Below, piece by piece: positions 1-64,000 of a DNA stretch of 64,000 bases. The stretch lies in NCBI GenBank assembly GCA_029962745.1, contig CM057151.1, forward strand, positions 9,487,142-9,551,141, given 5' to 3'. The first letter of the stretch is position 1; the number at the start of each line of letters is the position of its first letter. The DNA comes from Echinometra lucunter. Taxonomy: Eukaryota; Echinodermata; Echinoidea; Camarodonta; Echinometridae. The translations under genes and the position numbers were made by a program. The notes below the pieces were generated by a model. The model was not told the origin of the DNA, did no database searches, and saw only the letters and a list, made by a program, of their open reading frames with translations.

Positions 1-99
1 CTAGTAGGGACATCGACAGAGAGACCAGCTTTGCTAACAGTGTCTATTCGGGAAGCAAGAGCCATACTGGGACTACTGACTTTGCTGCTGACTCTGGAG
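1..99 (+). CDS. DCC/neogenin-type receptor, internal exon (left end cut by window)
   Basis: Third-frame reading from base 3 is open (SRDIDRETSFANSVYSGSKS, then a Thr/Asp/Ala stretch) and stops at a GGAG/gtatat donor. One base (G99) is left over, so the exon ends in phase 1, as do the next four. The other two frames read into TAG stops at base 2 or give a low-sense Leu-rich string. The residues lie in the cytoplasmic tail, downstream of the P1 motif that should lie outside the window. The 5' boundary is not visible. Assignment to the receptor rests on phase continuity with the downstream exons, which carry the diagnostic C-terminus. Confidence 0.7.
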
Positions 100-542
100 G
101 TATATTGTAATCAAATGAGTTTCTTCCGATAATCGAGAGAAATGACTAAAAAATGAAATTACATGAAGATTGACATATGAATTGATATATGTATATGTTT
201 TGTTATGTAATTCTTATGAAATCCAAATATTCTCAACCAAAATACATGATGTATAAGAATGTATAAAAATCATCTTTGTACTTCCAAGGGAATTTTCTAT
301 CTTCTGTAACCATATTGATGTGCATATACCTTTCATTTATCTATGATACTGAGGTGAAAAATGGGATATAGCTCGATGAAGATTAGAAACTGGTATCATC
401 AGAGTAGTCAGATGCATGTGCAAATATTTCCTGCTGTTTTATCCCATTTTAGCAAATTCATGCATGATGTTCTGTTATCCTGTAGACTGGTAGATGCATG
501 TTATGTCACCTGTCATCATTCTCCATTTCCCTCCTCTCCTAG
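100..542 (+). other. receptor intron (phase 1)
   Basis: AT-rich intron with donor gtatat and acceptor ctcctctcctag. The polypyrimidine tract at 527-540 is strong. I see no repeat or extra exon in it. Confidence 0.7.
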
Positions 543-944
543 TGCATGCAACCCTCTCCACCAATCACCAAGATGACCTCTCCTCCGCCCCCATTTCCAA
601 TGGCTCTGCCCCCTTGGGTAGCTCCTACAAGTCCAGCTCCTCCTACCGCTATGACTCCAGTAGCTCTACCAACAAGGGGGGCTTGGGTGGCACATCCGCG
701 GGATACACTAGTTCCGGCCTGTCAGCTGGAATGGGCGGGGCCTCATCAGGAGTAGGTGGTGGCTTGTCATATGGAGGATCCAGTCTGTCCAATGGGATGT
801 CGGCTGATGCGGGGCGTTACTCCTCAAGCCACTCCATGTCTGGAAGTCACTACTCTTCCAATAATAATAACTCTACGGGTGATATCTTCTCTGATACTGA
901 TGCAGAGGTGGCTAGTACTCTCAGTCGAGCTAGGAGCCAGGAAG
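543..944 (+). CDS. DCC/neogenin-type receptor exon, Ser/Gly-rich cytoplasmic segment
   Basis: This 402-bp exon starts after ctcctag and ends at GAAG/gtacgg, entering and leaving in phase 1. It encodes 133 full codons: a low-complexity Ser/Gly/Tyr-rich stretch (for example SSYKSSSSYRYDSSSST and GGASSGVGGGLSYGGSS), then STGDIFSDTDAEVASTLSRA. The last 12 or so residues become charged and ordered-looking. There is no membrane segment. Composition suggests a disordered, phosphorylatable cytoplasmic linker between P1 and P2. Vertebrate neogenin has a Ser-rich linker here, but I do not recognise this particular sequence. Base composition is clearly more GC-rich than the flanking introns, as expected of coding DNA. 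Confidence 0.82.
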
Positions 945-1942
945 GTACGGCAAAACCTTGGCTACAAAGAAGAATAGAAACTTCATTATAACTCCTTTTA
1001 CACAGCTTCTTGGGGAAAAATTGGTAGAAATATTTGAAGTGCAATCCAGCTATGGAATGAAATAAAGAAAATGAGATATTAAGCAAGCCTGTTTATTAAA
1101 AACAAAACAATAAGAAACTGACAAAAACTCTGTGCTTTAAATACTTTTTTTTTTTTAGTTCAGGTAATGCTTACAGTTTTTTGCCAGAGCAATATCTTCT
1201 TTTTTTATTGATTTTATATCAGATATCTCAACCAGGTACCACTCTTTCTTATGATTGATGGTAGATATGTAGGCATATCAAAACCTTTTTTATAAATGCA
1301 AAATGTAGTGACACAAGCTTTTACTGAAAAGAATATGCAAACCAATATATTCTTGCTTTGGTAATTTGCATTGCTTGGGTGTAGATAGAAATATTCCATA
1401 TATCTTTCTTTAGATTTTCTCTCCCTTTTGAATATGCTTCATGTATTTTCAAATACTTTTGTGAGTTTTGTAGTAACTCAAAACACTAACAAAATAGTGA
1501 GTTTTTATAATTCCATTGTCAAGTATTGTTCCTGTTCCCAAATCCTGGAAGTTATTACTCAATACCAATGGATTTCATTTTGCCAATCTTATTCGACATT
1601 GTCTTGCCACATCTTTTTGTGCTTTGGGGCTTGAGGAATATAATGAAAATAATTTGAAGCTAACCATGGGTAAAATCATTTAGAACATGCCAGTTTGTTA
1701 ATGACATACAATTATATTCTAAATTCAGATTTATTGCCCCTAATTTCTTCAACCCTTATAAAGATTAATGCCTGCTAACAATTCCTCCTGTTCAAATTTT
1801 TCATGCTACTTTTCCTAAATAATTTTCTATTCATTCCCCTTCCTCCTTTCCTTCCCATAAGTCTTACACCACAGTCCTCACATTCCCCACTCCTCCTACC
1901 TTCAACCTCCTCCCCACCTTCATCAACAACCACCAGCACAAG
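945..1942 (+). other. receptor intron (phase 1)
   Basis: AT-rich intron of about 1 kb. It ends in a long pyrimidine-rich stretch (1840-1935). Two alternative in-frame acceptors (cag at 1934-1936, aag at 1940-1942) sit at its 3' end. I see no other element. Confidence 0.65.
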
Positions 1943-2185
1943 AGGGCTTCCTCCGTCGTGCACACTCTGTCAATCTTACCCGTGAAACAAACTACCCATT
2001 GATGGAACAGGAGCACCCCTTTGCGATGGAAGATGACACGGTGTCCGAGATAGGGATGTCAGAGTATGCAAGGCGGCAGGCTAGGGTCATGGCCAGGGTC
2101 AATCAGACGTACAAACAGCACATCATTTCTAAGGCTATGTCGCTAGATCATGTCGCACTTCATCAGTTGGTTGATAGAAAAAGAG
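1943..2185 (+). CDS. DCC/neogenin-type receptor exon, helical insertion
   Basis: The exon spans the aag acceptor to AAAGAG/gtagaa and is phase 1 at both ends. It encodes 80 full codons: GFLRRAHSVNLTRETNYPLM, then an acidic EQEHPFAMEDDTVSEIG, then an Arg/Lys-rich amphipathic stretch (SEYARRQARVMARVNQTYKQ) and HIISKAMSLDHVALHQLV. The second half looks alpha-helical and ordered, unlike the Ser/Gly linker before it. I know of no matching segment in vertebrate DCC or neogenin tails, so this may be a lineage-specific docking segment. Use of the upstream cag acceptor would add two residues (Ala-Gln) in frame. Coding status is well supported by frame, phase and splice sites; function is unknown. Confidence 0.8.
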
Positions 2186-4543
2186 GTAGAATACTCTCTG
2201 ATCAATCCTGATTTTTCACATCATATATAGTTTATTCAGTAGTATTATGTCGTTATAAGATCATCATTAAATCACCGTTTAAGTATTTTCCCATTTCATC
2301 CAGAATTTTAGGTCACCGGTATTCTTGGGAAACATTGTAATCTAATGATAATAATAATCAAATATTATGATATCATTATAAAGTAATCATTGAATTAATA
2401 TTCAAGTATTATTCTTAGTATTTAAGAGATCTTGTTCTTGTAGTGAGGCATTTAAATACTATGTATTATTATCTAATTTACCAAAGTTTTTAATGCAATA
2501 TCTGACAACAAATAAAATAGTAAGATTATTTTTTAACTCATGAGGGGGGTAAATTTGTACTTTTGGTAACTTTTTAATCACAAATGTGGTCTTTTTAACT
2601 AGCCAAACATAAGGCAATTTCACATTGCAAGAGAATTACTGCTGTGATGTAGTTAAGCTCCTGTATGGATTAACTGTTAGGAGTTTGTGTATGTGGAATC
2701 ATTACACTGCGTATTTCTAATACAGCGTTGCAATGCCGTTACTGCCGTGTTTGTGTGAGTTAGAATTAGTGAAACAAAGTTTGCGTGCGATTGATAACCA
2801 CTGGAGCACTGTTTAGAGTGAAAAGCACCATTTGGGGAGATCATGGGATAATGCAGACTATTATATAATCATTGTTTCTTTGAATTCTAAGCACCTTTTA
2901 TACTGCAAAGCTTGCAAATATCCATGTCCTTGAACTTTACAAATTTTAACCAGCGATGAAGAATTTGTGGTGATAATGCTTCCAAATGTTTGCAGAGAAA
3001 TTATTTGATACTGAGATATAATATAGTCATATAATTCTTCTTGTTACGATTAAGAAAACCGTGATAATCGGAATAAAAAATGAAGAATACTTATGTGACA
3101 TAATGCAGCATAATCTGTCTTTGAAATTATCAGATACTTTTATGTTAAAGAAACTAGGTGGATTTTTTTTTCATTATTCATTTGCCCTTCCTTTTGCTTT
3201 TTATATCAGGGTAAAGAAAGGAATCCTAACAAGCCATTGGTGTAAGCAATGTATCCCCATCTTTTCCTATTCTGTTCTTGTTTCTTTTTACCATTTCTCA
3301 CACTTGGTCCAGAGGGAATAGCCTTTTCACATGTATGTACACAATGTATTTGTAACCAACACAGGTACCCGTATATGGTATTGTTAAGCTTTTGTTCAGA
3401 CTTCTCAATCACTGGCTGTTAGAAAGCTTTCCTTCAAGCTATTCAATCATCAATCACTGAAGGTTTTATCAAGCTGTTAAACGGATGTGGCTATTTCCCC
3501 TAATGTCTGTAATTTTCAAAAGAGAAAATGGTTTAAATGTCAGTGATTTTTAATAACAAACAATAATTCATTAAGTGTGGATTAACTGATTTTGCCATTA
3601 TTTAGTAAAGCTATGCACATTATTGGGTTTACTGGAGATAACTAATACTTTCATATTTTTTTCTTCTACTTTCATCTTGTATACATATAATGACTACTTC
3701 TTTTTGTCTCTCTATATATTTCTTCACAGGTGTTTCATCATTATATATTACTAACTGAAGCTTTCTTTTCCCCCAAATGTCTTTCAATGTTTTATTTGGA
3801 AATCAGTTGATATTAACCTCTTCTCTCCCTTTTAATCCTCGCATTCCCTTTTTGTTTTTAAAAATAACCTTAGGTTTACTAATGCTTTGTGATTGCTGTG
3901 CTATTGAATTCTTTTGGGTGATACTCACTATTGTTAATAATGAGTACTATTAAGTACTGTCATTCTGTTAATTGTACAGTTTGTATTTAACTTTGTCTTA
4001 TAAAGTACACTATGTAAGTCATACAGGTCATTATATGTTTCCATTCTTTCAATTCAACTGTCATGTTTTTACATAATGTGCCTTCATGATGTTTGAGTTC
4101 TTGGTTTGTTTTTGGCAAGAAGGAAATGATACAATTGGCATATTGCTGTCATTTTTATGACTAATTTACAGATATCATGGTCTTTGAATGGTTTAGACAA
4201 AGGAACACAAAATCACTGCTGTGATGTGCTAATTATACGCAGAACCTTAACCGTGATATGTAGATTAAAAATGATGGCTGTTCGAAAACACAGTTCTGCA
4301 TGAAACTTGGCTGTAAATTCCATGTGAGCGTGCTCAGAAGCAAATTAAGCAAGAGGAACAAAAGAAATCCAGACTACATATTCATTGTTGGATAATTTGT
4401 AAAATTACGGCACTCGATTATCTATATATCAGCACTTCACTCAAAAATAGATATATGGTGCATGTTTTTTTATTTTCTCTTTTCTTTTTCAAACATTTTC
4501 ACCTGACGTGTGTCTTGTCTTTTTTTCCCCCTGCGGAAATCAG
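2186..4543 (+). other. receptor intron (phase 1)
   Basis: AT-rich intron of 2.36 kb with scattered oligo-T runs. Several acceptor-like cag sites (3363, 3730) were checked. Each runs into a stop in phase 1 or has no donor, so I see no extra exon or repeat. Confidence 0.6.
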
Positions 4544-4636
4544 ATAATTTGGTTAACACACAGACCTATGACTTCATGTCTAATGCTTCAACACGCTCTG
4601 CTATGTCCGACAGACCTCCATATGTATATAGCTCAG
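4544..4636 (+). CDS. DCC/neogenin-type receptor exon (short, 93 bp)
   Basis: The exon is bounded by a strong acceptor (ttttttccccctgcggaaatcag) and a donor at AGCTCAG/gtattg. It enters and leaves in phase 1. The only frame compatible with its neighbours is fully open: a junction Asp, then NLVNTQTYDFMSNASTRSAM and SDRPPYVYSS. The NASTRSAMSDRP part resembles the Ser-rich SLSDRANSTESVRN-type stretch upstream of P2 in vertebrate neogenin. That comparison is from memory and is weak evidence. No long open frame marks this exon, because it is short and stops flank it. It was found from splice signals plus phase. Confidence 0.75.
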
Positions 4637-7600
4637 GTATTGTCAAGGGAAAATTTCACTAACATCTTATGCAAAAGCATGCATGATATGGCAATTGCAA
4701 CATAAATGTAAATTCTTTTTTGCACCATTATGCTTTTTTCTGTACTTAAAAAACAAATGTACTGTAAGCAAGTTGCTCTTTTTTATGTATAGTTGATTAC
4801 ACTAAATGATAGCATGCACTACCTTGCATTTGAAATATAGTCATAGACATTTATGCACCATAAAACCCCTTTTTTTTTTAATACCTAAAAGAATGTGCTG
4901 TAATAATTTTTCTCAGTGGGCTATGAATAATTGATATGAACAACTACTGCATTTATTAAGGATGAAAGATTTGTTCAGAAGTTCACAAAAAAGTTTGTCT
5001 TCATTATTTTCTCTTTTTTTGCCATTTCAATGAAAATTGAAATTAAACATTCAAATTGAAAATGCATAGAACACATAGAAAATAATGCATTCTCTAGCTC
5101 TGCAACTCTGGGTAAAATTGAAAAAGCAAAACGTAAGAAAATGACTGCATTGAGCCACTCATTTAATTGGGATGTCATAGTATGTTATATCTGTATTTGT
5201 AGGTTTATGGTAAGAAATTACTTGAACAGCTGAATGACGTTATAAAAACAATAACCATTCACCATTAGTGATACCTTACACTTTCAGGTACCATTTTAAA
5301 ATACAACAGTCACATATTTCATAATGATGCATTTTCCCTTGTTTTCCTTTTTCATCTTTTTCAAATGTTCTTCATCTTTCTGCTCTTTTTATACTATTTT
5401 TACTACTTTAATGACAGAGGTCCACATTTTGTGGTTTGGCCTAATATCTTTTGATGCAAAGCCCTAAAAATCATACCAAATACATGAGCAGAAAGAGCAA
5501 AATATTCTACACAAACTGTGCCAATTTTGGTTGCGTCAATATTTGTTGTTTGATGCTGAAATTTTTTTAAAGGAAAATAAGCATTAAAATCCTTAAATTG
5601 GCAATGTGATAGAAAGTTTAAAATCACTGTTTTCCCCTGCAAATTGGCAACTTTTTGACTTCTCATCATAGTTTCTGTCAATTTATATTCATTTCAGATA
5701 CATGACGTTTTATAAGAAAAATGTAGCAATAAAATAAAAATGTTGGTGTTGCCAATTTGAAAAATAAAAGCTGATCAAATTAGGCTTTAAATAATTCCTG
5801 TCACGAATGGGTTAGAAAAAATTTCTACATGTATTTCTATTCCTCTTTATTCTTAAATGCCCAAATTCATGCTCACATAGAAATTCATGCTCATAATTTG
5901 AATTCATTATAATGACATTGAACTCCTATATACAAAACATGATTTTTTTTTTTTTTTTTGTGATCGGTACACTTTAAACGAGCTATTTGCCCAGTAGAAT
6001 GTTATATTTCATCTCTTTTGCAAACTGAGTGGTTGAGGCAATTTTAGCTTCGAAAGTAAGAATGAAAGATTACGTATCCTGCTTAATCCAGTTCATTGTA
6101 TTTCGATTCAGTGCTAATCTACAAGAGTTTCAATTGTCTCATATAGCAACATCTATCTCTTTCATCATTTTACCTTGTAAATTTTACCATGTGTAATTGT
6201 TTTTTGTCAAATGAAAATTGAATTTTCAGGAAATAATCAAAAATAAAGTGCATTTTGTATGTAGAAGTCATCAGTGAATTTATTACATTGTTCAGTTTTT
6301 CACAGGCTACGGTAGGATCTCCATCTATTTTTGGGGGGGGTTCTTTTCTGAAATTGAAATAACCAGTTCATTATTATAATCATGGAATTTCCCTCAAGTA
6401 AAACTGGTAATTTGTTGGTAATTTTGGTATCTTGCTTTACAGAAGACTATAAGTAAAAATAAACTATTTTACTGATATAAAGCTTAAAACATTTTTCCCC
6501 CGGAAGTGCTAACATTTTTGAGAGAGTGGACACATTCTTTCCCATTTTTCACTTAAAAATGGAATACCTTTTATTTTACATGCTTCATGTCAAATAACTA
6601 GACTTAACAATGAACAATGGTTGAATATATTCACTCTTGTTTGCTACACTACATTAAATATTTTATCACACACATTTTTATTTTCATTTCGTTTTCTTTG
6701 ACATTTTTGCTTTGCAAATATTTGCTCAGCTTTTGCATTTGCACATTTATCATCTTTGTGTTTTTTTATTAATCTGACTAATGATTCATTACTCAACCAT
6801 TTTTTTAGCTAATGCAAATTTATCAAACTCTTGCATAGATATGCTATATCTTTATTCTTGTGATTATGTTATTGCCATTTCATTGATGGTTTGTATGCCC
6901 TTCCATTTGTTTGAGCTTTGTAGTTCAGCTTTGCTCATTAGATTCACTGATTGATTTCTTTGAATTTTGTCTGTCTGTCTATTAAGACTAATACATATAA
7001 TTTGCTGTTATTCTTTTCAATAGTACATTTTAATCTAAATCCAATTTTGCAAACTGACATTTGTTAATGTGATTCAATTTATATACTGTGATTTATGTGG
7101 AAGCTATTTTTTGGATAGGATACAAAATAATCTCATTTTGTTCTATGAGATTACAGAAGCTTACCTTTAGTAACATTCATGTACTAAAGCTTGAACATAT
7201 GTCTCATGAACTGATACAAAAGGAAACAAAAAAAACGGACAGTAATGTCATTTTGGAAATGCTCTTTTGAGTGTTTAAGCTGACAGAATGAGATTTGCTG
7301 GGACCAAAAGTCTATAAATTTCATTTAACTTCACAGGCCATATGCCATCTTATATATGAACACATCTGTTATTCTATATTTCATTACTAAAATTGTGAGG
7401 TATTACCAAGTAATTTATTTTCATTTCAAACTGCATTAGAGGGAAATGGGATTTATAAATATACATGCATTGTAATAAGAAGGAGTTGGCCTGTCTCTGC
7501 TCATACACACTTTACTGATCTTTGCAGATATTTTCTTTTCAAAGTTTGTATTATGATGGAATTTTAAATTTACAATTAATGATATGATTGGTGTTAAATC

Positions 7601-7926
7601 ACAGTGAAGTGTACATTCTGTGCTTGTGGTTATAGTTTAATGAAATCATGATTCTAAAAGTCTGTCAGAAAAGAATTTTCGAAAAATGATTAGCGAGAAA
7701 GTAGATTTTCTTAAATCAATTTGTAGTGCAAAATGCATGCTTCATAATTCATCTATTTTTCTCAGCATAAGCCTAAGCAAGGTGAATTTGGTATTTGTGA
7801 GCCATTTCATTTTACATGAGACATACAGGATTAAAAATATTTGTAATATCACAGTTCCTCTTAGTCTAAAAATGTAGATGATATGGTGTCACATTTGCAC
7901 TAATTCTTATCTTTTATGTCTAGCAG
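4637..7926 (+). other. receptor intron (phase 1)
   Basis: 3.3-kb AT-rich intron with poly-T tracts (for example 5942-5959). It ends in tatgtctagcag, a NAGNAG tandem acceptor that can add one Ala in frame. Acceptor-like sites at 5210, 5287, 6442 and 7336 lack a compatible donor or meet stops. I see no mobile element. Confidence 0.6.
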
Positions 7927-8064
7927 GTTACCATAGTGATACCAATGCTAGCTCTCAAGATGAGTCTGGTAGTCAAAACAGTGGTACTGCACCCCGCAAC
8001 AATCCCCTCTCCAGTTTCACTGTACCGGCTCCTCCTCCTCACTACCAACATCCACAGGCTAAGG
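7927..8064 (+). CDS. DCC/neogenin-type receptor exon with P2-like proline motif
   Basis: Exon after tctagcag, ending AAGG/gtatgt, phase 1 at both ends. It encodes a junction Gly, YHSDTNASSQDESGSQNSG, then TAPRNNPLSSFTVPAPPP, HYQHPQAK. The order Ser/acidic-rich linker, NPLxSF, then Val-Pro-x-Pro-Pro-Pro matches the P2 region of neogenin/DCC, where HPLKSF...PPP is typical. P2 is a conserved proline-rich cytoplasmic motif of the family. Together with the P3 exon this secures the family assignment. Confidence 0.88.
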
Positions 8065-8817
8065 GTATGTATATGTGATGGTCATATGGAGATGATGATA
8101 TACAATGTATATATTGATGATTGGGATGGGGACCGGGATAATGATGAAGTTGATGATGATGATGATGGTGGTGGGGATTATATTAATGTGATGATGGTGG
8201 TGGTATTGATCATGATGATGCTTATGACATGGATTATCATAATGATGATAATAGTGGTGATGGTGATGATGATGATGGTGGTGGTGGTGGTGGTGGTGGT
8301 GGTTATGATAAGATGATGGTGGTGTTATTGATCATGATGATGCTTATGACATGTATTATCATAATGATGATAATAGTGGTGATATTGATGGTGGTGATCC
8401 ATTCCAATCCAATCCAAACAGCAGTTGATATATAGGGCCTGATGATGATAATGATAATGAGTAAGATGGTGATGAGGAGGAGGATGTTGATGATTGTGGT
8501 AATAATGGTGATAATGGTGATGGTAATGGAGGATGTTGATGATTGTGGTAATAATGGTGATAATGGTGATGATTAGGCTGATGACAGTGGAAAATGGATG
8601 TTGATCATAATTATAGAGATGATGATGATGATTAACATAAGATAAAGATGCTGATTAAGAGTATGCTGGGGAGGATGATAACCAGTAAAGATTGTGATGG
8701 TGAAATAATTTGACAATTTTGTTGACAGCGTATGACAATAACCATAATGTTGACATGATTATTAATCTGATCATACTGAAATCCATCATTCATCACAACC
8801 TCTTCTTTCTGCTACAG
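8065..8817 (+). other. receptor intron with GAT/GGT-rich repeats
   Basis: Most of the intron is GAT/GGT/GAA low-complexity DNA. Two imperfect copies of a block of about 68 bp (8191-8258 and 8313-8381, beginning GATGGTGGTG and containing ATTGATCATGATGATGCTTA) flank a (GGT)n tract. A 45-bp block is duplicated at about 8478-8570. The intron closes with a good acceptor (cttctttctgctacag). Long open frames here reflect triplet periodicity, not coding. Confidence 0.75.
8139..8381 (+). repeat. GAT/GGT trinucleotide-rich low-complexity repeat
   Basis: Runs of GAT, GGT and GATGAT interspersed with a duplicated ATTGATCATGATGATGCTTA segment. Intronic. Confidence 0.85.
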
Positions 8818-8960
8818 TGAGGATAACTGCTCCAACATACAGTCCATTGAAGAGGGGTCAGCCCGGTCCTGGTAGAGGACGTGCCCAACCCATGGCTGTC
8901 ATTACACCCAAAGCACCTGATGTTACATACAGAGGAGTAGGTGATGGCAACAGCCCAGGG
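8818..8960 (+). CDS. DCC/neogenin-type receptor exon between P2 and P3
   Basis: Enters in phase 1 after gctacag and leaves in phase 0 at CCAGGG/gtaagt, a near-consensus donor. It encodes a junction Val, RITAPTYSPLKRGQPGPGRG, then RAQPMAVITPKAPDVTYRGV, GDGNSPG. The basic Gly/Pro-rich part followed by a P-M-x-V-x-x-P-x-A-P-D/E-V string parallels the neogenin segment GRSRPPMPVVVPSAPEV just before P3. This gives a second point of similarity to the family independent of P3. Confidence 0.88.
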
Positions 8961-10478
8961 GTAAGTTCAAGACACCTACTGGGTCAATCAAATGATATGC
9001 CACAGTATACTTCCAATGGGCTAGATTTACCAGTGTCCTCTGGTTTATTTTAGAAATTTGGATGTAGAATTAGTACATATAGGTGATCAAAGTGTTATTA
9101 AGTAACAATTTATGATCAGAAGTTTGTTACCATGCAAAATTTTGTACTGCACAAAGCAAATCCCTTTGTTAATAGGTTCCCATTATTGTGCTAATTGGCA
9201 CTTATGACACCTGTGATATGCCTGTGATATTACCCATTGGCACTTGCGAACACCATGTTCCTTGACAGCTGTCTCAAATGACGTTCCAGGAGTGTGATTT
9301 CAACTTTAAGTGTTTTATTTAATTGATAAATTACATGAAAGGATGAAAAATCTTTCATGTATGGAAACTTCACAATAGAGTTACCGTTTCTATTCTTGAA
9401 TATTGAGCTCCTTATTTCAGACCATTGTTTGTCTCTTACTTTCTTGGGTAGAATTTGCTGCCTAAGATCAGAAGGGGTTAATTTTAGTTGTATCAATTTA
9501 TTTTCTTGCTCAATCATGTAAATACTTCTATGTATCCATCCAGCCATCCATTTATCCATCAGTTCAGCTCATCCTCACCTGTCTTTTCATTCACTTATTC
9601 TCTCATTCATCCACCTATCAATTCATTGATTCATATCATTCATCTGTTCATCAATTCATTGATTCATACCATTCATCTGTTCATCAATGCATCGATTCAT
9701 ACCATTCATCTGTTCATCAATTCATTGATTCATACCATTCATCTGTTCATCAATGCATCGATTCATACCATTCATCTGTTCATCAATTCATTGATTCATA
9801 CCATTCATCTGTTCATCAATTCATTCATTCATATCATTCATCTGTTCATCACTTAATTGAATCATGTCATTCATCTCTTCATCAATTCATTGATTCATAC
9901 CATTCATCTGTTCAACAATTCATTGATTCATATCATCCATCTGTTCATCAATTCATCGATTCATATCATTCATCTGTTCATTAGTTCATTGATTCATAAC
10001 ATTCATCTGTTCATCAATTCATACCATTCCTCTGTTCATCAATTCATTGATTCATATCATCCATCTGTTCAACAATTCATTGATTCATATCATCCATCTG
10101 TTCATCAATTCATCGATTCATATCATTCATCTGTTCATCAATTCATTGATTCATATCATCCATCTGTTCATCACTTCATTGATTCATACCATTCATCTGT
10201 TCATCAATTCATCGATTCATACCATCCATCTGTTCATCAATTCATTGATTCATATCATTCATCTGTTCATCAATTCATTGATTCATACCATCCATCTGTT
10301 CATCAATTCATTGATTCATGTCATCCATCTATCTGTTCATCAATTCTTTGTTTCATCATCATACATGTAGCATTCAGATTAAAAAAACCCAATAATAATT
10401 CTGTGTGGAGTTAGAATTTTAAAAATTTTCAAATTCTAATTTTCTGTACATCGTTTGCATTTTTCATTCTGATTACAG
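8961..10478 (+). other. last coding intron (phase 0), carrying a minisatellite
   Basis: 1.5-kb intron with donor gtaagt and acceptor ttttcattctgattacag. Half of it is the 33-bp minisatellite described separately. The remainder (8961-9585 and 10350-10478) is AT-rich without recognisable elements. Confidence 0.8.
9590..10345 (+). repeat. 33-bp minisatellite, about 22-24 copies
   Basis: Head-to-tail units built on ATTCATCTGTTCATCAATTC followed by ATTGATTCATACC. They show small variants (TTCAACAATT, CATCGATT, ATATCATC) and some shorter units near 10010. The period of 33 is a multiple of three, so all three forward frames stay open for long stretches (11-residue periods such as HSSVHQFIDSY). These frames are not genes. 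The ATTC/ATTG core may form alternate structures. Confidence 0.95.
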
Positions 10479-10586
10479 TCAACTGTGCGCACCTTCAGTG
10501 CAGAGGACCTCAATGCCGAAATGATGCACTTGGAGGGACTGATGAAAGATCTTAATGAAATCACACAGTCAGAACTACAAAACTGA
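10479..10586 (+). CDS. DCC/neogenin-type receptor terminal exon, P3 motif and stop
   Basis: Phase-0 terminal exon of 35 codons plus TGA (10584-10586). It reads STVRTFSAEDLNAEMMHLEG, LMKDLNEITQSELQN. The family C-terminus in vertebrates has the pattern D-E/D-L-x-x-x-M-x-x-LEGLMK-D/Q-LN-A-IT. Here ExLNAEMxxLEGLMKDLNEIT fits almost position by position, and neogenin more closely than DCC (DLN rather than QLN). P3 is the short helix that mediates receptor multimerisation and coreceptor contacts and is needed for netrin/RGM signalling. Five residues (SELQN) extend beyond the usual end. I call the gene a DCC/neogenin orthologue. Invertebrate deuterostomes usually have one such gene, so a paralogue-level symbol is not justified. 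Confidence 0.93.
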   Translation, partial: STVRTFSAEDLNAEMMHLEGLMKDLNEITQSELQN

Positions 10587-11359
10587 TCACCCCAGTGATC
10601 ATGTAGAATCATCCATATTCTAAGTGCCAGTTAATATGCTGTTGTAGGGAAGGACTGTACCATGTTTGGAGAGGTAGTAACAGACAGAAAGAGCTATTTT
10701 GTATATAATGTTTAAATAATGGGCAGTAGGAGTGGTGAGAATTTGTAACATAAATGCTTTTTGTCCAGTACAATAATGAATGGAATTGCAATTGAATTGT
10801 AGAGTTTGTTTATATGCTTTACAGAATTAGGTTGTGCAAATGTTTCCAAAACAAATCATAAGATGGGGCCAAAATTATAGAACCTGTTTGTCTTTTACAA
10901 AGTAAAGGATAAACTATTACAGGTAGTAAGAGTTAATAATCTCTTTTTGAAAATGATACTAAAATTATGAACAAATGAATGTGTCCAGCAAAACATGGAA
11001 ATGTAGTAACTCCAGTTTGTCTGTTCCTTTTTTGTGTGTTTCAAAAGCATAGTACATATTTGTTATTTCCCAGGTTTTTCCTCACACTCATTTTTCAACT
11101 TATGCCAGTAACTATACAACTCAGTGAACATTTCTTGATTGCAGGTATCACTGATACATATTAGCACATCCTAACAATACTTACCTTCAACTTAATATAC
11201 TTGTTGTAATTTTCTATGAATATGCAAGTGAAGATAATCATGAACAATTTAAAAAAAACCTGATGAAAGGAATTTTGACAAGCATAACTCTAATGATTTA
11301 TGTGAAGACTATTGCTTTTGCACAAGTTTCGTTCTTTTGTATGAATGCTGTATCTATCA

Positions 11360-11365
11360 AATAAA
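11360..11365 (+). terminator. proximal poly(A) signal, receptor gene
   Basis: AATAAA in TATCAAATAAAGTC, 774 bases after the stop codon. It could give a short-UTR isoform. Confidence 0.4.
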
Positions 11366-14222
11366 GTCTTAAAATGAACATGTGCCTATAATGAAAAGAG
11401 TGAATTATAGCTGTCAAAAATATAAAACAGTGTTAGCTGGAAATAAGAAAAGGTACATTTTTATGTCATGTAAAAAATGTGTAAAAGTAGAATATTTTGT
11501 TATGAAGATGTTAAATGTAAAGTTGTAACAGGGTGCTTTCTTTTAATTTCTTTGTAAACTTTAAGTAACCAGTGTTTATAAAGCAGGTTGAGCATAGAAT
11601 CATCGCTTAGACCAATTGATGTGTGTAAACCCCTCCTCATTTTCTACAGTTCTTTCAGAAATATACCAATGATATTGTCCAAATATAGAATGAAATTTGG
11701 ATTTGAAATCAGGCTGTTTTGTTACTTATTAATCCATCCATTGGCAAGGTATGAAATGTAGGAATTATGTAAATGATTTTCAAGTAAGTTAAAAATGAAG
11801 GTGACTTTCAAGCTTAGGAAGTTGGAATACCCAGTATAATCTGAACATGTCCTAATTTTGACCAGATATTTACAGAAGTTATTAAATATATCAATGAATA
11901 TCTTGTACTGCAATTGGCTTTTCTTTGTCGTTTTGCATTACCATTGCATTATTTGTAATACATTTAGTTCATCATACTTCTTCCATATTTAGACATATTT
12001 ATGCACAAATCAACAGTAGGGACATCTTTAGAAAATTCTGGTTTTACATTAGAAATTGGATTGCTTTGCCTCTTTTTAATTTTGGGGGGTATTTAGTTTT
12101 TTGCAATATTCTGACCAGTGCATATTGACAGATTGTTTTGTTGTTGTTTTTTTCACACAAAAAGAAGTCAGATTAAATTATAGTATTACAATGACAATGT
12201 TTGGATATAAGATAGGTGTTTTTCATTATGCTATTAGATTCTTAAAAGCACTTTATTTTTTGTCTCGGATGTATGTAATGTTTACTTTTTATGCTGAAAG
12301 ATAAAGCTGTTTGTTGAGTTACCTCTTGCCATCAAAAAGCAAGTGTTTCTTTAACAAGAATCTGGAGAATAGGAGCCTGTAAAAATGACTTATATCATCA
12401 GTACTACTCTTAAACTCTTATTTACTCAAATTGTTAGCCCTTTGCCATAGTTATTGATCTAATTTTGTAACGAGCTTGTAAGAGGATTTTTGTAGGATGT
12501 GAATGCCTGTAGTTAACAAATGGTGCTGTAAGTTGCTAGCTTGTTAGATCACGGTGAATATTTGCCTACATTTTCTGCTTTTCTTTTTGAAGTAGTGATT
12601 CTAGTTTTTAATATATGTTTTGGTTGATAAGTATTCTTTCTTATTGAAAGGAACCAAGCAACTATTGTAGGAGTACTGCTTCTTAGTATTACATTGCCCA
12701 TGTGACAAAAAAAAGTTAATCAGATTTTTCTGAAGTATGAATTTCTAAGACCTTTTGAGATAAAATGGTATTAAGTCATGTACAGTATCCTCTTAGTAGA
12801 ATGCTTTTATAATGACAGATACTTGCATTTATAGCTTTCTATATATGAGTGAACTGTGATGTAAAGTTACTGCTTGAAGTAAATCACAAAATTAAAATAG
12901 ATGAGTGAAGGACCACTTACTGCTTTACTGATCTGCACTTAAAGACTTTCACAGATATATATTTGAAGTATTTGAATGTATATGATTGTGAGGAATGCTG
13001 CATAATTTATTTTACTTGATATATCTGCAATGAAGCCTTGCAGTAACAGAAAATGGGATTTTGATATTATTATCTAAATGCATAAACAACACGGCAGTGA
13101 ATTTATTTCAGCTTCAGTTAAGTACATATTTAGGATAGGTGAATAGTATTGGAATTATCAAAAGCTGGTTTAATATCAGATATTGATTTGTTTGATTTCA
13201 AAAGTAGCTTTTCAGTTAATAGACCTGTTTACTGATTTTATGCATAGTTGTTGAGCAAAAGTTTCTCTTGACAACTAAGAAACTTGCCAGAGACTTGCCC
13301 GAAATAGCAACAACTTTTGTATGCAGTCTGGATTCCTTCTATTCAGAAACCATTATGCATAACAGGTGAACTGAATAGTTGGTAACCAAGGGTTCTGGAG
13401 ATAAACGAGCATAAATTTGAATGTATTAGTAAACAGGTCTATTTACTATGTAGTGATTTTATGATTAGATTACATCACACTATTGTTCATCATTCAGGTT
13501 TAAGCAAAATTTACAAATTGATTTGAATTCTGTCTAGAATGATATCATTTTAGCCTTTAATTGGAAAAAAGCAGAAGTTGCTCCTGTTATCATAAGGGTA
13601 TATAAATGGTGTTCCTGTACTTCCGGGTGGACTGGAGAAAACAGAGACCTTTCATGTGAATGTGTATATATGTCTTCTATTTTTATACAGTAAGGTACTG
13701 ACAGCTGTAAAGTTTCTCACAGTGGTTCTTGAGAGGAAAAGTAATTATTGTAGATTTTTAAGATGAGCATTTGAAAATAGGTAAAGAGGTAGGCCATGTT
13801 GTTGTGTGTCCAATCAGCATAGAATATTTATGTAAATGTATGTAAAATCAATAGATATGTTATGCTTAATATATGTATTTTGTAAAAGAAATGCAATTTC
13901 TTGTGATTCAGTCATAACTGTACTTCCTTGTAAATGTATTTAAGTGGATATATTGTTCTTTTATGTCGCTGTTCTCTCGCTAATATTTCATTTACTAGGC
14001 ATAGACCTCTGCATTCAGAATAATGAAGTTTCTTTGTAGCAGTAACATCAACATTCTTTTCCAAAGAATTGTAAAATTAGTACTTGTAACATCACTTCAG
14101 CCTATACAACAATATAGAAATACATTATAAACACTAACAGATACATATGTATTTTTATTACGAAATTATCCCAAAGCAACTTGAGTTTTAATAATCATTC
14201 CTGTGCATGTGAAACGTTCAAA

Positions 14223-14228
14223 AATAAA
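14223..14228 (+). terminator. distal poly(A) signal, receptor gene
   Basis: AATAAA followed 30-60 bases later by a T-run and GTTGTGAAGTGCTTTT, a plausible downstream GU-rich element. It lies only about 220 bases from the opposing poly(A) signal of the minus-strand gene. Confidence 0.5.
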
Positions 14229-14394
14229 GAAACTACCATGGACTTTATCCTTTTTTTAATCAGACATTTGAAAAGTTGTGAAGTGCTTTTCAGATGTACT
14301 CCCGGTAAACATTATTTTTCACAGTACAGGATGTGAAGAACAAGAACACTCACCATACTCACATGGCCACTCATACGAGGACTCATTCTTCATC

Positions 14395-14455
14395 CATCAA
14401 AACAAAAACAAAAACACACTTGTTCAAGAATCTCTAAGACAGTTTACTTTTTATT
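14395..14455 (-). terminator. poly(A) signal and GU-rich element, minus-strand peptide gene
   Basis: On the minus strand, CTCAATAAAAAG (AATAAA at 14455-14450) is followed after about 20 bases by GTGTGTTTTTGTTTTTGTTT. This is a textbook AATAAA plus GU/U-rich downstream element, and cleavage would fall near 14430-14440. It places the 3' end of the minus-strand gene tail to tail with the receptor gene. Confidence 0.55.
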
Positions 14456-17098
14456 GAGACCAAGCCAGAACATGAGTTTACAAACCAAAGAAAAATAATT
14501 CTTTTTCGTCTTATATGTACAAGATTAGTATAAAGAAACGAGTCTAAATCCCACGTAAACCTAACTTTGAAAACACAGTCTACACTTTTGAGATGTATTT
14601 CTTTAGGATGTTAAATCATGACTTGTTGATGGTACATACGTAAGATTAGAATGTCACATAACAGGCCGATTTTATACGCTTCGAGTATCGTCTTTCATTT
14701 TTCCCATTAATACGCTGAATGTTATTCAAAGTCTTCCCCGCTAATGTTTACACTCCCATAAATGATTAATTTCTTGGAAAATTCACTGCATAGAATAGTA
14801 AAATTGTAAATCATAACGGCTAGTTTGTATAATAAAGTCATGACGAGATTCGTTCTTGGTGCTTTGGACAAAATCATACTAGCAATGATAAATGATGCTA
14901 TGAATAACGATGAACAAATAATGGCAAAAGAAGTAATGCACATAATCATACGAATTTATCAATTTATAAGGATATTCTCAGTTATCACACTTTGGATTTC
15001 AAGACAATCTGACTGCATGTTTGTTGGCCTTTGTTTCATTTTTCTTTTTTCTTTCTTTAATTTTCTTTTCAATGTCTTGAGACTCGTGACGAATCTTGTG
15101 GAATAATGATAAAGATACACCAATGGTTGTATCGATTTTTCTCAAAAATATGTTAAAGTGAAAAATTGTAGAATGTGCTAATAAAGATATGATAGTAAAT
15201 AATTATTAGGCTATAAATTGATATATTGCGTAATTTGTCTGAGTCAGCAGAAAGTCAGATTGATATTCAAGAAGGATTTGTGAGGGTAAAACCCGTGGAA
15301 CATCTTATTTGAACTACTGTCGCTGTAAAATTCTTCAAGGGAGAATCTTAAAGTGACCAAAGTATGTGTTCCCATTACATGCAAAGAAAATAACTACTCG
15401 CTATATTTATGTCTTATGCATTTGTTGACTGTTAATTTTACTTTTTTATATATTAGGTATCCTCTTTTTGTCGCAATTACATGCTTTTAATAAAAACGGA
15501 GTCATGATATTTTGGCTGAGAAATATTATTCCTGTACATTGCAATGTGTTTGTTTGGACTGCTAATGTTTTCTGGTTGTGGGCTTGCGAAATGAGGTTTC
15601 TGTCGTACAGATTAAATACACGAGTCATTGAATTTCATGCACTCGTTTTTTTATTTCAAGGAAATATCAAAAGCCGGACTCACTTTTTCAAGACACCATG
15701 TCCTTTCCAAATAACATGCTTCCACTTAAAAACTGTAAGACACCCTTCTTCTCCCCCTTGTCAACACTCTGAAAAGTCGAGTCTTTTAGGTGGCAAAGCC
15801 AATAGTTCACTCCGAGCAAGACAATCTGAATAAGCGAGAAAAGGCCCCGAGGCCTTGCTTCCTCTTTACCTTTATCATTAAACACAAGCAAGATGCGAAG
15901 GAGATTAAAATCACGCTTCGACAGCGTCCTTGCATAATTGAACATTTATTAAGCAGTCAAATCACTCCATTCTGAATCTTTATGTTTATTTTATTGGTCA
16001 TCGTAATTTGCCAACCTGCTTTCCCCATCGACAAATCAATCATATCTAAATTTGCCTTGGAGATGAGCACGAGTATATGCTCTTTATACTTGCGATTTCC
16101 ATTATGCATATAGTTAGGGGGAAAGGTAGAAGAAGATTTCATTCACCTTGTGTTACAATTTTATTCAAGCGAAATTCCGAAGTCCTGCTGACTAAAAGTT
16201 TTTGCAGGTGCCTAGATTAAAGCACTATTTGTTGACGCTGTTTCAACAATGACGCGATCTCATGGTAATTGATATTTAGAAGTGAGGGAACGATACGCCG
16301 AAAGGCTTTCTGCAGCATCAAGTCAAATTTAGCAAAATTCAATATGGATCCTACGACAACGGAATCTTTCTTTTCAGATGAATAAGCAAACATCTTTAAA
16401 TTGGAACTGCCCTTCAGCGCAGTGAAGGTTTATGCTTTAGAAACAAACCATCTCAAACCTGCACAAACTAGATCGTGATACCTTGCTTAACGTCAAGGAA
16501 TGAGAATGCCCCAACATCTGGAAGTCAGATTTTCTAAACGTTTTCTTTGTCCTCCCTTAAATGTGTAAAATCATATACCACATAGTTTTCCAACTAAATT
16601 TCAGAAATACACTACTTTGAAATACATTAACGTGATAAGTTTTTCGGCCCTTTTTGGAGTTAAGCTAAGATGACAGCAAGTCATGAAATACTATATGCGA
16701 TAAATTTTACTGCAGTAAAAACAGAAAGAAATCAAATTTATTCCTATGTAGTAATACAGTATATATACATAACCTGTACAGATAATGTGCTAAGAAAAAT
16801 GTATGATTCCATCTACTCATTCTAATGCACTCATTTCATACTTTGAACCTCGAATCCAAACTAAATTACCTGTGAACTACATCCTGTGGGTCAGTCTAAT
16901 TATTCACGGTAACCGATGTGCGCAACTAATAGAAATGGGAGACTTCGGTATTTATATCCTTTTGTTTACACGATGGTGATATTGGGCTAGAGTGATTGGT
17001 GTAGAAATTAAAAATATAAACAGTTGACGGGGTTATTTACAAAGCAAAAAATCGAATTTATTGAGGTGAGAACTATGTTGTTTACATCACGAGTGCTT
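14430..17098 (-). other. 3' UTR of the peptide-precursor gene (inferred)
   Basis: From the stop at 17099-17101 to the poly(A) signal at 14450-14455 there is no further supportable exon, mobile element or tandem repeat. Several open frames of 60-120 codons on both strands look like chance frames, with no domains and no splice logic. A 2.7-kb 3' UTR is inferred. An undetected final intron inside it cannot be excluded. Confidence 0.4.
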
Positions 17099-17143
17099 CT
17101 AACGAAGATCCAAACCATTCCTCTCGCCAAAGTCTTCGATGAT
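17099..17143 (-). CDS. candidate secreted peptide precursor, exon 6 (terminal)
   Basis: Minus-strand terminal exon. A long pyrimidine tract (complement of 17144-17175) ends in ctctctctgcag. It is followed in phase 0 by 14 codons, IIEDFGERNGLDLR, and TAG (17101-17099). It joins in phase to exon 5, whose last codon is CAG. The acidic/hydrophobic pattern continues the helical character of exon 5. The exon was found only from splice signal plus phase. The alternative phase-0 acceptor near 23767 gives Ser-Pro-Phe-Phe-stop and looks far less likely. Confidence 0.72.
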   Translation of the reverse strand: MIEDFGERNGLDLR

Positions 17144-19392
17144 CTGCAGAGAGAGAGAGGGGGGTGGGGTGGGGTAAGGTGTGAAGGAGGGAGGGGAGAT
17201 GGGATGTAGACAGAGAGAGGGGCAATGTGAATAAATGAAAACGACGAAGAGAGGAGGAGAGAGAGAGTCGGGATAGGAAATGGGAAAGAGAAGAAAACGT
17301 ATTACTTTATAAATAGAATAAATCTATACCATCCCTTCCAAATATACTTTCTGAACCTTTAGCTACATGTTATAGAGTACTTCAAAGCATTATACAAAAT
17401 ACTTTTTCCCCCATTTTTCATTTTATTCACGGTTAACAAAAACTGTATACAAATTATTGTGCCCGCTTTCAGCTAAAAGCAGTTTTCAGCGAGGCCACGA
17501 TAAAACATTGAACAGTAGATATAAACAAGGAAAATGCAATTCACAAACAACAGATATGCAAGTTACAGATGAACATATTAACAGAAGTAGAAAAGAACAA
17601 AATCGAATCAATAGTGACGAAATTTTACCCCAAAATGAAAAGAAAGTTAAAAGAGTGAGGACAGAGAAAAGACAGACAGCTAGGGAGGTAGAGGAAGCTT
17701 TAATAACCCCGCATTCCGGCAAAGAACTAGCCAATCTCCAAAATCATTTTGATAATATCTTATTTTACACATTCGACTGAATAGGATTGAATGGAACTGT
17801 ATTCCATTGCATTAGAAATCAGCATGTGTTACACTTAATTTTACATTCACTACCCCTATACAGTACTGTGAAATAGATGATAAAAACTTATTCACTGTAA
17901 GTGACACTCCGTTGCAGTAATTTTTGCGACTCGAACTTAACATTATTTATGAAATTCTAGTTCAACGTGAAGACTCATGTTATCTTTTTCAATATTGATG
18001 AGTGGTGACGCATATTAAAAACGTCGCCATTCAAAATCTCCGAATATTTACTCACATATTCCAAACCTCCACGTTTGTCTAGAATGAAAGTGACTAGATT
18101 CCACCAAATCTATCTAGAGTATTAAAGATTAATTGCTTGAAATCTCTTAAGAAAGTAGGAATTTTTATCAAAATGGAAATCAAGACAGCAAATGTGAAAA
18201 AATGTCTAACAAAGGCGTATTTTGTTTGGTTGTGCAAATTCCCAGTATTATCGTTTACAAAAATAAATCGAGTCCTACCTGTTCAACCCTTTAATCAGTT
18301 CAATGTGGAAATGTATTCAGCCAGTATCAAATTAGATAAACACTATTCTCAGGTCCTTCCTCTATACTTGATTGGAAATTTTAGGACTGTAAGACGAAAC
18401 GGTGCAATTGAAAAAAGGCTTTATAGTACCAACAAACCTGAAACTAGCTATTCCACTTTCAATCGTTAACATTTTCTCACTTTTTGCTACTTCATATCGT
18501 CTATTTTTTTAACTTGCGGGGGAAATGTGAGTTAGGAAACACATGGGAGGGTGTGAGAGATTACGCTTGAAGAGGGTGTGGGAGGAGATGCAAGGCAGGT
18601 GACACCCTCCGCCCCGCAACTACGCTCCTGCATGAAGAGACCTCCATATCGTAAATTATTTTTGTGTGCTTGGAAAAATTTGAACTGAAATTAATGTCTA
18701 TTATCCTCTCCTCGCAGTCATGTGGCTCAAGTGAAAAAGGTTTACAATATGAAAAACATATACAGATATTAAAAAGAAAATGAACGTACACTCAAATCAC
18801 ACGAATTGAAGACATGGGTATGACAGACAATACACTTCAAAATCATCCATAAACAGATGCTTTTTGAACTGACAAATGTGTTTTTCGAATTAGAAATTTC
18901 TACTTGAACAGAAATATCAACCATTTTTTAATTATGTCGGATGGGATACGGAAGGTGATACAATCAAAATGAACAAAGCCTTCCAACCTTTGTAAAGTGC
19001 CATTTCATTCCTTTCAACTCTTCAAGCATCGCTCTTCATTATTACTTCCACATATCCTCTTTATTTTAATAATAACCGTGAAAAAAGCATGAAAATAATC
19101 ATAGCATATACCACTGAACATATCTAAATGCTACATTGTTACGTGCTAGACACTTAGTATATGCCGCAGGGCGGTATAAGTCCGATATATCTTTTTGTTT
19201 CAATGGTAGGCGTAATAACCCGTCCTTGGTATGAAGTATCAACTATGACGTACGATGTAGAGGGCAGTTCGATAGTAACAAAGAATCGCATTTGATGCGA
19301 GAATTTTATATGGAATTTACGCAATTATTAGTATTCAGACTGTAAGATGTCAAGTGGTATCGCCTTTTCATAAATGAATGAAAAATGTGAAT

Positions 19393-19430
19393 ATATCTCA
19401 TTTCCAACATGACTGTTGGAAATGAGATAT
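19393..19430. repeat. perfect 17-bp hairpin with 4-nt loop
   Basis: ATATCTCATTTCCAACA (19393-19409), loop tgac, then its exact reverse complement (19414-19430). Function unknown. Confidence 0.9.
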
Positions 19431-22341
19431 TCTTATATCCAACAAAATTCCTTACAAAATACATTCGTAGACAGAAGCGTGACTGGCTATCATTGCATGG
19501 GGGGGGGGGGGGTAGCCCGATCAAATTTTATGTGAATATGAATATTTCAGTAATGAAAACATAATTCTAAGAATCTTGAAATGCGAAGGTCCTTAAATAT
19601 TCGAATTTTCCGAGGGGGATATTAAATCACCCAGAGAAAGGATAAAAAAAATGTAATTTTTAGATCTTAATTGCCACCTTAGGGTTCCAAAAGTAAAAGT
19701 CGAAAATCAAATTTTTTCGATAGGAAATTCTAAACAATGATCCCAAAGCAGCTTTGCAAACTTTTTCCTCAAACTGTATATTCTGAATAAACGTAAGTAA
19801 CTCACTCAAGTAACAACCAAATATATAGATTCTGCATCTATAACATTTTAGTATCATTTTGTACTTGAGCCTACATCGACCAAGATACGAAAGTGTACAA
19901 GGTAATTCTGTTGATTTTTTGAGAATTCCAAGTAGCCACCCCATTATGTACATATTTTGCAAGCTTAATTTTAAACATGTTTGTCGTAAGACCTATGGTA
20001 AAATCTGTGGGTGCAATTCAATACATCATTCTATTTTCCGGTTGCCATTAAAGAAAACAGGCTTTTTTTTTTTTTTTTACAAAAGTACCCCCGAAAACCT
20101 GACCAAGACAGAAACCATGACTCTTTTCCCTATATTCGTCTTTGTGATCTTTTGACTTGTTGTGTTCAATGAAAACAGTACATCCCGACAGGGACTAAAT
20201 TTAGATGAAATGGGTTCTTCTTATTTCATGATCATTGTTGCTTGTTGATTCGACCGCGGTCATGAGCGGGGTCAAGACCACGAGTGTGGCCGAAGCTCTG
20301 CCCGTCCATTGCCTGTCAACGGACGGTGGTTCAAAGCAAACAGTGTAGACATGTCGCAGGAAGGGGTTTGATAGTGTCAAGAGAGTGGTCTGACGTAGAA
20401 ACACTCTCAACTTAACACCAACAAACCATTCTTTGCCCTCAGATATCTTCCTTTTTCCCCACAAAATAATGAAAACGTGAAAAGAACTCCAGTATTACTT
20501 ATTTCATCATACAAAAAATGTATGAAAATAATTACTCAATACACAACATCAAACGCGATAGACGTAAACTCAAAGGTATGTCACGCGAAGTTAGAGAGAT
20601 AAAACTCCTGCAAGATATAAGTAGCCCTACATAAATATAGAAGTTGATAAGTCACTGTATAGTGTTGCTTACGCCAGCGACGAATCCAGGATATGGACTG
20701 CTTAAAATCAGTCCTTTTCGTGGCTGCACAGAAGTTTTTACTGTAAATGTTAAATTCGAGGCGCATTCACTCTAAATTTCTTAGAAATCGATCCAAGAAA
20801 TTGTGATAAGGGATAAATCCAAAATTAAATTAAGAAATTATAACCTTCAAAGTTGATTTATAAATCTATTAGATCAAGAATCTAATTGAATTTTTGATTT
20901 TGGTTCGCAATTTTTAAATGTATTGGATTTGGTCAAATTATGAATGGGATTGGGCTATGGATCCAGGACCGGGCACAACGGTAGACATAACCCCTTCTTC
21001 TATGTGCATAAAATGTTCATTTATTGCTTATAAGTCAGAGTCACGTAATGAAAATTTTACTTTATTTTAGTGATGAATTAAGAATTTAAATCAAAACAAC
21101 AAATGAAAATACCTATGAAGTGTTTAAGGACAGACAATATTATATATGAAGAGGTCATACAAAAGGACATTTATAACTGGGAAAATTTTCGATATATATT
21201 TGTTAAAAGTTGACTCCACCTGTAAGGAAATTGATGTTTCCTTCAAAAATCTCCTCACCACATTGAATGTATATAAGACAGTCTTTTAATAACTTTACCG
21301 GCTGCAATATTGAGGGAAAAAATGGGATTTCAATGTAAAGTTTAAAAATATGGACGTGCTAAGTTGCCGACATTCATTTGATATTTTGCGCGTTTTAAGT
21401 ACGAAATTGAATTTTGAAAGTTTTAATATGGCCGAAAGTATCTAATTCTTCTTCAATTTGTCTTTCTTTGCCTCTGTTTTCCGTCTATCGTTGGCTGGTA
21501 ATTGTATCGTTACTGACTGTTTACACAATAACAATCTTACATGCACAGTTTAGAATTATCTCATCTTCAGCCATTCTCTCCTACTGTAGCTTTATGATTT
21601 GATATTGAGTTGTTGCATTCAAGTCAATCTTGCAGTTTGTTCGAAACTGCTTACTAGAATCGTTGAAAAGAGCGAGCTACCGAGAAGCCCCCCCCCCCCC
21701 CCCCCTCCCTCATCACGTTGCCATACACCTGTACCTTAACTCTGGACAACTGGGTGAGATGAATGCGTGTGAATAAGAGTCCTTTCAAAAATCTCGTCCA
21801 ATTATTACCTTACACATGTTACGAGGTCAAATATGAATGTCAATCAATGTGAGTACAGATCGTACACTACGGAAAGACGAGTTTTATACACCACCCGGCT
21901 TTTTCTACTCAATGCGTTGTTTGAGAATCAAAAATCTTACGGCGTTGGTGGATTTGAGCATGGTGCCTTTGAAATTAGGTAATAAAAACATCGCCATACT
22001 CTGCACACCAAGGCCATTACGACTAGAAAGCTGCAATAATTTGAAAACATGACGTGTAAAGAAATCATGCTTCATCAACGACCAGTGGAGGTAATAGAAT
22101 TGTGGAAGCGTTTACGGGGATTTGCAAAAGATTTAAATGTAGACCTGGTAAATGTACACATTTTGTTAAGACCACCTGTAAACAACTGGCCTGCATTTAG
22201 AAATTGAAATAGGATGGAATATGGAATATTAAGAATATGAATTTAGGTCCCAGCTTTTCAGAATGATTGCAGGGTGTTATCAGCATCTTATGAAATAAAG
22301 ATCTTATCGACTGCGAATCGTAACGACGAATCGTTAAGCTC

Positions 22342-22704
22342 GGCGCACACTGTACGATCCGACTGCGATCCGATTTTCGAACAAATGGCATATTGCATTA
22401 AACATGGAAGTTTAAACAAGTAAAACTGTCTTATTTGAAGTCCGGAATAATGATAGGAATACTAAAATCGAAATTTTGGTTAACTGCAAGCCTTGTGGTC
22501 GGAGTAAAGGCCAAATCGGCTTCAAATCTTAGCCGATTGCAAGATTGCTATGACGTCACTACGATTTGGAATTGAATTCGCTTTTATTCCTTCATACGAC
22601 TATTTGGAGCTTTGATCATGTGGATTTTATGTTTGAATATTCATATCAACTGCTATAACAAAATTTCCCCAAATCGGATCGCAGTCGCATCGTGCAGTGT
22701 GACG
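22342..22704. mobile_element. MITE-like element, CGATCCGACTGCGATCCG termini
   Basis: The left end CACACTGTACGATCCGACTG + CGATCCGATTT faces an inverted right end (complement CACACTGCACGATGCGACTG + CGATCCGATTT) about 330 bp away. The interior is non-coding. The same terminus occurs at 60079, and a more diverged relative lies at about 61240-61660. Size, inverted termini and dispersed copies fit a non-autonomous DNA transposon. The superfamily is not determined. Confidence 0.65.
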
Positions 22705-24284
22705 ATTTATCCAACGTTTATGGGATGAAAATCCCGGGGGGGGGGGGGCTGTCCCTAACAACGTTGTCAGGGTGACACAATATCGAATGCATCCTTGCCC
22801 TTTCGCTCGTAGGCTTGTCAAACATCCCTAACTAAATGAGATGACTTTTTCTCTCTCTCTCTCTCTCTTGTCAGAGAATTTCGAATGTGTCCCCTTCATA
22901 TTTCCAATTCTCACTATAGCGTTTTTTGATGTAAACTGTCATTATAACCGTTTCGAACCTCAATCACTCTATATTCTTTAGAAATATTTAAAACTTTAGA
23001 AAATCATTATTTAATCACAATTTGCAATACCTTTCGGAATTCAGTCGTAGTCTGGTCGAAAGGTAGGCGGTGGCACTAGATAGATATTACCATTTTGGAA
23101 TGCGTAATAATGACAATCAACCCTACCTTTTGTGTAAAAAATAAGTAGGAAGATGCTAATGTTTAAAAGCACGCAATATGACGCTCTGCCCCTGGTGATA
23201 AAATGGTCTTGGTTATGGCATCATAACAATGAACCCTTGTAAATGCATTTCTGAAAAGTCAAGGCACTTTAATTCTAGTGATTAGACGACTGATGTTTGA
23301 GTTGAAATAAGATTTGACGACGTTTGTGCAATGAAATGTGTCTAAGCTTTCCAGGCAAATGTTGTAATTGAGTATAAACTGGAACGGAGTTTGTGTGGTT
23401 GTATAGCAGACGGATGCAATGCCATTCTAGTTCTAGAAATTTAATCTTCTCCAAATAAGTCTTCAAATTCGTAACATGTAATGTCGCCATTTAATTCTAA
23501 CCCAATGAAAATTTTCATTCATTTCAATTTGTAAATTTATTCCGGACGCTGCTGCAATTGGTATATCAAAATGAATAGTTTTAGAATCCCTTCCACGTTT
23601 CGCAATAATTCATCGTTACCCAAAGAAACCTTACCCCATTTGAAACGTCTGCGTTTCCTTCTTACAATGAATCATTCTTGTAGTACAATTTCGACGAAGT
23701 TCTGCAGGGTACACCAAATCTCCTCCAATCGCGAATCCGCCCCCTCCCAAAATTAGAAAAAAGGAGACTGTAAAAAGTATTGGGTTACAAATTTCTCACA
23801 AAGATATTTCGCCGTTTTACGGTCTACTAAAAATAGTTACATTAGAATATGTCAGGGATTATCTTTGTCGGGCATAGGAAAGGTCCAAAAATGGGTGGAC
23901 ACATTTCGACTTGGGAAATATTTCGACCAATACTTCAAGGGGGAATTTTATCTACTTTAATAGAAAGCGCAGTGCCTCAAATCCAGGTCACTGTCTCTTA
24001 TCGACTTGCCCCATCCAATGTCACTGCCAACGTATTGCCAAAATTGATATTAATAGTATCAATATTTTCTGTCAAAATGTCTTGTGAACATACTTCCCGA
24101 TGTCTATCATGCATTTAGTTATCGAATTTAATTGTATGTAACTCCTTCGTCCTATATTCCCTATACCTCTCACTTATACCTCTGTCCTGTCCCAACCAAA
24201 ACAAACATCGTCCCTATACTACCCCTTTCTCGTCTGATCTCAGCGTTCACAACGGTAACATGTCGTTTGTTTCCTTGAGGCTCA

Positions 24285-24580
24285 TAATTCTGAAAAAATT
24301 CAATTTCCCGAGGGTTCGTAATCGCAAAAATAAAATAGGATTCATGATCCCCAAAATAAGTTACGGTTCATAATTCAGAAAATAAAATGGGGTTCATAAT
24401 TCCGGAAATAAAGCAGGATTTATAGTTCAAAAATAAAAGCGGGCTCGCACTTCCGATGGTTTATAGCTCCGAAAATAAAATAGAATCCTGTGTCGTCTTC
24501 GGAGTTACGAACCTCTGAAATATTGATCTCTATTGTCTTCGGAATTATAAACCACGGTATAGGAAATATGTGTTTGCAAT
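24285..24580. repeat. degenerate 26-bp minisatellite, GGTTCATAATTCCGAAAATA type
   Basis: About seven units of roughly 26 bp run forward (24285-24480). At 24500-24555 the same motif appears in reverse orientation (GGAATTATAAACC). No coding content. Confidence 0.7.
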
Positions 24581-26765
24581 ATACACCTTCGTTTTTCAAC
24601 GTAGGAGAAAATAAAAACCTTCGGGGAAAAAAAAAAAACACGAATATCTTCCTTTGCTATTGGTCTTTCTTTTGTTTACATCTTCACTATTATTTCCTTC
24701 TCTGTCATTCGAGAAGTGATTGAGTATTTCTATTGTCACACTGAACAGTTTCAGATCTAATAAAATGACAGCTCTTAATGCGCTCTTAACTCATTATGTC
24801 CAGGTGACATGTCCACTCTGTCCAGCTGGGCGCCAAATCACAAAGAAAATAACCTAGCTTCGACGAAAATTTCTCATGATCTAGTTTACAGCAACAGGGA
24901 CCTTTGAAGGAGAATGCTGAAAGTATAATAACCCCATATGATTGAAACGTTTTCGGAGATATCAGAAGGGTAAACGGTTTCTCAGGAATGACGTTCAAAA
25001 TGTTCTACATCATGGACATGCATTGCGTCTGTCAAATACCGTTTCCGCGTCCATTCGCATTTCGGGTCGATTGATTTTATAGTCAAAATGTTATAACTTG
25101 GAAATTTTTTTGTGGAAAAGTTATGTAAAATCTAAATGGAAAACGGAACGAAGATCGAAATGAAATGAAGTAACGTTCGTCTCGCAGTATTTCCTTGCTG
25201 TAAATGGATAGGAGTGTCTATAGAATTTACAATTAAAAATTGGGTTAATCTTTATGACCCATACATAATTTCGCCAATGGTGTTATGATACACCCGTGTT
25301 ATTATTTTGTCTCTTTTCGTTTTTCTTGTTGGTTTGTTTGTTTGTTTGTTTGTTGTTGTTTCATACGAATGTTTGTGTATTTTTATCAGAGCAAGGTAAT
25401 ATGCAGTAGAGCCAATTATTCTTCCAAACATAAGTATATCACAAACAAAAATCTTGTTACGAATCATGCACGTTTTGTTACAAGAAGACTCCTCTTCACC
25501 GTATCACCTCTCCTCATCCATTTAGCAGTACCCCCCCCCCTCCTCTATCCCGTGGTTCTTAGTCGGCTCCTAAAAAGAGAGCAGTAGTGATTTAGGCATG
25601 TACTTTGCTAAACAAAGACCTCATTTCCTGTCATAATTACGGTCATGATCTTAAACTGTTTTCATCATATAGTCTCACATGATAATATACATAAAATGCT
25701 TTCTTCAACCTCAACATGCAGAGATCGGAACCTTGCTTCACCATCGTCTGGTTTATTACCTCCTTTCTCCTTCATTGTTTATTTTCCCTCTCTGTGGATG
25801 TCTTTTCTATAGTGGGTCTATAACCAATAATGACATTTCCGCACTTTAAGAAACATGACGGTGGTTATTCTGCCTTGGCAGTAATGCGCTAGGACCTGGA
25901 CTCTAATGCTCTGAACCACTATGTTTGTGAATGTGTAACTGTAACGTTTGGTACTATGTTCCTTATTGAAGATTGACAATAAAGTGATACAATACCAATA
26001 CATATTTCTCTTTGTAATCTTCAAAGGCCTTCATCAAAATGTCTTATTCCAGTAGGCTATACTAGGCCAACAAGAAGACTAATCTCGAACCCAACTATCT
26101 TTTGTTCATTTCATGTCAACTCAGATTGCTAACAAAAATACACAAAATTTTCGTACAAAACAGCAAACAAACAAACAAACCTAAACACAACATTGGTGTG
26201 ACATCATTGCGGACATTGTGTATGGATCTTTTCTCTTTTTTTCAGTCATCTTCAGACATGAGCTATAGTTATGAAAGTCGTACGATCGTCTTTTTTCAAC
26301 CTTGTAGTTCAAACAACAGTACTAATCTTTTTATATAAACAACAAGCAGACAGCCCCAAAACTACGGTTATAAATTATTCTATCATTTCTTCCTCTTGCG
26401 TATAAAAATGTGGAATTTACCAATAAAAGATTCTGGGGATGGGTGTCGAGCAGTAACACCCTTCTAGGGAGCCCCTAAAGATATGAGGAATAGATCGCGG
26501 GCGCTGGTAGGGGTCACTGATCAGATGTATAAAGGCTTGTTCACATTTGTTGCGGTAAACCCATAGACATAATTATCAAAATGTATACAAAATAAATCTA
26601 ATAGCGCGGGCTGCCCACTTTGTATACGTGGCAGCAGCGTGATCATTCGGTCAGGGTAAAAGACAAAAAACAAAAAAACAAAAAAAAACAAAAAAAAGAG
26701 AGAGAGAGAGAAAGAAAGAAAGAAGGAACCGCATGGGTGTTTCACTTTTGTTGTTTGCTTTCAAA

Positions 26766-27098
26766 TCTTACTAAGAAAAAAGGTGCACTGGGAGCTCCTT
26801 TTTGGGTGCAACTATGCACATTAATAAGCCTTTTGCACCTTTAAGGGTGCAGTTAGCTACATTTTGCACCCTAAAGGGTGCAGAATTGTACCCTTTTAGG
26901 AAAGGTGCAAATTTGCACCTTTTTGTACCCAAAAATTTATGCACCCTAAAAGGTGCAAAGTTGCACCTTTTAGGATGCAAACGGGCATTTCCGGGTGCAA
27001 ACGAGAACAAAAAGGTGCATTTTTGATGTAGGGTGCAAGATTGCACCCAAAAAGGTGCTGCCAGTGTTGCAAACTTGCACCTTTTTTCCTAATGTGTA
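26766..27098. mobile_element. foldback/MITE-like element, GGTGCAAA-rich, copy 1
   Basis: Bounded by CTAAGAAAAAAGGTGCA on the left and its near complement (TGCACCTTTTTTCCTAATGT) on the right. Inside are a second inverted pair around CTGGGAGCTCC and many copies of GGTGCAAA/TTTGCACC. A second copy with the same order of motifs lies at 46780-47136. Both are flanked by or begin with TA. Non-autonomous; no ORF of its own. Confidence 0.8.
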
Positions 27099-27179
27099 CA
27101 ACACGCAGAGGTAAGAAATGAGGTCCTTTGTCGCGTCCCTCAACGCCACCTGCCACTCATCAACGATCATTTTAGTAAA

Positions 27180-27244
27180 AAAAAAATAAAAAAAATAAAA
27201 AAAATATATATATGTATATATATAATAATTCATATATATCATAT

Positions 27245-27291
<47 letters not shown>

Positions 27292-27310
27292 TATTTATAT
27301 TTATATATAA
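27180..27310. repeat. AT-rich / (TA)n microsatellite
   Basis: Oligo-A runs then a (TA)n tract of more than 20 units (27249-27284). It abuts the long inverted repeat at 27311. Confidence 0.9.
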
Positions 27311-27661
27311 GTGAGAGGATAAGATGAGGCGAAACACGGACGTAGCTGAACTTCAAAACTTTAATAACAAGCTTTCGGCCTACCCGGCCTTCTTCAGGTT
27401 TCTGAAGATACAAACATATGATATATATGCCTTATTACACATGTCATTGTGAGCGTGCCGTAGGCAACTTACAGCAAAACACACAATTTATAACAGTGCT
27501 TTATATCACGAGCATACATATTCATGGCTACGCTTAATAAGGCATATATACCATATGTTTGTATCTTCAGAAACCTGAAGAAGGCAGGGTAGGCCGAAAG
27601 CTTATTATTAAAGTTTTGAAGTTCAGCTACGTCCGTGTTTCGCCTCATCTTATCCTCTCAC
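27311..27661. mobile_element. long inverted repeat, 127-bp arms, 97-bp loop
   Basis: Arms 27311-27437 and 27535-27661 are reverse complements with three visible mismatches. Each carries CTGAAGA, a short GGC/GCC-closed loop and GAAA (right arm: CTGAAGA 27575-27581, GAAA 27596-27599). This CTGAAGAAGGC...GCCGAAAGC string is, to my knowledge, typical of terminal regions of Penelope-like and related retroelements. Its spacing matches the conserved CUGANGA...GAAA core of hammerhead ribozymes. No reverse transcriptase remains in the window, so this would be two terminal repeats head to head. Confidence 0.7.
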
Positions 27662-27733
27662 TTGCATATCTATCCGAGACGCCGTCGAAATGTTGAAGTT
27701 GGGTATCTTCTCAATTATATATGTATATATATA

Positions 27734-28087
27734 TATAAATCGCCGCGGTTTTTGACGCTGTTTACCCCAGCACGTCAAAATGAGCCTTAACTTTAAATAG
27801 GAGCCGCGGATTTGCATTTTAAGTATGGTGCTTTAAAATAATGCAACGGTTAGGGGATTGTCAAATGGCGTACAGCTATAGGGTCAAGACATGGGGGTCA
27901 TTCCATTTGAAATAATGGAATAGGGATTCATGAACGTCACTTGACCATTTTTTTCCCACGGGGGCGGGGTGCAATCATTATGTCCGGAAAATGAAATTCG
28001 CTTCACGTTACATATCCATCCTATTTAAAGTTAAGGCTCATTTTGACGTGCTGGGGTGAACAGCGTCAAAAACCGCGGCGATTTATA
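27734..28087. mobile_element. MITE with 69-bp terminal inverted repeats
   Basis: Left 27734-27802 and right 28019-28087 are reverse complements with a single mismatch, starting TATAAATCGCCGCGGTTTTT. The 216-bp interior is non-coding. TATA at each end could be part of the TIR or a target-site duplication. The high TIR identity points to recent activity. Confidence 0.85.
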
Positions 28088-28433
28088 GGGTTTCAAGATG
28101 ATAGTTGATAAAAGAAAAAAATTCTATCTGACCATTGTCAAAATAGTATTTAAATGAACATAGTGGTATTGAAAAAAAAGAAGAAGTTTACATTTAACCA
28201 TCTTGGTTACTGTGTTGAAATGATGTAGGTGCATTTTGCACATGAACTTTGTTTATGCGTGATTATCAGCTTAGTGAGATCATGAAACTTATCAAACGTG
28301 TCGGTAGACAAAATACGTCATTCTAACTTGAATACAAAATATATCATGATCTCGTTCTCATAAGCGACCCCCCCCCCCCTCCCCTTTTCGTCGCACACTA
28401 AGAAGAGACCCATACTTCCTATCGACCTATATT

Positions 28434-28620
28434 AGAGGTGTTGTGGTCTGGTGGATAAGACTCCGGACTATGAACCACAAGATACGGGGTTCGAATATCT
28501 GTGATGTATCTTTTTTTTTCTCGGTGATATGACAACCTTGATCCGAAAGTGCTACCTGACATTATGTTTCTCTTATTATGCAAGCGAAATTTAAATAAAT
28601 TGAATTTTATTTATGAACAT
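28434..28620 (+). mobile_element. tRNA-headed SINE-like element 1
   Basis: A-box-like TGGTCTGGTGG and B-box-like GGGGTTCGAAT sit 40-odd bases apart in a tRNA-like head (28434-28505). An oligo-T run and unrelated tail follow. The aminoacyl stem does not close, so it is not a tRNA gene. The 3' limit is uncertain. Confidence 0.55.
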
Positions 28621-29465
28621 GACTTCTTCCGCTTGATTTAGTTTTCTAGGTTCCTTTGCAAAGAAGATGCACAAAACAAGACGTCTTTTTCCCCCAAACT
28701 TTAGTTCTATAAAGAACAGCAACTGAATAAGTTATCTCCTAAGAATCTTGCTGCCTGCAGCAATTTGGAATGTTTTTCATAATGTAATTTAAATTGTAAA
28801 TTGTACTTATATTGTCTAATTTTAGTTTCTATTACCACTTATCTTTAATACAAATGAAATAAGAGAAGAAATCGTTGGTAATTGCCCGAAGCTTAATTTG
28901 GTAATAAATGTAACATTCAAAGAACCCATGCCCGATCTAAAGATACAGAAATCTTTTCACGGAATATAAACATCCTTCCCCTGATTAGGAAAAAGAATAT
29001 TGGATATTCACTCGGCAGATTTTTATTCATGATGATCTTCTCTTCCTTGAGTACCTTATAAGCAGCTTAGTTTAAGACTCGATTTGCCATGGTTATACAT
29101 AACCAGAATTCATGAAAATGCATCATTTAAAAGTGCATCAAAAAAAGCTAAGTTCTATATAAAATGCATTCACACACTTTTTTGTAACTAAGAAAAGAAG
29201 TCGTCATGAATTAGAGAGAGAGAGAGAGAAAAAAAAAACATCAGTGAAAGTTAGTTAATATACATAATGTAATCCCCCTTTTTTAAACTGAGAAAAAGAG
29301 TCATCATTATGGTTAGGCATTTAAAAAGCACAACTACAAAATAATAAAAATGCAGTGTCATCTACACTGGTACATAGGGGCCGACTTGGGCTGAAATTCA
29401 GATTGGGAATTTTGATGTGACGCAGTCTATTTTGACCGGCCCGACCGGCCAACATATCAAGTGTA

Positions 29466-29996
29466 TGATGGCCCTGAAGTACGCTCGACAAAAGCTCATG
29501 TGCGACGTGAATTTCGCGGCCAATTTTGCGTTCCCAGTCGCCAAATTCGCGACTCGTGACGTGAACTTTGCGTCCCAGTCGCGAATTTCGCATGCCAGGT
29601 CATGTATTTCGCATCCCTGGGTGCCGTTGCATAAAAACTTGCTATTATAGTAATTTTGCCATCAGTGGTAACTACCATGGTAACGTTGCTCAACAGCCAA
29701 TCAAAATCCAGTATTCCATGGTATTTACCATTGATGGCAAAGTTACGATAATACCAAGTTTTATGCAACAGCACCCGGTTCATGAATTTCTCGTCATTGT
29801 TCATGAATTTCGCTTCTTACCGGGTCATGAAATTCGAATCCCAGGTCATGAATTTAGCATCCTGGGTCATGAATTTCGCGACTGGGACTCAAAATTCGCG
29901 TCACGGGTCGCGAATTTGGCGACTGGGTCGCAAAGTTGGCCACGAAATTCACGTCGCACATGACCTGTTGTCGAGCGTACTTCAGCGCCACCATAC
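29466..29996. repeat. inverted repeat with internal 21-bp minisatellite
   Basis: Outer arms (about 29466-29605 and 29865-29996) are imperfect reverse complements, sharing GAAGTACGCTCGACAA and CCAAATTCGCGAC. Each arm is itself made of roughly 21-bp units of the type GGTCATGAATTTCGCATCC. An unrelated 158-bp MITE occupies the centre. Open frames here (HEFSIPG-like periods) come from the 21-bp periodicity. Confidence 0.75.
29619..29776. mobile_element. nested MITE, GGGTGCYGTTGCATAAA termini
   Basis: 158-bp element with TIRs of about 60 bp (left GGGTGCCGTTGCATAAAAAC, right the complement of GGGTGCTGTTGCATAAAACT). It sits at the centre of the 29.5-30 kb palindrome. The terminus resembles the GGGTGTTTCACAAAG elements near 51 kb. 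Confidence 0.8.
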
Positions 29997-30117
29997 AATC
30001 GGCATGTGGGGCGTACTCCCAAACTCCCAGTTGCCAGTCCCCTCCTTTTGTAACATGTAAGTTTCGATGATAGCTGTAAATGTTGCACATTTTTAGCCTA
30101 CTAGCTAGAGGTCTTAC

Positions 30118-30231
30118 CTGCCATAGTTCTAATTGTTGTTCCCTTGAGAACTGTTCAATGACTGAATCAAACGGGCATACTGTCTGTCGGAATCCTTCCA
30201 GCGAATCCAGCAAAAACTCTTTCCTAAATGT
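30118..30231 (-). CDS. candidate secreted peptide precursor, exon 5
   Basis: Minus-strand 114-bp exon with excellent signals: acceptor ttctgttttatattgcag and donor TGGCAG/gtaagacc, phase 0 at both ends. The 38 codons read TFRKEFLLDSLEGFRQTVCP, then FDSVIEQFSREQQLELWQ. The pattern is amphipathic and mostly helical, with one Cys (residue 90 of the joined protein). There is no transmembrane stretch. It joins exon 4 (ends phase 0) and exon 6 (starts phase 0). This is the largest coding exon of the gene and the best single anchor for a homology search. I do not recognise the sequence. In a peptide precursor this part would be a C-terminal propeptide or a second mature product. Confidence 0.82.
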
Positions 30232-30384
30232 CTGCAATATAAAACAGAAGAGAGCTTTAAATATTCCTTTCAAAACTGATTCTCAAATATTGATATGAGG
30301 CCGATAGATTATCTTTTCATATTCTAGGCATGCTAGCAGGCAAACATAAAGTAAAAAATACAGTATTCAAATGTCTTAATAACC

Positions 30385-30424
<40 letters not shown>

Positions 30425-30514
30425 AACAAAAGTCAATGAGAAGAGTTGACTCATAATGCAATGTTAATTGCCAATAAGAATTTATTTAATCCTAATTTTC
30501 CTCATTTTAATATA

Positions 30515-30550
<36 letters not shown>

Positions 30551-30608
30551 TGTATGTGTGTATGTATGTATGCGTGGGCGCATGCATGCATGTATGTATG
30601 TATGTATA
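30385..30608. repeat. (TA)n and (TATG)n microsatellites
   Basis: (TA)n at 30390-30422, a second short TA run at 30510-30521, then (TATG)n with variants to 30608. Confidence 0.9.
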
Positions 30609-31939
30609 TTAGATTAACACGAAGGCAAATAAATACCTGTGAAAAATCAACTCAAGGAAGTTTCGATAGCATTGTCTATCACCTTTTTCAATGTTACACA
30701 TTACGCAATCCGAAAATGAATTTTATTGTATAATATTATGTGCCTCTTTACTTTGTTGCATCATTTTCTCCTTCATCCCTCTACACGCTGTTTCGCAAGG
30801 CTCCTGATTTACATCCTCGCAATTATCACATAACACAGTCAATTTGAACTTCCGAGTCATGTTCCACAAAAACGGGTCATAAATATTCTAAACTGGGGAT
30901 GAGCGTGTGGTCACATGTTGTTCAAAGCATTGCAATCTATATTTATGAGGGAACAGCGTCTTGAGAAGGGGCATTGTTACCCCATCGTGAATTTCCGATT
31001 GATTTTCTGATCAGCAAAAAGAAAATAATAACAAAAGAATAACAACATTATAGGGTCATCCACTTTGGTGAATGCGGACAAGGTTTTGAAATATTCAAAA
31101 GTCGTCAACCGAAAAATGTGAATGGGGAAGGGTTTTCTCCTCCCTCCTCCCTATGCCTTCTATAGGAAAGCTGAACCACCATAGAGCATCATATTATGCT
31201 TGGTGGATGTTCTCCTCGTAGTGTCAGCCCTCATTCGTTTTGTAACCTATAGGATCCTATTTCCTCTCATGATGTGATTTAACGGACAAACGCTTAGATT
31301 TACGAATCAATTAACCTTTAGCAGGTACATTCGGCAAAAAAAAACCCCAAACTCAGTCCCAAATACGGCTAACATGTTTTTCCCTACTTCTGGAATGGAC
31401 AAAAACTGCACATGTTCTTGCACTTTTCCTCATCTCCTCCGTCTATAAGTCGGGAGGAGAGCGCTTGATAATTGTCGCATCTTAAACCAGGTACTTAAAC
31501 GGAGTGACAGCCCGTTCTCTAGCAGTAATTAGCCCCACCGTGTTCAGTCCCACTCCTTAAGAACAAAGGGCGATGGGAGAGAAAACATTAACCCCAGCGC
31601 ACGTACAGGAAACCAGATTGGTGTAGTCCTATAAACCTTAGAACCCTACGTCGAGTGGACGCGCAGTTATTCTACCCGATCAACGCACTTCATATTGCTA
31701 TTCAATTTAGCGTCACTCAAGAAAAGAAGTCGACTACATACAGAATCAGAAAGGATGAAAATGAAGGAAGTGAGCATCACTGGAGAGAATGAGCGAGAGA
31801 GAAATGAAGCGATGAGAGATAAAGATGGTGATCATCATAATTATGATGATAGGTCTACAAGATGGGAAGGAGAAATTATATATAAAAAAGGGACATCATA
31901 GAGTATAGGTATTGATTTGCATTTGGATGTGTGTGGATG

Positions 31940-31971
31940 GGTGGGTGTGCGTGTGTGTGTGTGTGTGTGTG
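31940..31971. repeat. (GT)n microsatellite
   Basis: GT dinucleotides with minor interruptions directly upstream of SINE-like element 2. Confidence 0.9.
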
Positions 31972-31990
31972 AATGTATTCTGCATGTCTG

Positions 31991-32140
31991 GAGGTGACGT
32001 GGTCCAGTGGTTTAAGGTGCTTGATTGGAGACGCGAGAATCGGGGGTTCGATTCCCGGCACAGCACTTGTGCCCTTGAACAAGGCATTTTTAAAAAAAAT
32101 CTGCATTGCTCTTTTATTGTACATCAAATAAATAAACGTG
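31991..32140 (+). mobile_element. tRNA-headed SINE-like element 2
   Basis: Head GAGGTGACGTGGTCCAGTGG, A box TGGTCCAGTGG, B box GGTTCGATTCC (32045-32055). These are followed by the core-like GTGCCCTTGAACAAGGCATT and an AAATAAATAAA tail. The post-head GTGCCCTT..AAGGCATT motif recurs in elements 3 and 4, which argues for one SINE lineage rather than independent tRNA pseudogenes. Confidence 0.75.
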
Positions 32141-33277
32141 CTATAATTGTTACCAACGTGTGCATGTGTGTTTGAAAAAATACAAGAGAAAGAGGGAAAG
32201 AGAATGAGAGGGAAGAGAATAAGATTAGCATGAAGAAAGGAGACAAATTGAAAGGACATGTGCCTGCACGACAAAAGAAGGATATTAATAGAGAAAGAGA
32301 CGAAGTTTCAAGGCAGGGATTATTCATAGAACACTTCTGCACAATAATTTGATTCTAATGAAACTTAATTTGAATGCAGAAGGAACAGCTGCCAATCACC
32401 TTAAATTCTACATGAATTCTACCCTACAATTCTGACTTTTTTAATGACAAAGAAAAAAAAAACGGTTCATAATTTGTGCGTGCTTGATGAGCATTATACG
32501 CAATAATGAGTTTTTGAGAGGGGTGATTCAAGTGTAAATAATATCATTGAGTTTAGGTAGCCGGAAAGCTAAATTACAGCAATTCTAGCTGCCCGTCCAA
32601 TCTGTAGATATGTACTAACAGTGAGAATATAAAGAATTTCACATTTGTTTTCATTTAAGCGGTACATCATTACTTGGCACCATGTAGTAAAATGGCAATG
32701 CGAGGAATACTAGTTGGACATCATGATTCATCATTGTAAAATTTGGTTGTTATATTTACTATTCATTTACTTAAAATCATAAAAACATCTTTAGTAGAAA
32801 TTTATTTTGTGTTGCTAATAAGCAATGTACCTTATAATCATGGCAATGCTGCCCGCTTCCACTTTAATCCACTTCACATTTTGTTTTTGTGTTCAAAGTT
32901 GATAGGTCAAGCAACCATCTCCAGTATAGTATTTCAATCTACAGGCTGCGTTGCATCATTCACCTGACACCCCCCCCCCCCCCCAAACATCAAGCTTCTG
33001 GATATTTATTATAATGCAAGTTGTTGAAGATTTCTAGGTTTCTAGCCATCACCTTTTCCACCAATGTAAATGAAATGCATGCATCTTGCATTTTTTTAAA
33101 GATCACATTTTGTTTGGAATGCTTCCCAGGGAGTGGGTAATGTGTACAGTAAGTTTTGTGGAATTGTATAATTTTTAATCTAGTGACCGGGTAATAATAC
33201 TACTGTATATAAGCGTATTGTTCACCTTATACTACATGTTTGTATAGCTGTTAAAGAGCGTTACAAGAAACCATTGT

Positions 33278-33342
33278 TATCATTATCATTATCATTATTA
33301 TCATAATTATTGTTTTTGTTATTATTATCATCATCATCATCA

Positions 33343-33378
<36 letters not shown>

Positions 33379-33565
33379 TATTATCATTATTATTATTATT
33401 ATTTTTATTATTATTATCATTATTATTATTGTTATTATTATTATTATCATCATCATCATCATCATCATTATATTATTATTATTATCATTATTATTATTAT
33501 TATTATTATTGTTGTTGTTGTTGTTGTTGTTATTATTATTATTATTATCACTATTACTATTACTA
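33278..33565. repeat. (ATT/ATC)n compound microsatellite
   Basis: Nearly 290 bp of ATT, ATC and GTT triplets. The long Ile/Tyr/Asn-rich open frames across it are artefacts. Confidence 0.97.
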
Positions 33566-33797
33566 TTACCATTTTCTCTTCGGATTTTAAGTTGTTTGAT
33601 AAGTCCTTCTGATTTTATTAGCCTCTCAACGATTTTTAAAAAATTACGACAACACAATATCTTTGCCCCCTTGCCCAAGTAGGGATTGTGCTTTGAAAAA
33701 AAAAAAAACCACCCCAAAACATTGGCACCTAGTTAATAGGAATGACAAAATCACCAAGAGGAGACAGGAGTGAGAAATAAGAGTTGATACTGGTATA

Positions 33798-33799
<2 letters not shown>

Positions 33800-33860
<61 letters not shown>
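33800..33860. repeat. (GA)n microsatellite
   Basis: About 29 uninterrupted GA units. Confidence 0.97.
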
Positions 33861-33862
<2 letters not shown>

Positions 33863-34568
33863 AGAAAGAGAAAGATCGATATATCCCTAAGAAGAAAAAA
33901 ATGACAATAAATGGCACATTAACATATCTGAAATCAATGAAGGGAAAGAAATCAAACAGAGTGGAGAAAATTTCCATGAAATCCAACTTAAAGAAAAGAT
34001 TTTACGGGCAATTACCCCAGTGTATACCGATTCCGTCACGTGATCCTTTAGACGCCACAGCGCACAATAGGATGACGATCGACCGAACGAATATAATTGT
34101 TTCATTCGCAATAAAAGAATAAAAAAAGCTTAGACTATGATTTTTAAGTCATATAATCGTGTATGCCTAAACCAGTCGTGGGTAAATATGCATCAATAGC
34201 GTATGTCCTCTTCTGGTGTTAATTTTCAATGGTATTTTCCAGTGAGCATTGAAGTAATTCAGCTGTCTCACAATACTTTTTGATTTTGATTTATACACTT
34301 GGTAGGCAGTTTATACATTCGCTGCCAAACTCTAGCCTACGAGCCTTACAAACTCAGATATTATTTACATTGTCAGAAATACGCCTTCGCTCCGTTCGGC
34401 TTAGTGATGAATGTTATGCAGTACAAAGAATGACTTTAACAACTATGAAAGGCATTTGCACTACGATTTGTTTTTGTTGTTGTTGTTGTACTGGATCATT
34501 CTCTACAAGGGGAACACTAAGAAAATAATTATACATAGTCATGATGGTTTTGAAATGTGTATTCGTGC

Positions 34569-34880
34569 AGAGGTGTCGTGGTATGGTGGATACATCACCG
34601 TACTGTGACTCTCATGGTCCGAGTTCGAGTCCCGCTACGGCACTAATGTCCCTTGGCAAATCTACATTGGCCACTCTCCACTCAGGAGAATATGAGGATT
34701 GCCGAAAGCCAATGTGACTGGTTTTGCTATTGCCCTGCAAGTACCCATGTGAACGGTGCAAAATGGTAGATGGTGCACACTTGTGTGCAGGTTGGAAATC
34801 CAGTCATCGGGGTTAATAAGAGTAACATTGTACAGTGCATTGAAGTATTCACGTAATGCGATATATAAATGTAACATATA
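34569..34880 (+). mobile_element. tRNA-headed SINE-like element 3 (near full length)
   Basis: Head GAGGTGTCGTGGTATGGTGG, B box GAGTTCGAGTCCC, core GGCACTAATGTCCCTTGGCA. A long body follows, and the end GTAATGCGATATATAAATGT resembles the GCGCTATATAAAT 3' tail common in SINE/LINE pairs. This is the most complete copy and the best one to define the family. Confidence 0.75.
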
Positions 34881-37159
34881 CTACTATATACTCTTTCATC
34901 CAAACATTTTGTTATGGTACACAGTGAAATTTACATCTCATGCACATTACATGCACTTGCATGCATTTTTCTGTTTCACATCAATTTTTTTACTTCTACA
35001 GTAGGTAAACCCTTTTTTAGTCAAAATAATGTTAAAAACCTTTAAAGCAAGTTTTCTAAGCGGATAATTTCAAGAGGTATATTTGAAAACTCTTTATCTT
35101 AAAATCACTTGGCTCTGATTTGAAAGCATTAACATATTACATGCAGTCAACCTTTTCCAGTTGCATCATGAAAAACAGAATTATACTAATGAATGAGTTG
35201 TAATTGAATAATTAAAAGAATAGCATTAATGAGTATTTTTTTCTGGTGATATACACGTTAGAAATATATCTGACATATACTTTTATTTCTTTCGGAAATG
35301 TCACAGAATTACTGTGTACCATTTACATCACAAAGGTTCCTGCTATGTGTATCATCATTGAAGTCTGAATTCTGGGTCTGAAGTTAACCAGGTATCTCTG
35401 GTACATCGACCCGTGCTATATTTTAATTGACAGTCGCTAGGGTCCTGGCAAATGTATTCAGCATTATTTGCCTCCTCTTCGAAATGAGGTGGAGTCACTG
35501 CAGAGCACGTTTTTAGGTGCACGAATTCTATTCTACTTTTGTTGCCAACAGACGTTAAATTCAATGTAGTACATTTTTGACACCATGGCAACGTAAATTA
35601 AATAGCCACACTTCTTCTGCTTGCTTTCTTTTCATCCACTACTTTATGATTATTACTTTTCTATAATGTAGGCCTCCATCTTCATCTCCGTATCTCTCCC
35701 TCCATGCTTCTACTTTTCTTTATGATGTACAAGAAGGAACTGACGACCCCTTTTCTTTTCCTATTTCTTTTTTTTCTGCAAAAGTGATTTGTTTTAGGTT
35801 GTGACCTTCCGCAACCACTAAATAAAGATTTCCCATACTATAATAGACCTACACAGCCCAAATAACCCCACTCAAACATCTCTTATGTCCTTGTTCATGC
35901 ATGACTTGTATCTGAAAAAAGTGCTATATACCGGTACGTATTGTCTGATCAGTGAAAAATGGTAGGAAAATTGTGTAAAGGTTATCAAGGTAAGAATTCG
36001 TTTTATGACAACAATTTGACCCCCGGGAGACGGACGAAAGCCGAACGCACTGAAGCTTATAACAAAATAAGTAACAGCGTCTTACTCACATAACACCTTA
36101 ACTAGGCATGAGTGTGAATTTGAAAAGATTTTGGGTTCGGTTTTTCTGAAAAGAGCGCATCTTTCGGCGATTATACTCCCCATCTGCGTCCCATGTGTCA
36201 TTTCATAGGAAGGCACCTGCTTGTCACGACGGAAGGGGAGCAAATTACACGCTCTCAACTTCTCTTCATCCCCGTCCTCATTTTCCATTCAAAATTTTCC
36301 TTTTCTTACCCCCTATCTCCTCCTCCTTCAGACCCTTTCAAGCCTAACTTTATAACCCGACCAAGCAATCAAAGTACTCTGACACCGTCCAATAGCGACT
36401 GCAAACGTCGCCGTTAAACAAATAATTTGCTGAAGTTAGAATGTATTCGGCTCTCCAGCTCGAGATGTCACTAAAAGAGACATTCTAAAAGCCTTTTAAG
36501 ATCGATTTTGGAAGAGGCAAGGTTGTTCCACCTGAAATGCGGGTTTTTCCTTTTGATATTGAGCTTCGAAGTGATGTCAGCTGGAGAGTAGGGCATATTA
36601 CGATAAAGAGAAAGGCTGCGTGTGTGTTGAAGGGATGTTCCCCTCTCCAGGATATTGACCTATGCAAAACAATGCTTCTCCAGTATTTCCTATCAGTAAT
36701 CATCACATTGTATCACACAGCTACATGTCTTCATGGGCACGATGGGGGATGAGAAAGGGAGATGAGACCAAGGGAGATGGTTTTGGAGGTGGTTAAACAC
36801 CCATGATAGAACCCTCATTATTTTTATCACGCCCATACATGCAATTCCATATACCATGACCCACTTGTCCATTCGCATTTAATCCAGCTACTATGTATCA
36901 AGATTGGTACCAACCTACTGGTGCCCCTCCATACCTTGACCGAGACTACACCGCAAATATCAAGCTCTTCTTATTTGGTGTTAAAGGGGATTAACACGTG
37001 GCTTTTAATGTCCTATTGATAGCGTCATTTCGAATGCTTTATTTACGTGCGCACATTATAAACCGTAATTGGGATCCTATCCCATGCGCCAGTTAACTCA
37101 GAGCATTACTTGCATTGTTTATTCTGGCATTCAAATTTTTACAAGATACCATCTTCTCA

Positions 37160-38570
37160 TTATCTCTCAAAGATTGCGCTCGTCTCTGACGTAAATCAAG
37201 CTCCTGCGAAGTGACGCCTCATGTGAAACAAATGTTATTACCATATTTCAAAATATTATCTTGGCTCCTTAGGGAATTCAAACTATTTGTAAAAATATGC
37301 AAAGAAATTTGTTAGAAAGAGAGAGAGAGAAAAAAAGGGTTTTGTACAATTCAGAACTTTCAAAAGTAATTCTCTTTATCTATGAAACAAAAAAGATCGC
37401 AAAAACGTTCTCCTTCAAGAGAGAAAGGGATGTAAAAAGGCAACGTATATGTCTCGTTTTGATTTGCGAAAAGGAGATCGCTTCAATGTTGCTTGGCTTT
37501 ACAGGGTTTTGTTGTTGATACAGCGACCATTACATGCTTATGGATAACGGAGTGACATTCAACGGTGACAGTAATTACTTTCTCCCATTCTCTTCTCAGA
37601 ATCGTCTCCATCCAAATGTGTTTTCCAAGTCTGTATATCTCTTTAATACTTCAACGAGAGATAGTTTGCTGAGGTTCGTGAAGGAGGCAAATGTACATAT
37701 GTAGAGGGTCCTTATCATCGTCTAAATGTCCTTCGCTCGGCCTAATACTTCTTTCCACCTTGGTTCATATTTTTTCGCGACAAGCAAATCACGTCGTTAC
37801 GCTTATCTAACGTTTTATTGTGAAGTATGTTCAATGCTAAGCACGAACGGAATGCCAACACATTGTCCTCTGTGATGATATAATGAGGGTATACATTTTT
37901 TTTTTAAATTTCACGTTATACGCATAATTATTATAATGCCAGTGACACATGATCCGTCTTTTCCCTGCGTCATCACCTGCGCTAATTAAGCCTGATGTGA
38001 ATAAAATTTCGCTAACGTAACTGTCATTAATTGCAATCTTCCAGTGTTTATTTTCAATTCAATTAAGTTTTTTCACATATCCATTTTTATTAGGCTTCAA
38101 AGATTGTGCCAGTCCCTAACGCAGTCTTACGTCTTGCAATACCTCGTCGTGTGCCACGGGCATAACGAAGAGTCAACGTTCTCAAGCTCACACGATTTTG
38201 ATTGCGTTATCGCATGTGCTAATCGAGCGTAGTAAAACGCACCCCTATTTCAATGCAATGTTTGCGCTGTTATTGAAGTCACCGTTTGTAAATCTTTTAG
38301 CCGGCCCCTAAAATTCCACCAATCGCTGACTCAATCCTACGAAATGACCGCTCGTCTGCCACAGGCATCGAGAGGAATTACACAGGGCGCCATTTGCACT
38401 ACGTCGTTACCCGACCTAATCCATCCTGTGAAGGCATTCATTAAAGGACTGTTTGCACTGCTTAATTTTTCAACTCCCTGGTTAGACGCTATCACTCTTC
38501 CATGACGAGCAGAATACTATCAGTTACTGACGCGGCCCCAGCGTCAGTGAAATAATGACGCATATGTGTG
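37160..38570. repeat. diverged tandem-like blocks of about 180-230 bp
   Basis: Loose recurrence of two motifs: CAAAGATTG-GC-CGTCTCTGACG (37166, 38095, weaker 38310), and CGT-RTTACC-GCTAAT-..TGTGAA (about 37790, 37970, 38203, 38400). The region is also richer in CpG than its surroundings. It could be an old satellite or a decayed element. Weak; judged by eye only. Confidence 0.3.
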
Positions 38571-40156
38571 AGCCGGTCTTGATAAGGACAGCCTATTCTT
38601 ATTCCCCTAGCACCCCATATATCGACAATTGGCATCGAAAAATACTTTATTTGTCATCCTCATAATAATTAGGCAGTTAAATGATGTTCGATTTGTCTAA
38701 TATCTGGAGTGACTGATTGCATCTATCCCTGGTGAGTAATACTGTGTTGGAAGAGGAAAGGACCAATATTAACGTCATCTGTTATCTCAAAGGATGATGT
38801 CTAATGCCTATAGCGGTAATGTTCTTCCTCGTTTGAATTTACGGGAAACACTGGTATTTAACACACATCTTAAAGGGGTGTTCAAAGTTATGCGGCAAAC
38901 TACTCAATAAAGATTAAAGGGGAGAAGCAACATCAACATCAACATCATTGACGACAACAACAATCATATCAGTACAAACATAAACATGATTACAATAAAT
39001 CAATTTTATATTTGCGTATATAAATGGCAGGTAGGGCAAGTAAGCAAGTAGGCTGATATATGGGAACTTCAAAAATCCTCTCGAATCATTATCATTTTCA
39101 TAAATATCATCTTCATTCTTTTATTGTTAGTATTAATGTTATTATTGTCATTATCATAATTGTTATTGATATTGATATCATTATCACCATCATAATCATC
39201 ACCATCATTATCACCATCATCATTACAGGCTTCGTATCGTTTAAAATGCACTCAGAGTATCTTACTTGTACGAATACAAACGTACCATTCATTTATAATT
39301 GTACGGTAAATGAATCTGCTGATAGAAGAAGTATGAAGTTGTATTGCAAAAACGTTAAGAGTCGTGATATGGTTCACTGAGTGACTCATGTGGTTTGAGT
39401 GAATTTCTGGTACCCCTCTAACACAAAAATTCTGTTGCTGATCATCTGGCACTAGCAAACAGAAGTGCTAATAAGTGAATTTTCCCTCAGTATCGAAACC
39501 AAATCACTTTACAAAAATCATAGAAGGTAGCAAAGTCAAAGCAAACGAAAATGCACACCAATAATAATTTTCAGGCAATTAGAGACAGATTTGTGCGGAA
39601 TTGAAAATGTCCTTATTGTTACTGCTGTTCTTTTAGCATATTCTTGTCACAATTACACAAAAACCAAGTATAAGTAAAAACGTTATCGGGCAAATGTCTC
39701 TGATCACACGGTAAATTACAAAGTTGATAATTTTGTAGTGTTAAGCGGCGGAAAGTAAAATAAAATATCAAGAAATGACACATACATAAAAACAACAACG
39801 GCAAGAAATGATTAGTCAGGGCGCAAGGGCGTCGCTGCAGGGCATGTGGGTATGACACCCACATTCAAACAAATCTGTAATCAATGTTTGTATACAAATG
39901 CATATGCAATTTTTAAAATAAACTTTATAGCGTCAAATCATCAGATTTAAAATTTGTGGATTGCTTTTGACCAGTCTGAAAGCCAAGATTTCTTTCAATA
40001 GATGTTTGAAAGACGTTGGACAATGGTCTAAGACTCTAAGCAAATGGTGTCTCAAAGCATCTGGTTTCATCTGGTCTAACGGCGCCAATGAAAATAGGCC
40101 CTAAAATTATCATTATGGCTATGAGATCATATCAAAACAATAAGATCTATATTTAC

Positions 40157-40209
40157 CTCAGCATTTGTACTCATAGAGTTTTGTGACAGACCACCGTCCC
40201 TCTTGCCCA
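40157..40209 (-). CDS. candidate secreted peptide precursor, exon 4 (amidation/cleavage site)
   Basis: Minus-strand 53-bp exon. Acceptor ctattctgttttaacag, donor GCTGAG/gtaaat. Only one frame is open; it needs one base from exon 3 (phase 1) and ends in phase 0. It encodes a junction Val, then GKRDGGLSQNSMSTNAE. Gly-Lys-Arg immediately after Val is the classical signal for dibasic cleavage with C-terminal amidation by prohormone convertase, carboxypeptidase and PAM. The mature peptide would end Gly-Gly-Val-amide. The remaining residues look like a flexible spacer. Confidence 0.75.
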
Positions 40210-41616
40210 CTGTTAAAACAGAATAGAAGAAAGTTAGTTTTAAAGAGACTGGTGCTAATCATGAGCGTGGAACTTCTGAAAATAATAGATTTTAGTATGT
40301 ATTAATGGAATGCAAGAAAAATGAATGACATATAAAATGGAAAATGAGATACCGTATACATATCAGAGGAATGGCATTCTTAATCTCGTACAAATTATCC
40401 ATAGGCAGGTTGATTTGGTCTATCTTTTAATCTAAATTTAGATTACTTGATATGATTCTCTTGAGCGATTTCATCTCATCCTTTGATTGAATACGTTCTA
40501 AGGAAGCGGTCACTTAGAAGAATTTCGAACAAAAATTATATAAGCTTGAAAATACCTAATCGGAAACCAATTATTTGCAAGTGGATACCAGTGAAGTTTG
40601 AATGTAGTGAAAGCAATGAGATATAATGGTCAATTTGAATGGACGGTAGAGAGTACCTCTCTCTAGCATTATCAAATGCCTTCTATTGTCCACTTCAAAT
40701 GATAACCAAGGTGAGTGACAGACATGTCCATTGGTGATCGGCATGGCAACCGTCTTTATGGCGGTTGAAAATCATCTGAAATTATCAAACTGTCTCATAT
40801 CAAAGAGAATGATGACTATTCAGCTTATAAGCTATACTATATCCAAGGTTTCAGCTTTCACTCTCTTTAGATATGTAAAAAAATAATAAATGAATAGAGT
40901 TCCTTGAACTGTAGTTTTAATGGGGGATGAAATGAAGTGAGATCGACGCAAAATGATGTTGTCATCTTACGAAATCATGTGATTTATAATAATTGTGAAA
41001 AGTAGGGAAGGTCAACAAACATGTACTATAGGCACGAGCTCCAATGGCGAAAATGACATAAGGCCAACGTGCGGGAACGAATAATTGGGAAAAAAAATCA
41101 ATAAGAAATAAGAAATGCAATTTACACTACGTAAAAAAAAAGAAAAGAAAAGAAAAGGGAGTTCATTGGACTGTATATTTTAATACGGCAAGAATGAAAT
41201 GAGATCAATGTAAATGATGTTGTCATCTTACGAAATCATCTGATTTATAATAATGTCATAAAGAAGTAAGGTGCAAGGAGATGAGGGCAACTGAATAAGA
41301 TAATCAATGAAGAAGGTCATAACTCATCATAAAAGTTTGGGGGTCAATATGAAACCTTGATATTAATAAGTTTATGAGTCAGAATGTTTTCACTGTCATG
41401 AATTATGTAATCTGTGATTATTAAAGGCTTCGTGAAGGACAGCATATTTCTCATCGAAAACTACCAACAAAATTATGTTTCCATTTTTTTCTCGCACAAA
41501 CTCAAATACTATTTGATGGAGTTGGACCTTTCTTCTTCTCAAGGAGTAAATTACAGTTGAAGAGAAACTGTAAACGACGAAGAAAGAGGGATATTGATAG
41601 GTGTGTAAATTCTTAC
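40210..41616 (-). other. intron 3 of the peptide gene with an internal duplication
   Basis: 1.4-kb phase-1 intron. A block of about 115 bp is present twice, at about 40899-41020 and 41159-41275, sharing GATGTTGTCATCTTACGAAA and TGATTTATAATAAT. Otherwise it is unremarkable AT-rich DNA. Confidence 0.65.
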
Positions 41617-41667
41617 CTCCTCCTGCACAAAGTAGACTTAATCTCGGTGGACATTGACGTCCTCTGG
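41617..41667 (-). CDS. candidate secreted peptide precursor, exon 3 (cysteine-loop peptide)
   Basis: Minus-strand 51-bp exon with strong signals (acceptor cttgtttttcttacag, donor GGAGGAG/gtaagaat). It is phase 1 on both sides in the frame that matches its neighbours: a junction Ala, RGRQCPPRLSLLCAGG, and one leftover G. Two cysteines seven residues apart (C42 and C50 of the joined protein) would form a disulfide loop CPPRLSLLC. Arg-Gly-Arg precedes Gln-Cys, so cleavage there could expose an N-terminal Gln able to cyclise to pyroglutamate. The loop size (seven between the cysteines) differs from the vasopressin, CCAP, calcitonin and MCH loops. I cannot name the family. A second frame is also open but its phase does not fit exon 4. 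Confidence 0.78.
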
Positions 41668-43677
41668 CTGTAAGAAAAACAAGAACAAATATAGATAGTA
41701 AGTAATCACAAAGATAAATACGAGGGATTCCAACGTATTTGATCATTTTGATATATTCCCTACGCAACCAAGTATAGTATGAGTTGACTTTATTGACATT
41801 AAAGTTATCATTTTGCTTCATATTTCATCGAGTTACGGCTCTAGTAGAGCTATTTTCTGAATATTATCATCAGAAATCCAAATCATGCTAATTATCTTAA
41901 AAGTTAGTCCGTAAGGTAGGCCTAGTATGGGATGAAATAGCATGGTCTCGCCCACAAATCACCTAAACTATTTTGATGCACGTCCAAGAGCTCCGGTGAA
42001 ATGGATAGAGGTGCATCCTTTGTTTATGGAGAGCCAGTTGTGTAAATTCCATTTCCCGTAAGAAATACCATAATTATGTACCCAAATGAATGCCATACGA
42101 AAGTCCTGTCACTGTGAAAGTAACCTTCAAATAATGTCAATTAGTCACCCTATATCATATGAACAGGGAATAGGGACCATGAAGAAAAGTTTAGACTTAA
42201 CTGCGACTTTTGATTTTCAATGATATTTCGTGTTCATACACGTCGTAATACTTTAGCACTGTGAAACCCGCAGTAAATGTCTCCGAAAAGATACATTTCT
42301 AATCGCATTAATCGACAAAAGTGGTTTACATCTGACAAATTATTGCAGCAGAGACATGAAATGGTTATAGTGAACAAGTGAATATTGGTAATTCCGTATA
42401 CATCTCAATAACAGCAACCAAATTTTATTTGTCAAGCTCCACCTAGCAAGGTTCGTTTATCTGTTTGATCATAAGGCTTAAGCTCGGCAAGTTTGTGAAG
42501 CGGTTTTGATAATCAACTGAGCCAAACTAATACAGATACCTCTTAATTTTATTATTTTTTGTTGTTGTTGTTGATGGCTTCCTTCTATATTTTTGAAAAT
42601 GAGAATCCAATTATAAACTGATAATGTTACACATTAATCCATTAGGAGTCATTACATTTACAAGCCTGCAAGAATTGTAGGGAAAGAAGAAAGCAAGAAA
42701 ATAATGTAAAATCGGAAAAAGAGGTCATGAAGACAATCCGTCAAAAAATTTCAGCTGATTTGAACTTCATGAGAGCCATACCCTGATCCATGATTTTGTG
42801 AAGGAATGGGGAAGAATTCTGGAGAAAAAAACGAAACTGAGAAAAAAAATCATCCCATTCTATTGATGGTAATTTACTCACAAAGTCTTCGAAAAGCAAG
42901 AGAGGAAGGAAGAGGGAAATAGAAAAAGAGATGGAGAGAGAGAGAGAAAGAAAGAGAGAGAGAGGGAGGTGGAGAGAAAGTCAACAATTTTATCTTTTCT
43001 TTTTTTTAGATGCCTTTTGGGTCGAAGATTTGAAATGGGGGTCATATAAGGCCGTGTAGGTCAGGTATGCCATTTGGGTTGGAAAAAAAGAATGTGCGCT
43101 ATTAAATTGTTCTGCCAGCAGAAGATGTTGCTTCCGAGTACTAGTAATGTCACAGCACCCTCAATATGGCTTGATTTGAACTTATAATCTGGCTATTTTG
43201 ATGCATCGGGACCAGCCTATTGGACGATGGGTTAGAAAATGATACAATAGTAATCAGTCAAAGAGGAGAAGAATCGGAAGTCTCCGCAGCAGTATGATGA
43301 CCGTTGATAAATCTCTGCGTCATCAATTGGATAAGACCACTTGAAAGAAAGTTAATCTCTCTAATACATCAAGCCTTGTACTATTCCTCAAGTCTGATCA
43401 TGGCGGAGAATCCAAGAAAGTTCACCCAGAATAGACGGAACGTTTTTATCCCTCTCAAAAGCATCGTTAGTCAATGTCACTGGTAGGATCGGAGGAGAAA
43501 ATAGAAAAGAAAGGTCCTCTGAGAATCTACACCTCCCAACAACAGAAGATGGCATCGTGCTCTAAAGTACCGTAACCTTGGTAACCCATCTTTTGGCATT
43601 CTCCTAGTAACACCTTGTGATTGCTAAGTCATGTCCTCTGGTATTGACATAGGATCAATGATAATAGTTTTAAACAT

Positions 43678-43948
43678 GAGGAGCGCTGGCGTAGTGGTAG
43701 AGGAACGAGGAGATGGTCTCGTAAGCGGGATGTCCCGGGTTTGAATCCAAAGTCGAAGCGCTAGTGCCCTTTCGGAAGGCATTGGTCTTGATTGTCAAGT
43801 CACTCTTAGATGACTCAAAACTGTAAGTTGGCCCCCGACTGCTTACAAGCAAAATAATGCTTTCCCAACAGTCATGTAAAACAATCAGCTCCATTAAGTG
43901 TTATTGAATTGAACCAATCGCTCGTTGGACTTGGTCGACTCTGTTTAT
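43678..43948 (+). mobile_element. tRNA-headed SINE-like element 4
   Basis: Head GAGCGCTGGCGTAGTGGTAG, B-box-like GGGTTTGAATCC, core GCTAGTGCCCTTTCGGAAGG. The body extends into the (AAT)n tract at 43949. The core matches elements 2 and 3. Confidence 0.7.
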
Positions 43949-43964
43949 AATAATAATAATAATA

Positions 43965-44025
<61 letters not shown>

Positions 44026-44047
44026 GTAATAATAATAATAATAATTT
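43949..44047. repeat. (AAT)n microsatellite between two convergent SINE-like elements
   Basis: Almost pure AAT for about 100 bp. It is the 3' tail of element 4 on the + strand and of element 5 on the - strand. Confidence 0.95.
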
Positions 44048-44286
44048 TAAAAAGAACTCTTATTTACCCAAGGTAGCCACTTCAGCTATCAGCTGATCTT
44101 CCAGCGGGCCCTGCATAACATAATATGTTATCATTACCCTTCTCCATTCTTATATGCCGAGCGCCTTGCTAGAAGGCAGAAGGTCCCATTTTTTGTAAGT
44201 CTTTGGTATGACTCGGCCGGGGATCGAACCCATGACCTCAAGTTCATGAGGCGGACGCTCTGTCAATTGAGCCAACATGCCCGGTT
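44048..44286 (-). mobile_element. tRNA-headed SINE-like element 5
   Basis: Reading the minus strand from 44286: GGGCATGTTGGCTCAATTGA, anticodon-arm-like CCTCATGAACTTGAGG, B box GGTTCGATCCCC. A body with CCTTCTAGCAAGGCGC and an (ATT)n 3' tail follow. The head folds well as a tRNA shape but lacks a matching acceptor stem. A 70-codon open frame across it is fortuitous. Confidence 0.75.
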
Positions 44287-46779
44287 TCCTCGATGTGATA
44301 CAACATTTGTTCCGGCTACAATATAGGTTAGGGTTGGGGTTTCCAGTGAGTTTCAGGTCCAAGAGGTAACAGGTTTTAGGTCAGGGTTATGGTTATTGGT
44401 GAGGGGTGACAGTGCGAGCATCCTTGATTTTATTGCATGCACGGTCATTTCCATATTTACCTGTATTTTACAGCCATACTGCTGGTTTAAGTGTAGAAGG
44501 TCACAGAGTTTAAAGATTTAATACAGGAGAGTGTGTCACTAATCCTTCTCGAGTCTTTCTCCGCATTTTACCATACAACTCCATCCCTTTACCCACCTGT
44601 CTCCGGTTTTATTATTACGCCATCCATGTTCTTTCCCCTGCTCTGCTAATGATGCATGAACTACTCTGAATAGTGCGATCGGTTTTTAAACATCTACCAT
44701 AGATCATAATCATGATTTTCTCCATAAAAACATAAATTTTATGTCATCATTCCTCACCATGCTTCTTGTTCCTAATTTGGGCATCGTGTGACGTTACCAG
44801 TGCTCTTTGTGAGAAGATCATATAGTTTGGAAGGTCGCAAGACTCTTTGATATTAAAAATCTAATAGTGTTGTAGATAGTGTACTGATTTTCCCCTATAG
44901 TGTGATTTGCGGCTTTATGGGCGCTCAATACAACCAGGTATATTGAATTATAACCCATAGATGCAATACCGCACCATATATCACTCAAAGGAAAGTAACA
45001 GTCTTCAAAAGCACCCTTTCTTGCAAGCAGTTCATATCCGACCTACTAGACTATCGATCAATTATCAACTCTATGCCTGACGTGATACTTCAAGGCCAGT
45101 AAAGATCTCGTTTAATTTTAGAGGACTCTTTCAAATTGATTCAATGTTCTCATGGGAACAGTCATGGCTCGTACAGACCTGCATGAAAGAACCTAAGGTG
45201 GGTAGATTTCCGTCATTGAAAGGTTTAGACTTGAATCATGACACTTATGGATATTTCTTAATTCTAATATATCAACCAAGTATTTATTTGTGTCTTCGCG
45301 TAGTTATGAAACGACAAAAAAATTACAGGGATTGTCGTTAATAGAGAACAATAAATGAGAATTCTGGAGGGTGAAAAATTGGGAAATTTGGAGGATTCAA
45401 ATTCATGGTTAGATGCTCATAACAACTCCTGCTGAAAAAAAAGATAACTTTGCAAGCACGGACAGTATTTATTGCAGTATTTGTCGATAAAATTCTAACT
45501 ATCATCGACTTATCAAAGGACAAAATTCTATAAAGTTAGACCCAGTCGAACATTTTTATTCTTTCTCTTTCTGACCACCCTCACATCAGCTTGAATTTGA
45601 ACTCATTAATTATGCATAATAGATTTACGAGGAAGATTCGAATGTATCGTTTCCACTTTATCTTATCTCGTAATCTAGTACCAATGTTGCAAAGTCAAAT
45701 GGAGGTCGGAAAAGGATATAAAAAAATCGGAAAGGCAGGCGACGGTCACTTGAATAGCTCGACATTTTTAACACGTGCTTCAGTTCGCGCCAAAAGTCCC
45801 CGGGTAAACACGACCTACTCCCTTCGAGTGGCAACCAATTTCCAACTCAAGATCAGCCGAAAAATTCTTGAGCAAATAGAGAGCCAAGTCCAGAGCATGC
45901 ATTATTGATTCAGGATAAATAGGAATCAAGCCTGTTAAGGAGGTAGTTTTCCTTAACGTACTCATTAAAAGAAAGATAATGTCGGGAACCATTTTTTAAA
46001 AAGGCTGAAATAAAGAGGCACGTAATGAGTTCAAGGTATAAACATGGAGTTCATTGTCGAGGGCACGAAGCATTTTATCGGTTGTCATAGAAATAACAAA
46101 CCATTAGCAATGTCGTGACTTGCTTTTAAAGCCATGGCTACCAAGCATTGTAGTTTATGATCGTAAACATTCTGTTTACAAGAAAATGTATATGACGATC
46201 GATAAAGAATTCGTTCTATCCACACATCAAGAATTTCATTAATCGTCCAAATACATGCATATGAATAGCACTGAACAAAATTAGACATGTCATCAGTTTC
46301 TTGTCCAAAGTAATAATTAAGACCAGCATGCTATATCGATGGCATCTTCATAAAAGGATGAGCTTTCCAAACAAAGACTCGTAGTCACGCTATGATGAAA
46401 TTCATTTCGTCAGGCTTGGTGATCATTATCAGAGTTTTCAAAGACGTATGAGATGATCTGAACTTTAAAGGGAGTATATCATTTTCGCAAAAGTTTTTCA
46501 AACATTGAACAGAATGGGACAGTACCATAACAAAACCGCCATATTAATCCTGCAGCCTGAGTATTTCCATGAAAAATAAACAAAGATTGATGCCGATCAT
46601 GGGGCACCAACTGAAACATTTGCTATTTTATATGTAAAATCAATAATGTAGGAATTGAAGAAGGAAATAAATGAATTTTAATTCTGTTCTTAAAAAACAT
46701 CTAATTAACTCACTATGATTATATGCATTCATGTCCTTCCGTGGACAAAGACATTCGGGGACAAAACCAATTATGAGAT

Positions 46780-47136
46780 TACACACTAAGAAAAAAAGGT
46801 TCAATTTTTCCCTCTTCAAATGCAACACTGGGAGCTCCTTTATGGGTACAACTTTCCATCCTAAGAAGCATTTTGCACCTTTAAGGGTGCAGTGAGCTAT
46901 ATTTTGCACCCTTAAGGGTGCAGAGTGGTACCCTTTAGGGAAAGTGCAAATTTACACCCATTTGAATGCACAAATTTCTGCACCCTTAAAGGTGCAGACG
47001 GGTATTTCCAGGTGCAAGCAGGTACAAAAGGGTGCATCTTTGCACCTTTCTCACGTAGGGTGCAGGATTGCACCCCAAAAGGTGCTACCAGTGTTAGATT
47101 TAGGGTGCAAACCTGAACCTTTTTTCTTTCTGTGTA
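46780..47136. mobile_element. foldback/MITE-like element, GGTGCAAA-rich, copy 2
   Basis: TACACACTAAGAAAAAAAGG on the left and its near complement CCTTTTTTCTTTCTGTGTA on the right. The TA at each end suggests a TA target duplication. The second inverted pair is ACACTGGGAGC...GGTGCTACCAGTGT. It is collinear with copy 1 at 26766-27098. Confidence 0.85.
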
Positions 47137-49643
47137 GGATAAAACAAATATGTGGGGTTTTTTTGTTACAGGCACTTGAAACTAAATCAAAAATCATACA
47201 ATCCTTTTATTTCATTTCATACTGCATATTTTCAGACGGCGAAATGGATAGAGTACCTTTAACTTCAACCTGGCGGTACATATTCTTGTACAATGCTCAA
47301 CTTCATGGAGTCCTCTGTTCATATCATTTTCTGTGCATGACACAAACTACACAGGAAATTGAGAGAAATGAGCAAATATGGTTTCCCCTTCTCGATATGG
47401 CATTTGAAAACTGGTAAGGAGATGCTAGACTATATATTTATTGAAAAACTGAACAAAAGAATATGACTGAACGTCATCACATCTCAATAAGAACCTGAAA
47501 AGGCAACAGTAAATGGAATAAAATTAGAAAAAACCCGCACTGTTTAATTGCTCTTTAAAAAAAAAACCAAGAAGAAAATTAAACGAACAAAAATAAAACA
47601 GAAACAGAAACAAACAAAAAACAAAACAAAAACAAAAAACAAAAACGCTTCATATTATTACATCCTGTATTGGATATCTGACCAGAAGGCCTGAATGATA
47701 AAAATCTCAAATAATGAAAGCCATTAATAAATCATTCAAGAGCTACATTTCATTCAAATAAAAAAACCCTCTGATAAAGAAAGGGATTTGCTAAATTCTG
47801 ATAATGAATTCGTTCATTTCATATGATTTTTTGTGTCTATTATTTGTCATTTTCCCCTCTTTCCTCCACTTTCCCCCTCTCACTGAAGCCCTTTTCTTTC
47901 TTTGTTACATCCTGTAACTAGAAATTCAACTGAAACTGAACCTGACGTCTTTGAGTAAAATGGCGAGCTGTAACCAAAACAACTCCATCATTGAACCTTA
48001 CCCACTTCCTATAGATGTAACAAACATCTAAACAGAATAGAAATGTAAGATGGATCTTGATATCAAAGACGAATAGAACTCACGGTCATACACATTATCG
48101 CGATGGGACAAAATGGACATCATCAGAAACAAATCAGAAACACTGATGTGAGCTCCTGTGAGTAATGCGGTTTTACATGTCTTTACTAAAAATGGTTCCA
48201 ATCCAGAATTGAAGAGACCGAGGTTGTCTGCCATCGGACACTGCGATTAATGTTGCTTCGAAATAGCTCTTTCTCACATGGCATTCATCATTTATCGATT
48301 TGGCTTAATGTCACCCTGAGAAAGAGTACTGAACATGGATAGAATGATGTTGTAAGATTCAAATATGCAACGCTTATAAGACACGTAAGGTAACATTTAT
48401 TACTCTTTCTGCACTGCGCTGCTGTATAACTTCACCTGCATATACATATACATGTACGTTCCTTCGATGATACAGTCGAGTGCCTTGACCCTGCCCCTCA
48501 TCGGGGGCGTAGCGACCGAGGGGAGGGGAGGGGGACGGGCGGGTGTAAGGTGAAGCAAGTGCAACCCCCTCTTCCAATATTTTGCCAAATATCTGGGTTT
48601 GTCGTCCTCAAAATCTAAATTTCCTGCCTTTATCGGTAAATTGAAGAGGAAACGTGACGACCGTTTTTCTTGTATTTATTTTCAATTCGTTTGCTTATAT
48701 TTACTTGGCTTATATTTGCGTTCTCAAAAGTTGACAATTTTTAATCAAATCTTGCTTTTAACGCAATTGTCCCCCTCTTCTAAATGTACCCCTATTAACG
48801 CTGATATACAATGAGGTACCTGCTCTCGTTCTCCTGAAAAAAAAAAATCCATGTTTATTCGACCAACAGCAATTTAATGCTACCTTTAAATCGAGCTTTC
48901 ATTCGTTTTGAAATTGTTTATTTATTATATTTATGTACATAATTTATATCCATAAGGAAGTATTTGAAATTCTATAGGGAAAACAAAATCAACCCACCAG
49001 CCTTTCAGCCCTCATACTTTCACACATGTAAAAATTATATGTATTCATTCAGTTTTTCATCTAAAGTCAGATTAAAATTATTGTAAAGAGGTACTCTTCC
49101 AAATCATTTCACACACTTGTTTGTAAATAATAATCAGTTTAAAATGTTACATTGATTCACACGGTATTAGAAATAGCGCGTCTGTGAAAGATTTCTTAGA
49201 ATAGTCAAGATTGTCTTCCATCGGAAGCTGGGCAGCTGAAAAATGCATTATCTGACAAATCGATTCATATTTTAATTTGTGATGACTTGCTGTTTCCATG
49301 AACATTCAGAAGGCTGAAAGTAATGATTATGCTTTAACAGTTTTCAAGAGCTCATGAATAGCATGTTGTTCAATGCAGTTACGAGCGACAAGGTAACATT
49401 TTCGAACGACCATCGCAGGATTCAGATTCATTTCATTCGCTCACAATCCACGCAATTTATTGACATTTTGCAACTGTTATCACTGCTCTAGCATGTCTAG
49501 TGATGTGGGAGAAAAACGAAAGCACAATTATCATGTTGTTTGTCTCAAGCAGTTTGTAATAGCATAACGAATACGTTTATAGAATGATGACTAAGTTGTA
49601 GCAAAAAAAGAAAATAAAAGCCCGGGAGAGAGAGAGAGAGAGC

Positions 49644-49914
49644 AGTGGCGGCGATTTCATGTAACCGGGGGGGGGGGGGGGAGGGGGGAGGGACGGAAAC
49701 ACTGAAGGTCACCTCCGAAAATCTTTTTCGAGAAGTGGAAGGGGAATGATCGTTATCATGCGAGCGAGCGAAATGAGCGAGCTAAAAATAATGAAAGAAG
49801 CCCCACTTTGCCATGACACTACACTCAAGGCCTATAAAATATTTAAGTGTTCGGCCTTAAGTTGGTCACCTGACTCCCCCCGTCCCACCCCCCCCCCCCC
49901 CAATCGCCGCCTAT
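49644..49914. mobile_element. short inverted-repeat element with G-run/C-run ends
   Basis: AGTGGCGGCGATT followed by a G run of about 15, and at the other end a C run then AATCGCCGCCTAT. GA repeats flank both sides. The inverted ends plus subterminal homopolymers suggest a small transposon-like unit. The homopolymers make exact limits unsure. Confidence 0.5.
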
Positions 49915-51012
49915 GAGAGAGAGAGAGACAGACAGACTTTTAGAATCAAATTCATGATAGCAGCCTGGTCTAAAGCTTTCCTCAGGGAAAAATACATCTA
50001 AAAACTGTGGTTGAAATGACAAAATTCTGGTAATATAGTGCTCACATTATTTCCCATTTGGAAACCCTTTCACAAACTTCTCGACGGTATAATTCGGGCA
50101 TCACTCGACTGTTTAAAAAAAATATTTTCCCCTATTTTTTAAATTTTTATTAAAGACACATCATGATTATAATAACCGGTGTAATGCATAATGTAATAAT
50201 TATGATAATTTTATAAATAATTACACTCACTTCTGTGAAAGCATTAATCAAGTATATCGACTATTACGTAGCAAAATTTCTAATCCATGACTTGCATGAA
50301 ATTTGTGAAAGGGATGTTAATGACCAGCTGCCTGCTAATACTGCTGATGAAACTCATGACACTTTCAATATATTAAGTTTCATATGTAATCGTAGAAACC
50401 CTGCGATTTGATTTCGAGTCATGCTCAAATACAAATTTGAATGCATGAGGTGATCAAGATCAAAACACATTCCTAATTGATGATGGATAGCATGCGGCAA
50501 CATTTTTAAGTTTATGGGTTCCGGTAAGATACATCATCGAAACGTGAGCAATTAGGTATGAAAAGAATAAGAAGAAGAGTTATGTTTTTGTCACACCGAC
50601 AAACCGACTCAGTAAAGATTCTAAACGGACCGATTCTTACTCATTCCGGGTAAAGTTGACACCAACGAGACGGACATCAGACCCTGATAACAAACCGAAC
50701 AAACACTACTTTTAACCGAATAGAGGAGAGTCGAACTGTTTTGAATCTGTTTGGCGGTATGACTGATGAATATGTTTTTGTTGTTGGACCTGCTGTCGGT
50801 CTGGTCTGGTGTAGTCTCATCAGTGGGATAATACCCAGTTGCGCCAACGAGGCTGACAACATACCGTCGAAATACTTAGCAAAAATTACGTTTAACCGGA
50901 TGGTGAGGAGTTCGATAGGTCTAGAGTCGGCCTTGAGTCGGTTTGGAATCGGTCTGGCATAGTGACTGAGGAATCCAGGAATACGTTTTTGGTGTTAACC
51001 TTTAATCGATCT

Positions 51013-51226
51013 GGGTGGTGTTTCACAAAGATTTAAGTGTGACTTAAAGTCATGCTTAGGCGCCAACACGCACATGTTATTTAACGCGTAATCTCATTGA
51101 TGGATACGCGGTAGCGCGCGCACCCTGTGCATGATCTGACCAATGAGGTGATGCGTTATATTCCACACGCAAATAGGAATTTAAGTGCGATTTTTAGTCA
51201 GACTTAAATCTTTGTGAAACACCCCC
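51013..51226. mobile_element. MITE, GGGTGGTGTTTCACAAAG termini, copy 1
   Basis: 214 bp. Left GTTTCACAAAGATTTAAGTG is matched by right ACTTAAATCTTTGTGAAAC in reverse complement. Interior ACGCGTAATCTCATTGAT is shared with copy 2. Confidence 0.85.
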
Positions 51227-51283
51227 TATTCTTTATCTCATCATTCATGTCAATGGGATTGTGGTATATAGGCAGTCACACCT

Positions 51284-51511
51284 GGGGGTGTTTCACAAAG
51301 AGTTATGTTTGACCTAGAGTCGTGCTTAAACGCCAATGCCTGTCCGGTATTTATCGCGTAATCTAATTGATAGACTTTTCATTAGCGCTCGTGCCCTGAG
51401 CATGATCTGACCAACTGAATGCAGTGATGCGTAATTTTGATACAGCACTAAGTAGGAATTTAAGTGCAACTTTAAGTCAAACTTAAATCTTTGTGAAACA
51501 CCCCCCCCCCC
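51284..51511. mobile_element. MITE, GGGTGTTTCACAAAG termini, copy 2
   Basis: 228 bp, same orientation as copy 1 and 57 bp from it. Shares CGCGTAATCTAATTGATAGA-like interior and GCATGATCTGACCAA. Its right end runs into a C homopolymer. Confidence 0.85.
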
Positions 51512-53054
51512 GGTCATACCAACGCAGTTCCGACAACATATACGGTATATACTGATACTGAGCAAACAGTACGTTATCCGAAATGGCCAAGAATTGGGTG
51601 ATTTCGATTCAAATTGGCGGTGTGACCGAAATATAATCTACCAACAGCGTGAATAAAATGAATATGAATAAATGTGTAGAGTGCTTTGAAAAGAAAATAC
51701 CATGGAAATAATACATGGTTTGTAGACATAATTTTATTCATTAAATGAAATAAAATCAGTGCCATTCAGAGTTTATTGTTGACAGTGGTTGTGTGCTGAT
51801 GTTAGCGACTGATGTGCACTCGTGTATCTTATACATGAATGAAATAAATCATTACAAATAATTTGATTCATTAAAGTGTCTCATTTACAAAGATGATGTC
51901 CGTGCTTCAATTAAATCAATGTTTCAGTGAACTTAAAAATACAGTATCAATATTACTTTAACCAATCGAGATGAACTCCAAATAACAATTTCATGCAAAA
52001 TTGAAGGATTTGCCCTTAATACGCCTCTTTCATGGTTCTTTACTGAACTCCCATCCTTAAAATAAGGTTTGGTATGAATCAACATCAACATCAGCTATAC
52101 CCCTTTCCCCATTATGAACATAAGTGGACGGTCTTCAAGTTGGATTTATATTTCTTGGTGTCATAACAGTCATGACAGTTAGTGCTACTAAAAAGAAACA
52201 TAAACCACATCAATATATCATGTCTATAGGGGTTTGCAAATACAAGCCTGGCTTTTGAGCATTCGCCTGCCATTTTCAACATTTATTATATACCTAATTT
52301 GGAAAATTTCATTGTTTGAAAATTATTCTTATTTTATGTATTCTGATGATTATGTAATTACTTTTATATATAATTATGTATGTTATTCTTAGTTGAAAAT
52401 GGAAAAATAAATGATATAAATTGAATGAACTGAAATATATAAGACGAAACTTGTAAAACTATTTTATGATGACGACAACGGAACAAAGCTTGCACGAAAG
52501 AGATGTTTGTAATAAACAATTTACGCAATGATTTTTCAATATCTACCGACGGTGATGAAAATATCGAATGTTATAAAAGTTGCTTTTGCACAACACAAAA
52601 CAACACAATATAATTATGAGTATCATCACAACATAACAGAGAAATATTGAAATGGCTGGATGACGTGAATGGTGAGAAGAAAAGAGAAAAGATCTCACGA
52701 CTGCCTCTTTCAGTTCGTCATCTCGCATGGGAACATTCTCCCCCGTTTCAATCTGGATGACCACGACATACCTGTAATGAAATGCATGAAAATATACCCT
52801 TAATGTGATTTTTATATCATGAATGTACCAATAATCTATAAATATTCGCGATGTTTGTGTGCGCGTGTGTGTTGAGGCAGTTTTGCGTTGTTGGCTTGAT
52901 GATGTCTGTGTCGCTTTTGCCTCCTTTATCATTGTTTCTGGTAAGTGCCTCCAACTTCCTCCTTTGTCAGAAGCCGAAAGATACCAGATCCGTTAGGTTC
53001 ATCATTAATCATTGGAGTGAGTACGATTGACACGTATCCCCAATTGAATGGCAC

Positions 53055-53115
53055 AAAGAAGAGGGGGGGGGGGGGAGAGAAAGAAAAGAAGAGAGAGAGA
53101 GAGAGAGTGAAGGAG
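53055..53115. repeat. G run plus (GA)n
   Basis: About 15 G's then GA repeats, a low-complexity tract. Confidence 0.9.
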
Positions 53116-53889
53116 TGCATGAGGAAGGGGAGAAGAAAAGATGCCTCGACAATGCATACACCTAATGGCAATGTTAATTCGGATTTCATCATAGCGCCAT
53201 CCAGTCACCCCCCCCCCGCCCATGATGCAAGTGTTCCCTGACACTTGCTACTGCTACCCACTCTAGCTACCCTAAGAAAGACGATATGGTGATCTTTTGA
53301 TTAATTCGGAAGTTGTGTAAAGATTATATAATCAAAACAATAGCTTGATAACCGTTTAATCATCATTATACGATTCTATACATCATTTGAATTCCGCAGG
53401 GCAATAAATCTCAATGAAACTTATTACTACAATATGGTTCACTCAGTACAAACATACATAACACATGCTCTAAAGGGTTTTTGCATGCGTCAATACAGAG
53501 CTTATCATTTCCATTTGGTATAAGACCGTGTTTGAATGTAGATCAATGGTACTTATTAAAAGTGCATCAGTTCAATCGTCGGTCCCAGGGGAGCAAGTGA
53601 GTACCCTATTATGAAGATCGAGACATTTAGGACAATTAGAGGATGACAGAATACTATGGAAACAACTGTTTCATAAAGTCTTAACACCCTCGCATCTAAA
53701 TTCTTTTGTCAGGGCTGGATTAAGGAAGACATACTTACCTAAATTTCGCAATGTATACTTAACGAAATATGTCTCACATTGCTGTTATTGCTTATGAACG
53801 GTGCGAAATATGTATACGTGTGGCTCTTTCATTTACCACATTTTGGTATTGCTGAAGTGATTTAAAAATGGTACACTTTACCGTAGAAG

Positions 53890-54600
53890 AGATGGCAAAA
53901 TGAAAGTGACTTTCTTGAGATATGACGGAGGTATTGAAAAGGACAATAAAACCAGGAAGAGGCGAGGAGAACAAAAGATGGAAAGCAATCCAACTCGGGG
54001 AAAATTGTGATAAGTGAATGATAAAAAGAAAATGGTAAAGTGGGGGGGAAGAGAGGAAAGCGGGAAATAGGGTGCAATGGGGAGATAGAAGAAGGAAAGA
54101 AAATGGAGACGAAGATAAAAAAAGAGAAGTGGATAACGGACAAAAAAGGGTTCAGGACAATGGTAGGACAAGAATGAATAAAATATCCCCAAGTCCATTC
54201 GGAACAAACATGTCCACAGCCATTGAAAAGAGTAAATCAAAGGAGAAAATAAGCTTGGCAGAAAGAAAGACAGTAAGAGATAGAAGAAGGAGAGAGGGAA
54301 AGAGAATGGGCACAGAAAGAAAGTCAACCAAGGGAGAAAGACACAGAGAAAGCGGCAGAGGTGAGAAAAGAAGAGAGGGGAAAATGGAAAGAACAAATTA
54401 GAAGTGATACGCAGGACGTGAAATCGACTGTGCTGTTGAAAAGCGGAGAGGAATGAGAAGAGAGAGAGAGAGAGAGAGAGGATAGAGAGAGAGAGGAGAG
54501 AGAGATGGGGAGGCGAAAATATAATGAGAGAGTGAGGAATAGAAAGAAGAGACATAGTAAAGGAAAGAAAAAGAAACCGAGGAGAGGTGTCAAAATACAA
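53890..54600. repeat. polypurine tract of about 700 bp
   Basis: The + strand is overwhelmingly A and G, with (GA)n at 54460-54505. The complementary pyrimidine strand yields a 245-codon Ser/Leu/Phe-rich open frame. This is the longest in the window but has no domain character. Confidence 0.85.
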
Positions 54601-56513
54601 TAGAATATTGATCATTTCTGGATGAGCTATTCCGAAACAAACAACAAAACGTGAAGAAATATTAATTTCAAGCTGTTTATGAGTACCTCCTACTTATATT
54701 AAAAGAATATAGCTAGGATATCCACACATTTCCTGTTTCACAAAACAAAATAAATGCACGGGGTAAGGTGGTTGATATACTGACTTGTTTTTCTCCCACC
54801 CAAAATAGTACTGTCTGTCAATTCAAAGTATCGTTATGACTATACGAGACAGACAACATTAAAACGAAGATTATACATTTTCATATTTAGGATTGAGGTT
54901 AGATGATTTTATAGTTTCCTCTCAAGTGAAGTCAATGTGCTTTTTTGTCGGTGATGTCTCACCCGACACAATTTCAAAGCCAAACTACAAACACATTCGA
55001 TATCGTCAACATTCATCAGAATTAACCGCAGGTTTGAAGACAGGGATACAAAACCTGGTGCTTTATCTTCATCAATCGTTCATCTCATGCATCAAATTCT
55101 AAGCCAGAACCAGAATACTTGACAATAACTTCTAATTCTTACCTTGACGTAACAATGCGTCCTAATACTCCCTCTTCAGACGTTTCTTATTGCAAGCCTA
55201 TAGTGCTCTAATTATATGACCCTTGAAAGGTAAGTACATTGTTTGTTCTCATTAATAATGTTTCAGTCTTCAAAGAATCTTTATGGAATCAGGTCATTTT
55301 GACAAAAAATTAAAAAACAGAGAGTCAAAAAAGATTATCGGACAACAGAACACCAAGAAGGAAATGCAAGACCATCTTGACTGTAGGCAAAATAAGCTTT
55401 TCAGTCTAAACTTCCATGTCATAAATGGATATGTTATATTCATTTTCCTTATTCCCTTGCGTGTCAACAACTAAATGAGCTGAAAGAGTTTCTTAATGAT
55501 TGCCTTGAAAGGGCCAGGAATGCAAAAGTCGGAGTTTGATAAATATCACATCTTAATAGAGAGCAGTGAACTTCCATTGTTAATGTATACATGTAGTAAC
55601 GATATTCCAATTTATTTTTACAAGATCCATTTCTGCTACTTTTTCAAATTGATGAAAGTTAAAAGTATTACTGTTTTTATTGCTTGATTGTTTTTGTTGA
55701 TGATTTTCAACCAAAAAAAAAAATGTGTTTTTTTCTTGCTGGTACTCCAGACGTTTTAGAGGAGCTGACAAATGTGTTTTTGAGCGTGAAAATTGATGAA
55801 TTGAGCTGACGAAATACGGCATGTCAGCTTGGAAATATCAAACGTTCCCATCTCAATTTGTCAATAATTGGCAGTTTGAATTATTTCATATTTTCATCTC
55901 CTCCACTATAAGGTCCTCCTGTCAGTCTTCATTCTGCTGTTCCGCCATGCGCACCCTCACTCCAGATTTATCCCAGGAATTTAATTATTTTGCAATTCTA
56001 CAGATTGCCTACTCTCCGCGCGTGCGCGTGTGGACATGTCACCAACATCTTCAGCTCCGAACATGCCGAATGCAACTGAAATATAGTTGTGACCTTTTTG
56101 TTTTCTCATCGATATTTACTAATCTGCCGACTGGCTATTTTCAGCAGCAGCTCCCACTGATGTGGGGTTCTTTCTGTGGGCGGGATGAATGGGAGAAGGA
56201 ATCGATTTATAGGTCCAGGGAGAGATGATTCGAGTGTTAGGAGTAGGGACAGTAAATGCTCTCAGCCTAGGCCTAAATGACACAATCAGCAGGAATGGCG
56301 ATTTGGATTTCAGTATGATATGAGATGGGTATGATTAACTCACAAGAATAGGACAGATTCGAGTCGAATATGATTCTTAACGTAGACCCTATACTGGTCA
56401 AGGAAATGACGATGGGACAAGCAGAGAGATGGGAAGGGAAGTGGGCCTTACTGTAACTAACAGACATAAACATCATCATCACACCATCATCACCATCACC
56501 AACACCTTCCATT

Positions 56514-56514
<1 letters not shown>

Positions 56515-56550
<36 letters not shown>

Positions 56551-56551
56551 A
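56515..56551. repeat. (CAT)n microsatellite
   Basis: About twelve CAT triplets within a wider CAT/CAC-rich stretch (56470-56580). Confidence 0.95.
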
Positions 56552-57034
56552 CACCAATCATCGTCATTATCATCATCAACACATCACTGTCGTAATCATC
56601 TTAGTAGCAGCTCTACGAAAGAAGCAAACGTTCTTTGAAGAGGTTTTAAATAAGATGGATTAAGTTATTCGAAACTTGTCTCTGCTTTTAATCAGCAAAC
56701 CTGATACCACATTGGTACATTAATGCATAAGAAATCCTTTGAATTTAAATTCCTCATGATCATGATTTTATCCAAAGAACATTATGTCTGATGAATGTAT
56801 TATGAAATCATCAAATGTTGATCGTTACCAACATGATATTGCCCGGTGGAACTACATAGTTGTTATTATTATTGAAATAATTCTGAACTACCTTGGTGAA
56901 TTACATAATCTAGACCGAAATGACTATAGTTACAAATGATTCTTCTTAAAACCAGACAACATTAGATTGCCTGGTTCATTTGACAAAAAAATACCGTGAA
57001 ATAATGCAATGATCTTTTCATTGTATATTATTTG

Positions 57035-57534
57035 NNNNNNNNNNNNNNNNNNNNNNNNNNNNNNNNNNNNNNNNNNNNNNNNNNNNNNNNNNNNNNNNNN
57101 NNNNNNNNNNNNNNNNNNNNNNNNNNNNNNNNNNNNNNNNNNNNNNNNNNNNNNNNNNNNNNNNNNNNNNNNNNNNNNNNNNNNNNNNNNNNNNNNNNNN
57201 NNNNNNNNNNNNNNNNNNNNNNNNNNNNNNNNNNNNNNNNNNNNNNNNNNNNNNNNNNNNNNNNNNNNNNNNNNNNNNNNNNNNNNNNNNNNNNNNNNNN
57301 NNNNNNNNNNNNNNNNNNNNNNNNNNNNNNNNNNNNNNNNNNNNNNNNNNNNNNNNNNNNNNNNNNNNNNNNNNNNNNNNNNNNNNNNNNNNNNNNNNNN
57401 NNNNNNNNNNNNNNNNNNNNNNNNNNNNNNNNNNNNNNNNNNNNNNNNNNNNNNNNNNNNNNNNNNNNNNNNNNNNNNNNNNNNNNNNNNNNNNNNNNNN
57501 NNNNNNNNNNNNNNNNNNNNNNNNNNNNNNNNNN
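57035..57534. other. assembly gap (500 N) with duplicated flanks
   Basis: Exactly 500 N. The roughly 100 bases left of the gap (56932-57034) and the 90 bases right of it (57535-57624) are the same sequence with small indels, both starting AGTTACAAA.TGATTCTTCT and ending GTATATTATTTG. The gap is probably a scaffolding artefact where two overlapping contig ends were not merged. Confidence 0.95.
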
Positions 57535-57814
57535 AGTTACAAAATGATTCTTCTTAAAACCAGGCTTCATTTGACAAAAATACCGTGAAAATAATGCAAT
57601 GATCTTTTCTTTGTATATTATTTGCCGGAAAAATAATAATTGTTCATTTTTGTCTAAGTATATCCAAACTTATTCATCTAGTTGTATGTAACAAAATGAA
57701 ATACTGTGGTTGCCATTTAAGTTTTACGGAAATACATTACACATTTCATATTTTGTCAATTAAATGCTGAGCAGAAAACTGTAAAGCCACTAATGGACTT
57801 TCAGGGAGCCTTAC

Positions 57815-57853
57815 CTCCTTCCACCATTTTGTCAACGTAAATTTCATTTTGTC
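57815..57853 (-). CDS. candidate secreted peptide precursor, exon 2 (propeptide spacer)
   Basis: Minus-strand 39-bp exon. Acceptor ttcatctcatcatcaaatcag, donor GGAAGGAG/gtaaggct. Phase 1 at both ends: a junction Gly, then QNEIYVDKMVEG and a leftover G that pairs with exon 3 to give Ala. Skipping it leaves the frame intact, because exon 1 also joins exon 3 in phase. It could therefore be an alternative cassette. Support is splice sites plus phase only; the peptide is too short for similarity arguments. Confidence 0.58.
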
Positions 57854-58750
57854 CTGATTTGATGATGAGATGAAATCGAAATTTGTTTGAAATATAGGAG
57901 AAACGGAATAGGAGAAACAGAATCATTGTGTGCGTATATCTTCTGGAAGATCTCCATTTAAGGAGCTCCATTTAAACTTGTTTAATGTGCAGACCCTTCT
58001 GGCCTTCAGCAGGCGATATTGTGGGCCAGTATGCAACACATAGTATATCCACTTACTAATGACTCAAAGTAGCCTGTATTCATGACGTAATGTAAATCAG
58101 GCTCATAAGGTTGTGTTCTTAGTGTAACATTCTGGCATGATAAACATTGCACGTCCACGTTGTTTGTGGATTCTTAGCATCACTGCGCTAAGGAAAAACA
58201 GTCTCATCTTACAGCAGTGAATTCGAAAACGACTTGCACGGTTTTAAAAACCAGCTAGTTCATAAAGCGCATACCTAGTACCTTAGAAAATTGTAGCATT
58301 AGCAGCTGCAGCAGTAGTAGAAATGGTAGTCGTAGTACAAGAAGCAGTATGAGTTAAGTTTGCAATGAAATTGCTTTCCACCAAAAATGACCGCAGTCGC
58401 AGTTTCATCTAACTTCGTTCATTTCAGATAAGTTGTTGATGTAATATAGTCTGCTAATTGTTCGCGTGTTTCATTTGTCCTTAACTCGTTATCCTATGAA
58501 CGTTTACATCTTGTAGAAACTTGCGTTATGAGATCCGATATATTTTAAAGTAAAAAGAAGAACACCCTAGAAACATTATAGAATACGAATTACATATACA
58601 TTAAAAATGCCATTATCGGTTTATCTTCTCTAAAACTCCTTGGACTAAGAAATAAAGAGAAAATGCATGGTGCATAAATTATGACAATGAAGTAATTCAT
58701 TTCAAGTAATCATGTAAATAAAATATAGAGCAAAATATTACAAAACTTAC
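57854..58750 (-). other. intron 1 of the peptide gene
   Basis: 0.9-kb phase-1 intron. A short CAG/AGC/GTA-rich stretch lies at 58305-58350. I see nothing else. Confidence 0.55.
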
Positions 58751-58820
58751 CAAATGTGGAATGTGAGACAAGAACAACCAAAACAGTAGTGAGAAAAATG
58801 TATCTGAATTCCGGTGACAT
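58751..58820 (-). CDS. candidate secreted peptide precursor, exon 1 (signal peptide)
   Basis: ATG at 58820-58818 (context GACAAAATGTC, A at -3) opens MSPEFRYIFLTTVLVVLVSH, STF, then a leftover G at ACATTTG/gtaagttt (phase 1). Residues 7-18 form a typical hydrophobic signal core with a short N-region and small residues at the exit, so cleavage is expected around residues 21-24. An upstream in-frame ATG at 58931 would bury the core 38 residues deeper and is disfavoured. An acceptor-like site (ttcttctcttgattggcgcag) at 58965 suggests an upstream non-coding exon. All five exon junctions of the six-exon model agree in phase. Joined length is 123 residues. Confidence 0.75.
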
Positions 58821-59161
58821 TTTGTCCGCTTCTTTCACTTTCTCCTCTATGTCTCTTGAAACAAAAGTCACCCTAGTGTTTTCAAACACTTTTCTCGGGG
58901 TTTGGTTTTTCCTCTGATGTTGTTTTACCAATGTCGACTGTCAAATCTATGAGCTTTTTTGTTCCTGCGCCAATCAAGAGAAGAATAAAAAAATGTAAGA
59001 ACCGCGAAACCAGATGAGCGTACCCTACGAACTACCCCGTCTAAAGAACCGCAAGCTAGTAATGTGGGATTTCATATGTAGAAGCTGGTTTTAACTCTGC
59101 CACTGCCTCCAATACTCGACGCTAATTGGTGGATACTTGGAAGGAAGTAATGACGGTGATA

Positions 59162-59169
59162 TGACGTCA
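59162..59169. promoter_or_regulatory. CRE palindrome TGACGTCA upstream of the peptide gene
   Basis: Full palindromic cAMP-response element 342 bases upstream of the signal-peptide ATG, with a CCAAT on the minus strand at about 59121-59127. CREs are frequent in neuropeptide promoters. One 8-mer is weak evidence, and the site would be intronic if a 5' exon lies further upstream. Confidence 0.3.
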
Positions 59170-59409
59170 GCTCGAATTCTTTCTTTGTTTCTTTGTACCC
59201 CCTGTCTCCTTTTTTTTTCTCTTCTCGTGAAATGTTGATAGTTGTGACTATGCAACATTAATGATGTATACGACATACATGTACAATAACAGTTTAACCT
59301 TTTTCTTCTTGACAAAAAATGTAAAGAGATTGATATCCTTTGATTTCTATTCAGTTCAAAGCATTTATTAATTCAAGATTAAAATGTTTCATTGCGCTGG
59401 TTTAACAAC

Positions 59410-59800
59410 AATAACAAAAATGATAGATGTTATAAAAGATAAAAATTATAAAAAATAATGATAACTATTATTCTAATGATGATTATGATGAAAATATTAA
59501 AAACAATGATTTTAAGGATTATGATTATTATGTTGATAATAATGATAATAATAATAAGAATCATGATTAAAGGGATTATGATGATGATGGTAATAATAAT
59601 GATGATATGATAGTAATAATAAGAATAATGATAGTTATGATAATGAAAATGATGTAAAAATAGTAATAATACCATTATGATGATAAAGATGATAATTATA
59701 AGAATGATAATGATAATATTGATAATAACAATAATAATAATAATAGTAATAAGGATGATGATAACAATAATGAATATAAAAATGGTAAAAATAATGATTA
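59410..59800. repeat. (AAT/GAT)n-rich microsatellite region
   Basis: About 390 bp of AAT, GAT and AAG triplets. The Ile-rich frame on the minus strand is an artefact. Confidence 0.9.
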
Positions 59801-60078
59801 CTTACAATGATAACACCTGTTTCTTATAAAGGGAAAATACTTTTGAAAAACGAACCCAAGACAATGTCTAAAGCCTCAATTCGTTTACACTTTATCAGTT
59901 ATTCATAACTCACAAATTTGGATTTGCAATACTTCAAGCATACGACAATGTTTGTGTAATATCCATTTTCAACAACCACCTTTTACATTTTCTTCTTCGT
60001 ACTTGTCATTAATGATCCATTGCAATACACTGTCTAGTCATTACACACATTTTTTCACATAGCATTCTAGAACCCTTA

Positions 60079-60200
60079 AGGCCCACCGCACCCTATACGA
60101 TCGGTCTGCGATCCGATTTTGGGGAAAAGTGTTATAACATTTGATATGAACATTCAAACATGTAAAATCTTAATGATCAAAGTGATCAAAATGATAAAAA
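60079..60200. mobile_element. partial relative of the CGATCCG-terminus MITE
   Basis: CTATACGATCGGTCTGCGAT + CCGATTTTGGGG, then ATTTGATATGAACATTCAAA, matches the inverted right end of the 22.34-22.70 kb element over about 80 bp. The opposite end is not found nearby. Confidence 0.55.
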
Positions 60201-60278
60201 AAGGTCATCTTTTTTCCCCTTCTATATATATGGTTCGTTTTCACTCCATAATTCTCTTTGCCATGCAAGAATGTAAAT

Positions 60279-60294
60279 GGGGGGGGGGGGGGGG
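60279..60294. repeat. G homopolymer
   Basis: Sixteen consecutive G, one of about ten G/C runs of 10 or more in this window. Confidence 0.95.
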
Positions 60295-61239
60295 AGGAGG
60301 GGAAAATGTCCCCACTTCCCTTCCGGATTTCCGCCCATGCTTCCGAGGGAGAATGACATGCGCCATGTAATTATGTGTCTGCGTCAGGAAAAAATACATG
60401 CTCACCGTGTTGACTTATACATGTTACAGATAAAGTGTTAGTAAATTGAAAAAAAAAATGGAATAAAGGAAGAAGAATGTATTCGAAAGAGAGAATATCA
60501 GTAGGCAATTGTCATCCCATCTATTCATTTTTACCATAAAAAGTAAGAGATTGAAGATTCACAAGTAGGCTCTCTAGTCTCTACGTTTCCTTGGCATGGA
60601 GAATGCACATTAGAATTGTTTAATTTCGGTTGGAATGTTCCAAAGATTCCCTTGTAGACTGCCTTTTAGACAAATGACACAAACCTACCCGTTTAACGAC
60701 GTATTGGAAAACTTCGAGGTATCTCTACTGGCAGATTTTGCCCGTCCTTTCCGTTTAAAAAAAAATGCTAGACGCCCCTCAGTAGCGTATCAAACATAAT
60801 GTTCACTCACCATTGACAGAATGAGTGTTTAATGGAGAAAAACTTTCAAGGTAGACACTTAAGAAAAAAAAAAGGCATAGATGAAAATAGATTAATGGTC
60901 AGTATTAAACAGTATGTTTACATCTACGGTAGATTAATTAAACAACCAGTTTGTCTCTCTTATTTGTAAAACACTGAAATAAGAAAATACATCCTATCTT
61001 TGAAGTGTCTTATTGTGTCTTGAACACAAAGCTTGCATTCTACTATTCGTGGGTGGAACATGATGTTCTTAATTTGTTTGCATGTTTTGTTATGTTATTT
61101 GTGCCAGTGATGAATACTGATGTGGGGAGTAGGCTTCTGTTACTCCCTCACGTCCACTTTATCACTGGACATTTGAATGCTTTGTTTCCCATTTTTTACT
61201 GCTTTATTCACAATAGAATGTTTTCGAATTTTTTGAAGC

Positions 61240-61660
61240 CAGTCGCACGCTACGATTTGGATACGATCCAATGGCGGGAAGACTTAGAAAAAACAAACAA
61301 ACAAACAAACATGAAATAACATTTAAAAATGCAAAATCTTATATAGAATTAGATTCTAGATAGTCAAATAAATGATGAAATGGTATTTTGGAATTTTCAG
61401 GGACATTAAGTCTTTTCCATGAGAGAAAACCAAATTGGCACAATAATCGTAGTAACATCGGACTAGCAGTGCGATTGTCTACGATTTGAAGCCGATTTTG
61501 CCGTTGCCATGACAAGAAGGATTATACATTGGACATGTTTTTGTTCATATTTCATATTATTGTTCAGAAACATAATCAGGGTGAACAAAATTATGTGGTT
61601 AAGCTGTCATATTAATGAAATTGCGACTTTTTCTCAATCGGATCTTTATCGGTGGGCTAA
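61240..61660. mobile_element. diverged relative of the CGATCCG-terminus MITE
   Basis: AGTCGCACGCTACGATTTGG at one end and TCAATCGGATCTTTATCGGTGG at the other. The interior GTCTACGATTTGAAGCCGAT parallels, in reverse, AATCGGCTTCAAATCTTAGC of the 22.3-kb copy. Confidence 0.4.
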
Positions 61661-61733
61661 AGAGAATTAACAGCCTGCGTGACCAGCATGATAACTTTGA
61701 CTAAAGCTTGATTTGCACGTGGGGTTCATGTGG

Positions 61734-62339
61734 AATATGATGAATAAAAGGTAAGTTTCGTAAGAAGAGAAGGACGGTTTCTCAAATTCTGTTCTCATCA
61801 AGTATTCTGTAATGTAACGATGATCGGTATGTTAATGAAGAGAGATAACAGCTTTTCTTTTATATTGGTGCAAATGGTGAACAATGTAAATTATATAACA
61901 CATTCTATAGAGTATCAAGGCGTTTCACTTGGCGGTTGCAGATCACTTGACCTGTACTATAATTTACAATTCACGGCTGGAGAAACGTCCATAAATGGCA
62001 AATCAAATGCCTAGATTCTTAATATGTGTTGTAATATGAATATGATGAATAAAAGGTAAGTTTCGTAAGAAGAGAAGGACGGTTTCTCAGATTCTGTTCT
62101 CATCAAGTATTCTGTAATGTAACGATGATCGGTATGTTAATGAAGAGAGATAACAGCTTTTCTTTTATATTGGTGCAAGTGGTGAACAATGTAAATTATA
62201 TAACACATTCTATAGAGTATCAAGGCGTTTCACTTGGCGGTTGCAGATCACTTGACCTGTACTATAATTTACAATTCACGGCTGGAGAAACGCCCATAAA
62301 TGGCAAATCAAATGCCTAGATTCTTAATATGTGTTGTAA
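61734..62339 (+). repeat. 305-bp tandem duplication, two near-identical copies
   Basis: Copies start near 61734 and 62039 and differ at only about three or four visible positions (for example CAAATGG/CAAGTGG, ACGTCC/ACGCCC). The unit includes GTAAGTTTCGTAAGAAGAGA and a 64-codon open frame present in both. It is either a very recent duplication or an assembly/haplotype artefact. Confidence 0.92.
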
Positions 62340-62985
62340 AATATACAAAATGTGGATGTTAAATATTTCAAGGGAAGAGAGTTGCACCTGTTCTAATTGT
62401 TTAGCAGTGCACTTGAAATTTCATGATAAGAATGGAGTGTCCCTCAACAGAACCGTAATGGTGACTTATTGTAGGTCATGTTATCGGGCAATCTGCAGGC
62501 TATATTGTTTCTATGTGTTTTGTACTGTACAAAATTAGGGATAGCATAACTATTTCATGAGATGAAAACCGCAGCTGTTTTAATTGCATATAGTATAGTA
62601 AACGTGTAATCTCATGATAAGAATGAAGTAAAAATTCATAGCATATTAATGTAATAACATTATGGTATAAACAGTAACAATGATTATAATGATGATGATG
62701 ATAATAATGATAATAATAATGATAATAATTATGATAATGATAATGATAATAGAATCAGTTATAAAAATTATAACAATAATGATGCTATCACCACTTCTAC
62801 TTCTACTATTATTTAACGTTCGAAGTTTGAAAGTTCAAAGTCCAAAGTTCATTATCACCTCACTTTAAAGATGTATTTAACAAATATACATTTGACATCA
62901 TACAAATAAATGAGACTGAAAATATAAGATCACCAAAAAAATTGAAGTGAATGATGAAAATAGATCATAATAAAAGATAACGATG
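62340..62985. other. intergenic, AT-rich with GAT/AAT-rich stretch
   Basis: Triplet-rich DNA at 62680-62750. No supportable gene or other element. Confidence 0.6.
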
Positions 62986-62989
62986 ATAA

Positions 62990-63009
62990 TAACAACAATA
63001 ATAATTACG

Positions 63010-63097
<88 letters not shown>

Positions 63098-63112
63098 TAA
63101 TAATAATAATGA
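62990..63112. repeat. (AAT)n microsatellite
   Basis: More than 30 nearly uninterrupted AAT units. The poly-Ile/poly-Tyr frames across it are not genes. Confidence 0.97.
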
Positions 63113-63750
63113 ATAATTGTAATAATAAGAGCAATAACAACGATAATGATAAAGCAACAATACCTTTGTAGCATATGCATACTAAAACTCTATTAGTTTT
63201 TTGTATGATACAATTTTTTTTTATCTTTATCCTGACGAAGACGCCAGGGAGCGTCAAAAAAAATTTAGGAAATAAATTGAACTTACTGGCTAAAATGCAT
63301 TAGTTCTGTCTACATAAATGCAATTATATACATAAGTATATACTAAAAAAATTATTTTATTGAACTAATTCCCAACATGCCGAATGCAATTTTGTCATGG
63401 ATCTCATATACCCCTACAAAAATCATCATAGTCAAAGAGTTGTAAAGTAGCAGAGACGCAGAGTAAAGTAAGGATTGCCTAGATATAGTACATGAATAGA
63501 TTTCTGTGCGAAGTTAATATTCAGACGGTGGTTTAAAAGTCGAACACAGCCACACCACGTGGGATCTTGTTTAGAAATTTTACATCTGCAGTCATTAAAC
63601 TTTCATCGTTTTTCCTGTAAGCCGAGTCATCGGTATTGCTTTCTACTCTGACTATCAGTATCACTTTCATTTATTTTTATTTCCGATTGGAAAACGGGAG
63701 TATGCAAATGCTTATCTCTGTTTCCCAAACATTCTGAAGTGAATATATAT

Positions 63751-63756
63751 ATTCAC

Positions 63757-63790
<34 letters not shown>

Positions 63791-63800
63791 CAGTGAACGT
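63751..63800. repeat. TA-rich palindrome with CACTGC ends
   Basis: TTCACTGCATATATA and its complement TATATATGTGCAGTGAA flank a (TA)n loop. The rest of 63113-64000 shows nothing identifiable apart from a CAAA run at the very end. Confidence 0.8.
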
Positions 63801-64000
63801 ATGTTTATTCCAGTACAGCAGTTCGTATATGTAACAGTTCTTTTCACCCGGACCCCATGGAAGAACAGTTGTATTTTGTTAATACGACTGAAATGGGCTA
63901 TCCGCCGTTTATATCCAGTATGTATATATTTGTATGTTATGTTGCTTTGAACGGAAATACAAACAAACAAACAATACAGCACTCAATCCGAGTACATATA

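Follow-up and report, generated by a model that had tools for sequence, protein, structure and literature searches.

A probable undescribed precursor of an amidated cysteine-loop peptide encoded by six short exons in the sea urchin Echinometra lucunter

According to passages of the papers cited, excitatory-peptide (EP)/CCHamide precursors carry a single N-terminal copy of a peptide with two cysteines, two glycines after the second cysteine, an amide and an aromatic residue; the EP2 precursor of Lineus is 116 amino acids long, and Lineus EP splice variants differ at the N-terminus of the peptide (PMC6617912). Echinoderm bombesin-type genes have introns in phases 1 (within the peptide), 0 and 0 and encode the motifs PRXN and RIFGPXXa, and in a starfish and other echinoderms a whole series of proteins related to bombesin receptors still lacks known ligands (PMC12002301). 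The echinoderm CCHamide-like 1 precursor Arnp25 has 97 residues, with four residues between its cysteines (PMC4772807, PMC5627052), and Ajnp25 is its sea cucumber counterpart (PMC6586643). The starfish precursor Arnp24, 83 residues long, contains one amidated 14-residue two-cysteine peptide at residues 62-75, ambulacrarian MCH-type precursors (ArMCHP, Spnp14) bear their peptide at the C-terminus with Met or Ile after the first cysteine, and vasopressin/oxytocin-type precursors combine a short cysteine ring with a 14-cysteine neurophysin (PMC4772807). Elevenin has eight residues within its ring and a conserved Arg-Gly after it (PMC10175484), and is non-amidated (PMC5627052).

We analysed a window of 64,000 nucleotides from Echinometra lucunter (GCA_029962745.1, contig CM057151.1, positions 9,487,142 to 9,551,141), in which a sequence-only reading had assembled a six-exon gene on the minus strand. 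The following features, numbered from the first letter of the window, make up the gene and its surroundings.

59162..59169, no strand assigned: palindrome TGACGTCA, 342 bases upstream of the ATG, by motif match
58821..59072, minus strand: leader of 252 nt without ATG, probable 5' UTR, from ATG spacing
58751..58820, minus strand: exon 1, start ATG and signal peptide MSPEFRYIFLTTVLVVLVSHSTF, donor in phase 1, from translation (hydrophobic core mean 2.73)
57815..57853, minus strand: exon 2, 39 nt, phase 1-1, encoding GQNEIYVDKMVEG, the least certain exon; in-frame skipping is possible
57035..57534, no strand assigned: assembly gap of 500 N within intron 2, seen in the sequence
41617..41667, minus strand: exon 3, 51 nt, phase 1-1, encoding ARGRQCPPRLSLLCAGG, the cysteine-loop peptide; top internal-exon candidate of the strand
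40157..40209, minus strand: exon 4, 53 nt, phase 1-0, encoding VGKRDGGLSQNSMSTNAE with the amidation glycine and Lys-Arg cleavage site, from splice scores and the chain search
30118..30231, minus strand: exon 5, 114 nt, phase 0-0, encoding TFRKEFLLDSLEGFRQTVCPFDSVIEQFSREQQLELWQ; third-best internal-exon candidate of the strand
17099..17143, minus strand: exon 6, encoding IIEDFGERNGLDLR and TAG, with the top acceptor of the window inside a low-complexity pyrimidine run
17057..17062, minus strand: AATAAA, 36 bases past the stop codon, possible poly(A) signal, by motif match

Direct inspection reproduced this model as it had been described: the six segments (70, 39, 51, 53, 114 and 45 nt) carry AG/GT borders at every junction, their phases run 1, 1, 1, 0, 0, and the joined 372 nt translate without an internal stop into 123 residues and a TAG. 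The introns measure 897, 16147, 1407, 9925 and 12974 nt, and the whole gene spans 41.7 kb, replacing an earlier figure of 44 kb. Intron 3 splits a Val codon at the junction of exons 3 and 4, and an extra exon could hide in intron 2 because of the 500-N gap there. In the residue numbering of the product, the landmarks are Gln25, Gln41-Cys42, Cys50, Gly55-Lys56-Arg57, Thr72 (the start of exon 5) and Cys90. The cysteine loop thus occupies residues 42-50 of 123 within a segment reading Gln-Cys-x7-Cys-Ala-Gly-Gly-Val-Gly-Lys-Arg, and the third and last cysteine, Cys90 in the C-terminal region, is without a partner.

We rated splice-site strength by a generic metazoan matrix and ranked the sites over both strands of the window. 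The acceptor of exon 6 came first among 6596 AGs, and the donors of exons 2, 5 and 1 ranked 7th, 9th and 74th among 6552 GTs. The sites of exon 4 were weak (acceptor 133rd, donor 100th), as was the acceptor of exon 2 (496th of 6596). Among internal-exon candidates on the minus strand, exon 3 ranked first and exon 5 third, the latter with a summed score of 12.6 bits. Block shuffling one strand 40 times gave a mean of 0.15 internal exons of at least 12.5 bits per 63 kb, and 20 control loci from this genome (400 kb of strand) held 17 candidates with summed scores of at least 12.5 bits at 13 places, some of them evidently real exons; at this control density, a region as long as the present one should contain about two. 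Splice strength by itself is therefore not exceptional, does not rise above the genome background and proves little. When paths were searched by splice scores only with exon 1 fixed, the five-intron optimum differed from the path of the sequence-only reading; the six-intron optimum retained exons 3, 4, 5 and 6 and put two different short candidates in place of exon 2.

We then asked for the features in combination. To count as a chain, a path had to open with a signal-peptide-like exon whose donor scored 4 bits or more, run through three or more internal exons whose two sites each reached 3.5 bits, and close with a terminal exon whose acceptor scored 5 bits or more; its product had to contain a cysteine loop and, after it, Gly and a pair of basic residues. 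This definition was fixed after the finding was known and does not require exon 2. A contiguous stretch of 144 kb yielded 69 chains on its minus strand and none on its plus strand. Exons 1, 3, 4 and 5 were present in all 25 chains listed of these 69, and among the chains listed ten other terminal exons were compatible with the same four-exon core. On the minus strand of these 144 kb, exon 1 was the sole first exon of signal-peptide type to reach the 4-bit donor threshold. Under a limit of four internal exons, 47 products were obtained on two four-exon cores. For comparison, 60 mosaics of 140 kb, each composed of 14 of the 20 control loci, were searched on both strands, giving 120 strand runs that are not independent. 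One of these runs contained a chain, as did none of 100 shuffles of the minus strand; since the thresholds were set with knowledge of the finding, 1 in 120 understates the true chance. These results indicate that the combined definition exceeds chance.

Two measures lie outside the choice of path, and both agree with the chain result. GC content was above that of the 300-base flanks in all six exons, with a mean excess that only 43 of 5000 random sextets matched in size. Upstream of the start codon, which has A at -3, the nearest preceding ATG stands at 59075 and starts 255 nt away; a gap that long precedes 89 of 15783 ATGs. Amino-acid composition was equalled by random open segments in 139 of 2901 cases for exon 2, 318 of 2354 for exon 3, 147 of 2229 for exon 4 and 199 of 844 for exon 5, making exons 2-4 mildly protein-like and exon 5 ordinary. 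The earlier proposal of a helical, acidic C-terminus was borne out in part: the last C-terminal windows were net negative, but helix amphipathicity was not significant (maximum hydrophobic moment matched by 595 of 5000 shuffles). Further upstream, the palindrome TGACGTCA, the cAMP-response-element consensus, would be expected about 0.019 times within 500 nt at its density in other DNA of the same genome. Overall, support is good for exons 1, 3, 4 and 5, moderate for exon 6 and weak for exon 2.

The protein was searched against the 743 Mb genome (2266 contigs; C1 of 61 Mb, C2 to C12 of 44.5 to 29.5 Mb). With E values allowed up to 10, the sole matches were to exons 1, 3, 4, 5 and 6 of the gene itself, and the 13 residues of exon 2 returned no row; exon 5 found itself only (E 2.4e-18). 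The exons with their flanks had no match besides themselves in 344 kb comprising the window and other DNA of the genome, and a 501-bp region around exon 3 had no second full copy among the matches listed. The peptide gene is thus apparently single copy. The intronic part of the 501-bp region, at about 41722-41899, is a dispersed repeat with at least 39 partial matches.

In database searches, the product had no accepted Pfam family (DUF7342 at E 0.15 was rejected) and no match in the PDB, and three of the six exon-bearing ORFs showed nothing in Pfam at 0.01. Pfam hits among 135 of the 212 listed ORFs were DUF3915 (7.6e-6), LMBR1 (2.9e-4), and PID and Glucan_synthase (3.6e-3 each), in one ORF each; Rfam found nothing in the window. 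The string CPPRLSLLC occurred in no paper, and no matching precursor was found, in open-licence text exclusive of the figures and supplements where most precursor sequences stand; automated annotation may already include the gene as a model without a name. The earlier statement that the product matches no known family accordingly stands for Pfam, the PDB and the families compared from papers, and its scope is limited to these.

By inspection and hydropathy, the product has general features of neuropeptide precursors, namely a signal peptide, a dibasic site and an amidation glycine. As read from the predicted protein, the signal peptide, single cysteine loop, amidation glycine, Lys-Arg and C-terminal spacer form the layout of a peptide hormone, and from this layout we infer that the peptide is secreted, cyclised and amidated and has a G-protein-coupled receptor. 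Signal peptidase would cut at about Gly24/Gln25 and a prohormone convertase after Lys56-Arg57; a carboxypeptidase would then trim the basic residues, Gly55 would be consumed in amidating Val54, and the ring would be closed by Cys42 and Cys50. If Arg40 is also cut, the result would be the 14-residue pGlu-CPPRLSLLCAGGV-amide; if not, a 30-residue form from Gln25 would arise, with 16 residues before Gln41. The product is most likely one of these two, the peptide itself or its N-extended form. It would be released from neurons or endocrine cells, presumably with neural expression of the gene, and would act on its G-protein-coupled receptor. The C-terminal part may serve as a spacer or folding aid, and Cys90 could allow dimers of the propeptide.

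Set against the families described above, the predicted precursor works like the two-cysteine peptides compared and belongs demonstrably to none of them. Elevenin shares the single two-cysteine peptide and a Gly-Val pair near its end, and differs from the present peptide, which has seven residues between the cysteines, Ala-Gly after the second cysteine and a predicted amide. CCHamide-like 1 (Arnp25, Ajnp25) is likewise a single-copy amidated two-cysteine peptide and differs in spacing, with four residues between the cysteines in Arnp25 and seven here. Arnp24, set beside the locus by its description, resembles it as a short precursor with a single amidated 14-residue two-cysteine peptide; in Arnp24, however, the peptide lies near the C-terminus. 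MCH-type precursors, also short and with a two-cysteine peptide, do not fit a loop that is not C-terminal, and the C-x7-C spacing and total of three cysteines depart from the vasopressin/oxytocin type. Alignments of the loop were no better than those of shuffles for elevenin (4051 of 5000 shuffles), allatostatin C (1715 of 5000), asterotocin (1886 of 5000) and holotocin (2537 of 5000); that with Aplysia vasotocin (278 of 5000, or 321 of 5000 with the cysteines fixed) involved four residues only and was judged trivial.

The EP/CCHamide and bombesin-type precursors come closer in plan. With EP/CCHamide the locus has in common a short precursor with one two-cysteine peptide near the N-terminus, the two cysteines in a single-copy peptide with a predicted amide (Q41-CPPRLSLLCAGGV-G55-K56-R57) and two glycines between the second cysteine and the amidated end, here C-A-G-G-V-amide, a position at which the family may also have Gly and Ala. 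It differs in a seven-residue ring, PPRLSLL, without an aromatic residue, in a terminal Val where EP/CCHamide has Asn or His, and in a spacer before the loop; a further rule for these peptides in a passage of PMC6617912, one with exceptions, would apply to the N-extended 30-residue form alone. Precursors of the echinoderm bombesin type (ArBN and relatives) also begin with a signal peptide, after which come an amidated peptide cut by a phase-1 intron and two phase-0 introns. The last three of the five introns here would fit this order, and there are two extra phase-1 introns; PRXN and RIFGPXXa are missing from the 123 residues, and the word cysteine is absent from the main text of PMC12002301. 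The layout and the last intron phases recall the bombesin/CCHamide/excitatory-peptide superfamily.

We consider it likely that this sea urchin locus is a genuine gene, apparently present once in the genome, and that it encodes a small secreted peptide precursor processed as proposed. Short starfish precursors with one amidated two-cysteine peptide each, Arnp24 and Arnp25, speak for this view. It is probably an undescribed precursor that finds a place in no compared family. Sequence statistics, in the form of the chain test, composition, GC content and leader, support the original proposal of a secreted precursor with one amidated cysteine-loop peptide. They also bear on the alternative that unrelated splice-like sites were joined in frame by chance, or that the exons are the remains of a dead gene. 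AG/GT pairs are abundant, the 400 kb control strand held its 17 equally strong candidates, and the path was picked by eye in the sequence-only reading; we nevertheless regard this alternative as unlikely, given the single chain in 120 mosaic strand runs and none in 100 shuffles, the concordance of GC, leader and composition, and the joined frame without a stop. A stronger competitor, which overlaps with our preferred explanation and to which we assign somewhat less than an even chance, is that the core is real and the edges are wrong, with exon 2 skipped or replaced or another terminal exon used, perhaps as isoforms. Exon 2 is only 39 nt long and symmetric, has a weak acceptor and was replaced in the splice-only search; intron 2 contains the gap, and the ten alternative terminal exons fit among the chains listed. 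The excellent donor of exon 2, however, speaks for that exon, and the best acceptor of the window together with the downstream AATAAA speaks for exon 6.

Other alternatives concern the identity of a real product. A divergent EP-like (GGNG-like) gene, as a deuterostome member of the bombesin/endothelin/CCHamide-excitatory-peptide superfamily, would also overlap with our preferred explanation and would accord with the one copy near the N-terminus, the cysteine pair, the two glycines and the amidation. An intron stands directly before the loop, Lineus EP has its variants that differ at the N-terminus of the peptide, and the last three intron phases match the echinoderm bombesin phases 1, 0, 0. 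Earthworm GGNG1 (sequence from PMC11922444), which was chosen by eye, aligns with the loop as QCPPRLSL-LCAGGVG / KCAGRWAIHSCGGGNG, but this similarity is not significant, since shuffled sequences did equally well in 366 of 5000 cases, or in 608 of 5000 with the cysteines fixed, and the four-residue Aplysia vasotocin match is equally rare. Since the loop also lacks an aromatic residue or His, the end lacks Asn, the ring has seven rather than eight residues and there are two extra phase-1 introns, we find this assignment rather unlikely. We are still more doubtful that pGlu-CPPRLSLLCAGGV-amide is an orphan deuterostome counterpart of the protostome GGNG/CCHamide peptides, kept beside the echinoderm bombesin-type gene; this idea seems to us distinctly improbable. 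The product might instead be a real secreted small protein of egg, gut or immune function. Echinoid sperm-activating peptides are small, and some are cyclic and amidated, and the product could be comparable to the cyclic ones; their precursors, however, are multi-copy, against a single peptide copy here, and one loop followed by Gly-Lys-Arg is a usual neuropeptide layout, so that we hold a non-neuropeptide role to be quite unlikely.

Some observations describe the genomic setting. The left neighbour, on the plus strand and convergent with the peptide gene, consists of fibronectin-III-like exons, a membrane-like cysteine-rich segment and a long serine-rich tail. Its joined exons matched titin, receptor phosphatases, Dscam, neogenin and DCC in the PDB (among 60 of 111 matches listed), and its tail matched nothing in Pfam. 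Judged from its sequence, the neighbour belongs among the fibronectin-III proteins and is probably a receptor. Sea urchin sperm contain bindin, which has distant relatives in starfish; the bindin profile PF02084 had three matches over the cut-off in the present genome (best E 4.1e-69) and none in 14 control genomes. The GC content of the window is 35.5%, and a mean of 36.26% is given for five sea urchins (PMC11310861). These observations agree with a sea urchin as the host of the gene.

If transcribed, the gene would add one more peptide ligand to those of sea urchins. As a precursor distributed over six exons of 39-114 bases across 42 kb, it is an example of how single-frame gene finding can miss genes. 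Should the peptide be EP/CCHamide-like, it would inform the timing of the split among bombesin, endothelin and CCHamide ligands, and if it were indeed the deuterostome counterpart of GGNG/CCHamide, a two-cysteine GG-x-amide ligand would already have been present in the last common bilaterian ancestor.

Several features were located within and around the minus-strand gene for the predicted secreted peptide precursor:

9617-10366: minisatellite with a 33-bp unit repeated about 23 times
41722-41899: dispersed repeat in intron 2 of the peptide gene, immediately upstream of exon 3
47138-47413, plus strand: strong candidate internal exon of 276 nt (splice scores 8.9 and 6.1 bits)
61733-62339: tandem duplication upstream of the peptide gene, its two 305-bp units 99% identical

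The genome-wide search returned at least 39 partial matches to the dispersed repeat. The candidate exon likewise sits within intron 2, on the strand opposite to the peptide gene, and more than one plus-strand reading frame is open across the minisatellite.

A plus-strand gene with fibronectin-III-like exons lies in positions 1-9000 of the window and in further loci (L001, L002, and L027), in convergent orientation with the peptide gene. Its product also has a membrane-like segment rich in Cys, as well as a Ser-rich tail, and titin, receptor phosphatases, Dscam, neogenin, and DCC were among the matches listed for it in the PDB search.
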